Shown here: positions 1 to 64,000 of the stretch, piece after piece
Numbering within the stretch: the stretch's first letter is position 1
Layout of the letters: the number at the start of each line of letters is the position of its first letter
Assembly (NCBI GenBank): GCA_030386875.1
Contig: CM059563.1
Span: forward strand, 49,541,602-49,605,601
Length of the DNA: 64,000 nt
Direction: 5' to 3'
Origin: Morinoia aosen
Taxonomy: Eukaryota; Arthropoda; Malacostraca; Amphipoda; Talitridae
Notes under the pieces: generated by a model
Databases searched by the model: none
What the model was told of the DNA's origin: nothing
The model's input: the letters and a program-made list of their open reading frames with translations, nothing else
Translations under genes and position numbers: made by a program

Positions 1-1351
1 CCATAAGAGGTTTTGTTTAAAAATACATCGTTCCCCTGATGACGGCTAGAGCTAACCTAGCCGAAAGCTTGGGTCAAAAAATTAAAATTGTCTCTGCTGA
101 TCCCAAAATTTTGAAAAAATGTTACATCGGTAACATTTTTCTTCTACAAGGGTACTCTGGCTCACCACGTCGTTAGCGCCCGTTATGATCATAATATCAT
201 GCCAGAATTGACAGTTTTTCACTATCTCTACAATAGGCCATCGCCATTCATCAACAAGAAAACGAGTCATGGTAAATAACATGGTATGTAATACTTCAGT
301 TTAAGAATGTGGGAATTAATTGGAAAATAACTTCACTTATTTCAAGCTCTACAAATCTGAAGGGAAATTTTTTTCCGTAAATGATATATGACGTGAAAAT
401 ACACTTAGTAAAGTGTAGACGTATTCCTACGAAATAAATCCACGTCCAAAAGTAATATCAAAAATAATCACGAAGAATACAAACTACTTCAAAGGTTTCA
501 AGAGATTGAAAGCAGTCTAAAATCGACAACGCTGAGTCTGTGTGCGATTTAATTTTTCATGGCTGTGAGTACTAACTAGAAATAATTCTGAAGAGTCAAG
601 TGGAGTGAGAGGCAACGAAAACTAGAACGGGTGAGATTTGGGATAGAAAGCACTCCTCAGAATTAGCGACAGAGGCATCATGTGTACACAAAATATACGT
701 CTATAAATCATAGATCGCATTTGCTGAGGGTTTTACATTGAATAAATTCAGCTCAAGAATTTCCCTCTAACGGTGAAACTAACGCATTTTAAAATACACA
801 AACGCATAACACTGTTCATCGTCATGAAGGAAGTTGTGCCAGGAACGCTTTCTTTCAACATAGAAAATTATCCAAATGCTATATTTATCTGCAAGCTGTT
901 TCATTTGCTAAATCTCAGAAGAAGAAAAAAAATGTTGGCACTGTTGTTGACGAATGAAGGCTGATGAAACTGGGTGTTACAGGCGAACTTAGTGGAGCCA
1001 TAAAATACACCATCGAAGACGCTGACAACCTAACTAATTATACATTCCCTACTAACAATAGGCGAGGCGGTAGCTGCGCCGGCTGTCACTACCTCCATTG
1101 TTTGCGGTGCTACGTTTGCACATGGAAATTTCTATGGGATGCGTGTTCGTTGGTTAGCGGTGAAGCCTATGCACCACGATTAAATTTTAATTCACAAGGG
1201 CGTTAAATACGACGAAATACTCAAACCCAAAAGCAATGTTAAAATCGAAGAACGCAAGAAACATAACATAAGTATTAATCGCTAATTTATTCTCCCACAA
1301 AAAAATGGGAATGAGAAAAGGACATTAATATTAATTTGGAATAATACTCAC
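1..1351. other. Probable intron downstream of the large Shroom exon
   Basis: This is the sequence that follows the strong minus-strand donor at 1350-1351 (reads TCG, then GTGAGT). If the Shroom reading is right it is the start of an intron leading to exons beyond base 1, which should carry the C-terminal ASD2 domain. I looked on the minus strand for the coiled-coil, Leu/Glu/Arg-rich composition expected of ASD2 and did not find it here. Short open frames of 60-80 codons are present on both strands, but none has a recognisable domain or good splice borders. No repeat family was recognised. Confidence 0.5.
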
Positions 1352-4136
1352 CGATTGGCCAGCAGCTGAGATGCTGCCACTGCTTTCTGAGCCAGATCGC
1401 GGTCGATGAAGCTCTACGGTGTCACGAAGAGGCGCATTCTCATCTAAATCCCCCCGACCGTTAACAGAGCGCTTGCGAGGAGGTCTTGAAGGAGAGTCTT
1501 TGTCACCGTCCGGAGGGACCCTGCCCAGGCGCGCCAAGCTCACCCCCGCCAAACCTGATCTGTCTTCTCTGACGTGACCACGAGAGCTGAAAGAGTTCTT
1601 TGACACAAGAGGTGCGGGAGGCTTGCCAAAGTACGTCCCATGCTGCTCGTTCAACGCCGATGAGCTAGTTTTTCTCACATAGAATGACAGCAAGGCTTGC
1701 TTTTGGATGTTCTTCAGCGTAGGTTCAGGGACTTCGCCTTGCTTCCCTGGATATAAGTAAGACAGATTCTTTAAGGGCGGGATTCTTTCCCCTTCCGAAT
1801 TAGAAGGGTTGGATAAAGGAATATTTTCTTGGTCGTGGACTGCTTGATCGTTCTTAGAGGGTGCTTGCGTCATGCTTTGTCTAAACGACCCAGCTTCCCT
1901 GGAGGTACTCAGGGTAAAATTATCTTTCGTGGAATCTGACAACGATTCATTCTGTTCCTTCAACTGAGTGTCCGGATCTGGAGTTGAGTAGCCAAGGTCC
2001 GGGTAATTATTTTGATCAGAATCTGCTTTTTGTTCCGAGTTTTCTCGAAATTCCTTTCGGGGCTCACTCATGTCCCGACGTCGCATCTCGCGCATACTCC
2101 GCGCTTCCGTTCGTTCTCTCGGTTCGCTCGCGTCTCTATACCGCTGCATCGACTCACGGACCGGATTTCGAGATTGTCTCTCTAGTTCACTAATCCTCTC
2201 GGCCACAGACGGCGGTTTGCTGATGTCTATCGTAGGACTCGTGGCATGGTGAGTTACAGAATGATTCTCGTGGGATTCTGCAGCCGGGGCCTCATTGATT
2301 TGAGACAAAGGTTGAGAGTAAGAATAAGAAGGAAACTTCTTCAAGTTGTTTACTTCATTATTTCTTTCGACTTCTCTGTTCCATCTATCTCTGGATCCTC
2401 TCAGAAATCCGCTATCGCTCTCTCGAGAATTCTTGCTACTGCCGTTCGCTCGATGGTCTGGACCCGGTCGAGGCTTTTTACTCTTCTCGGTTCCATAATA
2501 AAGAACAGATTCACTATTGTGTCGCTGTGGCGCCAGCACCCGTGAACTATGAGCGATGTTTTGCTCAGTGCGGGTGTCGCGAGAGTGGCCGGACATTAAG
2601 GAAATGTCAGACAGTGATCCGTGCCATTTTAATGTCTCTGAAGAAGATGCTGACGAAGAATTAGTGACAACTGTGGTGACGCTTTCACGGCCGTTACTAT
2701 AACGGAAGGAATCAGCCATGCTTTCACTCTCTCCTCTCCCCGAGTCTCTTTCGGATGAGCCATCCCATCCAGCAGACTCTTCTCGCAGCCGGTCCAAAAA
2801 TGGAGTCACTCCAACCATGTCACTACACGAGTAGTCGTAATGCCGAGAGTACTCTTCAAGCTGGGCGGCTGTCACCTGACTCAGGTTAGCCTCTCCGAGA
2901 CCAGGACCAGGGTCTCTCTCCGGCGGCGAAGGAATATTGTAATCTTTGTCGTCTATGCCATGACCATCTCGATCGTATAAAGGGTAATATGGAGAGTTTG
3001 ATTGATAAAAAGAGTCAATGAGTGAACAGTTGGGATTCGACATCAAATCATCACCAAGCTTTGATTCAAAAACCTGCGGAGGAATTCTTTCACACTTTTC
3101 CATGACAGTTTTGAGTTGCTGCTGGTAAGCTGCAGTCAACTGTTTTTTGTGATGTGGGCGAGTATATCCACCGCTGGAATCCTTAGGATAGTCAGACTGT
3201 TCAGTCCATGATTTTGATCTGTGCGATCCTTGGGGGCCGGTCAAAGACTCAGAGAGAGATTGCGAGGCAGAATCAGGCTTAGAAACAGAGTTGATGACCT
3301 GATTAGCTGAGCCAGCAGGCACTGGCCACGAAGGAAATTTTTCGTGACCAGGTCCATATTTGATGTACTTTAAACTAGAGGCATCTCTCACAGGAGGAGG
3401 CGGAGGAGATGAAGGATTTTTAGATGAGGACTGTGAAAGTCGCAGAGGTGGTGGAGGAGGAGCTTGGGTATTGTAGAGACCATTTGAGGGGCTTGAATGA
3501 AAATTAGAAGAATGACTTCTGTTGACCGATTTGTGCAGACTAGGAGAACTATGTAAGCTATTACTATGATGATCAAGTTGAGTGTAAGAGTTGTTAAAGG
3601 AATTTTGCGAGGAACTATGGTGGTAGTGAGAATTATGAGACGATTGACTATTCGAAACAGAGAGGTCTGGCTCTGAAACATTCCACGATGTTTGATACTT
3701 GTGGCCTCCACTCTCGGGACCGATACTATCGTACGAAAAGTACCGAGATCTATCGGAATTTTGCTGCCCGTAATAATGAGGATAATTATTATTGGAACTA
3801 CTGTTGCCGTGCTTCATATCAAGCCTCGAGTTACGGTCGTCTGCGTCAGGATAAGAGGACGGGTTCGAATGCTGCCGTGCGTGGTAAGAAGCTCCGGAAT
3901 TGAGCTGCTGGTGCTGCGAGTGGAGCACCTGGTACGACGAAGATCTGAGATGATGAGCGTAATCCTCCCGGCCGGCAGTGTCCTGTTGGCCACCCTCCCA
4001 GTAACGTCCAGGTTTCATTTTCAAAGGATTTGAGGTCTGAGCTGCATGTGAGGAGCCATGATGCAGGTAGGAATACATCGGGGAGGTTTTGGTCACCATG
4101 CTGCCATGCTTTCCTTCATCCAGATTTGGAGTCGAC
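1352..4136 (-). CDS. Shroom-like protein, large internal exon (about 928 codons)
   Basis: On the minus strand the exon opens after a pyrimidine-rich acceptor (TTTATCTTTTGCAG, then GTCGAC) and closes at TCG followed by GTGAGT. The open frame runs about 30 bases past each border, so the Met read at 4162 is intronic and is not the start. The first base completes a split codon and the end is in phase 0. The product is low in complexity and mostly disordered: His/Ser/Asn/Gln-rich first, then two polyproline runs (PPPPP near residues 235 and 253 counted from 4162), then KYIKYGPGHEKFPSWPVP near 262-280, RVLAPQRHNSESVLYY near 545, SVAERISELER near 652, and NIQKQALLSFYVRKTSS near 815. These blocks and the overall make-up recall insect Shroom, which binds F-actin and recruits Rho-kinase (Rok) at apical junctions to drive apical constriction. 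ASD2, the Rok-binding C-terminus, is absent and expected beyond base 1. The family name comes from recalled motifs, not a search; another cortical scaffold is possible. The exon itself is near certain. Confidence 0.75.
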
Positions 4137-5099
4137 CTGCAAAAGATAAAACGAACCGTCATTCATTGAAAAAACACGATACTCATTTAATCACGAATTT
4201 TAAATTCTTAAATTTAAATTAAGATCAAGCATAAATAAACATAACCGCTCAAACAAAGGGATTCCTCAATAGAATTCCTTTGATTTGCACGCAATGCTTT
4301 TATGATACACAGCATGTACACTCATCACACTTTCATTATAAAATGAAAAAGAGAATTCTCATTAAATAGATGCGTTAAAGTTTCTCTGAATATTTGCATG
4401 AACCGTCACGTGAATTAGCAAAGAATTTTAGTTGGCTGACTAAATGAAATACACGCGTTGAACTCGTGAGCTAGTAATAGAAATTTTGAAGGTCAAAATG
4501 ACTTAAACGAGAGAAAATTTTGCAAAATATTAAGGGTCGACGTGTATTATTACTGTCCAAACAAGAGGATAAAAGTAGCCGGAACCATATGAAAACTAAG
4601 AACTGGTAATGTAAGCTAAGAATTTTTTCCTACTAACGCAGACGTCATCTAATAAACCATAGGATCACAAAGTTCTTTCCTATTTTACAGTAGTCAAACA
4701 TAGCTGAGGTTCTATAGTGTTTGATCACTCAAGTAGGTGCACGACAATAACAACTATTACTTAAGACTTTAGATTACTCATATATTTATCATTTACTGTA
4801 ACGCAAAAAAAGTGCTTAAATAAACGAAAACTCAACAATTAGACCATCTTAATTAGATTTTTCTGAATGCAAATGCGCAGCTTAAATACAAGCATATCTA
4901 ATTCGAATATTCATGCAAAATAAGCAACACTAGAATGAAGAAAATTCCATTTAAGCACAACAACAAACGTAATTCACCGGAACACTTCTAGCTCGTTACA
5001 ATTGAAAGTTTCGAATCTGAGCGAAATTTACAGCGGATAAAATATTTAGACGCGGTTGTAGCTCGCCATTTGCAATGACAGGAAGCTTGTGAAGGACAC

Positions 5100-5260
5100 T
5101 AGTGCATCGAAGTGAGGCCCAAGTGAACACACGAAGGAGACAGCGAACAGGTTACGGGTCTGAGGTGCCGGCCTCAGAGTTTGGCAGCCAGAGGCTGGAG
5201 CCGCCACCGCGCACTCCAAGCGCGGTCCTATCTGGACGAGGTCGATCAGGAGAAAGTAGC
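5100..5260. other. GC-richer island in the intron
   Basis: This patch stands out from the AT-rich intron by its CpG and GC-rich words, about 1 kb upstream (gene sense) of the large exon. Open frames cross it on both strands: 5102-5299 on plus and 5046-5273 on minus. Neither resembles a known domain, and I found no convincing donor linking it to the large exon in the needed phase. It could be an alternative 5' exon or promoter for a short Shroom isoform, or a decayed element. Confidence 0.2.
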
Positions 5261-5463
5261 GAGGCAAGCTCACTACAAATCACAAGGGCAACAATGTGAT
5301 GAACAATTTAGCTTGGAAAAAGTGAAATAAGCAACAACGTAATACGGACGTGAACGAATATCAGTTTTCAGAAGGCAAGTACATAAGAATCCAGTAATGT
5401 TCAGTTCAGTGATCACTATGCTATTGCACTTCGAAAAAATGAAATTAAATGATCTACAATTAA

Positions 5464-5684
5464 CACTTTGACTGCGACGTGCGCCACCGGTGGTACACGA
5501 GGGTATTTTTCATAATGCTGCTGACCGACCAGTATTCGCAAATTCAATTTTCATAAATAATTAATCAAAGCTGAATGAAGGCACGATCCAGTTCATCGTG
5601 TTTTTTTTCAAAATAGTTTGCTACAATTGACTTTAAATTTGAATTTGGCATTAAACTTAATACTTAGTAGTCGCAGTCAAAGTG
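5464..5684 (+). mobile_element. piggyBac-type MITE (TTAA target), copy 1
   Basis: A 221-bp element bounded by inverted repeats: it begins CACTTTGACTGCGAC and ends GTCGCAGTCAAAGTG, a perfect 15-bp pair. The left flank is TTAA (5460-5463); the right flank is TTGC, read as a mutated TTAA. An internal palindrome CCACCGGTGG lies near the left end. Related copies occur at 23535-23753, 23758-23982, 39822-40266 and 59115-59526. There is no coding capacity, so it must have been moved in trans. TTAA targeting is the hallmark of the piggyBac superfamily; the assignment rests on that and not on a known sequence match. Confidence 0.85.
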
Positions 5685-6152
5685 TTGCTAGAACTTGATA
5701 TACAGAAGTAGATTGATATTGGATTGAACTAAACGCAGAATGTTTGCACTGAAGATAAACTGCGAGTCGCTTAGCTTCAATATTGTTGCAAACTGATACA
5801 TTAAGCATACTGCATCCCTATGCTGAAGTCGATGGTAATAAACCTCATCGAGTACGCTTGAAAATTTCGAAAATAGCGCCAACTTGCTTCAAGCGAAGAT
5901 GCATTACGCCTCATATGGCAAATAAATAGGCGCTGCAAGAAAATTTAAAATTTTTACGGAGATGATAGGAAATTGAATCCAGCATTAGCAACAGGTTCAA
6001 ATTAGCCAACGGGCATCAGACGCGAATTCGCAGCCATAAAAAACAGACAGAATAAGAATAATCAATGTTGAGAGCGCAGCCAGCGTTAGAGGGACGATAG
6101 CCCAACTGCACAGGAGAGTTTTTGTACAGCGAAAGGAATGTTGTCAGCAACC

Positions 6153-6182
6153 GCTGCCGCCGCCACTGCTGCTGCTGCTGCT
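6153..6182. repeat. CTG/CCG trinucleotide run
   Basis: A short run of CTG and CCG triplets (read GCAGCAGCAG...GGCGGC on the minus strand) within an open frame at 6016-6279 that would encode a short glutamine tract. Trinucleotide runs are common in arthropod exons and regulatory DNA, but I see no splice evidence that this one is exonic. Confidence 0.6.
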
Positions 6183-8109
6183 TCTTGACGTCGTGCCTTA
6201 CTCGGCTCGAGTCAAAACCCCTCCACGCACTAAACATTTCCGAATAAATCCCAAAAACAGAACATTGCGACGCCGACATTTTATCCTCATATAAAATGAA
6301 AATTTACGATAACCGTCGTCGGCGTATCACTTGAAACGAAGAACAGTAATTCGCTCGATGCCACCCTTGTGAGATGGATAGAAACTTTAACAAAAACGGT
6401 GTCCGAACACCTTTGACAAAAATTCATACGTTTGCCGCTCCAAGCAGCGTTGGCTACTAGTTTATAGTCACTCTAGAGCTACAAGGTCTCAATTGGTCCA
6501 GTGACATCGAGCAGTGAATCTGTAAAATCCATATCACCTTCTTGATCGGGTGAGGGTGAACGAGGCTTCCAGCAGCCTTGTTTATTAGTTTTAACCACTT
6601 GATAGCTGCAAAGTCTCGCTCAGTCCTGTGACCATATCGAACAATGAATCCAAAAATCCGCATCATTTTCTTGATCGGGTGAAGTAAGGGTTTCTTGCAA
6701 TGGACGGCATAACACGCCAATGTGCCGTGCCGTAAGAGTTGAAGCTCTAGCGGAACATATCAGTATAACGCTACGAACAGCATACTAGTTAGGGTGAGTA
6801 AACTTAAAATCCGGGTTACTTATTTATGCTTGCATGAACTTGCAAAATACATCTAATAAGGTTAGTAAGGACATCTAAGAGCAAGCTATTTACGAGTAAA
6901 TTCGTGTGCGTGTATCATTAATAAGATATGTTATGTTCCTTATACGTTGTTATTGCTTCACTTGATCAATGTGAGGCAAGTTGCACAATTGCTTGTAGTT
7001 AAATATTCTTTATAGCTAGTTATGAAATCAACAATTGCTAGTGCTGATTCTACATAAGCGAAAAACGTTCGTGAAACCAAAATTCGTTCTCTAGCGTGAA
7101 CTATAAAAGTGAAGTTGGACTCTATCAGATCAAAGAACGTGCAACAATCTACCACAAACTGACATAACACGCTGCATTTGGAACGACAATTTCAGTATAA
7201 ATATACATTTCAGATGCGCGTAAATCATAGGCAATCGTTCGTAAAGGACCAAGTACCCTTCACCCACTTCCAGGTCTGTAAACGAGAGGAAGAGTTGGAA
7301 ATGACTGAGTAAGTGGTGTGAAAGTCGTCTTATGGATGAGGGTAATCAAGTCTGCAACGTTTCCTGCACGACGTGAGAACTGAGCTCCTCACACGGAGCC
7401 ATGCAGCACATGACGAGGTCTTCCAGAATTTTAAACGGCGAAAATTATTAATGCAACCCATAAAAAAAATTCCCTTAAATGAAAGTTTGCCGGGTCAGTC
7501 TGGAGGTTCGCACTTTGTTGCAAGTCAGAAAAAATATTAATATCACTCGTGCGAGAACCTATCAAATAAACAGCAAGTGAGAAAAGTATAATTGAGTTAA
7601 TCGATGAATTCAGCTGCAATGGCATACATCTATTTTGAATAACAGGCAAGCTTCCGAGAGGATAGTCGTCCCTCAACCTAAAAAATTATCTTTCGAGTAC
7701 AAACATTGTTCTTCAAATTATTGGCCATCGTAGACCACGTTACGGACGATGAACATGGAGGCCTTCAACCCTTTTTTTGATGCGGTGACAACATGCTGTG
7801 AGCAGGAATAATTGCGGAGTGAGGAGCCTAAAATCGAAGAACTCAGTATTGCGTAGCTGAACAGAGCAACTACATACATCCCGTCGTGTACATGAGAGAG
7901 CTACAGCGGAAAACACAAGCGACCTCGTTCCCGTCCCAGAATTCCCCGCAATACGTGGTTTGTATTAAGGAATGGACCCACTAATTTTTGTAGCTGCAAA
8001 AAACGCCACCAAATACGACATCCTGCGAACTCGATAATGAAACTCTGGAAACCATCGAGGTATGATAAAATTACCGAAACAACACAGGTAATTATTGGTT
8101 GAAAAGTGA

Positions 8110-8240
8110 AACTGGCGTTCGCTCATTGGGAACACGTCGCGGACTCGCAGCCTACACGGCGGTGCAGCGACTGCAGTCGTGCCGCCGCGACGCGGACCTG
8201 ATCAGTGATAAGAGTTCCGACGGAACCGGTTGCTGTAATC
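8110..8240. promoter_or_regulatory. GC-rich patch, possible alternative promoter
   Basis: This CpG-rich patch is the most GC-rich part of the 7.1-kb intron. The plus strand has an arthropod-like initiator word (ATCAGTG, with TCAGT at 8202-8206). A DPE-like GGTTG lies at +25 to +29 rather than the required +28 to +32, so the core-promoter match is incomplete. On the minus strand, the sense of the gene, no initiator or TATA box was convincing. An alternative Shroom promoter is a guess only. Confidence 0.15.
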
Positions 8241-11200
8241 TAACAGGACTCGCAGATAAACAAATGCGACAGTGAGAGACAGGCTCAACTACACGATGCT
8301 CAACGAGAATTCATTATGGAATACTCGAAGGAAGTGATGGTCTAATGCAAACTGATAAAATAAAAAAGTCTCCCCACAGAGATGCATGCTTTAGTGAGCT
8401 CAAACTTGACCATAATTTTAGGTCGGCCACCTTGTACATAAATTTATGACAATAACTGTACTATAATTAAGATCCATGTCGCTACACACGCCTAAGTTGA
8501 ATTTGACCGATCGCCTGAGAAAGTTTCGAACCCACAATATTATAATCCAATTACCTCATCATGAAAAGAAACTAAAAAAGTATTGCTTATACCCCTGCTG
8601 AAATTACACCAGCTTCCTTCATTAATTCTTCTTTTTTTGACGTATATTTCCGATTCTACTCATTTGATTATGTCGTCCGTAATGCAAATACGAGTATCTC
8701 AGAGCAAATAATCAGTAGTTCATACTGAGACTGAGAATAACTCAAATTTCTACTCCGTTATTATTATTGAGCTGCGTATTTTACGTACACGCTGGACGTT
8801 TCAAAAGGGAGGCCTCGATCAGGAGATCGGAACTGAAGTTGAGATCACTGGAAACTAATCTAGAAGAAGAACACTAATATTTAAAACAGCGTTGATGATA
8901 AATTTGAGCTGCATAATTTTTTGGACGAATCTATTCAAAGTTCGCCTATACTTAGATACGTAAATTAGATGTTAACGAAACGAGAACCAGTGCACAAAAA
9001 AAAAACGATAAACATTCTAGCGGAAATTCTGCCAAAGACACATTTGCAAGATAAGAAGAAACATTGACGGATAGAGAAGCGATAGCGTTTAGAATTACAA
9101 ATTGGAATTCACTTGATTTGTGGACAAAATAAAGGTTGTTGATTATACCTGAGCTGTGGGAAAGTAGTGGAAGTCCACACCCTAGTTCTACTGTACAAGC
9201 ACGACAGAACACCTTCCCTGAGGAACTCAGAACGTCTAGCCTTGAGCGCTAACAGTTTACTAATACAATTCCGTACTTCTCGTGATGAGAATACTACGTA
9301 ACCAGCAAATCAAGTTCAATAATTAAGGCTTAGAATAGTTAACAACACCGTGGTTTACGACCCGCGTAAGCCCGATTGCGCTTGCGAGGGATATTTTCGC
9401 ACGATAGATTCATTGACTGCAAGTTAGTTGGAATATTTTTACAATACAATGAAATGTTCAAACGAACAGTTTCCGGTACAGCAAAATCAGTCAAGTTGAA
9501 ACTCTCAATACCCTGTTAATATCAAAGATAGTTACACGTCAACATTAAGAACGAACCTCAATGATGTTAGGATTAAATAAAATTTAAAAAATAAGAGTGC
9601 AGAAAATAGCTACGTAACTACGGTCAATAGCAGATGGATGAATCGAAAGGAACAGTGACAATTTCAGACAAAACGAAAACATGAATACATACTCATCAAA
9701 ACTCGACGAAATATAACTAAACTTAACTGGCCTTGAGCTGACAAAACCAATAAACTTCAATCCCAATATTTTCCCTTCCTTCAATGGAAAATGAGACTAT
9801 AATCCTAACCTTAACTAAATAGCTAACATAAATCAAAGTTTCACTTTTAACCTTGACTTAGAGTTAATCCCGAAAACTTGTTTTTATCACTTTTTATAGC
9901 ATCCGGTTGTAGTCTCGATAGTAATCGAAATGGCTTCACGTTAGAAAATTATTTTCTACAACTGAAAACCAATAATACTTTCATAGCGTGCACAATACTT
10001 ATATAATATGCAGATTGTAGAACTGTAATTCCTTCTAAGTACATACACTTCAAACCATGAGCTAAAGCTCAGTTTAAAAATTAAACTATAAATATAAGTC
10101 AGAAAAATAACATTATAGAACCAAGATCACATCGACGACGATGTATAACCCTTCAAAACTACAATTTTCATCACTTGATTTCTTCCCTGACTGACTTCGA
10201 CGGAAAACGAATGACAAGTAAAAAAGCAGCTGCGCCACACCTTTCGGCTGCAGCCACTGCAAGAAATTCATCAAGCAGTTGGGAGGAAATTCCGAGCCCA
10301 CGCAGGACAACATCCGGCGACCGAAACAAACGAGGCTAGCAAACTATCAGAAAGCAAAGCCGGATACCTAAACCTTAAACCTTCACACAACGTGAGCTCA
10401 TTCTTTAGATCGAAACCATCGTCTAGAGACTGCGATGGCTTCTATGTGGCCGATGACAGTAAAATCAAAGCAGCTGTAGAAGTCTCAAAATTTCGTAAAT
10501 AATTGAAGGGGACACAGAAAATTCTGTAAGATAACTCAGGGTCCCCTCAAGTGAACCTGAATGACTATTTCTAGAGAGATTGAAATTTTCAAATAATTTA
10601 ATGGATAGTACAAGGATTTATATAATGTTGCAAGTAAATGAAAAACAAAACTAGTGTGATTAACTTGAGAAATTCAGCAAGCCCCGAAAGCACCATCTCT
10701 ACCTCAATAATTATATTAGACTTCGGGATACGATGAGAACTTAAGCACATAGACGAAAATGAACAACTATACCTAAATTGTAAACAAAATTTACAGAAAG
10801 TTACTCTTGTCATCTTTGGAGCAAGATAGATTGAAGTATAACCAACAAATATTATCACTACTATTTCTTCTCACCATGTACTTCAATCATAAGATTGAAG
10901 ACAGTCCTCCCAGATTGTTATACTGTTCCGATCGTCCTACACCTATAAGTCAAAAAATTTCTTTCAAGTCAGAAGTTCTGATCTCTCTTCTGCCATTCTG
11001 AGATCTGGAATGCTGGCTTTTGACAAGTTCACCACTTTCTAACAAAAATAACAAACTATTGTATGTAAGAGCTGAAAAATAAAGCTATAAATCATCAGCG
11101 CAAGAAATGTCAGGGGAGGAAAGACCGATGACGTAAACCTCATAGATTAAATAGCGCCAACATACTTGACGCTAAAAGCATTTGTACACCATAACACAAG

Positions 11201-11263
11201 GATGTCCATTACCGTAATCTTAATAACTGAGAAAGCATCTCACACGAGATTGAGGAACAGTAC

Positions 11264-11731
11264 CTGGTGAGAACAGATCCGGTAGCTAGAGTTGACTTTT
11301 TCGCAGGAACAGGCGGCCTAGCGGGCCTTTGCTCATCTTGCACAAGAGAAGGCTGGCTGCAAGACTCTTGAATGCCACGACTCGAGGAGGTCTCCGGGTG
11401 ATCGTTCGACTTGCAGGAATCTATATCAGTGGCTTCTAAGGAGAATTCAGCGCTACATGGGGGAGGGTCTGCACCCGAAGAAGCAACTAATGCGTCTGCG
11501 AAATTGGCTAAACTACAGAGAGAAGGATGTCTTGGCACAGGGTTTTGGTGTTCGATAGATTCATCAGCTGGTTGCAAGGCTACGTCAGTATCCGAGAGTG
11601 TATTGAAGAGAGCACCACTGGAGGATGGAACCGAGTACTGTTGGTTGCACGGCTCCGAACTCCTTTTTTCGACTGAGAAGTGAGTCGGTAGACTTGTGGT
11701 CTTCGCAGCAGTTTTATCCCTGCTGTTCACC
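11264..11731 (-). CDS. Shroom-like protein, upstream internal exon (155 codons)
   Basis: On the minus strand the exon follows acceptor TTTTTATTTTCAG and ends at the donor CTCACCAG then GTACTG. It has one base completing a split codon, 155 full codons, and two bases left over. Those two bases (AG) match the single leading G of the exon at 4136, so the frame is kept. The product is Ser-rich and acidic, with a Pro-rich basic stretch near the end (RPARPPVPAKKST) that looks like an SH3- or EVH1-type ligand. No folded domain and no PDZ domain is visible. Its link to the large exon rests on strand, phase compatibility and similar composition. Because it also begins inside a codon, at least one more coding exon with the initiator Met must lie further right. 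Confidence 0.65.
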
Positions 11732-12695
11732 CTGAAAATAAAAAATCCAACATTAGCCAATAGTTTCTTTAGCTTAATGGTACTTTAAATATTGTGTTAA
11801 CATTAGATTAACAGAGGTAGCGAAATAACGAAAGTGAACGCACGTAATCATTTACACAAGTCGACATATGATAGAAACTAAGGACTATAAAAGCTATTTA
11901 TCACGATAGAAAAGAGACTAAGAAATCTGGCACACAAAAGGCCTACGAAACCGCCAGTCGACGCAGATCTTGATGAGCCACACACTACAAGTTGTGAGCG
12001 GAATTTTCGTGAGATATGTGATGAAAGTGAACAACACAGTAGCTTGACTATTTTTATCAGAGAAAATTAACTGATCATGCAACAAAATAAGGAATTTTCC
12101 CACCCGAATCAGTTTTTACTCCTGCAAGATTTAGAAGTAAGAACTAAACTATTTCTGAAACGTAGCGTTCCACACAATATTGACGAATCACTAAACAGAT
12201 TTATTCTATTAGACTCAGTTTATTATCTCTCCATTATAACATTAATGCAAAATTTAATACACGGCTTATAAGACGCACCGCACTCGAACAGCGCCAGAAA
12301 CCGTAATGAATACTGCATGCAATGAGCCTGAAATGACGGCATGTAAATTTCATGAACTGTAACTACATTATTAATAAAAATTTTGAAGAACATTCATGCA
12401 AGTAGTCATAAGACGAGAAAATATTCGAAAGCAGCACAAAGAATAAGTAAAAGGAGTGTAGGTTTCAGCCTTAATAGCCGATCCCTGAGAAGGAATCCAT
12501 TGTTTCATGAGCACTTCCCTGCAGTCGTTTCAGCACAAGGGTGTGAGAGCGACGAGGTGAGGAACAAAACGCTTCAAGACATCGTGACTGGTTCGTGCAA
12601 AACGCTCAGCGACTGAGCTAAGCACTGAGAACATTTGAGCTACAGAGCAGTTCGATGACAAGAGCCGCAAAATCGTGAGTTTAGGTGGCAAGTTT
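11732..12695. other. Non-coding stretch, probable intron
   Basis: This is immediately upstream (gene sense) of the 155-codon exon. It is AT-rich, with only short chance-length frames on both strands. Nothing recognisable is present apart from the acceptor tract at its left edge. Confidence 0.4.
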
Positions 12696-13012
12696 AGATC
12701 ATAAGTTAATTTCAGCTTTTTCACAACAAAGGTGTTCAAAGAGAGGAAGGATGAAGGCGCCATTTTGTATGGAGTTAAGGGAACGCAGAATCTATGCACA
12801 AGGTGTGCTTCCACACAAGATTCGCTTCGCATAAAAACTTCAGTTGAGAAAGGAGTTCATAAAACATGAAAGTGGATGTTGTAACACAGGACAGCAAGGA
12901 ACCGAAAAAAGATGATCCTGAACGAAACAAAAACCTATTCTATTTCAACAAAAAGAAGGCCTGCCTAACCTTCAGCTCGGGACCTCACACATTCCTATGA
13001 GGGCAAATTTTC
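12696..13012 (+). mobile_element. SINE-like repeat, copy 1 (diverged)
   Basis: Matches the family from the 5' AGAT-ATAAGTTA words through GAGAGGAAGGATGAAGGC, GGAGTTAAGGGAACG and CAACAAAAAGAAGGCCTG. The 3' end is lost after the GGACCTCACA word, before the terminal palindromes. No clear target-site duplication remains, so this is an older copy. Plus orientation. Confidence 0.8.
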
Positions 13013-15846
13013 GTCTGGCAAAACAGAAGGTCATGACGAGAACCTCGGTGCACTTGTAAACGAAAAAAATATCATGCAATTTACAAGAAATCTAAACGAA
13101 CAATTTCTCTAGCAAAATTATTGGTATTTGAAAGAAAAATGCTTTGAATTGATTTTTCAGACGTTCCAGGTCGTGTTAGGGCCATGAAATTTGACGTTTT
13201 TAACTTCACTCATCATTGAGTTGACAAAATAGTCACGTCAAGACCTAGCTTACAAAATTCATTACATCCACTGGTCATACAGCCCGACCGTACGCGACGT
13301 CGGTGCGCAAACATGCGTCGGTTGAGCATAACAAGCACGCTAAACGAACGCACACCCCCAGAAAGAAGTAACCCTCGCACAAAGGCGAAGGGAGAGTCGA
13401 CTGACACGAACGATTCTCATAAGCGCGCGTTCTTTCCATAATCGTGACAGTCATTACTGTCTGCAACAAAGCTCCCGTGGACACGACCCATCAAACTCGC
13501 GTCATTTCACGGCGAGCAATAAAATTGGAATGGAATGAGACAACGGACAGTTGCGGAGGTCGGCCTTGACCTGCCAATGCGAGCTGAGACCCGTGGGGGG
13601 GCGAGAAGATAGCGAGTGAACTTCTGTTGGGTCGGAGGGCTTTGATCCCCGTGAAGGTGCGGGAACTCCTCACGGAGGCAGCGACACGCACAAGGTACAT
13701 TCAGTTTCGCTAAAGGAGTAATTTTCAACTTTTTCTTCTCAGATATGGCGAGTTATGCAATAAAATAATCAAGACACGATATTAGTATTTAAAGGGGGTG
13801 TTAAAAAATTGGAAAGATGGGACTGTGTTGATAGGTTAAGATAGATAATTTATGAAGTTATTTTCATAGCACTGATTAAGGTTTTGAGTGGAACTTCAAT
13901 TTTTTTTGCAAAATTCAAGATTTTTTGTTTCAACACTGAAACAGGCTATCACTGAGCCATTCCAGAAATAAATTATTAAACATTTATACACATAAAGTGA
14001 TGAAGTACAAGCGTCAATAAAGCCAAGGAACCCTTCGCCCATCGATCTATCTTCGTGACGAAAAACTCTGAAAAAGAAACATATCGTAAAATTAAAAGAC
14101 TGGCAGAACGGTTTTAGATAGGTTATGTAAATGTCAAAAATTTCGTTTCATGGAAACGTCGTCAAAATTCATGCGCCCACCCTTCTTAAAACTCCCGAGA
14201 TACACGTCACAAATATTTCAAAGCACACGAGCTGAAAATCACTGTGATGAAGTGTGAAAACCCATCTCACGCTTGTAAAATATTAATTTTATAAAATGAT
14301 TCCAGAGAAATATTTTTGCGTGTACATGTGTACATTTTTATTTCAATAGAGTAACCAATGAAAAAAATTCATAGTTAAATCTTCTACTAATTTCATTGTC
14401 AGATTACTGTAGTGATGGTGAATGTTTCGATCAGAGTATCTTTAGAGTAATAAATCTCACAATTTTTGCACAACCACGAACCAAATGCGGCAAGCAGGCA
14501 CCGAGTAGCAGGGCAACCTAAAATATTGAGAAGGAGGTAGGGCATTGAACGTGTCGGATTGGAATGCCCCACGTACACACCTCGCAAGATAAAATATCAT
14601 CATGAAGGTTCAACCCTTTCCTGACCACTCCATTACATCTTCAAAAGCTATTCAAGTCCATCAAGGGACACTTGCCAATAGATCACGAACGAAGAAGAAA
14701 GTGATGCATCATTTCTCGGTGCGTTGGCTTAGGCCTAGCGCCTCGGTAGACCTCATGGGGAGCTCCAGAGAGCGGCACTTGGAGATTGAGCGCTAGTGCA
14801 AAGTTCAAGGAACCACGATGTTTCTTTCCAGTACTCGCACCTACGACTCATTTGAGACCCAGGATTTTAAGAAATATTAGAGCGAAAGTGTTTGAATGTC
14901 AGCTTCATTTCATCGTTAATGACAGTGCCTCTCCTCAGAAGGATTATCAGGTGAAAAGGCTAAAATTCCTTCAAAAAAGATGAATAAAAGTGGGTAATTA
15001 AGCACTTCTAAAACACCATTAAAGTTTTCCGTTCGCATTCAGAATTGCTAATTAAATTACCGAAGGAACATCTAGTTAATATTTTCATCGAAAAATTGCC
15101 AAGCCATCCACAAAAGCTGAATCACAATAGAATATAATAAGATCAGATGTTAAAATAGAATTATGCTACAAGAAGATATCTTAGGGGAGCGCACGTCGCA
15201 CCATATGGTAACCAGAATGCACGGAAGCGGTGAAAAGTGCTGATACAAGCAAAGAAGCCTACGTGCCATATCTTTCGAAGAAAAAGGGAAAGAAGACATG
15301 ACAGTAGAAACATATTGCGAGCTAGACGACGCGTCATTACAAGATCATTATTTTCCTCGATTTCTCAAGCGAACATGCAAGTCAGACAGCGACCAACAAT
15401 ATGTCTAATCGGAACAGTGTCAACAGGCCGTTTCATGGACACCGTCATCAATCTTAATTGATTTAAAGGTGTTGATGACAGACCGAGGAAAAGTCTCAAC
15501 TCGTTGTCACCTTCGCCCGAGCGATAAGTATGACGAGCGAATTCCAGGGCACAGAGAAAAGTTGACCATCGTGGCCGTACACAGATCAGCATGTTAGAGT
15601 GAGAAATAAGGGCTCGCATCAGAGTATGGTCGGCCTTGTTAGCTGATTTCATGGAATGGTCAGACGTACGACAAAGCCACAATAATAGACTTCAATTCTT
15701 GACCTCAATAGACACAAGAAAAAGTACACACGAAACACTTAAAATGCGAAAGATCATTATTTTTGACTGAAATAACATTGATTCAATGGGAAATGAGATG
15801 TTCGTACATATATTTCACAAGATTTCAACTTACGACTACTACCAGA
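13013..15846. other. Non-coding stretch without recognised features
   Basis: AT-rich sequence with scattered GC-richer words, for example 13270-13700 where minus-strand frames of about 70 codons overlap. None carries a recognisable motif or a convincing pair of splice sites. No repeat family or RNA gene was identified. Confidence 0.3.
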
Positions 15847-16207
15847 TGATTAGATTACAGGTTAGTTTAAGCCTCCCTAACCGCTACAAAAAAGTGCGTA
15901 TCGTAGAAAGGAAGGAGAAAAGCATCATTTAGTACGGATATTGGGGAATATGGAGAATTTATGCAGAAGGGGCACAGAAACAGCAAATTGGGAAAGAAGT
16001 TCATGAAACAAGATAAAAGTTGAAGAAGAAAGTAGTAGGTGCTGAAAAACAGGACAGCAGCGAACCGAAAATGGTAGTCCTTAACATAGCAAAAAATATC
16101 TTATTTCAACAAAAATAAGGCCTAGCTAACTCTCGGCTCGGGCCCTCACATTTTCCCCCTGGAAGCGCCAATTTTCAAAGATACAATTGTTGTATCCCTC
16201 TGAGCGG
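15847..16207 (+). mobile_element. SINE-like repeat, copy 2 (full length, 13-bp TSD)
   Basis: A full-length copy of about 361 bp. It is flanked by identical 13-bp direct repeats GACTACTACCAGA at 15834-15846 and 16208-16220. It begins TGATTAGATTA followed by GTTTAAGCCTCCCTAACC. It ends with the first palindrome intact (ATACAA-TTG-TTGTAT) and a slightly decayed second one. It has no open frame and no poly(A) tail. The duplication length fits target-primed reverse transcription with a LINE endonuclease. Confidence 0.9.
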
Positions 16208-16283
16208 GACTACTACCAGAAAATATGCATGAACGCGCTCGAGCGGATTTGATGGGATAAACTCTAGTTTGGTAATATTATAT

Positions 16284-16622
16284 TAAATTATTCGCTAGTT
16301 CAAGCTTCCCTCACCACAACAAAGGTGCGCAAAAGAAAGAAAGAAGGAAAACCTTATTGAAAAAAGAATGAGGGAAACTACAAATCAATCCAAAAAGTGT
16401 GTCCCACACCCTGCTCACAATATTTAAAAAAGATTGAAGGAGGCGTGTGAAAGAAGATGAAAGTTGAAGAAGGTGATAGGCGATGAAAAAAGGATACCAG
16501 TGAACTGAAAAAAGCAGATTCTTAAAAAACTTGTTTCATTTCAATTAAGGAAGGCCTGTGAGGTTCCTCAGTTCGAAACCTCACATCTTTAACTTGGAGT
16601 CACTAATTCCCATAAATACAAT
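16284..16622 (+). mobile_element. SINE-like repeat, copy 3 (old)
   Basis: Diverged copy about 75 bases after the previous one. Recognisable words include GTTCAAGCTTCCCTCACC, GATGAAAGTTGAAGAAGG, GGAAGGCCTGTGAGG and CTAATTCCCATAAATACAA. The terminal palindromes are lost and the end is blurred by a short local repeat of CATAAATACAATTT. Plus orientation. Confidence 0.75.
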
Positions 16623-17737
16623 TTACAACTACATAAATACAATTTGTCGGTCGTGTTTTTTAAGTTTTGTAAGACTTCGTCGTCTATACACTTTACCTTT
16701 ATTCTCCGTATGCGTGAAGTAAACTTTTTATTTTGATCAGACAGAATATCGTACATGAAGATGACAAATTATAGAGGTTACTAGGCTCTGTTGAAGAACA
16801 GGGCTTGACTGATAAGTCTTACTAACAGCCAAACGTTTATTAATAAAATGTTAAGTGATAGAAACACACTGTTAAGTTAAATAATTTTTCACCAACTAAA
16901 CTGTATAAGTGAAACTGTATTAACCCTACGCAGTAAATACTCTGAAATAGTAGAACCAACACATAAGTTAAAGAGATATCGTAGAATCGTCGACGAGGTC
17001 CCAGTATGTTGATTTGCTGCTTTAAGTCCCTGCTTCCTGTGGGCCAGGTTTTTGCGTCGAGATCAGGCAAGACATTCCAACTTGAATGAAGGAGTTGCAT
17101 TTCCCACACATGGTCACCAGTACGATTAGGAAAGGAAAAAAATTAACCTCCTCTTGAGAAAACTTTCACATGTCAAGAGAATCATTTACTATTTAGAGAT
17201 ATAGTTTATCTAATGGCAAAACGTTTCCATTCTGTACTAACTAAAATAAAATATAAACAGCGAAAGAGCTTGCACCAGAATAACACGCAAAGCGCTTTCA
17301 AATTAAGACGATTAACGTTGTACGGTGAGGCAGCGTAAGTATTTTACTAGTGACATTAAATTTAACGTCTAGCAGGGGATATTCGTCAGCCAATTGACGG
17401 ATTTAGGACGCGACACAAGATGCGACAAAACATAACTGCGAGCTCTGCTCGGAATCGTGGGAAGCTTTTCGAAGTCAAACACTCGGATGTGAAGAGAGGA
17501 ATGAAACGCTCGAAGTTTTTGGTGAAGTTGCACAGCAGAAAAAGCATAAAATTTCTTTCTTGTATTGGAATGTGCTCTCCTGCAGCGGCTTCTGTTGAAA
17601 ATAATTCGCCCATGAAACAGTTCGAACGCTCTGACTATTGATGGGAAAGAGAAAAGAGAGTGACGCTCTTTTTCACTGAACGGTTAACTAATTACATGGT
17701 TTAACACAAACTTGTGGATAAGTAGCAACAACAGCTT

Positions 17738-17791
17738 GAAGAAACTTATTGAGGTGCCGTTCTCGAAGAAACTTATTGAGGTGCCGTTCTC
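17738..17791. repeat. 27-bp perfect tandem duplication
   Basis: The 27-base unit beginning GAAGAAACTTATTGAGG and ending GTGCCGTTCTC occurs twice in direct succession (17738-17764, 17765-17791) with no difference, so it is probably recent. Replication slippage is the likely cause. It lies in non-coding DNA. Confidence 0.95.
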
Positions 17792-18470
17792 AAGATAATT
17801 GATTGACCTCAAATTACTTAAAAAAGAAACATTTTGCAATTGCAATTAATAACAAAAGTCATATCAGAAGGCGTAACAAACAGCGATTGACATTTAAACA
17901 ACTTTTTTTGCTGAAATGGAAGAACAGTGAACAAGCGCATAGCTTTTAAGATTAATTTTCATAATAAATTCTGCATGCAAGAGTATGTGCTGAATAACAG
18001 ACTACTAAAATGGTCATTAGCAGCATTAGTGAGTTGTTTAATGATGTACAGCAATTAATAAGTTCTTCGATGAATATTGTTAATGAACTGACGGGAATGC
18101 AGGAATTATTTTCTCAAAACAGAGCTTCAATGCTATAATTGCTAAATGAATTTCTGCGGTAGAAGCGAGTATCTATGTAAGAAAATTCTCACATGAAATT
18201 GATTTCTTGAAACAATTGAGTGATACGTCAGACAGCAACGAAACACAGAAGACTATGTGAAAAATAAGCCTTGGAAACGGCATAATTAAACCAATAGACC
18301 TTGCAAACCGGTCTTGCAGAGTACTCATGAAGTCTTCACAAGTCACTGATGAAGCTCGACACAATGAAGTACCCTGAAGCTTTTCTGTGCGCAACGAAAT
18401 TATAAAGTGAAAAACTTAGAAATTACTTTGTACCAACATAAATAGCTGGGAAAAACATGATGATGGTAAA

Positions 18471-18690
18471 GGTGACCTATAACATAACATCTCGAGCATT
18501 TGCATGGACACAGGACTATAATGTTACATGGGATGACCGACGAGCGTCAGTGCCGGAGAGAAGCATCCTACAGGATGACAAATGCGACTTATCACATTAT
18601 AGCTCGAGCACTCGCATGGACACAAGGCTACAATGTTACAGAGGATGACCGAGGAGCGCCAGCACCGAAGAGGATCTCAGTGCGGCGGGC
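18471..18690. repeat. Diverged 112-bp tandem duplication
   Basis: CTCGAGCATTTGCATGGACA at 18491 recurs as CTCGAGCACTCGCATGGACA at 18603. Similarity continues through AATGTTACA and GATGACCGA to about 100 bases in each copy. Both copies can be read as related peptides (AFAWTQDYNVT and ALAWTQGYNVT), but the 112-base period shifts the frame between them. Differences fall at all three codon positions, so I do not call it a gene. It runs into a GC-rich stretch ending near 18770. Confidence 0.8.
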
Positions 18691-19669
18691 GCCGCTGGTG
18701 GTGGCAGCGAGCGGTAGGCAACCCAACCTGAGGTGGTCGGTCGCTCCTCGGCGTTCCTGAGCTACGTGACTTCCGGGAGAGTCCATGGATCCCTACTGTT
18801 GAACAACTGGTCATGTTTTCTCATTGAAAATACGCTGAACTAAATAAATCCCTCGCCATTAAATGGACATGCTAGATAATGGCATCACTTAAATACAGTC
18901 AATTGAGAAAACAAACACACGTCTAGTATGGTAACATTTTCCAACAATTGAATTTTATTTACTTTCACTTGATGAAAATCCCATTTGCAATACGAGTTCA
19001 TTCTTGAATAATTATCCCTCATGACGTCACAGCTAAGAACAGAGTGGTACTATACCTAAATAATACATTTATAGGACCAGCAATCATATATCAGGTAAGG
19101 CTGAACAACCTTCGAGGTCATTACATTCTCAATGGAAAAAAAAATCTTCGTTACGAATACATTAGTCGGTGACGGAATGAATTAAAATAAATTACTTAAA
19201 TTCAGATCAGTACGTCGGTTACAAACCTGCATAGAACCTACTCGATCCGGTAAGAACTCCATTCGTTTGAGAATCGCATTTCTATGCTGCACCGAATCCA
19301 ACTACGACGCACTTAGTTCCGAGCAGCAACTTCGGAATCGTTTCCAAGGCTTTATTAAATAGGCTGAACGACTGATATAGGCATCCGCATTATCATTTCC
19401 GCAATGGTATTGGTTCAGGAAGCCTGGCGAAGAAGACTTAGTCCCCGCTGGAACTTCGCCTAATTCTACAGTGATTATGTGTAATGCTGAGCTCTAAATT
19501 TAACAACGGCATTTTAAAGCAACAAAATTATTCATATCGTCACGATAAAGTCTACAAGAATAAATTTTAAAATGCGAGCAGCGTAATTGTAGGAAAAATA
19601 TATTTCAAGCTTCATCAACACGAAATGTGTTTCCGAATAATCTAAATTACTGAGATTCTCCTGAACGTT

Positions 19670-20005
19670 AGATTAGATTAGTCGTTAGTTTTAGCCTCCC
19701 TACCCAGCAACAATTGCGATCCAAAGAGAGGAAGGAGGAAGGCACCATTTAGTATGGAGTTAAGGAAACGCGGAATCTACGCAGAAAGGCATAGAAACAG
19801 TTAGTTGTGAAAGAAGATTATGAAACAAGACCAAAGTTGAAGAAGACAGTAGTAGGTGCTGAAAAACAGGACAGCAGTGAACCGAAAAAAGGTGGTCCTT
19901 AACATAACAAAAACATTTTATTTCAACAAAAAGAAGGCCTACCTAACTCTCAGCTCGGGCCCTCACATTGTCCCCCTGGGAGCGCTATAGTTCCCATAGA
20001 TACAA
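19670..20005 (+). mobile_element. SINE-like repeat, copy 4 (13-bp TSD, short 3' end)
   Basis: Flanked by perfect 13-bp repeats TCTCCTGAACGTT at 19657-19669 and 20006-20018. It begins AGATTAGATTAGTCG. It ends at ATACAA, in the middle of the first 3' palindrome, so this copy lacks the last 20 or so bases that others have but still has clean duplications. That suggests it was made from a shortened transcript or an alternative 3' priming point. Sequence is close to copies 10 and 11 (41.2 and 41.8 kb). Confidence 0.92.
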
Positions 20006-22448
20006 TCTCCTGAACGTTTCCGCATAAATCGTGAACAGCAACGCACATCTTAGAAAATAAGGAAAATTATCCGCATGAATCAAGGTTTCTCAGGGCAATA
20101 AAATTCTCAGCTTCATTTTGGCAAATCGCGTGCTCGTAATGTCTTGCATTTACCAAGAGAATTACGACCTGCCTTCCAAATCAAAAAGTTTATTTCAAAA
20201 CGCGACCTGAGAGCATGTCATGTTGGGAACATAAGCTGAAATATATAATTAGAGCCCTGCGGAGCGGTACCAGAGTTCTTTTTTCTAGTACCTCGATTAG
20301 CTGCACGTAGCTCAGCCGCATAGGAGTGAAGTTTTAACCACGGTTTTGAGTAATGAAGACCGTCATTGGATGGGACGGAGAATGAGAGGATGAAATCTTA
20401 ACAATTTGAAGTTGAGAAATGATGGAAAGTAAGCTATTTTGTAACTAGGAAATTACAAAATACTTTCGTGTGCCCCATTGAAAGAACTAAAATTGGAAAA
20501 AACATGCCACACACGTGAGCATCAAGAGTCTATCACAATGATTTTCAAATTAATTTCAAATGAAGATCCTCACAGATAACCAGCTTACATTTAACTCTGC
20601 TAACGCTTAAATGCAGCACAAACACTGGGGGTAAATTAAACATACTATTTAGATAAAGCAAAACAATAAATAAACCAAACTACAACTTGCTTCATACTCC
20701 CTATGTAAAACCATATTCACCAATTTTAAATCAGTGAGAAGGAGGAAACTAAAATTGATCATAAATTCATTCGTAAGTTCACAAAACGTAAGCGCCGTGA
20801 AGTGCGCTCTCCAAGACCAAGCTATCATCAAAATTTGAGGTAAGAGCGGCCGCTTCCCACGTACAGAAGAGCCACCTCCTCCGCAAGTGCGCAAGCGCAA
20901 TAACACTTCCTAATGGTGCTTTTCCGCCCAAACGCGACGAGAAAGACGTCCGACTTTACCGTAAATAATATACCTTGCATCAGACAATAATAATGATGAG
21001 GAGCCTAATACCAACTGCATAGTAACAGCACAGAAATCGTGGGGAAATACGAAAGGGCGATAATCCCAGTGGCATAAATTCCGGGTAAAAATTTATTGCA
21101 AGACTGATGCACTAGCGAAAGCAAGTAATTCACGAGTAAAATGTAATAGAATTCATGATGAAGGAAAGAACCGGTCTAGTCATCAAACTCTACGTGAAAA
21201 ATTATGAGTAACATTTTTGGTACCAACATTACGGTATTGGAGGGAAAAGAATTGAAGAAGTAAAATTCTTATTGCTCTGAAGTATACATGAAATTACCTT
21301 GATAAATGATTTTTTTATGCTTGCTTCTCTACAATTAAAAAATTTGATATTATCTTGACTCTTGAGAGGCTTGATTAGAAAGAAAATAACTGCCATTATT
21401 TAAAAACAAGTCAAATTACATTCCACGATTGGTTTAAAACATTTTCACTGAAAAACAGTACAGATGGAAAAAATAATAGTATCACAAATTACGAAGCACG
21501 ATCTTGGGGGAGGAATTAAGGACAAATTAAGGACCGTAACGAAAAAAAAGCACTTGATTGGCCAAAATTGTTCTATATATCCAGTTGTTCACCCCAAAAG
21601 CTGAATAACAAAACGACACCTTTCGCCCTGAAGTGGAAGCACCCACCAACCTGTCCCTTGAGATACGATCCGTACCGTAAGGGTTTACGCATACATTACA
21701 ACGAGCTCAGTCAACAAATTGCAAACGAAAGAAAGAGCAATGAGAGGTTTAGAGCGTAACTTGCTAGCCTCAGGCGGTGAACAAGAGCAGACTTCACACA
21801 AAACATTCGACGGTTTCTGAAGGTCAAACTAAGGCGTTCGCTTGGTAATCCCTGCAGACCAATTACGCCTTGATTGTTCCCACACTTGATGAGTGAGACG
21901 ACAACCTCATCCCTTCGGTCCAGGACAACGAGGCGCTCTAGTTACTTTAATCTTCTTGGAGTTCTCACTAACTACCGTCTTGGCTTAACAAGGCGACCGC
22001 CGCTCACGAGCATCTCGCAATTCGCGCAAGCGGTTCAACCTCCGAAGCGTTTCATCCTGGCTGCACCAGACACGAGCTTCACGATGCAGGAAGCGTTGGA
22101 TGCAGAAATTGCCCTTTGTTGATAATCAACTGGGATCATAAAGTAAGTTAACTATCCTTTTCCGCCATGATTGCACTTCTAATACAAATAAAGTTTCACT
22201 ACTCTCCTAAAAAAGCCGTTTCGGAGCTACCATAAAGTCTCTCAAGTGGATTGCAGAAAAACGCGAGTAATGCGAATTGTTACATGCCGTTGGGTCGAAA
22301 ATTATAGCGGAGCTTGTTATTCCCTGCCAATAAATTATATAATCTCAAATTAGAAAGAAATTTTGGAGTTTGATTTGGGAACTAGAATTAATCAACGATA
22401 GATTGAGCGATGAGAAGTGAAGAGTAAGAATGAAATGAAACTACTTAC

Positions 22449-22465
22449 AAAAATAAACAACTCAT
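22449..22465 (-). CDS. Candidate first coding mini-exon of the Shroom-like gene (speculative)
   Basis: On the minus strand, ATGAGTTGTTTATTTTT is followed directly by GTAAGT at 22448-22443. It gives five codons plus two bases, the phase needed to join the G that opens the exon at 11731. An in-frame Met lies three codons upstream and an in-frame TAG lies upstream of that. Against it: the exon side of the donor is all T, the match is short, and one donor in three fits the phase by chance. Only transcript data could confirm it. Confidence 0.12.
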
Positions 22466-22739
22466 GTCTAACATGCAGCGAAAAAATCTTTCCTCCTTAA
22501 ACTATAAAACACAAGCAGTAATTTGTTTAGTTCTGAACTCATACATTCAAAGAGTTCGAGAGCACACAAACCAAATCATTTATAACCACCTAATTGATTG
22601 TGGTCCAAAGCGTTCCTACGCTTATCTCTTGAGAGACATTTTACATGCAGAGGCCCATGAGGATATCCAACTTTCCTTCCAGGATAAAACCCGTCATCAA
22701 GCAAAGGTATACGGACCTTATCTCTGCAAACAAGAGCGG

Positions 22740-23030
22740 CGTGTAACAGTTTAGGGCCAAAAGAACACAAGAGCACGCCGAGCACTCGAGTCTCCAGCAA
22801 AGGCCGCGTAGGCCGAGCGTATTTGCACGGTCCACTCGAGATTCAACTAAGCACGCACGACTCGTCATCGCCCGGGGCTGCGACCACCGGCCCTATCTCC
22901 ATCCCAACCCTGGGAACTTTACGGACGGCAAAATAAGGCGCTTTCCTATACAAGTTCCCTAAACGGGACTTGCTAGGAACTTTCATGCATGCACGAGATA
23001 ATCCAATCCCCAAAATGGCACGAGCGGGCA
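22740..23030. promoter_or_regulatory. GC/CpG-richer block, possible 5' region
   Basis: A stretch with many CpG-containing words (GCACGCCGAGC, CGCGTAGGCCGAGCG, CGCCCGGGGCTGCG) in otherwise AT-rich DNA. It is placed where a promoter or 5' UTR would be if the mini-exon at 22449-22465 were real. No TATA box, initiator with DPE, or coding domain was convincing. It may equally be a decayed gene fragment. Confidence 0.15.
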
Positions 23031-23534
23031 AGAACTTGAATGCTAGAAATACCTGAAACTATGAGTTTAGCACTACCAACAAAGATGACTTGAGCTACAG
23101 TGGCTGGATCTAATTTAATGTTTTTGTGAAATATAGCTCCTGACGACAGAACCGAATTCGAAAGCTAGGAGCTCAACAAGAAAACTTGTACGCTGATGTC
23201 AAACTAATAAAAACGACTACGACGATGAAAAATTCTAAAAAATTGAATATTGAGATTCGAAAACAAAAAAATATAACCGGAAATATATCATGAAAACAGT
23301 CAAAAAGAACGTTTATCGTCCAACCGATTTTCCTTGGTCGTACAGACTAAGCGGGCAAGCCCATAATAAACGTTAATACAATCGTAGAATAAAACCTTAC
23401 AAGGAAGAACAAATTCGGCGAAAAGGCTTGGTATCGTAAATCAGAAAAAAATTAGACTCATTTCGCTCCGTACATCACTTCGGAATTCACGTTTCAAGAC
23501 CACTATATCAATGTTTGTAAATTGTTTTAGTTAA

Positions 23535-23753
23535 CACGTTAACTGCGGCGGGTTTGACTGAAGTCTAACACTGAGTTAAAATTAAAGTCAAATTCGGTAA
23601 CCAATTCTAAAAATGATAATTATGAAATAGATCGCGCTTTCATTTAGTTTTGATCAAATATTTATGGAAATTGAGCTTGTGATTACTGGTTGGTCAACAG
23701 TATCATAAAAATACCCTCAGTGACCACCGGTGGGTCAAGCTGCGGTTGATGCG
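23535..23753 (-). mobile_element. piggyBac-type MITE, copy 2 (minus, paired)
   Basis: A 219-bp minus-orientation copy bounded by TTAA at 23531-23534 and 23754-23757. The left end reads CACGTTAACTGCGGC and the right end GCTGCGGTTGATGCG, diverged inverted repeats. The internal CCACCGGTGG palindrome and the TTGGTCAACAGTATCAT word match copy 1 reversed. Confidence 0.85.
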
Positions 23754-23757
23754 TTAA

Positions 23758-23982
23758 CACTTTGACTGCGATGTGAGCCACCGGTGGTCACTGGGGGGAG
23801 TTTTCATAATGCTGCAAACCAACCAGTAGTCACAAACTTAACTTTCATTAATACTTGAGTAATTAAAGCTAAATGGAGGCACGATTCAGTTAATGTTTCC
23901 CATTTTCCACATTACTTACTGCAATCAACTTTAAATTTGGGTTGAATATTAAAATTCGATTTTACCAGTCGCCGTCAAAATA
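23758..23982 (+). mobile_element. piggyBac-type MITE, copy 3 (plus, paired)
   Basis: A 225-bp plus-orientation copy that starts right after the TTAA at 23754-23757 with CACTTTGACTGCGATGTGAGCC. It ends TCGCCGTCAAAATA, followed by CTAA, a one-base change from TTAA. It shares its left TTAA with the preceding opposite-strand copy, so one element landed in the target duplication of the other. Confidence 0.85.
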
Positions 23983-24040
23983 CTAATACATGCGTTCACG
24001 ACTTTGACTCTCTCGAATTAAAAGTCCACGCAAATTAAAT

Positions 24041-24345
24041 GAGATTAGGTTAGGTTAGATGCTACTTTAAGCCCTCCTAACAGCAAGAAAGGCGTTCCAA
24101 GAGAGGAGAGAGGAAGGCACTATTTAGTACGGACTTGAGGGAACGTGGAGTCTACGCACAAATTGCATAGAAACAGAAATTGAGAAAGAAGTTTATGTAA
24201 CTAAATAAAAGTTGAAGAAGGAAGTAGTAGGTGTTGAAAAATAGAACGGCGCTGTGAACAGAAAAATTTTGATCCGTAAAATTACAAAAAAACTTTACTG
24301 TTTCAACAAAAAGAAGACCTGCCTAACCTTTAGCCCAAGAACGTG
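24041..24345 (+). mobile_element. SINE-like repeat, copy 5 (3' truncated)
   Basis: Begins GAGATTAGGTTAGGTTAG, then CTTTAAGCCCTCCTAAC, GTTCCAAGAGAGG, AGTAGTAGGTG and CAACAAAAAGAAGACCTG. Similarity stops before the CCCCTGGGAGCGC word, so the terminal palindromes are absent. No duplication was found. The two TTAGG units at its 5' end are part of the element and not a telomeric tract. Confidence 0.8.
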
Positions 24346-27300
24346 ATTTTAGAGACTATCGTTAAGGAAACAAGTAAACGAACACATTCGTTCTCGGACA
24401 CTTCTCAATTCCTCAACAATCAAGTTTAAACCGCAAGAAACTAACCCGTAATTCAAGGTAATCCTCAACACCCCGAAATTCAGTCATTCTTCCAAACAGT
24501 GTTAACTGCAGAAACAAAGTTCGAGCGCGGATTTTTGGGCAATTTTTGTGCAGATGGCAGAGGTCAAACGCGTTCTTGGCCGTGCCAGGGCTGGCTGGAG
24601 GAGCCTCACCTCAGCCGCAGCAGGTTGCCGCGTCATCCAACCATTGCAGGTGCCGCTGATTGCAGTAACATGTCCAGGATTCTGGGGTCATCCACATCAC
24701 TTCTCTTAACTTCACTGGCGCACTTGCGGCAAATGTTCTACTCGCTAGGTATCATCGCGCATTATCCCACATGAATTGCCCTTCAGCACATAGTAGGTGC
24801 AGGTAAGGAAAAAAGAAGCTTCGTTGCATTCTCACTAGAACACCGCTGAAGAATCTGTGCCATTCAGGGCTTGCATAAGAAATCTCTTGAATTAAACGGT
24901 CAAGGAGAAGCATCATAAAAGTAAAGGACAAAAGTCAGATATCGCAGTTGTATTATTCAGTGTTCACTGAACCCACTACAGCACTGCGTGCGCAGTGCGA
25001 ACGATGAAAAATGATTTCAATGAACACGAAATAGTGCGGGTATAAAATACAAAAAGCTAGGATCCTGAGCACCAATTGTTATGAATGTGAATGATCTTAT
25101 AGGAGCATTACCCCTTAGTGGCTTTTTTTCGTCTTAAAATTGCACTTAGGGGCGGAAAAACGCAATCGACCTTTTGATTTACTCCTTACTCATCAGCCAG
25201 CTAGTGAGGAATCTTACAGTAATTTCCTATTCTTGCTACGAGAAATTTTACTCCGAACACAAATAAAAAATTTTAAACGAAGAAATTCTGCGGCAAAGCA
25301 GAGTTTTCAAGAAGTGACTCCCACCAGCATGAAGGAATGAAATACAAGCTCATAGACATCACTGCGGCAATATAGTTGAACGCGTCGCACGAGTTCGCTT
25401 TAAAGCACACAAGGAGAGCAATATCAACATTATAGTATCGTAAACCTATGGCATAGAAATACATTTAACACAAAACTAATTCAACACATCCCGGAAAAAC
25501 GTTAATTAGAAAGCTGAATTTAAAATTGGGCCTCTTTACAGAGATATTACTCCATTTCAGTTATCCATTGTGGTGCCATCATGTTCAAGCAAGCAACGGT
25601 CAACTTGTGAAATTAGGTGCAGAAGAATTCATGTCTAAACGTTACAACAAAATTATCGTCTACCTTCAAATGTCTCACTACCAACCACACCAGCATGATC
25701 TTAATAGCGCAATTTAGGTCTCATCAAGTCAAAACTTGTGCCGAGCAACTAAAATTTCAAAATACTTATACAACAGATGACCATTGATTTTTAATGTTCA
25801 CACTTTGTACTGCGAAACCATTCGCTCGCTTCCTTATACAACACGTAGCATTATTGACAAAATTTATTAGTCGTAGGTTTAGAAGATATTGTTGATTGAA
25901 TAAAAATATAAAATGTAACACTAAAACTGATTTACATTTTACAATGTACACTGCATCATTCTTGGCTTACTTCTTCTCCAAATTAAGTAACAAAAGCATT
26001 CATCATAAGAGATGATAACCACTTAGTTCACAGCTAAAGGAGAACAATTCTAACCTTCCTTAAGTTATTCATAAGTCAAGGAATCGCTTCATTAAACGAA
26101 ATTTCAATTCATTAATCCCTCTGACAACAGGACTTCATTTAATGCTGAATACCTAGTGGTCACAAATTTTCTAAACCAAATTCTCGGCCTCAAATTCTTG
26201 CCATATTTACAAAAAAATAACACCAACAACGCAACCCGCCCTGCTGATGGATGGTCAGGCACAAAGAACTATGGACAGGATGATATTTTTTACCATACCA
26301 ATGACCTTACAAAGGGTCTCTCAAGATCACCATGCTATAATAATTTGGTACCACGCAAATTCTATTCAAATTAGCGTACTTAAAGATCAATTTTATTCAC
26401 ATGCGTAAACTCAAGTTAAACGCCCCTTGAAGTTCTATCATTAATCCCATTGCTTGGAGCTGATAACCGACGTTTTTAACTTTCTATATGTTCACATATA
26501 CATTTCCATAGTTTTCATCGGTTCATATATTTTAACAGACAATTTTTTCGCTTCAATAATATCATTATGATGAATTGGCAATCAAACCAGTGCAAGGTTA
26601 CTTCCCTCAATGTTAGTTTCTGCCTTTTTCTTTGAAGATCTTGTACTTAATTCAACGTTGAACGTAAACGTATTCTTCGTATTTTATATTTTAAAATACT
26701 CCAGATTCCGGTATACACTAGAATTTGAATAACTAATGCTTATATTTTCAATCAAAACTCATCCAAAACTTAACCGACATCATCATCAGATTCAAAAACC
26801 ACTTTAAACCTCTCAGTTGGACAGATTTCGTGCGTTTTCAAAACACATTAAAACTCCACGTAATGAAAATGTACCGAATGACTAGTAGCGTAGATCGTAC
26901 GGCTGTAGACTCGCAAAAATTTGGGCGAGCGCCAGTCTGAAAACCGCAAAAAATCACCGAGGCTGATAGCGTGGGTTTCGCAAAACGCCTCGTCAACATT
27001 TACGGCGCAACGAGCTGCCGCACGACGTCTGCTAACTAATGCTCGTCAAGAAGATCCAGGGGTGAGGTAATATTCCGTCTTGTCGATCGCACACGAGGTT
27101 GTGAAAATCTTCCTTTTCAAAAGTAACGAATTTTGCGAGGTGCACTGGTCAAATAATATATCTAATATGCATTTTAATAAATTTAAAAAATTTAATTCAT
27201 GGAGTGTCATAGGTGAACTACGCGTAAAATTAACTAATCAATTAGAATTCAGTAAACCTATACTACAATTGAAAACTAAAGCTCGATTTCACAATTTATA

Positions 27301-29443
27301 AAAGTACTTCACAGCGTGAATGACAAGGGCTGATTCATTTTTCTCGCCATCCTCAAAAGTTCTCCGCGAACTTGAAGACAAAATTGCAGAACGTCACACG
27401 CAGAACGGCCGTGTCATCGTAGTTCCTAAGGAAGGACTGCGTTGAACGCCTCACCGTGAGCACCGCCGCACTTGGACAGCACGTCATGATCGTAAATAAA
27501 TCTTTCCATGTTTCAGAATGGTACCTGGGACCCGACACAATTTTGCAACAAAACCCGAAACAGTGGAGCGCTAGGCAGCCGCGACCTACACGCCGCAGTC
27601 GAGTGACCCTGTGCTGATTACCTGCGCAAGACGACGAGTGTCATTATGACCAGTCATTTCTCGATCGCTCTGTTTCTGCCGAGTCCAGCTCGTGTTTCTC
27701 ACCAAGAGCACCGTGTACTTAAAAAGGGGAGACTTATCTTCAAGGTAACAAACCCAAGGAAACGCACGAGCTGTTCAAGAAGTCGGGATCTCTCATCAAA
27801 CTCCAATCATACGCCGGAAGAGTGTTCCTTGACAGCCGTTAGATAAAACGCCATATAATGAGAACCGCTTAATTTAGCAGCGAACGGTGCGTTACGAGAC
27901 TTTAACTGTCAGCTGTTCCTGTAAAATCTCACATAAATGATAATTTCACGGTTCATATTGCTGCATGGGTGAAGATAGATTCAGCATTTCTTTCTGCTCC
28001 GTCAATATGCTCAGTATATTGACGCCTATTTATATCGAGATTCGTTTTTAATGATCCTCATGTTTACGCCTAGCTTAGCAGAATTTAATATCAACAAATT
28101 CTAACATACAAAAAATCTCAAATGAATAATTTTTTAGTAATATAATTAACGTATTAACGTACTGAACGGTACAATTTTGCACCACGCTAAGTGAAGCGAG
28201 TCAGCAGAATATGCATTTGGTCGACGATCATAAATTTTGCAGGAAAAGTTGATGATTCAATTTTTTCTTGCACTGGCATACTTTGCGTACTGGCTTCATT
28301 GACGTTTTTGGTTGCTTCAGGTCGATCCTTACAAATGCACCATGTTTATTGTGCCATTGCTGAAAACTGTGTACCAAGTGTTCCACAGAGTTCACAGAGC
28401 ATTATATATCCCAGGGTAATTATGGCCGCTGACGTGTCTGTATTCTACTACAGCACAGATATTTTTACCTTGTTTCAAGGCATCCACTAACGTCAAGAAG
28501 GAAAAATAAAACAGGAGAAGTTGAAGAATAATAGCGGCCTGACGAGACTACATCTGAAGTGCGAAACTTCTGTACTTCCTTTTAAAATATTGCAGAAATT
28601 TTGAGCTGATGACCAACTGCGCATACCAAAAGTAAACATTGAAGTACTAAATAAGCGAACCCGCCACCGAAGAAGCATAAGTAGCTTTGAGAATACTATC
28701 AGTCTAATTCACGACTACTGGTCGTAATCTATTTCAAACTATAGCCTCTCATTCCATCCACACTATCGAATAAGAGTTCTCTACCTGCTGTGAAAAATCA
28801 AACCCTACATTCATCGCTAGAAATTATCGTAAAATTGATACAAAACCTGATATTTTCTCTAATATGCTTTCATGGCGGCACGAGGAATGGCAATAAATGT
28901 TTAATGAAGCGAGTTCCCGGGTCCCTTGAATTTTCCCAGGGAGTGACTATTCTACCGTTGCTTTAAATTCAGTAATGAAATTCAAGCATGAAAAAATGAC
29001 AATTTAAACCCATGAACAACGAAGAATATATAATTTATCATAGCTGAATTTCAAGTAACATTACATTTTACATCATTGAAGACTGTGATAGCCAAATTGA
29101 AATCGGGAAAAGTTCACGCTGATCATTTGACCTTTTTTGACGTATCTTAGTTGTACTGGGAGCACACAAAAAAGAAACATTTCATCTTCGCACTTCTACA
29201 ATCTATCAGCATTTAGGAATTTAGGATCTTCCAATTCTATCATCTCGCAACGATTAACTATATAGAGGAGATGAACAATTCCATGTTTTTAATGGACGTT
29301 CATTATCCAGAGCTGTAGGAAACCACCTATCTGACGACCGTGTCCAACGACTTTCAAAATCTTAAAAAAATGACGAAAGACGTAAATGAAACCACAATCA
29401 CATGCCTCAATTAAACAGAATTGAAGAGAATAATGAACAATTG
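24346..29443. other. Non-coding stretch without recognised features
   Basis: About 5 kb of AT-rich sequence with slightly GC-richer words near 24.55-24.75 kb, 26.9-27.05 kb and 27.35-27.8 kb. Open frames are short and unremarkable on both strands. No repeat family, RNA gene or splice-supported exon was found. Confidence 0.3.
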
Positions 29444-30159
29444 ATTGATTGATTATAGTTTTAGCCTCCCTTTTGCATCAACAAGTTGTTCAATATAGGG
29501 AAGGATGAAGTCACCAACTAGTACGGAGTCAAGGGAACGTGGAATCTATGCACAAAGGGTGTTTACGAAAAAGATCCCTTGAGCATAGAAGCAGTAAGAT
29601 AAGAAGGAAGGTTAGATTAGATTATAAGTTAGTTTAAGCCTCCCTAACCGCTGCAACAATAGAGCGTATCGAAGAGAGGAAAGAGGAAGGCACCATTTAG
29701 TATGGAGATAAGAAAATGAGGAATCTAAGCAGAAAGGGCATAGAAACAGTAAGATGGGAAAGAAGTTCATGAAACAAGAAAAAAGTTGAAGAAGAAAGTC
29801 AGAGGTGCTGAAAAACAGGACAGTAGTGAACCGAAAAAAGTTGGTCCTTAACATAACAAAAACATTTTAGTTCAACAAAAAGAAGGCCTACCTAACTCTC
29901 AGCTCGGGCCCTCACATTTTTCCCCTGGGAGCGCTAATTCCCATAGATACAATAGTTGTATCCCCCTGAGGGGAAGAAGGAAGGTTATGAAACGAGATAA
30001 AAGTTGAAGAAGAAGGTCAGAGGTGCTGAAAAACAGGATAGCAGTGAACCGAAAAAAGATGGTCCTTAACAAAACAAAATAAAATTTTTTCAACAAAAAG
30101 AAGACCTACCTAACTCTCAGCACAGGACCTCACATTTCCCCCCTGGGAGCGCTAATTCC
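29444..30159 (+). mobile_element. SINE-like repeat, copy 6 (outer, split by copy 7)
   Basis: An older copy whose 5' part (29444-29613) runs from GTTTTAGCCTCCC to the GCATAGAAGCAGTAAGATAAG word. Its 3' part resumes at about 29974-29987 with GGTTATGAAACGAGATAAAAG and continues to GGGAGCGCTAATTCC near 30159. The gap is exactly filled by a younger copy. The two halves join at the expected place in the family sequence, so nothing was lost apart from the duplicated target. Confidence 0.88.
29614..29973 (+). mobile_element. SINE-like repeat, copy 7 (inner, full length, 13-bp TSD)
   Basis: A 360-bp full-length copy inserted into copy 6. It is flanked by perfect 13-bp repeats AAGAAGGAAGGTT (29601-29613, 29974-29986). 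It starts AGATTAGATTATAAGTTAG and ends with both 3' palindromes intact: ATACAA-TAG-TTGTAT and CCCCT-G-AGGGG. Inner and outer copies have the same orientation. This copy gives the clearest view of both element borders. Confidence 0.95.
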
Positions 30160-33100
30160 AGAAGAATATACATTCAAGTAAAACCATAATTTCACATTTA
30201 AAAAAAAGAAGGTGTGCATATTCAAGTCAAAAAAACCTGCACAATGTAGCAGAGCGCTCGCACAAAAATTAGCATTTTATCGCGAGTAGACAACTGCGAC
30301 GGCGATACAAACAAACAGAGACGGTGCCCTGCTGCACTCGTCTAGAATATATTTTATACAATGAAATTTTGGCATGCAAACGAGCAACCGTTTTTGACAT
30401 CGAACGAATCGAATCGCTGGACGATAGACCAGGTGATGGAAATTTTGATTAGACGGACCGTGAAAATTCAACCAACCACGTCGGATTTGTTAACTCGCCC
30501 AGCTCTCATGAACTCCACCTCATAATGTTGACCCTCAACTTGCAAACGAAGCGACCCGAACGTTCCTTGGACAGATAGCAGATTCGCAAAGCTCGGGGGG
30601 ACGGAATAACAAGAGAGCTCTATAAAAAATTTGGTATGCAAAGATAACCTGGAAGTCGAGTAATTCTCGCTTTCCGGTGTTTAGCATTCCTTGCGATGGA
30701 CTGTCATATGATCGAGGCTGTCATCCCTCCTGCAGGTACCGAAAAATAAACCAAACGTAACCTCCTTGTGTAAATCAATAAGATTGGTGGCAAAATAAAA
30801 CAGCTGAGTAAATTTGAGTAATATTAATAAGCAACAAGTTCGTGGACATGTTCATCCGCCCAAAACAAAATAATCCTTTACAAGAGGATGTGACGCCACT
30901 TCAAAAAAGAAGAAGAAAACGTAAAACCATACACATTTTCATGATAAAGTCCCCCAGAACGAAGTTGAAGTTGAGGTACTGAAGGAGGAAGGGCCGCTCG
31001 CCACAAACGGCAGACCTCACGCAGAGGAGGGTAGTAATTAAAACGTTCGGAAAATTGAACCAGATCTCCGAGGCGTCGGCAAGAAAAATAGTGCACAGAC
31101 ATTGGATCGGTTTTCTAATTACCGGGGATAATGAAGCGCGCCAATTATGAGGCAGGTATCTGTGAAGTATTTCTCTTCGAAAAAATGAAGTGCGCTTGTT
31201 CCAAGAAAATGCTCTTTTATATAGCTGATGGAATAGTTGTGGTTAGGCTGCGATGCGACCAATATTATGTAGCAGTCAATCGGTCGAGTTGTTTTCGGTG
31301 AATATCCACACTTCATTTTCTTTATTTCTGTGTGTTCTTGCTGTTCAGTGAAGTAAAAGTACAATCTTAATGCAGCACTGGAAGTCAAATTGAACACAAG
31401 TTTAGGATGAATTTGTACAAAACGAGGAAAATTTTCGACATAGAAGTGGTATCATGAGGTAGGTGATTCTGCTGTAAATAATTTTCCGAAACTCACAACT
31501 CCTACATACTTTAGAATTAATAGTCTTATGCATGAGAACAGTCCGATGAAAGAAACTGCATTTTTTAGCAACAATAAATACGTACGAGCATGATAAAAAT
31601 TTTACTCGCTCAACACACATAGGCGACACCAAAAATTTACGAACTTTACTGTGTGCATGGCGAAAGCCTCGAATACAAAATATCCCCATGATGACTATTG
31701 TGTTAGTCTGGCAGTGCGAAAATTGTAATCAATCTACGTACAAAAAAATTCATCAGGTAAAACCTCCGACAGTTTGTGCTTAAGTTAAGCTCCGTAAAAT
31801 TCCTGTCTAGCAGTCATTCTATGACGAATTGTATTCTCATTGTGCCAGCACGTTCTTTTCAATTCCTCAAGGTACTTTATTTCAGAAAGCTGTTGAAGCG
31901 CAAGTTCGATTTTATATGGTTTTCCGATCCATTTCTGGGAAAAAACTATTATAATTCATATGCTATCGTTAATATAATTCTGTAATATTCAACATTACTT
32001 TTTCACTTACTACCTTTACTGATCTCTTCAACATTTGCATTGTCAAAAAGAATGCACCAAACCTCACAGACACTGCCAGCATTGAAACCACACGAGTTTT
32101 TTTTTTGTTTTTCAAATAAATCAAAGATGTTTTGTTAGTTTGACCTTAAGAAGCAGAATCACATAAGGAGAATTTCTGTCCTTGATCAAGTGCGCTCTAA
32201 ATTTCTTTGTACAAGTTCTCTCCTGTAGAAGTAATGCTTGACCGTATTTCTCGTCTCACTGAAAAACAGAAATGGTAAGGCCAGCAAAAGTCTTGGAGAT
32301 AAAGAGAGGAGCTCAAGTGTAAAAGCAAAGAATAAAAGCGAGTGCTGTCTTTCCTATCGCCGAAGAGACGCAGGCACACGCAGCGGTCAGCGAACTGGAT
32401 GACAAGAAGATCAACGGTTGGGGCGGTAGTTGATGCATTCATTTGCATGTCCGCAGAGCGTCTCAATAAAGGCTACTAACTACCACCCTCCGATTGATCG
32501 ATGTGCCAAGACCAAAACAAAATTGAGTAGAAACTGGGGCCAACTGAACAAGGTGGAGGTGAAAGAGTTTATTTGTTGAAAGAACAAAGAGGTTCAGATT
32601 TGGTGAAAATTTAGGAATACAAACTCAAGGGAAAAAATAAACAGTTTCATACATCACACCATGCTCCTGAAAGTATTTAATTGCGTAATTGTTTTATTTT
32701 ACGTACAGTAACAATTATGCTACTAGAACGCATCAAAACAGCGCATTAACTTACAAAAAAAATATGAATTCTTGAAGAATATGAATTCTAAGACACCAAA
32801 CTTTTCTTTGTTGTAATACTAAACTCAACGGCAAAGGTTGATGCTTCAACGAAGTAGAATTTTTCTAACAAGGACTGAACGTTTCCGCATTCGCTAGGAT
32901 TAAAATGCACTTGTTGGCGAGGTCTGCACAGGCATTGAAGGATGTCTATCATTTTCTGCCAAAAACGCAGCGTTTCGCCTTCAAATCCAAGAATGGAGAG
33001 AGACCTTGTCAAGACTCTTGTCTTGAGGCAGTGTGAGTATGCAAGTTTACAGGCTATTACAATCGAAATTCGAATTGCCTTTTGTAGTGGCCCAGCTGAC

Positions 33101-34968
33101 AGGAGTTCGAGTTTCTCCACGTAATTCTGTGTCTTTTAAGAATAAGGACCACACAGTAACAAGCACGAGCACCGCATAGTATTTGATGCAAGAATTGAAG
33201 ATTTTACGCGAGATATAAAAACTGCTATAAAGTTCCAGAAAAATTTGCTAAGCGATCGCAAGGAAAAACAGTCTCAAGAGCTGCAGTTGATAACATTGCA
33301 TGGCTTTCTGCTCTTCTGCTACTTCAAATCATAGAACTAACATGAAGGGCGGCGTATTGCACGCAATGGCTTGTGCAGTTCACTTTCTGCAGTTTCAATT
33401 GAACTTTCAAACATGAAAGGAGCGAATTGGACGCAATGGCTTGTCCGGTGGCGGCGCGAGCATGCAAGTGTGTGAGGTCTGCAGGCACAGTCCGGCACGT
33501 GACGAGGCAGATTCATGTGGACACCGCGGAGGCAGCCCAACTTAGGGAGCTGCCTGCGCCTTACGACTTGCTACAGACAAGGAAAGGGGCGGCAGTGGCC
33601 GAGCATGCGGGTGGCCTTCGGGGACAGTCCACAATAGAACAGAGGTAGGAAAAATGAAAATGAGTGCGATCAGAAAATATTTAGCGATTGAGTCAAAAGA
33701 AACGCCAATTGCATTCGATAGATTGCAATCAGAGAACAATTGTCGGTTTGACTGCTGGGATACAGAAGTTCATCTTCCGGTGAACAAAAGCAGGTTGGCG
33801 TGCGAAGCAATTTTAAAGGCTGCACACAATTGTAATTGGAGTCCTCAGTAGAATAAAAAGTTTTCGAACACGAAATGCATCGCCAACTGAACATCAATGG
33901 TTGCATTGGGAAAATTAGGTTCGACCGAACTCTGTCTTTGAAAAGAAATATGACTTAAGTCACGGTCAGTGACATATTCCTGAAAATGAAAAACGCTTCT
34001 TTATTACAACATTTTCACACAAATTTGAATGCTATGCAAGTTTATGTGATTCAACTCGGCTTCACGACCATAAACACCTCTCACGTCAGAAAGAAATACA
34101 TTAAAATTATTTTATTAAGCCCGAGCTATCAGGAATTTTACCATACGGTTTTTCTGCTTTTCATTACGTTTTCACTATGGTTGAGGAAAAAATATGTATA
34201 TGGTGAACAAGTTTTAGAAGATTTTAATAAACACAAATTGAGAATATAGTCTTGATCATTTTTTCCTTCGTTATACGAAAGACATAAATCAACGTTAAGA
34301 CTATAAAAAATGAACAGAAATATTAAAAAATAATCAAAAGATACGTAACCTGCTATAAATTTATCGTCTAGTGTTACAGCCACGGATATTTTATACGAAC
34401 TTCTTTATTTTGCAACCTTGGTTCATTTCTCAGTTCTATTTACACTCACGTCCTCCAAACGTTGATGTTATTGAGTAATTCAGAGCACCGCCCTTCGTCT
34501 CGGCTCCTCTTTCTCATTTTGTGAATACTTGCAGAAGCTCAAAGCTTCGAGAATTGAGCAAAGCTCCGTAACAGAAGTGCTGCGGTAACGCGAATGCGAC
34601 GGCCCCTAGGCTACCATTACGGCTGGCGAGCCTTCCATCGGCAATGCCTGGGAAATTAACTTAACTGTATCCAGCGCTGCGAGTTCACTGCAGAAAAGGC
34701 CAAGTGCCTCCCAGAATTCGATTGAGGCGGCTGAAGTCATCTCCGGTGAGAGTGATGTTGGGCAAGTTCAATATGGGTCTAGTTGGTAGAATTTGTTTTC
34801 TATCCGTAGGAAAAACAATTTTTTTCTTAATCGTCGCTGGCGGAACAAAAAACGTCCTACCCAACAACATTTCAGCCAAAGCTATAAATCGATTGAATTT
34901 AGTCATGCTAAATGAAATCATCTTGATTTTATATAATCAAAGCTGGGATCCTGTCAACGATATGGTTA
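30160..34968. other. Non-coding stretch; GC-rich relics at 33.3-33.6 kb
   Basis: No supported gene. The GC-richer block at 33340-33640 is listed separately. A minus-strand frame at 34685-34921 (78 codons) reads somewhat protein-like near its end (LPNITLTGDDFSRLNRILGG), but no family was recognised and no splice signal supports it. Confidence 0.3.
33340..33640. repeat. GC-rich block with internal repeats
   Basis: ACGCAATGGCTTGT occurs near 33361 and again near 33431, with similar sequence before it, so about 70 bases are duplicated. The motif series GGCGGC-(C)GAGCATGC-GTG-...-GGGACAGTCCACAATA at 33585-33640 recurs in weaker form at about 36428-36485 (GGCGGCGAAGCAATCAAGTG ... GGGACAATCTACAATA), and part also at 33450-33490. 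These look like decayed copies of a repeat. Open frames cross it on both strands, without a known domain. Confidence 0.5.
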
Positions 34969-35378
34969 AAGATAAGTCTATAAGTTAGTCTGAACCTCCC
35001 CAACCACATCGTTGGTGTTCCAAGAGAAGAAAGAAGATGACATAATTTAGTAAGGAAATAAGAGAAAGGGGAATCCATGCACAAGGTGTGAGTCCCCACA
35101 CTGCACATACAAATACCAAGATTGAAAGACGTCTCCAAAACAAGATTAAAGTTGCAGAAAAAAGTGTAAGCACTGAACAACCAAGCTGCGAACCGAATAA
35201 AGATTATCCATAACAAAGCAAATTCCTATTCTTTTTCTGGTCCATAAAAAACATAAAAACCATTTCATGTATTTCAACGAAAAGAAGGCTTGCCTAACCT
35301 TCAGCTAGGGGCCTCACCTTGGCACATTGAGAGTGCTAATTTTCACACATACAATAATTGCATCCTCCTAAGGGGAGA
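34969..35378 (+). mobile_element. SINE-like repeat, copy 8 (diverged, with insertion)
   Basis: Begins AAGATAAGTCTATAAGTTAG, then CTGAACCTCCCCAACC, GTGTTCCAAGAGAAGAAAG and AACGAAAAGAAGGCTTGCC. It is longer than usual because about 35 extra bases (around 35238-35275) split the region before the CAACAAAAAGAAGGC word. The 3' end has altered palindromes (ATACAA-TAA-TTGCAT, CCTCCTAAGGGG). No clear duplication. Confidence 0.78.
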
Positions 35379-38157
35379 TACAGTCATCACGTAAATGAGC
35401 ATAAGAATCGTATCGTTCAGAGAAAGTGAAAAATTCTGAAGAAAAAAAAACAAACTTGTGCGAGAAATCAGGGGAAGGCATGACATGTTAGCACTCTAAC
35501 AAGAAAATTACATTGGCAAGCAAAAAGCACACACAATATTCGAAGCATTTACGATTACACTGTCTACACCAGAATTTTTTTAGCCTGAGTTATTAAACCA
35601 CGCTATATTGCTAAATCACTCTCTACTGCTCAGGATTTCTGAGAGAATTTCTGTAAATCCTTTGAAAAACAATGTCAATTGCGGTCTATCAAGCAGATTA
35701 GCTGAAGACCTAATTATATACTGAGCAAATTATAAAAACTAATATAATTAGCCTGAAACGTAAATTATTGAATTCACGCTTTCGGTGACTTCAACGCAGC
35801 CGAAGGAATTATCCATGATAGTTCGACTTTTAATCAACAGCAGATCGAGTTAGCAGATGCACGAACGTCACACACCTATTTAGTCCAAGAGACATCAGTG
35901 TCGCAATGGTGGCTCGCATAGTTGTCAGGTCGCTACAAGATAAAGAGCTCACTCGCTTAGAAAGGAACAAAAATTCCGAGGCCGATTGATCTAATCGCGA
36001 AGGAATTCTAAAGAGTCGCGATGTATTTAGAGTCCAGACACTAGGATCAAAAGGGTTATAACGTTAATGAAAAGGGTAACGTTATAACGTTAAAGGGTGG
36101 TTATAACGTTAATGAAAAGTAGATGTATGGGAGCTCATGTTTTACAAAAAACCTACACTTCAACTGCTAGACTTCACAGCAATTTGTCTTCAAAATATGC
36201 GTCTGTACTCAGCAGGGACTTAAGGGACTTGCGTTAAAATTTGAGCTCAGGGGACAAACAACACACTTGAAAGTTCTTCCTTATGTTAAAGACATGTGGA
36301 TGAATACTTGATGGGTGAAACATTATAAGCTCAGCTGAGTCCTGATGCAGACACAACATAATCGTCCTCACCGCAAAAAATGATATATACATTGCAGGCA
36401 TAACAGAAATTCCGAGTCGCTGCCTACAATCTACCAGAGCGGCGGCGAAGCAATCAAGTGTGACCTAAGGGACAATCTACAATAAAATCGTTACCTATTC
36501 AAGTGTACTAATCAAACAGAATATTTGATACAAGTCCTACTGATATCAAATTCTCATTACTGCTTCAACGAAAAAATAAGAGAAAGGAATGACATAACCA
36601 AATGCTTTGTTTGAAAAGCTTGAACAATATTAGGACTATCAGGTCTATAACCGTGATCTCTTGAATGCGACTGGAGTTCAAAAGCGCTTTTCTGCCTTCA
36701 ATCGCAAGGTCTTCTCAACCGTGGGCATTCATTTCGTAAATCGGCCATAAATGAATATTTTTAGGTATGATGTGAGAAACACAAGAAAAAAGAACACAAA
36801 GGCACAAAATGGGAGAAGTTAAGTAAGTATCGAAGAATATTACATGCGGTAGATAAGGATCGGCGCGTCTGCCGCATCGCAGTGTGGAGATCCACACCTC
36901 CAGCCGCACATCACGTAGCGCACGACACGAGAGATGTACGTACGTCTTGCCGGCACCTTCGCTGGCACTTCCTACAACAATCTTTGCTCAAGTTTAATGG
37001 TAAAGCAGACTGCCTAAAGAAATGAATGCGGACGATTTCATGCTCGTACTTTCAAACGATTTTATATTTGTACGAAATGTACGAAGCAGGTTGAGATCTC
37101 TTTTCACTCAACTTCGAACCTACTCCTCAGAGTCCATTTTACGCGAGACTGGAAAATAGAAGTTCGCCTGAGAGGAGAAGGGGAAAGGGTATGTTGACAC
37201 AGCGAACTGTACTAAGAGCAGTTGGTTGACGTAGTCATCAAACTGTAGAAAAATTACACTACGAATAAAAACATATAGGAAATGTATACTGAAGTGAGCA
37301 GTTCGTGTAGACTTGTTAATTCTGGATCATAAGGCGGGCGCTAAATATGAATTTGCATTATTCATTCTGAAAAAGGCACTTTTTAAAATTGGAAGTTCAC
37401 AAGTTCAGGAAGTTTAAAATACAAGATCAGTTGCATGCAGTAATGTACTGCAAGAAACCATGACCGTGTCATTCTGGAAGCACTAAATCAAATAATTAAA
37501 TGATGCTTATAGAAGTGTACTAAGTAACATTCACGCTTAAATGGTGCTTTGTTGATGATAATTCAACGAACTACAGGTTTTCTCTCTCTTATACTAACTC
37601 TACCAAAAAATTACTCATGCATATTTACATAAGGGAAAAAAGTACTGACATAGAATTTCATTATTTCGCGCATTCTGCAGAATCCATTGAGGTGCGAGAC
37701 CGGGGTAGCAGAAAATAACCACTTGGCAAGTACGGAGAGCTCGCGCCTCAGTGAGTGGGAGGATCACAAGGCCGGCATTTTTTACGAGGATACAACGACA
37801 GCAGTGGACTCGCCCCTCGGGAAGACTTACTGTCCGCAACTTGCGTGCAGCCAGAAACTTTGGGCGAGGAATGCCAAGTTGCAATCAAGCTTCCGTGTGA
37901 GAATGCATACCTAAAACAATTAGTTGTACAATACTCCTACGATGTGTACCTAAATATAGACGATTTTGAGCACGAAATGCCAACAAAGTAAATTCTTTCA
38001 ACCCACCTATCCAATTTTCAACATGCTACATGCAATTCTACAGGCAGCAGTCTAATTTTAATTTTGCACAACAGTCATAAAACACAAACTAAAGCAAGTA
38101 GGACAAAAAACCAAAGGATATTATTTGACGCTGCATCCCCACGAAGCAGAAGTGTAA
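35379..38157. other. Non-coding stretch with a small tandem repeat
   Basis: Contains the GTTATAACGTTAA repeat at 36053-36119 and the decayed GGCGGC...GGGACA relic at about 36428-36485. No gene was supported. Short frames at 37.6-38.0 kb on both strands lack recognisable motifs. Confidence 0.3.
36053..36119. repeat. Short tandem repeat around GTTATAACGTTAA
   Basis: The word GTTATAACGTTAA occurs three times within about 70 bases, separated by TGAAAAGGGTAAC and AGGGTG. The core GTTATAAC and AACGTT are themselves palindromic, so the array could form small hairpins. Confidence 0.85.
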
Positions 38158-38169
38158 GACGTGAACGAT

Positions 38170-38549
38170 AGAATATAGATTAAAAATTAGGTTTAGCCTC
38201 CCTTTACCACAATAAAGATGTTCAAGGAGAGGAAGGACGAAGGCACCATTGACTATGGAGTTAAGGGAACGTGGAATCTATGCACAAAGAGTGTTCCCGC
38301 AAAAGATCCCGAGCGCATAGAAACAGTAAAATATGAAGGCAGGTTATGAAACAAGATACAAGTTTAAGAAGAAAGTCAGAGGTGCTGAACCGAAAAGCAG
38401 TGAACCGAAAAAAATGGTCTTTAACAAAACAAAAACATATTATTTAAACAAAAGGAAGGCCTACCTAACTCTCAGCTCAGGACTTTACATTTTTCCCCCG
38501 GGAACGCTAATTCCCATAGATAAAATAGTTGTACCCCCCTAAAAAGATC
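38170..38549 (+). mobile_element. SINE-like repeat, copy 9 (12-bp TSD)
   Basis: Flanked by perfect 12-bp repeats GACGTGAACGAT at 38158-38169 and 38550-38561. It begins AGAATATAGATTAAAAATTAGG. It carries the GTGTTCCCGCAAAAGATCCCGAGCGCATAG variant also seen in copies 6 and 14, so it belongs to a subfamily with an extra roughly 20-base segment in the middle. The second 3' palindrome is changed to CCCCCTAAAAAGATC. Confidence 0.9.
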
Positions 38550-38561
38550 GACGTGAACGAT

Positions 38562-39817
38562 GGCCGGACTATGTCTCAGAGTGTTTACTTTAGACATTTC
38601 AAGTGAGTACACGAGAAAAAACCTGGGCATGCGAATTCTTGAGAAGCACCTGAACACGCGTGAAAGCTACAGCCCACACAAGAGTCATATCAGATGGCAC
38701 TGCGCACGTTTTGCAAACGGCGTATAGAAAGCATAAGGCCTTGTGCTAATTCATCCTTGTTGGAATCAGAGCGAAAAATGCAAGTAAGTGGCTTTCGAAG
38801 CTTTCAAATGCACTCTCCCGAGTCAGACTTCAGCAAAAATTCGCTTGGTTCAACAAAGTGAAGTCTCCATCCTTCATTTTCTCCCTATGAAGTCGCTGTT
38901 CGCTAAGAAATTACCCTAAGTAAACGAGACCCTGTATTTGGCCAACGGTCTGGGAGGCTGCAGATGCGGGCTTTGTTTAGCCGCTGCAGATCAAGTGGAG
39001 AGGGAAAAGCGGTGCGCCTCGTCACTTCAAAGCTACAATGAGACAGGGGTACGACGTAATAACTTCAAGTGTTCTTACTTCGGTTGTTCCCTGAATATTG
39101 AATAATTTTTAAAGCTCATTTTCAAATATCTTCTTAAAATTCAAAGTTTTACAACGAACCTATTGCAAGGTTGAAGCAGAAGAAAATAAAAATTGGCTAT
39201 GCGCTCACAAATGTACAAAAACATGGTATGCTGAACGATAACACGAACATAAACATTCATGTACTTGTATTTTGCTACGATTGAAATAAACATGCAACAA
39301 TAAAAAAGGAACAACGAGAATTAATCCGAGTGTAACTAGTATCATTTGAAATCGTCAAATACTGATCCCTCCGTTAGGATGTCAACACGATCATCAAAAA
39401 ATTGTTTTTCCCCCAGGTACTATTACCTGATTTTGAACAATAAAAGCAACGGCAACACGGCAGTGTTCCTCCGCATAAAGTCAGAATGATATTCTAGCCA
39501 ATAACCACGGGTGAGATAAGGCATGTTAAGTCGGGAACTTATACGAAGAAAAGCTGGCGGTAAGCTGATCAGGAGCATTACGATGGTTAGAAGAGTCTTG
39601 GTAAAACAGCAGGCAGACTGCATTCCTGAGCGACACTCCACCCATGCTGTGCCGACGTTACCTCAGCATAGACAGCGGATCTCGTCAATCCTCTAATAGA
39701 TCGAGCTACGACGGCACCTGCACCAGCATCCGCACGCACCACACCTCCTGCAGCCAGCATGTCTGTCTGCACGCACAGCACGACATGGTGAAGAGCCTTA
39801 GCGTCTCCGACGAATTA
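38562..39817. other. Non-coding stretch without recognised features
   Basis: AT-rich apart from a slightly GC-richer 39.64-39.79 kb where frames on both strands overlap. No domain or splice-supported exon was seen. Confidence 0.3.
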
Positions 39818-39821
39818 TTGA

Positions 39822-40266
39822 CAGTGACCGCGACGTGGGTCGCCGGGGTACACGAAGGGAATTTCCATAATGTTGCTGATCGACCAGTAATCACCAACTC
39901 GATTTTCTTGACACTTTGACTGAGGCAGGTAAAACTGAAGTACAATTTTCAACTCTAATTTAAAGCCAGTTGTAGTGAGCAATGTTGAAAATAGCAAACA
40001 TTAACTGTATCGTGCCTTCATTTAGCTTTGATTAAGTATTTGTGAAAATTGAATTAGTGACTACTGGTCGGTCACCATGCAGCATCATGAAGACTCCCTG
40101 TGTGACTACTGGCGGCTCAGGTCGTAGTTAAAGTGATAAATACTCCATCAATGCAAATGGAGGCACGATCCAGATGATGTTTGCCCTTTTCAAATTGCTT
40201 ACTACAATTGACTCTAAATTTGAGTTGAATATTGAACTTCAGTTTAGCCCATAGCAGTCAACGTGT
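39822..40266 (+). mobile_element. piggyBac-type MITE, copy 4 (outer, split)
   Basis: Left half 39822-39911 (TTGA at 39818-39821, then CAGTGACCGCGACGTGGG, a shortened terminal repeat). Right half from about 40140 to 40266, ending AGCAGTCAACGTG, followed by an intact TTAA (40267-40270). The halves are separated by a minus-orientation member of the same family. Wording near the join (ACTCGATTTTCTTGA then ATAAATACTCC) matches the uninterrupted copies. Confidence 0.82.
39912..40135 (-). mobile_element. piggyBac-type MITE, copy 5 (inner)
   Basis: A 224-bp minus-orientation copy inside copy 4. It begins CACTTTGACTGAGGC and ends GGTCGTAGTTAAAGTG. It is flanked by TTGA (39908-39911) and ATAA (40136-40139), both close to TTAA. 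The internal word order is the reverse of copy 1 (ACTGGTCGGTCACC...ATCATGAAGACTCCC). Confidence 0.85.
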
Positions 40267-40270
40267 TAAA

Positions 40271-41220
40271 GTCGTTGCAGGTATTCATTAGTAATTATTG
40301 GATGATGTAACAACCGCGGCAGAGACATGTAGTAAGCTAATGCAGTTGACACAAAGAGATACGCAAAAATGTGGCGCTAATATGCAACGAAGAGAAACTA
40401 CAGTGAATTCAAAGAATAAAACATATACATAAAAAAACTGCGCATTGAAGTTTAAAGGTTGAAAATGCATTTCACCAGGACCAACGAAATTCAATTGTTG
40501 CGTCGATTACGAAATATCTTACTTGGAATAGAAAAATTTCCTAGAAAACGCAGAAGAAATACAAACTAAAAACATGTCCAGCTTTGGGTAAAGGAAGTTA
40601 CGCGGATAAATTTTCCAACATTCTATCAATGTTCCTCATAGTGTTCTCCAATATAGGATACGTGCATGTGAATTCATCAACAAGTTTAAAAATAAATTAA
40701 CACCGTAACAAACCACATGGTCGTTGTGATCCGTTTCAAGAAGTTTAACATATAAATCAACGGCATGCTAACCCTTACTGAATATAACAAATAGCACCAA
40801 TTTGCACAAATGTATGAACACTATCAGAATTATTTTCAATAAAGATCATAAAAAATTCTGGCGGGGTTCCGCATCCATGAAGGGTTCCAGGCAGAGCATC
40901 TCTGTTGATACAGCATGTCTCAAGTAAAACACAACTTGAGGGCCGTATAGAGCTGGAGAGTACCTCAAGTTGGAAGAATGGTAAAACAGACACGAAGATA
41001 CTGACGGAAGAGCTCGACATTTGCCATGAGAGTACGTGAAAGAAAAAAGAACTTAACTTAAAAATTGAAACCTTACGACCCCACACACTAAGCCAGTTGA
41101 TTATTGCTTCTAAGATGGATACCTACCTGAATGAGGAACGCCAGAGCTGCAATATTCTCAAAGCCGAACTACACGTAGTGTGCTCGAGGATGTGAAAAGT
41201 TATCTGAAAATATCGCGTGA
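40271..41220. other. Non-coding stretch without recognised features
   Basis: About 950 bases of AT-rich sequence. A 103-codon minus-strand frame (40775-41086) shows no recognisable domain. No repeat was seen. Confidence 0.3.
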
Positions 41221-41231
41221 AAATGCTAATT

Positions 41232-41585
41232 AGATTAGATTAGTCGATATTTTTAGCCTCCCTACCCGCAACAACAAATGCGATCCAAAGAGAGGAAGGA
41301 GGAAGGCACCATTTAGTATGGAGTTAAGGAAACGCTGAATCTACGCAGAAAAGGCATAGAAACAGTAAGTTGGGAAAGAAGATTATGAAACAAGATCAAA
41401 GTTGAAGAAGGAAGTAGTAGGTGCTGAAAAACAGGACAGCAGTGAACCGAAAAAGGTGGTTAAAACATAACAAAAACATTTTATTTCTACAAAAAAAAAG
41501 CCTACCTGACTCAGCTCGGGCCCTCACCTTGTCCCCCTGGGAGCACTAATTCCCATAGATACAATAGTTGTATACCCCTGAGGGG
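41232..41585 (+). mobile_element. SINE-like repeat, copy 10 (11-14-bp TSD)
   Basis: Flanked by AAATGCTAATT(AGA) at 41221 and again at 41586. The last three bases are ambiguous because the element itself starts AGATTAG. It is full length, with GATACAATAGTTGTAT and CCCCTGAGGGG at the 3' end. Very close in sequence to copies 4 and 11, so probably part of the youngest group. Confidence 0.93.
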
Positions 41586-41826
41586 AAATGCTAATTAGAA
41601 GAGCATAATAAAATACGTTAGTAAACCTTACTCGACATCGTTTCAAAAACAAATATGAACGCACTAAATGAGTAGAATGATAATTTTTTTATTTTAGCGT
41701 TCATCAATAAGAACAGGCAAAATTTACTTGAATGACTCCAGGCAAATTTACGAAAAATATCCTAATTATGAACCTAAAATTAATAGTTGAAATTTTACAA
41801 TACAAAAACTACTTTCTGGCTACAAA
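41586..41826. other. Spacer between two SINE-like copies
   Basis: About 240 bases of AT-rich sequence. It begins with the right-hand target duplication of copy 10 and ends at the left-hand duplication of copy 11. Nothing else is recognised. Confidence 0.5.
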
Positions 41827-41839
41827 TGGAGAGCATTGA

Positions 41840-42201
41840 TTAGATTATTAGATTATTAGTTAGTTTAAGCCTCCCTATCCGCAACAAAGGCGATCCAAAG
41901 AGAGGAAAAAAGAAGGCACCATTTAGTATGGAGTTAAGGGAACGTGGAATCTATGCAGAAAGGGCACAGAAACAGTAAGATGAGAAAGAAGTTCATGAAA
42001 CAAGATCAGAGTTGAAGAAGAAAGTAGTAGGTGCTGAAAAACAGGACAGCAGTGAACCGAAAAAAGATGGTCCGTAACAAAATAAAAACCTATTCTTTTT
42101 CAACAAAAATAAAGCCTCCCTAACCTTTAGCTCAGGCCCTTACTTAGTCCCCCTAGGAGCGCTAATTCCCATAGATACAATAGTTGTATCCCCCTGAGGG
42201 G
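41840..42201 (+). mobile_element. SINE-like repeat, copy 11 (full length, 13-bp TSD)
   Basis: Flanked by perfect 13-bp repeats TGGAGAGCATTGA at 41827-41839 and 42202-42214. It begins TTAGATTATTAGATTATTAGTTAG and ends with both 3' palindromes intact. At 362 bp it and copies 2, 7 and 10 set the family's full length. A possible degenerate Pol III A-box (TAGTTTAAGCC) and B-box (GATCCAAAG, or GTTCAAGGA in other copies) lie near the 5' end, but neither is a good match. Confidence 0.94.
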
Positions 42202-42214
42202 TGGAGAGCATTGA

Positions 42215-43699
42215 AATTCGATACCAAATGATTTCGCTCATAAACCAAACACTACAAATGAAAAAAATTCAAAGCTTAATTTACAAATGGTCCCGCCTAG
42301 TAGGCAGTTTCACGTTGCCTATCGGGGCACCGAGAGCGAACCGGTTTTAGAAAACGCGTTCCTTTCTGTGCTGTACAGTTTGAAAGCTTCTAGAATTTCC
42401 GCTTCGCTCAGAATGCCACAGGGCAAATCCAAATGTACTCAATTTACAGCACATTTATGAATACAAACATGCATCGAATTGCACAAGCAATATTTGAATC
42501 ACAAGAGAAGATCACTGGCTCAGACAAAGGCAGCACAACTGACCAGGGAACAAAATGTCATCGTCAGGACAAAACAAAAATCATTCCCCCCAAAATTATG
42601 AAAAATAATGCTGATAAATATCGTCGAGATGAATACAGAAGTGAAAATAAATACAATTGAACACTGTGTATGACCAAAAATTTCACCAACAATTATTCTT
42701 TATACTTCATAAGACTTTCCATGATTCAAAAGTAAAGTAATAATTTTGGGAATCAATAAGGAAAAGTTTACCGAGAACAGTTTCATGGCCTCAATAAGTG
42801 AAAGCACAAGATTTCATCAAGTTCTTGATAATGGTGGTTTTGTTATAAACTTGAACTACACGCAGAACACATACCTGTTTTACATCTCATCTGTGAAGAG
42901 CAAGAATTGGAGACGCGACAGAACACTTGCATTTTCAGTGGCCACTCTTGCTGTTTTCTAAAATTACGTAAGTAGTTCGGGCGATAGCATAGAAGCACAA
43001 TCGAATATCGTTACGTTAATCTTACGATGGGGACAGCAAGTTAGAAAGGGAACAAGAACGTGTTCTTACACGCGAATAAAAACCCGCCTCCCAGCTCCCA
43101 CTCGCAGCAGACGCGCGTCTTGACACAGCGTGTTTTCACCAGTGCATGCCCGCCACTGGAGCTTGTGCTCGCGCGACCAGCCATAGATGAAAGCACAGCG
43201 CAGCTTTCGATAAAAAGTAAGTAGGAGGACAACAGTAAGCATCACGATGTGTTATCTTTGACAGATATCACACCTACAGCGCAACTGACCAGGAATGTGA
43301 ACGTTCTATAGTCACGAGAAAGATAAATTACTGACGTACATGCGGCACAATGGCGTTTTCAAAAACAACCAAATTTAGATTTGTCACAGCAACAGCAAGT
43401 TTAGACAATCTGGATTTACACTTAAAATTTACAAGGTGGATGAAAATTTCACGCCATGCTCAAACACTTTTTGCTACCAACCGATAGCATTCATGTGTTG
43501 TAATTACGTCATTATTAGTGCGATATTTGTATTTTAGAACATCGGTAGCCCATTGCTGGTTTTCAAAGTGTTAATCATGATTTGAAATTTATTATGAATT
43601 AGATATATTCTCATTGAAGATGTATATTCAATGATCGATTTATACAAAGGAAACTATCACGTAACCAAAAATAATAATTAGTTAATCATTAAAAAATTA
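42215..43699. other. Non-coding stretch without recognised features
   Basis: AT-rich with a slightly GC-richer patch at 43.08-43.20 kb. Several frames of 60-75 codons overlap on both strands; none resembles a known protein. Confidence 0.3.
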
Positions 43700-44072
43700 T
43701 ATCAGATTATAATTCAGTTTAAGCCTCCCTACCCAAAACAAAAGAGTTCTCGAAAGAGAATGAGGGTAAGCACTTTTTTTGAATAAATTAAGGGAAATAG
43801 GGTATCTATGCAAAGGTAAGTATGTCCCCATCCCATGGGCATACAGAAAGTACGAATGAAAGAAGGTAATGAACCAGATAAAAGTTGGAGATGAAAGTTA
43901 TGGACACTAAAAAAACAGAAGTAACCTTAAAAAAGAATGTCCTTAATAAAGCAAAGCCTATTTTACTCCCACGGAAGGAAGGCCCTTTTTGACTCTCAGC
44001 TTGAGACCCCGCACCCTTCCCCGAGGATCGCTGCTATCCACAAATAGAATAGTTTTACTCTCTCTGAGAAGT
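43700..44072 (+). mobile_element. SINE-like repeat, copy 12 (old)
   Basis: Recognised by CAGATTATAATTCAGTTTAAGCCTCCCTACCC, AGATAAAAGTTGGAGATGAAAG and ACGGAAGGAAGGCCC. The 3' end reads AATAGAATAGTTTTACTCTCTCTGAGAAG; the second palindrome is changed to a CTCTCTGAGA form that can still pair with itself. No duplication was found. Confidence 0.75.
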
Positions 44073-47000
44073 AGGCAACTACTAAGTTTGCCATTTGACG
44101 TGACATGGCATTATCCTGTAACGCCTGTAACGCCAGTGAAGAAAATTTGGTTAAACTTAGGCACGAATCAGCCACGAAGAATTGAAAAAGAACGTATTGG
44201 CTTGTGCTCCGTCAGCCATGTAAAAGCGTTCACATTAATAAAATAATATTCAAATTAATTCAAATCCGGGTTGTGGTTTACCATTACTTTAAAAATCGAG
44301 ATTTGCGGCCAGTAGCTCGAGAATTTTTAAAACTGATGAGTATAATGACAAGGAAAATAAGAACCAATCAAAAAAACGTTTCAAAAAGAAACCAGCAAAA
44401 GAATAGACAAGCTAGAGATCCGCATACATTTACGAACAACACATCAATAGTTCATGAATACTGAACGGGACTTGTGATAAGTACAAGGCTGGATGTCAAG
44501 AGGCGACTATAAATAGTCGACTGCAGAGACAGAAATTGTAACTCGTGTCAGAGACAAACCTTTCGCCGTCCAGAGACATCGTCGCCTATCGCGTGGTGCA
44601 CATAAGAAGAAAGTCAAGAAAAAAATCAAGTGCCTTCTTGGCAAAAACTATAACCCCCAAAAAATATTCTAGAACTACAACTCACGTTTATTTGCACATA
44701 TGCCAAAAAAAAAGTTATCTAGGGAATCGTACGATGCTCTCATTTCTCCATGGTTCTCCTTTTATACCTGAACTGTTATTCAAGCGACCGCATTCACTTG
44801 AACATAACAGCTAACAAAAATATTCATTGCACGATATCTCTATCAAGCACATATACAAATAGAGTAGCCTTAGTGACACACGTACACAATAGTGCAGAAA
44901 AACCAATGAATTATTTCAGCTATAAAATCACAGTAAAAACCCTTAATATCCTTGTACCTTACGTTACGTATAAGAGGCTAAATTTCCAGTGAAGTTAACT
45001 TAAATTGATACTCTGAGTGGAACCGAAACAGGGTCTACCTGGCATAGTGTTAAAAAAGATCTAGTATATATATATAAAAGCCCAATGACTGAATGATGGA
45101 GATCGTTTGTGTTGTATAAATAGTTATGAACTAGGGTGAAATAAATTGATAGCACAACGAAAGAACGATGTTAAAAAAATGTATCGAACCACTCAAGAAA
45201 TATGAAACAAATAACAGCTTTAATACTCGTGTTACTTAAATTTAGAAAACTTAAATTCGAATAAAGATAACTTGCAACAGGAAAGCAAATCTACCGAAAC
45301 AACTCGCATGAATAATGTCCCCATCCCCTCGGATGGAAGGAGCTTTAAAATGCACCACAAAATTAGCGCTGAGAGGACTCAGAGAGCATTGTGAGGTATG
45401 TACCCGAAGCATGAGTGCAGGCAGAAAGTAAGGCTACCTACGGCTTTGCTTCACCACATCCTCCCAAGCTTCCCAGCGCTTAGAGGCTGTCGACATTTCC
45501 TGCCAAACGCTTCAGTCCAAACTATGTCAGTCAGAGCACACGCATGGAGAACCGCGAGACAAAATTGGGCACCAAACCAGGCCGCCTTGCGCAACACAAT
45601 CACAGCAAACATTAGTCGTGAAATTTTCTTCGTTACGAAGAGGTGTATATGAAGTAATAAGTGCAGGGTGACAGGATTTGAAGCCGCAATTTAAGAATCA
45701 TAGAACTAAATTGGAAAATTATGTTGTAACTATATAAAATGACTAAAAATCATATTTTTCACAATAAGAACACATTGAAGCATCAACGGAATATCAACTA
45801 TAAATTTGAAAATTATTTTAAAATTGGAAAAAATCCTGTAAGGAATAGAGAGCATTTATTCAACCGAGAAAAATGATGAATTTGCTCCAGATTCAGTAGA
45901 AGGCAAATCAACATCCAACAGAAAGTATTTTCATACAAACTTGAGCTCTGTTTATGAAATACTACTTTCAAGATCCCAACAAGATCATAGGTTCACAAAA
46001 AGATGTTCTCGTTGGAGAAAAAAAAATATCCTTCAATTATCTCACCCAAGAAGACGCATGGACAAATGAGATTCGTTTTCCCCGGTATTATCCGAGATTT
46101 CGAAGCAGAACGGAAATCCAGGAGTTAAAAGCCCCACCTCGCTCCCACCACAAGGCAGAACCACACTAAAAGGCCTGACAATCGCTCCTCCCTGTCGGCA
46201 ACAATGACAACGAAACCAAGGATAAGGCCTTCTATGAGCGATGTCGCTATTGGGCGGCTGAAAGGCGTTTACCTGCACGGCGAAATGTTGACGTTAGATA
46301 TTCCCCGAACAATAGTTCACCAACACTGCCACGGGTAATGCGATGAGCGGAGGCGGCTCCGACACCTCTCAGTTCTGCGTCTTTTTTCCGGTCGCTAAGT
46401 GAGAGCCAAGAGACAAGGCCGTAAAGAAAATATCAGGAATAAATTTGTTCGCCATTAGAACGCCAAATTATTCAACACACGTTCGTACGAAACCATGCCA
46501 AGTGAAATGGAATTAGGGTAACATTTTTTATGATGAAAGGGCAATTTTCGTTGGCATAGCTACCTCATTCCAGGTCTCCATTAAAATAACCTTGTATCAA
46601 GTGCACAATCTTGAGTGAGAGCCTCATAAAATGCAGATCCGTCCCTCGCAACCATCTGTACTTGTCGAACTCAGCGGGTTTCCACAAAACAAAATATGAG
46701 TAACTCGAGTTAGGAGTTCATGGTTACAAAAGCGATTTAGTGACCAGAATAACATCTCAAACCTTTTTTCACATAATATTTTGCGCACAAATTTCAGCAC
46801 TGCCGCGTTTATGGAGATTAAGTTAAAAGTTTAGCATAATTGCAGTTTTACGCCCTCAACGCACTTCTGGCACTCTGAATACATCATTAGCATACTCCTG
46901 CAGCATTTTAAGAGCGGTAGATCTTTTCCCTAACACTTCAGTTACTGGGCCGTGTCAAAGGAATCATTTATGGTGAGTGGGCAATCCCAATTGTTTAGCG

Positions 47001-50000
47001 GACAGTAGTTTTACATTCCACTCATTCGTAAAATTCATGAGAATTCACACCTTGCACACACATCTCTTAAGTGCCTCAGTTTGGACCACTGTAAGATCAG
47101 GAGTGTTGTTTTTCATTTCTACGGAATTATAATGAAACTTCACACGGCGGTGCACATGCATAAGAGCCGTCCTACCATCACAGAGCCCAGCTGGAAATCA
47201 CTGACCATAAACGAAGGCTTTCGAAAAGGCACCTCCGAACACAGTCGTGAATCACAGGCTGGTGGCAGACGTGCCCCAGAAAAACAAGACTGCAGGTACT
47301 AATGCTTCTCTAACTCTGTGACTTACCCATTGAGCTCTCCCGGTGACCAGCTGTAATCCAGTGTCTAAAGGGATTAGCTCACAATATCCAAACGAGGCAC
47401 ACTTTGTTCAAGTCAAAAGCTGATGTACACCAAGAAATGGACACTCACAGTCCTACGTGGGAGGGCGATAATCATTTTAGGACAACTTTCTTGGTCCTAT
47501 CACAAATTTTCGGTCATTTACAAATGACACACGCACATTCAACAGTTGTTATCGCACGGACGATGTCAGCGCGTAAGTTTCAGAATTTAAACCGATAATG
47601 AAAACACAAGCTGCACTCACACCAGATGCTATTAATTATTTTGAATTTTGAAAGATCATTTGCTAAAATTACATGATATCTTGGTTACATCGAAATGTTT
47701 CCGATTATCTAGGATCAATTCACAGTGGAAGAAAAATAATGAAAACTGTACGTAGGCCGCACACGCGCGTTAATAGCAGTACACACGAACAGTACAAGAC
47801 ATTCCACCAAAAAACGTTAATAAAATATGCTCACTGAGAAAATGTAAAACATGTCAAGTAATTGTTTACACTCATGACATGGGATAACTCGTCTAACACA
47901 GCATATGTCATATTTTAGACCGCTTTATATGAGAAAAAATTCAGTGACATCACGCTGCAGTTCACATGCCAAATCTTCGGGTGTAGAATCGAGACTGCTT
48001 TAGATTTCACAACTGAGCACCAAATGAAACGAGATCTCAACAATTGTCAGGAAGAGGATCATGCTAAGGTACCAGCGACTCGAGAGCGCGAGCATCCGCC
48101 CCGCTTCTAACCACGTCTCGCTGGATACTGAACTGGAAGGCACTTCCCACCTGGACTCCTGGACTCCTGGAGTCATGATCAACAACAGTTCAGCCAGAGA
48201 TCTTCGGCTCAGCCAGTCCACGGAAAACGCCAGTCGAAGAGTTACACCACCAGCCATATATCAACACGGCTGCGCTGTCTTGTGCCGCTACCCACGAGTT
48301 CATAGCAGCAAGTTTTGTACACAGCCATATTTCAGCTAAATATTCCTTTAAACTCAGAGCACACCCGTGGTTGAGCATAATACGATCAACTTGTTTGAGT
48401 GCAGCTCTCCTTCTTCTTTCCTACTAAACCAACGACTATCATGCAAGGGAAATACAAAATATGCGTGCATCTTTCGATAGGTCGGAACAACTAGATCACG
48501 GTGGACCAATATCACTGCCGAAAAGAAAAAATTCATAAAATGATTTTCTGCCAAAAAAACACTTCATTTTGAACTCACGTTGCAGTATAATTAACTCATA
48601 CTTTACTGTTGGCTCGAGTACCAAAAACATGAAGAGAAATAATTGTTAATTTGATCTTTATAAGTTGGAAATTAATTTTCTTTGAGAGGAAATTATTCCC
48701 GTTTAGGTTTTAGATCAAATCATCGTTGTTTATTCCACTTTGAAAGATCTATGATATAAAATAATCGCTCGATAACGTACAATACTAACAAGCGAGCACA
48801 CAGATCAAATTTCTGAGATATTTTGGAGTGATATAGGTTAGACATGGGAAAAAAATCTTTTTAATTTCTCTTTCACAGCACGTAGAAAATTACCAAAATA
48901 TATTCTAACTGCATTATTACATCATTATTATTATTATCAATATCATTAGTTTTATGGTTTAAAAGAGATCACCTACCACCTCCACCAAGGAAAGTGTTTC
49001 AACACAGGCAACACCCATCTCAACAATACAAAATAATGAAACATAAACCATACGAGGTATCGAAGACACTCATGCAGGAGGTTAGTAGCATGAAAGGGAT
49101 GTTGGCCTCTCTGATGAGATGATAAATTAAATGGAAAACAAAAACATGCAACTTTAGAAATTATAAAAATATTTAGAAGACTCTGCTCCAAAAACCAATG
49201 GATTTCAAGACTGCAGCAAAGGCGACCGTCAAAAGGCGATGGAATAGTGTAACAGAAAGATCGATACAATCAGTATAGCCACATTCACCCTTCTCACTCA
49301 CAGCGATGTTTTTGAATCCAACTCATCTCCAGCAAATAGAATAATGTTCCCAACTGCGCAGAAATACCCGTTCAATAACACGTGATTCTAGAGGTACAGA
49401 GAGATAAATCAAGTGGTGCCATCGTACAGAATTACACCTAAACAGTAAAAAAATGCTATTTCAAAACAAGGCAATGTAATAAGCTAATGTAACACCTAAT
49501 TTGTGACAAGTTTTTGGTAGAAAATACGACTCATCGAGACCGTGTCAAACAAAGGCTTAAGCAGGCCGGCCACCACGAGCAAGGCTCCACCAGAGGAACA
49601 TTAATTTAAAACCACAAGAGGTAAAGACCGCAAGCCAGCGAGCGAACGAGTCAGCGGACGAATTGAAGAACCAGTCGGCGTGGCTTCAGCTAAAACAAAC
49701 ATGGCCGACAAAAAACTGTGAAGCAGCCAAAAGATAAGCCATCTTGACTGCCCAGAGACGTCCAGCTAGAATAAGAAATCTTCCAAAATTCCAGTGCGTT
49801 ATGTTCCACAGGCTTTGGGGAAATACATGAGCCCGTTGAATAAAGGTGTCTTGTCAGAGAATTCCAGTAATTGAATGTGTTTCAAGGATGTGATATGTGG
49901 GTGAAATAGCTTATGCTAACAACAAAGATATCGGTTACTTGAAACGGTCAGCCATGACAACTTCATTAACCCAAGGATATTTTCAAATTTTAGGCATTTT

Positions 50001-53000
50001 TTGTTTCAGTCAAAGAAATTAGGAAACGCTGATGTGAACACTAAAAATTTGCATAGTTAATCGTCCATGGGAAGGAGGGTTGATTGAAACTTTGCCCACT
50101 TTGGTTTTAGTCACAAATAGTTGAAATATAGAACAAATTATTTGCTCTCTAGTAAAATTTATACTCATAGGGCACCCAACATTGGTCGCCCTCTTTAGGA
50201 ATTTCAAAATTTTTCACAACAGATTAATTGTGAACTCAATTTTTTTCAGTTCACGATTTTCCTACGCCCCTGCACTCTAGAACCGTACATTTTTGCAACT
50301 GCTTGAGTGGCATAAACTAGAAAAGAGCTCGTATTCATTTGTTTAAAAGTTTGCACTTTGTACCTACAGATAAAATTACTAACAAATATATGAGTTACAA
50401 ACATAAAACTTAGAATTTCAACAGCGTATCCACCTAATTATGACAAATTGAGCTGAAGGCTAAAACACTTTATTTGCTCAGCCTACCCAAGTGATTAGCT
50501 TTAAAACAGCGTACAACACAAAAGCGGGGCTAAGATACACAAAGGTAAAGAGGAAGTTAAAATTGTCACTAAAAAAACATAGTTAAATCTAACGAGTTTT
50601 CCAATAAACACAAAGTCTATCCGCCAAGCCACACCCACACCTTCCAGTTGAGTCCGACCTAAAGGTTACGGAGTCCGCAGATGTCTTTTCTTTGTACGAT
50701 CGGGTTTGCTCGAGTGGAAGAGAAAAAAGAGTTTACATATCTATATACACACTCACAACTAAATTAAATGTCCCACAACTTTGACCTTAATGTCACCAAC
50801 AAAGAAAAAGAATGGCTCTTTCTGGCACTGGCGAAAAAAATAAAAACATTTTTTACGGGGGAAGCGAGGTTCATTGATCTCAGGTGATCTCACTGTCGAA
50901 CTCTTCACTTCACTGAACAGTTTCGTACACCTTAAAGGTTGACCACATGCGTTTCGACGTTACTTAAGTTTCTGAAATGATACACTGAGTGAGAGCAAGT
51001 GTTTCAAGTTTTTTCACACTCGCGGGCACTGCAGCTCATAAGAGAGTGAGTGCAGGTTTGGAGGACACGGGAATTGATTGCAAAAGAAACATGTCCACGA
51101 GCTAACAAGGAAGCTGTTTTGGCGTTGAATGCTCGAACTAACTAGGAGGAATTTACGCGGCTCCAAATACATGAAATGGAAGTTACGTATAACCTATGGA
51201 ATAATATTCTCCGACATCCTATCGATTGCAAATAGGTTTGATTTTGTCCAATTTTTTACTTCAGCAGCATCATAAGATAAGAATTCATTGGAAATAAAAA
51301 ATTTCCTCAAACAAGCGCAGCCAAGCCGGTACTTCGAGGCCCCCTTAGTGTAGTTCATGTATCGTGATTTCTAGACCGACACTGACTACCAGATGTATTT
51401 TCGAGAGATACGAGACGAACTTCAAAGGCTAAAATGGGTTTGCTGACTTTTAGCAAAAAGCGATAACGCAAAAGCAACACTTCGATTTCACAGATGTAAA
51501 ATTGTTAGAATTTCAACTAAGAATATGAACACTCATCGCTACAGCGCTCTCTAGGCTCACAAAACTAACTTAGAGACTTTTTTATGAAATTCTGAACACC
51601 TAAAGATCTCAATAATTCCTAGATGCAGAATTCGAGTTCAGTTAGCTTAGAACAGCAGTAACAACATTGGCACTAAGACATGATTAAGCTGTCCAACGCA
51701 ACCAGTTGATAATACCTTGAAGCGGATCGCTTGCAATGAGAAAGCTTACGAACGAAGACGTGGTGAACCCTTGAAAGAGCTTAAAATAATAGCATTCATG
51801 CAGTACTAAACATCATAACAACCACTGAACCATCCAACGTTCAGTAAGCTATTTTCGACATATTTATATTTCGTAAAAATCTTGCGAGTCATTACGCAAT
51901 ATCGAGGTTTTCAAAATGGAATAAAAATGAATAGTTAGTTATAATACTTTCAAGCTTTAATAGCGTAAGCTAAAGTGAGCATGATCGAAGAAAGGATTCC
52001 ATACGAAAGTAATGAGGGTAAAAATCGTGATGAGTGGCTCTGAGGAAATTGTTTCAAGTCAGGAAAGTGCGGCAGTCCTCCGAGCTGCAGTCCTCAGCTC
52101 TAATGGAGATGAATTCCCAGTAAGAGGATCATCGTGAGCCTCCGTCGCACAATAGATCCTTCTTTCACACTCTATTTACGTGTAAAAAGCCTCAAGTTTT
52201 TCTAATAATTATTTTTCGCACAGAAGTATCGCTATGCAATCTCGGCTGGACATCAGGAGTTTTTTCTTAGCAGGATGACGAGCTCTGAGAAGCTCATTAT
52301 AGACGGGCAGCCTGGCATAAAGAAATTCGATGCTCTGTTTACTTGCGCAGCTTTGTAGAGGATCAGCCGCTTCGTCATCGCGCTTATTAAACCAGCTCTG
52401 ATTACTCTAACTAAAAACGAAGGAAAGAAAACGCATCACTACCATATGTCCTCCAGCATGGTAGAACACATCCATTAAACTGTACACCAAACGAGTCTCA
52501 ATCACCGATAAAAATCCAAAACGTATCAAAGCCAATGCAGTGACTCGACACGGCACCATTGGCGGTCCTTTGTCACTCAATTCATAAAGAAAGAAAAAAA
52601 ACATTAGAATAAATCTGAGCTTTGAAGCCCCGCGATGAACATCAGAGGCAACGGTCTCCAGGGAGCTTCAAGCCGGAAAGTACCACGTACGGACATCTTC
52701 AACTCGTAGCAGCAACGAAGAACTTCGAGCAAAGGCGACTGAACTGCAAACCTGCTACGCCCTTTCGATCCACAATTTGATAACTTCGCACGTTTTCAGG
52801 CAGAATTTCTTAGCGCGGCAGAGGCGCAGTTATCGTTTTCACGTCAAATTTTACGATCACAACGTATCAGCCGTAGCAATAAAGCGCCCACTCACGTAGC
52901 AACTCGTGAGATTCTGACCTATGCGAGAGTGAAAATGGCTCTTACCCAATGATACCCAGTACACAATTCGTAAACATAATTTCACATGCTACAAAATTTA

Positions 53001-54055
53001 CAAGCATCGGATTAAACGATAAATTTCGTAAATTTATGAATTCGCGGAAGAAATATTAACTAAACCATCAAATTACATTTCCAAAAACGAGAATTAAACT
53101 GCATACGTTGCTTTGAGGACTTAGACTCACGGATTAGATAAGAAATACTGTAGGGTTAGTTACCGAGAACATCGCGGCAGCGTAAAGAAAAAGAACAAGT
53201 CCAAATAGAATGGCAAGCTGAGAAGGCAACTAAATTCAGAAGATGAATCATAATCATTGACTCACAACAAAGCATCGCTAATTAGATATGCCTTTCGAGG
53301 TCAGCAGAACTCGTAGATATAACTAAAAAGTTAACGTTTTCATTTCGCTCTCGAAGAGGGTACGACTATTGTTTGCAACGAGCGAATGTAATGCATGTTT
53401 CGTTGTAAAGCGAAAATTTCAAAGGAAGGAGAGCTTTTCAGCTAACTTCAAGTGTTGTGTCCGAGGCGGTGAGAATACGGAAAATTGTTAAACCGTCCAT
53501 GAAATCGAAATACTATCAAATTTGCCATTCATACATCGATAGATTTTTCTAACCAACATAGTTTCATCGAGCTTTACTTCCCTAGACAGATATTTGCCCA
53601 GATTCAAGAAAACAACACAAAATTACGTCAACACAAAATTTAGAGACATCTCGCACAAAGGAAACAACGAGCAAGATAGATAAATCGCATACTGAATCAG
53701 AGATCTATGCATCTTATATCAGCACTGAAATAACGAAACACTTTTAGAAAAAATTTCGTGGCGTTTGGAATCTCTCGAGAAAGGAAGGACAGAAAAGATC
53801 CGGGTCGCGGCGCAGCGCACGGCAGGCAGAAAGGAGGTAACGACCCCAGAAGAGAGCCCCGCTCGAGCCAGCGTGTCCCCGCAACGGACTTTTAGGATCA
53901 ATTAAATCACAGCGAATGGAGGGAGTCTCGCATCCTCACAAGTTTCGGAAATGGTTCAAGTAAGGAACATCATTAGTTGTCCCACAAAGACAATAAAAGA
54001 TGAATTAAATCCTACAAAGCAGGAACGAACAGCAAAATGTCTTCGAAAATTTTGT
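44073..54055. other. 10-kb non-coding stretch
   Basis: The longest stretch without a recognised repeat or gene. A moderately GC-rich segment at 48.06-48.34 kb has open frames on both strands (92 codons plus, 85 codons minus). It includes the short direct repeat TGGACTCCTGGACTCCTGGAGTC-like at about 48150, but no domain is recognised. Simple AT runs occur near 45066 and ATT runs near 48905-48950. GC-richer patches lie at 49.6-49.7 kb and 53.77-53.90 kb. No splice-supported exon was found. Confidence 0.3.
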
Positions 54056-54415
54056 CAGATTATACCATCAGTTAGCTTAAGCCTCCCTAGCCACAAGAAA
54101 TGGATTTTTTAAGAGAGAAAGGAGGAAGGCACCATTTCGTATGGAGATAAGGGAACGCGGACCCTATACAGAAGGGACATAGAAACAGTAAGATCAGAAA
54201 GACGTTCATGAAACAAGATAAAAGTTGGAGAAGAAAGTAGTAGATGCTGGAAAATAGGACAGCAGTGAGCCGAAAAAGATGGTCCTTAACACAACAAAAA
54301 ACCTATTCTATTTCAACAACAGGGAGGCCTAGCTAACCTTTAGCTCGGGACCTGACTTATACTCCTTGGCAGCACTAATTCCCATAGATACAATAGTTGT
54401 ATTTCCCTGAGGGAA
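54056..54415 (+). mobile_element. SINE-like repeat, copy 13 (full length)
   Basis: Begins CAGATTATACCATCAGTTAG and runs to the end. The second 3' palindrome has changed from CCCCCTGAGGGG to TTTCCCTGAGGGAAA, so it stays self-complementary with changes on both arms (the last A's may be flank). The flanks GAAAATTTTGTC and GAAAACTTTTAG may be a decayed duplication. Confidence 0.88.
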
Positions 54416-55331
54416 AACTTTTAGGACTTCTCAACGGCACTTTGTGAGAGCTATAGCAATTAAAATGTTTGAATTTAAATATACGTTCAAATCCTGGATG
54501 TTGAAAACACCATGCCTCCTGACGAAAGCTCACAGAAGAAATTCCGTTTTAACTATAGGATCGCTGTTCAGCCCATGGGCAAGTTTCAAGGCAGCGATAT
54601 CGAGACCACGCTTCAGGAGTTCCGGTATTGAGCACCCGACACACGCAGTAAACGCAGTGGGAAGCATACCAGGAAGAGCGTTACGATTCAATGTTATTAT
54701 TATTGAATAAATTACACAGATATTCAACTGCGGAATGAATACATTAACATTTTGATCCCTTGACAGCGATGCAGACACCAGAAAATAGAAATTTAGTGTG
54801 AAAACGACCGCATTAATCACAGCATTTGTTCGTCCAAATAAACAAGGAAAAAGACTAAATAATGTTTAAAATATTTCCTTTTCACACATAATCTCCCATA
54901 AAAACTACCGCATGAAACATGTGCCCCAGATGTACCAAAGAATCAATACATAAAGGGAAGACCCTCAGACACGCAGGAAATGGATTACGACATGTTTTCA
55001 AAGGTGTACCCCAGAAGCACTGGCTACAGGCGCCGCGTTCATTAGACAAGCTAATACATATGGGATAAGTTAATACTAAACAGTCATTTAATTAGAATTA
55101 GCTAATACACATTAGTTAACTTAGTTAATTAGCTAATACACATTAGTTAAATTAGGTAATCAGGTTATACACAGTTAGTTAAAATAGAAGGCCAGTAGAC
55201 ACGCGCGGTCGCACTGGAGTTAGAACGCGAGGCTGCGGCGGAATCACGTTTCTCTGTGAACTCTTGAGAATTATATGTTCATTTCCGGCAGCGATTGAGC
55301 GATTATTTCCATATATATTTGTTCCCTGTAG
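54416..55331. other. Non-coding stretch with an AT-rich tandem repeat
   Basis: Contains the TTAGCTAATACACATTAG repeat at about 55080-55185 (listed separately). No gene was supported. Overlapping frames at 54.44-54.82 kb on both strands are of chance length. Confidence 0.3.
55080..55185. repeat. Imperfect AT-rich tandem repeat, unit about 30 bp
   Basis: TTAGCTAATACACATTAGTT occurs at about 55109 and 55131, with related partial units on both sides (GATAAGTTAATAC, GGTAATCAGGTTATACACAGTTAGTT). Slippage in AT-rich DNA is the simplest cause. Confidence 0.8.
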
Positions 55332-55507
55332 CATTCATTTTGCGTAACGTTCATTTTCTGCAGCGTTCATTCCTAGTAACGTTAATTTCTTGCAGCGTTT
55401 ATCACGAGTAACGGTTATTTTCTTCAGAGTTCATTTAGCGTATCGTACGTTTCCTGTAAAGTTCATTTTATGTGACGCACATATCCTGCACCGTTTATTT
55501 TGCATGC
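55332..55507. repeat. 16-bp phased tandem array, 11 units, 32-bp alternation
   Basis: Eleven consecutive 16-base units keep perfect phase with no indels. Most of the first five begin CGTT or a one-base variant. Units tend to alternate between two endings, about CTGCAG (55348, 55380, 55412) and about AGTAA/CGTAA (55332, 55364, 55396), which makes a 32-bp higher-order unit. The later units (55428 onward) are more diverged but keep the spacing. Example units are CGTTCATTTTCTGCAG and CGTTCATTCCTAGTAA. No function was recognised. Confidence 0.85.
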
Positions 55508-56440
55508 TATTTCTTGCAGCGCGTGTTTTCAGCAGAAATTACTTCCCATCAATCATAGATCCCTTACGTTTCCTTGTCTATAACTGTCTCACAACTCTTA
55601 GCTTTGAAACGTTGATTCCGTACAACGCTCCTTCGACCCAAAGGAAACAAACTAACATGAGGAAGGATGCAATTTTTCTCATAAGACTCTGCTTAATTTT
55701 AAATACGCAGCATGCAAATGGAAAAATGTATATAAATGTTTTAAAGGAAAGAAAAAAATAACTATAACTTTTTGATTACAGCATACGGTGGACCCTGGAT
55801 TTCTCGAGTGCGTTTTCCCATGCAACTAGAAACTAAAAGCAAAGTTATATATGGACCTAACACTGAAAAGTTAAAACTTGAGCTGATAGAAATGTCATAA
55901 AAAAGAGACCTGTTTATCTCAACAACATTGCACAAGCGCAGGCTCCTTACCGTTGATGCCCCTAAATAACATCGAATTTCTCTCTTCCTCACGTCATCTC
56001 CAGATTTGAAGCACCAGACATCAGTGACATCACAAAGCGCCACGCACGAGCAACAAGTTGGTTAAGAAATGAACTACCTCTCTCCCGACAGGGCACAGAA
56101 TCGTCCTCCGAAAGAGCGCCCCGACTTTCACCACGTGTACCTTACCTGCACGAGAGTGTGCCCGAGACGACTGTTGCAGATGAGCGCAAATCTTTGAGAT
56201 AAATGATAAGCAATACTAAAAGACGAGTGGTGTGTGAGTGATAACGGCCAATAACTTACATGATCATTCGTACCCGGATATTAGTAATCATCTCCCTGTC
56301 TGAAATGCTCGCTCGAGTGCAGTGCATAAAGCGACTCAGAATACTATCACAAACAGCTAATTTCAATTTTGGAACCCGAATTACATTCAACACAATAGCG
56401 AAGAAAAGTAGATCCATGTTTTTTCTGTTATCACATTATA
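55508..56440. other. Non-coding stretch with two orphan splice-donor-like sites
   Basis: The minus strand has CTCGTGCAG followed by GTAAGG at about 56142-56147, and GCATCAACG followed by GTAAGG at about 55948-55953. The second closes a frame starting with Met at 56043. Either could be a 5' exon of the minus-strand gene, but the first has no upstream Met and the second ends in phase 0, which does not join the exon at 11731 directly. Confidence 0.2.
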
Positions 56441-56801
56441 TTAGATAAGTTAGCTTAAGCCTTCCTGATAACGATAAACGTGTTCCCAAGAGACTAAAAG
56501 AGAAGTCACGTTTCCATTTTTTCAGGAACGGGGAATCTATGCAAAAGGTGCACCCCCACACTCGGCGCATAGAAACAGCAAGATTAAAATCAGTTCATAA
56601 AAGAAGATGAAAGTTAAAGAAGAAAGGAACAGGTGATGAAAACCAAGATGGCAGTGAGCGGGGAAAAAAAGCCCGTTACAATTAAAAACTCTACTTTTTC
56701 ATTGGAAGTAAGGCCAACATAATCTTCAGTTTGGGACCTCACATCTTCCCTCCGGGATCGCTAATTCCTACAGGTACCAAGTTGCATCTCCTTGAGGTGG
56801 G
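56441..56801 (+). mobile_element. SINE-like repeat, copy 14 (diverged)
   Basis: Begins TTAGATAAGTTAGCTTAAGCCTTCC, and includes GTGCACCCCCACACTCGGCGCATAGAAACAG and GGAAGTAAGGCCAAC. It ends CTAATTCCTACAGGTACCAAGTTGCATCTCCTTGAGGTGG, a diverged form of the terminal palindromes. No duplication was found. Confidence 0.78.
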
Positions 56802-58434
56802 TTTATCAGGACTCTATATAATCGATAAAAAAATGAAACTGAATGCATCAAGCCATAATTACGACTATCGACATTTCAGAGATCATCATCTCGGTAACAG
56901 GAAAAATCTCTCAGCGCGTCTCCAGCTTTTTTAATCAGCTTTGCACAGACGTAAAAAATACCCTCCCGAAACAAACCACACTTTATCCACAACATCACTG
57001 AATAAAAATGTTCATTTAACAAGGGAAAAGTTCCAGGTATCCTTCACACAAAAATGATTCACTTTGATTCACACGTTGTGATTGCGGTTAGCGCGCGAAA
57101 TGACTTGAGATTGGAGTGCATGTCATTTCACTCTCATTCACGGCATTGGGCGTCTATTAGCTACTTGTAATTTTCTTCTACAAGGAGCACATTCCTTACG
57201 AGCGCCTAACTGCACGCATGGAATACATTCTACACATTTACGCAGTATTAACGTTAGCAACAATAACCCAAAAGGGTAACTTTTGACTTGGTATTATAAT
57301 ACGTGGAAATAGTTTCTCTGCACCCTAACAGTCAGAAATAAAAAAGCTGTTGTTACTCGTACAGGAAAAATACAACGTAAAAGGTGACGACGAAAGTCGG
57401 ATCCGAGAAACTTAAACAGAGAGAGTACTAGCAGTTCACGTTGAAATGACGAAATGGGATATCCTCCATTTCGACACAAGAAGTTCTGTCATAGCAAGCA
57501 ATATCGCTCACTACGATAACACTTTGAAAGGACGGGGAACGCTCTAGCAGTTGAGAAGCTCGCTCTGACCTGCCTCGCAATTGAAGTCACAACTTCATAT
57601 AAAACAAAAAGTTTTTTAAAACTAAACTGTCACCTGTCTTACTCCAAGGAAACACATCGGAACAGAAATGAAACGAACTCGTCTTGAAGGAATTACGGTC
57701 ACTAGAATGCGTACGTCTCTAAAATATCCATTCACACGATGGCCTCTGGAGACGGGAAGGATCAGTGGCAGAAGGGCGGCGAAAGTCAGAGGTCGTCGCA
57801 TCAAAAGGTGATCAACCGAGGCAACCGCCTCCGAGTAGGAAGTAACAAATTGAGGGCTAAAAAAGAGCCATTGCCTGAACGTTACGAACCAGTCTCGTGA
57901 ACGATAAGGAGCCAAGGTGTCGCACCAGGAATTCTTGAAATGACAAAAGAATCAGGGAAAGCGATCTTGCTCTGTCGAATACAACCTTGACAACCAACTC
58001 AGACTGCGAGCATTGTTGGAACAATATATGCAACCATTAAGTTGTGAGATTTCGCAAGAAACAAACGAAAAAGCGATAAATTGATTTTGTAACGCAACCA
58101 GGAAATTAACAATCTATGCTACCTTAAAAGAACCTATTAAATAGTGGGTTGTGCCACACCTGCAAAAAACTCAAATATTCAAAACTCAAAAAAAAAAAAT
58201 ACTGAAAGTGTCATAACTTGAAGTTCATCCCGAAGAAGTAAGTTCATCCTCAAATTCATCCTACAATCAAAAGCATCACTGTACACACTACACAGCCTGA
58301 TCAAAATTATTCAGTCAGACATTTTTGGACAAGCACTGTTAAAATAATTTCAATCAATTCTATATAGGGCCAAAATATTCGCAAATTTAGTGAAGAGAGA
58401 ATCAGGCGACCAATGACCCATTTAAGATGAGATA
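56802..58434. other. Non-coding stretch without recognised features
   Basis: AT-rich apart from 57.7-57.9 kb, where a 97-codon minus-strand frame (57622-57915) has no recognisable domain. No repeat or RNA gene was seen. Confidence 0.3.
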
Positions 58435-58802
58435 AGTTAGTTTAAAGCCTCTCTAACTACAACTAAGTCGTTCGAAAGAGGAAGAATGAAGGCACCATTT
58501 ACTATGGAGTTGGGGGAACACGGAATCTGCGTATAAGGTGTTTTTTCTACAAAAGATCTCCTGCGCATATAAACAGGATGTTGAGGAAGAAGGCTACGAA
58601 ATTAGATAGAAGTCATGAATAAAGTTTGAAACGCTGAAAAGCAGGGCATCCGGGAATCGAAAAAAGATGGTCCTTAACTAAACCAAAAAAAAAAATTTTA
58701 TTCAAACAAAAAAAAAGACCTACCGTTTTTCAGCTCAGGACCTCACGTTTCCCCCCTGGGGGCGTTAATTTCCACAAAAAATAGTTGCACCACCCTGAGG
58801 GG
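58435..58802 (+). mobile_element. SINE-like repeat, copy 15
   Basis: Begins AGATGAGATAAGTTAGTTTAAAGCC and includes the ACAAAAGATCTCCTGCGCATATAAACAG mid-segment of the longer subfamily. It ends ATAGTTGCACCACCCTGAGGGG with the last palindrome intact. CAATGAC is present on both flanks (about 58411 and 58806), a weak candidate for a decayed duplication. Confidence 0.85.
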
Positions 58803-59114
58803 AATCAATGACACAGAGACCCAACAAAAGGACAACCGTGTAAACTGACCTACACAAACCTCCTCATAACGCAGCTCCCATTTGAGACGGGAGTCACAAA
58901 GGATGATCGATCGGCCGATTGCTACAGTCAGTTAAGGGTTGGCGGATTGGCCTATTTCTGGCCAAGTTCCTCCAATTTTCGATTTTTTCAATAAAAAATG
59001 AAGCACACTTGTGTACTGCAGAGGGGAGTGGTCCACTACAGGTCGGCTTCGCTCTTTGACAGAAAGAGCGTGAATTTCAATATGGTCTTGCTTAAAATCT
59101 CAAAGCACTCGTAA
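58803..59114. other. Spacer between repeat elements
   Basis: About 310 bases with no recognised feature apart from a GC-richer patch (58.87-58.95 kb) containing GATCGATCGGCCGATTG, a short near-palindrome. Confidence 0.4.
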
Positions 59115-59526
59115 CAAGTTGACCGCAATTGGTGAAACTGAAGTTCTATGTTCAACTCGCATATAGTCAATTGTAGTATGCAATTTTGAAAATTAGCAAA
59201 CATTAATTGGGCAAAAAAGTTATCGGAAGGCTTCCTGATTTTAAGTAAAAAAGAGAGAACCAAAAACGCCGTATAAAACATTTAGTCGAATTAAAAACTA
59301 CAAGCAAAACAATAAAATAGAACGTTTCGAGCATTCGCTAATCTTCAGCAAAAACAAATTTACCTGAAAAACATCACTGGAAAAACATTAATTGGATCGT
59401 GCCTTTATTTAGTTTTTGATCAAGTTGATAGTTATGTAGATCGACTTGGTGACTACTGCTCCTCGGTCAGTAGCATTAAGAAAATTCCCTCCGCGTACAC
59501 CAGCGGTTCATGTCGCGATCAACGTA
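59115..59526 (-). mobile_element. piggyBac-type MITE, copy 6 (minus, split by an insertion)
   Basis: Left part 59115-59210 begins CAAGTTGACCGC and carries the GTGAAACTGAAGTTC word of the family. The right part continues from ATCGTGCCTTTATTTAG (59396) through GTGACTACTGCTCC to GTCGCGATCAACGTA, followed by TTGA (59527-59530), a one-base change from TTAA. A 172-bp foreign segment with its own duplication lies between. Confidence 0.8.
59211..59382 (-). mobile_element. Short insertion with Penelope/hammerhead-like motif
   Basis: This 172-bp segment interrupts a MITE and is bounded by perfect 13-bp repeats AAACATTAATTGG (59198-59210, 59383-59395). On the minus strand, 59348 down to 59323, it reads CTGAAGA, then 13 bases with a possible AGC/GCT stem, then GAAACG. 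This matches the CUGANGA...GAAA core layout of the hammerhead ribozymes that recur in Penelope-like retroelements. The following bases are T-rich. The size suggests a truncated or non-autonomous copy. The boundaries are firm; the family is an inference from this motif alone. Confidence 0.55.
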
Positions 59527-59530
59527 TTGA

Positions 59531-60845
59531 CAAACGTAGCGGATGAAGCAGCAGCTTCGGACTCCTCAAATGGTATCCAATAATATCTGAAGTCCATTGA
59601 TGAAGAGTGTCATTCTAGCCGCATACTCGAATGAGCTTTCATGTAAGGCATTATCATATCAAGTTTGCTACGTACAACTCGCAGCAAAGGAAGAAAAACC
59701 CAGCTACGCCAAAACAACCAGATGTTTCCGCTAGGATCGCATTTTCCTCGAAGGAACAATGGAAAAACACTTTAGAAACGAACTACGCTAGAAAAACTCA
59801 TCCGCTGAGAACGAAGGGCGCACATAGGAACTAACTTCGTACTAACGGTGAGCACGGTACAAATAACAAGAAATCGTTTTTGCCTTGGTAGGTAAAGAGG
59901 ACTTGTGACAGGCGATTGTACTCATCACGATGCCAGGAATGACAAGTGTGTGTGTGTCCCCACTGATGAACCGCAAGGACCCTTAATTATACGCCGCAAA
60001 ATGAGCGAGGCTACGTCATGAAGGGAAAAGAAAAATCTTCGGTCCTGCATCTTACGCGGTATACTAATGGGAATCCTTGAACTTCACTTTGGATAGGGCT
60101 GAAAAATCGACACAAAGTACAAAGTTTCCCGTATTTTGAAGAATAAAATCAGCTCGTACAAAATATTAACCATGTCTGTTTTACCACCGTTTGAAAACAT
60201 TTACGTTACCAACAAAATGAAATGAAACGACAAGAAAAAGGATCCAAGTTACAGCTCGAAACCTGTACGTCCGTGGAAAAATATTTCCCCGTAGATATTC
60301 TCTTTCTATTAGCTGAAGGAACAAAAAAATCATAGCAACACCGAAAATTATTTCTGTGCTTTGGTATAGATGTGGAGAGTATATTCATGTACTGTGAAAC
60401 ACACTCTAGCGTCGACACTTCAGAGAGAATCCAAAGGAGTCTAAAACTTCTACTCCTTTTTAGTTGTACATTTTATGCATAATATTCTCTAATATTTTTT
60501 TTAAAATAAAAAATCAAGTATCATACAAACAAATATACAACAATAAACAGTAACTATGACCAAGATACTCGTGCAAATGGTCGACACTATTGTGTCCCCA
60601 AGCAAATATACCCAAGGAAGTTGGATATACCAGGCGAACAAGGAATCACCTCGAGAGAAGACAAATTCATCAGCATATATGCTTTTCAAATTGAATGCTC
60701 AACTCACACCATACTTACTTGCACAAAGGGTAAGCTTCAATTAAACTCTCAAAACGTACATCGAAACTGAAATAATTTGCGAAGTAGTTCATTCACGTCG
60801 AACCCAGGGACTCGAGCTCGGACATCATGTCTCGCCGAACGCAAC
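59531..60845. other. Non-coding stretch
   Basis: Contains a short GTGTGTGTGTGT run near 59948. No gene was supported; a frame at 60556-60744 and others are of chance length. Confidence 0.3.
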
Positions 60846-60848
60846 TTA

Positions 60849-61393
60849 GGGTAGCTGCACACCAAAAGACGGCAAGAGACAAAGCAAGCGAGAGAGAAAG
60901 ATGTTTGGCGAGATCTATCACACACCAAAAGATAGCCAGTTTGCTCCTAAATGTCATGGAGAGAGGTTTATAACAAAAATAAGCGGAACTAGCATGTGTT
61001 TGTAACGTTGAGTATCATTCATACTTTGTCCCATTGCTTTGAAACATGTTATCTGTCATTGTGCTTTGGATTTTTTGACTTCCAAAGGCACAGAACAGCA
61101 TAAACTTTGGATATAAGGAGTTCAGTCTTTGCTGGAGAAATTGTGTAGCACACCTCTCCCTTCGACATCTCGCCGCGCACTGCCAGACGCAGCGCTGCCA
61201 CTGCCAGAGGCTTCTCACTGGAGCTTTCAAGCGTGAAACCATCTTCAAGTCGCTTTCTCGCTGCAGCCAATCTTCAATCTTTCTCACTCGCTTGCTAGCT
61301 TGCTTGTGGTGTGCGCACTCCCATAGGAATACATGTATATCGATTCAAGCTTGCTCGCTTTCTCGCCTCAAATCTTTTGGTGTGCAGCTACCC
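60849..61393. mobile_element. PIF/Harbinger-type non-autonomous DNA transposon
   Basis: A 545-bp element with perfect 21-bp terminal inverted repeats (60849-60869 and 61373-61393) starting GGGTAGCTGCACACC. It is flanked on both sides by TTA (60846-60848, 61394-61396). A 3-bp TWA target and ends starting with G are typical of PIF/Harbinger. Subterminal AAGCAAGCGAGAGAG and GCAAGCGAGTGAGAAAG words repeat inside both ends and may be transposase-binding sites. The longest frames inside (90 and 73 codons, minus) show no DDE domain, so it would depend on a transposase elsewhere. The perfect ends suggest a fairly recent insertion. Confidence 0.85.
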
Positions 61394-61396
61394 TTA

Positions 61397-62997
61397 CACG
61401 GTCGGCCGCGAAGACACGCAGTAAAAATTGACATCTCACGTGATGACGGCGCAGTGAGTCATCGAGTTATATGTCAATTTACCCGTACACAACTGAGTCA
61501 CTTCACTCGGCAAGGAGAACAGGGGTTTATCACGGTTCATGTATTTAAGGGTACCTTTATGCAAACTGTACAAAGTGGGTCGATCAACAACGCACCGAGC
61601 CTTTCATAACCACAGGTTTGTGTAGGCGCGGTACGAGCCAGCGCTGTCGATCTGGACAAAAGCCGTATTTCTGCAGGTCCAATTACGGGTCATGTGTGTA
61701 ACAGCGGCTAGAACAGGTAAAAAGTTTGAAAAATTTACATTAGTAAAAGGATATCACGGTGTAAACTCATCTAGGGTTTTGCACCTATCCGGTGTGGCCA
61801 TCTTCCACTAGCCTACAAAAATGAAACAAGGAACACACTCCTACATCAAAACCTTTATACGTTACATTGTAGTTGTTGTATCGCTGGACTCTACGAATAA
61901 TGATTGATTTTTCGACACTTGTACAATCTCAAGGGTCCCGTTACTACAAATCGTAATAAATTTTTATTTTGTTGTACGGGTTAGCCACACCCTGAAATGT
62001 TTCGTGCTTTTCAAGTTTGTTGGAGTCTATTTACTTCTTCAGACCTGCGCACCTGCGTGAGGAGCCTGACATATTTAGTGAGATTTAACGGGAAAAAACT
62101 CTAATGTGGTCAAGAATGCACAGAACTATAAAAGTGCGGCGAAGGATTCTCTCAGCATGACCTCAAAATGGATGCTCTGTCCCAGCATGTGAGAGCGCAC
62201 AACCCTTCAGATCAGATCACTCCCTTTCCGAGCTATAGCCTGATCTGTACGAGCCGATGGATAGCCTTTCCACGGTCAAAAATTCCTAGAGAGCGCACGG
62301 CAGGTCGCGCGTTTTATCAGGGAGGAGATCCAAGCCTCCAGAGCCTTCCAGGAGAGCTTCTCTCACACTCGGAGGTCGTATATTAGATGTGATTGGCCAC
62401 AGGGACGCCTGCGCTTCGTGCCTCTGCTGCCCCCTCTGCATTTACCTCCAATTAGAAATGGGATACTTGGTTCTACCCACCAACATCATCGCCTTCAAGC
62501 TGCACAGTCACAGATATTCTAGCACGATACTACCAAAACGCCTCATTACGACAAAATCGCTGTTCCTCGTCTGTATGTGAACTTCAAATGCGAATTCAAA
62601 AAGTCTGCCAGCAGTCGAGAGTCGGAATATGAAATCTAGTATGGATTAACGCACAGAGCGTTTAACATCCGCGGAAATACCGTAGTAAAAATTAACACTT
62701 TTCAAGGAATAGTACAGTTTTAAGCCTTTAATTACTTAGAACTAAGGTGATCGCGATATTAACGTTAAAATGCGAACCGAAATAATGAAAATCTAACTCG
62801 TTGAGAACCATCAAAATTTTATGAAATAAAGATCCAAAAATAGAATGATTTAATACCATCGTAGATGAAATAAAAACATAAATGCAGCACAAATTATTTT
62901 TTTGCAGAAATAAACAACAAAGAATGTTCAAAAAATGTGACTCGACGACACTATGATACTGATTAAACTACGATACAGGTGAGTTCAACAAGCTACA
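61397..62997. other. Non-coding stretch without recognised features
   Basis: A GC-richer segment at 62.15-62.45 kb has plus-strand frames of 63-72 codons without recognisable domains. No repeat was seen. Confidence 0.3.
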
Positions 62998-63268
62998 TAT
63001 ATTAGATTAAGCCTTCCTCGTCGAATAAAATGCATGTATATAATTGAAAGATGAGGGCATAATATTCAGAATCGAATTAAGGGAACGGGAAATCTATGCA
63101 AAAGGAGTGTTCTAATATAAGATACTGTTCACATAGAAACAGCAAGAAAGAAAGTAAAGACCAAAATGATATAGAGAAGAAAGCGTGGAAACTCAGATCC
63201 AAAACAGGGAAGTCCCGATGGCCTATTAATAGCTGAAGTAATCCAAAAGTATTCCCCTGGAGGGACGC
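62998..63268 (+). mobile_element. SINE-like repeat, copy 16 (most diverged)
   Basis: Recognised by ATTAGATTAAGCCTTCC, GAATTAAGGGAACGGGAAATCTATGC, ACATAGAAACAGCAAG and a 3' TTCCCCTGGAGGG. The middle is partly lost. Probably the oldest copy in the window. Plus orientation. Confidence 0.6.
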
Positions 63269-64000
63269 CCGGCCCTTTAATATAGTACAAACAAATCAAA
63301 CTAACCTAAACCGGTTGACTACCGTACAGCCCTAAAGGACCTTTAGTCTACTGAAATATAATTTTATTTCAACCCTCGCGCAAAAATTTTTTAGAGGTAG
63401 GTATTGTTCTATTTTTGTACGTTTAAAAAGAGCGCACATGGTTTCTTTCCAAACTTCAACAGCACAACCAATAATTTCAACAATGTGTTCGAAAAATTTA
63501 GCAGAAACTGAGAACTATTTTTCCGCAAAATCTCATTCAGCGCATCTGTACTATCGAAGAAACTAAATAATGACCGTCCATTTGTATTTTTCATAACAGC
63601 TACAACAACTATATCAACTATACCGCAAAGTGTTTCGCCAAAATTAACCATTTGTTTGGAGTTTAAATTAATGGACTAGAGACCGAAGTGTGCGCTATGA
63701 GCTAAATTACGAGCTCGGGCAGTCTCATAAGCCATCGGAAGATATTAAAGGCTCGCTTCTAGGAGAGGTTGGACAGCGCCGTAATTGATTTCACGCCGAA
63801 CGATGCGGTGCTCCAGGGGAGGCGGCGCATACCTTCAGCATAGGACTCACACAGGCACCGAAGAATAGAACTTCTCTCTATGTAGTAGCGCGACTACAGG
63901 ACAGATTAGTTCTGGTGGCTTACAGAGCCGTAAGTACCAATGCGCAACTGATAAATGGTAGATTATGACGGAAACGGATGGCCACTCGCCACCTCCATCC
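63269..64000. other. Non-coding end of window
   Basis: An 80-codon minus-strand frame (63409-63651) and a GC-richer segment from about 63.76 kb show no recognisable domain. A donor-like GCTGAAG then GTATGC on the minus strand near 63832 has no supporting upstream frame. Confidence 0.25.

Follow-up and report, generated by a model that had tools for sequence, protein, structure and literature searches.

Why do the copies of a short repeat all face one way at this locus, and what kind of element are they? In the window (the whole stretch analysed, 64,000 nucleotides), a profile search with nhmmer finds 16 copies of an element of ~360 bp between 12.69 and 63.19 kb, each at E 1.8e-27 or better, with the best non-member at E 1.4. 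A plain search with a single copy as query recovers 14 of the 15 remaining copies at E 5e-10 or better, on one strand, and misses E16. An earlier, sequence-only reading had counted sixteen copies with a common body and common ends, no open frame and no poly(A). All of this is borne out: the longest stop-to-stop frame of the consensus has 56 codons, and there is no poly(A). Its statement that the family dominates the window is too strong, as the copies cover 6,132 of 64,000 bases (9.6%). All 16 lie on the minus strand, an arrangement absent from that reading. Two forms exist, a long one (nine copies, older) and a short one (seven copies, younger), differing by roughly 20-30 nt, and the short E7 is nested in the old, long E6 in the same direction. 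The copies are as follows.

E1, 12691..13003, minus strand: long form; 5' part absent or decayed (nhmmer model from position 44)
E2, 15847..16207, minus strand: short form; duplication 15834-15846 / 16208-16220, 13 bp exact
E3, 16280..16635, minus strand: long form, old (nhmmer)
E4, 19670..20005, minus strand: short form, 5'-truncated; duplication 19657-19669 / 20006-20018, 13 bp exact
E5, 24047..24339, minus strand: short form, 5'-truncated (nhmmer model from position 66)
E6, 29455..30170, minus strand: long form, old; split by E7 into 29455-29613 and 29975-30170
E7, 29615..29973, minus strand: short form, inside E6; duplication 29601-29614 / 29974-29987, 14 bp exact
E8, 34970..35374, minus strand: long form, carrying an extra insertion
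E9, 38170..38549, minus strand: long form; duplication 38158-38169 / 38550-38561, 11-12 bp; starts three bases beyond the other full copies
E10, 41235..41585, minus strand: short form; duplication 41221-41234 / 41586-41599, 14 bp exact
E11, 41840..42201, minus strand: short form; duplication 41827-41839 / 42202-42214, 13 bp exact
E12, 43699..44064, minus strand: long form (nhmmer)
E13, 54057..54413, minus strand: short form; duplication not above control
E14, 56439..56797, minus strand: long form (nhmmer)
E15, 58430..58801, minus strand: long form (nhmmer)
E16, 62995..63185, minus strand: long form, 5'-truncated (nhmmer model from position 175)

The sense strand of the element here is the minus strand, the reverse of the polarity first proposed. 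The supposed 5' start, TTAGATTAG, represents the (TAATC)n tail at the 3' end, viewed from the opposite strand; it was rejected as a start, the duplication-flanked copies being shortened at the opposite end, at various points. The element begins with CCCCTCAGGGG; at its 3' end, TAATC-like units come after a GGGAGGCTTAAACTAAC block. This polarity follows from the 5' shortening of exactly duplicated copies at differing points, and the tail, a pentanucleotide repeat, had been missed because the polarity was reversed. The duplications of 11-14 bp named earlier at six places are all exact; six of the 16 copies score 11-14, against a best of 9 in 240 swapped-flank pairs. The other ten show no duplication above control and lie at 0.166-0.498 K2P from the consensus. 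Thus, the view of a recently active family holds for the six duplicated copies and fails for the other ten, which are old. Inside and outside the window, 26 of 91 pieces reach a duplication score of at least 12, as against 33 of 3,602 swapped pairs, a null inflated by windows that include element letters. Among these 26 pieces, 12 start exactly at CCCCTCA, directly after the duplication, and six are 5'-shortened at different points, each with its tail present:

E4 and copies at window coordinates 73999, 109404, 121385, 125241 and 160018: 5'-shortened duplicated copies

Outside the window, the 3' end is reached by 49 of 54 pieces and the 5' end by 32 of 54. For 10 full window copies, the 150 nt upstream show no mutual similarity beyond chance (best E 0.29).

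Short elements that depend on LINEs are common, and the earlier view of a short, non-coding, retroposed element with flanking duplications is supported. The family is probably a non-autonomous retroelement of ~360 bp, inserted by target-primed reverse transcription with LINE-supplied machinery. An RNA would be made from the minus strand here, starting at CCCCTCAGGGG and ending in the GGGAGGCTTAAACTAAC block with its TAATC-like units, presumably by Pol II and not by Pol III. Most likely, a LINE-encoded protein acting in trans would take the 3' end of this RNA; the target would be nicked and the RNA copied from the nick, yielding exact duplications of ~11-15 bp and frequent 5' truncation. Reverse transcriptase genes are abundant in the genome (150 scored of 52,382 candidates). 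Two findings count against this mechanism: the 3' block is no more conserved than the middle, and the six LINE 3' ends read all carry GTAA-type tails, none TAATC. Nor does any of these six share the last 50 bases of the element, as had been suggested for a partner LINE. A longer autonomous coding element, the other prospect raised, was not noticed attached to any of the 91 pieces scored in and outside the window, in an inspection that was not a targeted search.

Several other identities can be weighed against these data. An internally deleted LINE derivative, with a 5' UTR joined to a 3' UTR, is a special case of the retroelement mechanism, its probability contained in that of the latter. It would inherit its promoter and fixed 5' end from the LINE, like NARTc, RIME and SIDER. 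The fixed 5' end fits it, and so does the failure of any Pol III box pair to exceed chance; no LINE sharing both ends is among the six 3' ends read, and we regard it as possible, if rather unlikely. If the copies were simply the 3' ends, truncated in the ordinary way, of a long LINE on which reverse transcription halts at one structured point, this would agree with the common 5' truncation and with two short hairpins possible at the 5' end of E7. Such a stop would have to be exact to the base in 12 of the 26 well-duplicated copies, and conserved 5' hairpins were not upheld, none of 10 folded copies clearly beating shuffles (z -1.62 to +0.91), which makes this origin quite improbable. Whole-element structure was likewise not above shuffles (z -0.05). 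A DNA transposon remnant (MITE) would also be short, repeated and flanked by direct repeats, but terminal inverted repeats were absent from the four copies searched, truncation is one-sided and the tail is variable, so that this origin is hardly credible.

The remaining identity is a conventional Pol III SINE, whose type 2 promoter would be worn or unusual and whose head would be tRNA-like. Size, duplications and tail are compatible with it, and an A-like box at 69 and a B-like box at 143 occupy corresponding places in several copies. A one-mismatch B-box-like GGTTCACTGCT, present in E4, E10 and E11, also counts against the preferred retroelement reading. However, in the consensus and eight copies, on both strands, no A/B-box pair is above chance; a sense-strand score of 19 (maximum 22), where it occurs, is reached by 20-34 of 100 shuffles. 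The A-like box is set 68 nt in from the 5' end, and the A-B spacing is 74, against the 30-40 bp given in the abstract of PMC7279448. T5 runs occur in the consensus at 93, 113, 137 and 160, and runs of four or more T number 3-10 per copy in all 16 copies; the T5 runs argue against Pol III transcription. Rfam gives no family at gathering score, and its HDV-like ribozyme models no match up to E 10. ARAGORN finds no tRNA at its default threshold. At threshold 70, a tRNA-like fold at sense positions ~27-137 appears in the consensus and in six of 16 copies; for each sequence, 2-14 of 100 shuffles show one as well. The count was made on linear sequences with dinucleotide shuffles, for related copies that are not independent and whose isotypes disagree. 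This recurring fold was masked in a circular reading at the same threshold (17 sequences gave 52 matches, E16 alone 19; 170 mononucleotide shuffles gave 342) and became visible in the linear rerun. The earlier doubt about a tRNA origin largely stands, the weak recurring fold being a contrary sign; the element may carry a worn tRNA head, and a Pol III SINE as such is unlikely. The apparent absence of a Pol III promoter raises a second question beside that of direction.

The feature that stands out is that neighbours agree in direction almost totally while the strands are balanced over the whole genome. In two billion bases, the family occupies thousands of sites: the genome-wide search proposed earlier, run in part, found 20 bases taken from the 3' end 9,434 times, with 4648 exact matches on one strand and 4786 on the other. 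Over the 264 kb that surround the window, all 72 element pieces lie on one strand; we know of no other family with such a record, and near-total local co-orientation is not expected of ordinary SINE-like repeats. On contig C1, exact matches <50 kb apart share a strand in 39 of 41 neighbour pairs and those >=100 kb apart in 17 of 43, and none of 20,000 shuffles equals the co-orientation observed below 100 kb. One exception counts against the preferred reading: at L002, two copies 490 bp apart face opposing directions. The family specificity of the co-orientation rests on the other repeats of this 264 kb region, some of them palindromic, which face both ways (31 same-strand and 18 opposite-strand pairs). 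A LINE 3' pattern was too sparse for neighbour comparison (66 exact matches), and none of the six LINE 3' ends matches anywhere in the 264 kb. AT skew, its sign compared with the element sense strand, was rejected as an explanation of direction: it agrees with the copies across the 264 kb and at L003, L004, L006, L007, L038, L042 and L043, disagrees at L005, L035, L036 and L041, and L002 is mixed.

The shared direction of the window copies is also that of a spliced gene, of which two exons were seen.

1352..4136, minus strand: internal coding exon of a presumed host gene; open frame, AG before and GT after, by eye
11264..11731, minus strand: second internal coding exon; AG before and GT after, by eye

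As the second exon is internal, the gene must have one or more exons upstream of it. Selection alone could produce the pattern if copies inserted at random and those lying antisense in long introns were lost through transcript damage. The sole gene seen does run in the sense direction of the copies, and over the 16 copies AATAAA (10 against 3) and ATTAAA (6 against 0) are commoner on the antisense than on the sense strand. Zero antisense pieces among 72 would nevertheless imply that clearly more than nine tenths of them were lost, which to our knowledge exceeds anything known for other families, and the other repeats of the region face both ways; selection alone is a serious possibility, though a doubtful one. 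In mammalian introns, an excerpt of PMC3088655 has LINEs and LTR elements leaning antisense, with SINEs differing between human and mouse. Segmental or tandem duplication of stretches already containing copies has some precedent in the fetched places, where L008 is a near-copy of L007 and L041 resembles L005, and may be a source of the long C1 runs, the flank comparison having covered the 264 kb. There, only 8 pairs cross-match among 129 flanks, five being the same DNA between neighbours and two of the other three inverted, and the end duplications differ between copies; as a general cause it is very unlikely. A directional insertion bias tied to transcription (or replication) direction is somewhat more likely than antisense selection in long introns. 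The fuller proposal, that the element machinery senses this direction and so creates domains, tens to hundreds of kb long, in which copies face one way, is tentative and, taken whole, unlikely. If insertion is directional, the strand of the family would mark transcription direction genome-wide, as a natural germ-line recorder, and the family would allow a direct test of what retroelement targeting tracks, transcription or replication.

Literature on the family or on one-way clusters gave no matching named family among the matches listed. In a text search with four element stretches, the shortest occurs once each in three papers with cancer in their titles, among the matches listed. Exact-pattern scans gave no match in viral contigs (three element patterns) or in prokaryote contigs (one pattern).

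Among known systems, many NARTc, RIME and SIDER copies lie in the sense of transcription. These trypanosomatid elements are short non-autonomous LINE derivatives, according to an excerpt of PMC4035085; the likeness is by description, and the present family differs from them in having no HDV-like ribozyme match. In UnaSINE1 / UnaL2 of the eel, a stringent LINE-SINE pair, the 3' end consists of a conserved block and (TGTAA)n (PMC5135761, in excerpt). The present element likewise joins a 3' block to a pentanucleotide repeat, here (TAATC)n, but lacks a tRNA-like head at default thresholds; its 3' block was compared by alignment. With SINEs derived from tRNA, 5S or 7SL it shares size, duplications and, presumably, LINE dependence. 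It differs from them in having no small-RNA head at default thresholds and no above-chance box pair, and in carrying internal T5 runs and a strong local co-orientation.

The repeat family noted in the window is real. A profile built from copies that include these ones detects 18 pieces there, corresponding to 16 elements of ~360 bp (E1–E16), with E 1.8e-27 or better; the next-best match stands at E 1.4. With the window reversed as a control, the same profile reaches at best E 0.059. A plain search with E2 alone recovers 14 of the 15 other copies (E 5e-10 or better). All copies occupy one strand, and their intervals sum to 6,132 bases. The assembly comprises 1,990,973,590 bases in 29 contigs, and the window corresponds to C8:49541602–49605601. 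In this assembly a 20-base block, TTAGGGAGGCTTAAACTAAC, has 4,648 forward and 4,786 reverse exact matches, and its pattern read backwards has none. Because just two of the 16 window copies (E2 and E7, by eye) hold the exact block, the family may, as a rough estimate, comprise tens of thousands of copies. Four 8-kb places chosen blind to copies hold 3, 1, 0 and 1 pieces, versus 72 in the 264 kb formed by the window and 100 kb on each side.

Read on the minus strand, all window copies finish in a GGGAGGCTTAAAC-like block and then a variable number of TAATC-like units. Losses occur at the opposite end from this tail, with model start positions of 44 (E1), 66 (E5), 22 (E6) and 175 (E16), and E4 begins TTGTATC directly after its exact duplication. 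Of the 54 pieces that lie outside the window in the same 264 kb, 49 extend to the 3′ end (to model 355 or further) and 32 to the 5′ end (starting at model 9 or lower). Among 91 pieces from the 264 kb and nine other places, 26 show a flank match of at least 12, versus 33 of 3,602 swapped pairs, a null inflated by windows holding element letters. Twelve of these 26 start precisely with CCCCTCA, six are 5′-shortened at differing points with the tail present, and one (in locus L005) is a tail-only match and not a true duplication. The shortened ends are 5′ truncations through incomplete reverse transcription, a process whose general features are outlined in PMC2881922. The sequence-only reading had thus swapped the 5′ and 3′ ends, since the tail is kept, the other end is lost and truncated copies carry duplications.

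Duplication scores are 13, 13, 14, 11, 14 and 13 in E2, E4, E7, E9, E10 and E11, and 3 to 6 in the remaining ten window copies (top of 240 controls, 9); junctions were hand-placed ahead of this test, and old duplications were possibly overlooked. K2P divergence from the all-copy consensus ranges from 0.087 to 0.498. No other copy is as close to this consensus as the six that have exact duplications (0.087–0.163; next is E13, 0.166), which lie at 0.065–0.148 from the short-form consensus (for E9, the long-form consensus). Their 78 duplication positions contain no mismatch, where ~16 would be expected if divergence were post-insertion (P ~1e-8, a value too small because exact matches were pre-selected); this suggests that much of their divergence was already present in the source RNAs. 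The two forms differ by roughly 20–30 nt, absent from seven copies and present in some form in the nine others. E7 is nested within E6 in identical direction, and its duplication matches internal sequence of E6, the counterpart of which is single in other copies. A short element inside a long one agrees with the long form being the older.

Transcription is probably by Pol II, as no box pair rises above shuffles and the consensus carries T5 runs at 93, 113, 137 and 160, which are expected to terminate Pol III transcription. In the consensus and eight of the 16 copies, both strands, 20 or more of every 100 shuffles score as high as the best A/B-box pair. Rfam gives no match at gathering scores and, up to E 10, only five weak matches to unrelated families, one of them (bxd_2, E 7.9) across E2. 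At default settings ARAGORN reports no tRNA. At threshold 70, however, a tRNA-like fold at ~27–137 recurs in E1, E2, E4, E7, E13, E15 and the consensus (background, 2–14 of 100 dinucleotide shuffles), which counts against a non-Pol III reading and cannot be dismissed.

Orientation of neighbours is strikingly uniform. All 72 merged pieces in the 264 kb lie on the minus strand, the window's 16 elements accounting for 18 pieces, so that elements are somewhat fewer than pieces. Segmental duplication was not seen around the copies of the 264 kb: 129 flanks give eight cross-matches, five of which are the same DNA between neighbours, one direct and two inverted. Other repeats in this region form 31 same-strand versus 18 opposite-strand pairs. 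The window also contains a second family of ~225 bp that looks like a MITE, perhaps of piggyBac type; its inverted stretches are long at 23.5 kb and 39.9 kb and weak at 59.1 kb.

Other repeats in the window
5462–5686: ~225-bp family, copy with 17-bp perfect inverted ends
near 23531–23979, 39825–40269 and 59112–59531: relatives of this family
55325–55503, 55096–55187 and 17738–17806: imperfect tandem arrays, units of 32, 31 and 27 bp, respectively
18462–18672: adjacent direct duplication, ~99 bp, 79% identical
6437–6682: adjacent direct duplication, ~120 bp, 74% identical

Two internal exons lie on the minus strand (1352–4136 and 11264–11731), so the window copies very probably reside in long introns, in sense direction. 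The encoded protein is low-complexity, with nothing above cut-off in Pfam and nothing in a PDB search; we take the larger exon to be reminiscent of Shroom-like proteins. On the plus strand A exceeds T in 27 of 27 ten-kb steps across the 264 kb (the last of 4 kb), by 0.076–0.193 per step, versus −0.049 to 0.025 in the four blind samples. This steady excess fits one long transcription unit, without proving it.

Co-orientation extends elsewhere. Among the first 100 of 9,434 block matches, on contig C1 and possibly including duplicated DNA, same-strand neighbours number 8/8 below 5 kb, 12/13 at 5–20 kb, 19/20 at 20–50 kb, 11/15 at 50–100 kb, 9/19 at 100–300 kb and 8/24 beyond. In these matches 50 of 56 pairs below 100 kb agree (maximum over 20,000 strand shuffles, 41), and up to 21 successive matches share a strand (13.04–14.27 Mb). 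Eight other places hold at least two pieces; seven are uniform (L004, L005, L007, L035, L041, L042 and L043) and L002 is mixed, but L041, 135 kb away from L005, is apparently a near-copy of it, L008 repeats L007, and places other than L035 were chosen for holding a good copy.

LINEs were sought with PF00078 (150 scored of 52,382 candidates). The TAATC tail is absent from six 3′ ends of LINEs with long open frames, whose tails are GTAA-type. One LINE group of these six shares 22 nt with the element antisense, 17 of them exact and consecutive (E 4e-5 by blastn-short; E 0.013 by nhmmer in a 9-kb search), and the stretch recurs in two further copies of that LINE (three in all).

LINE 3′ UTR carrying the match
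L029 (C10:58201700–58203200), about 266–288: antisense to element sense 27–48

Because of this match, the element RNA could pair with the 3′ UTR of that LINE. The 22 nt may reflect chance, fragment capture or a route to the LINE's enzyme. Separately, L031 (C4:67331890–67333390) holds at 1104–1177 a worn family fragment (model 55–129, E 5.5e-13), some 850 bases after a LINE open frame ends.

Collectively, these are most likely LINE-dependent short elements, and the co-orientation of neighbours in such a family merits a full genome map. UnaL2 and UnaSINE1 have a tail similar to that of the element (PMC5135761). A stringent-type SINE is alike in its mode of working, but here partner and stem-loop are putative and two Pol III tests were negative. 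The nearest model is that of internal LINE derivatives (PMC4035085).
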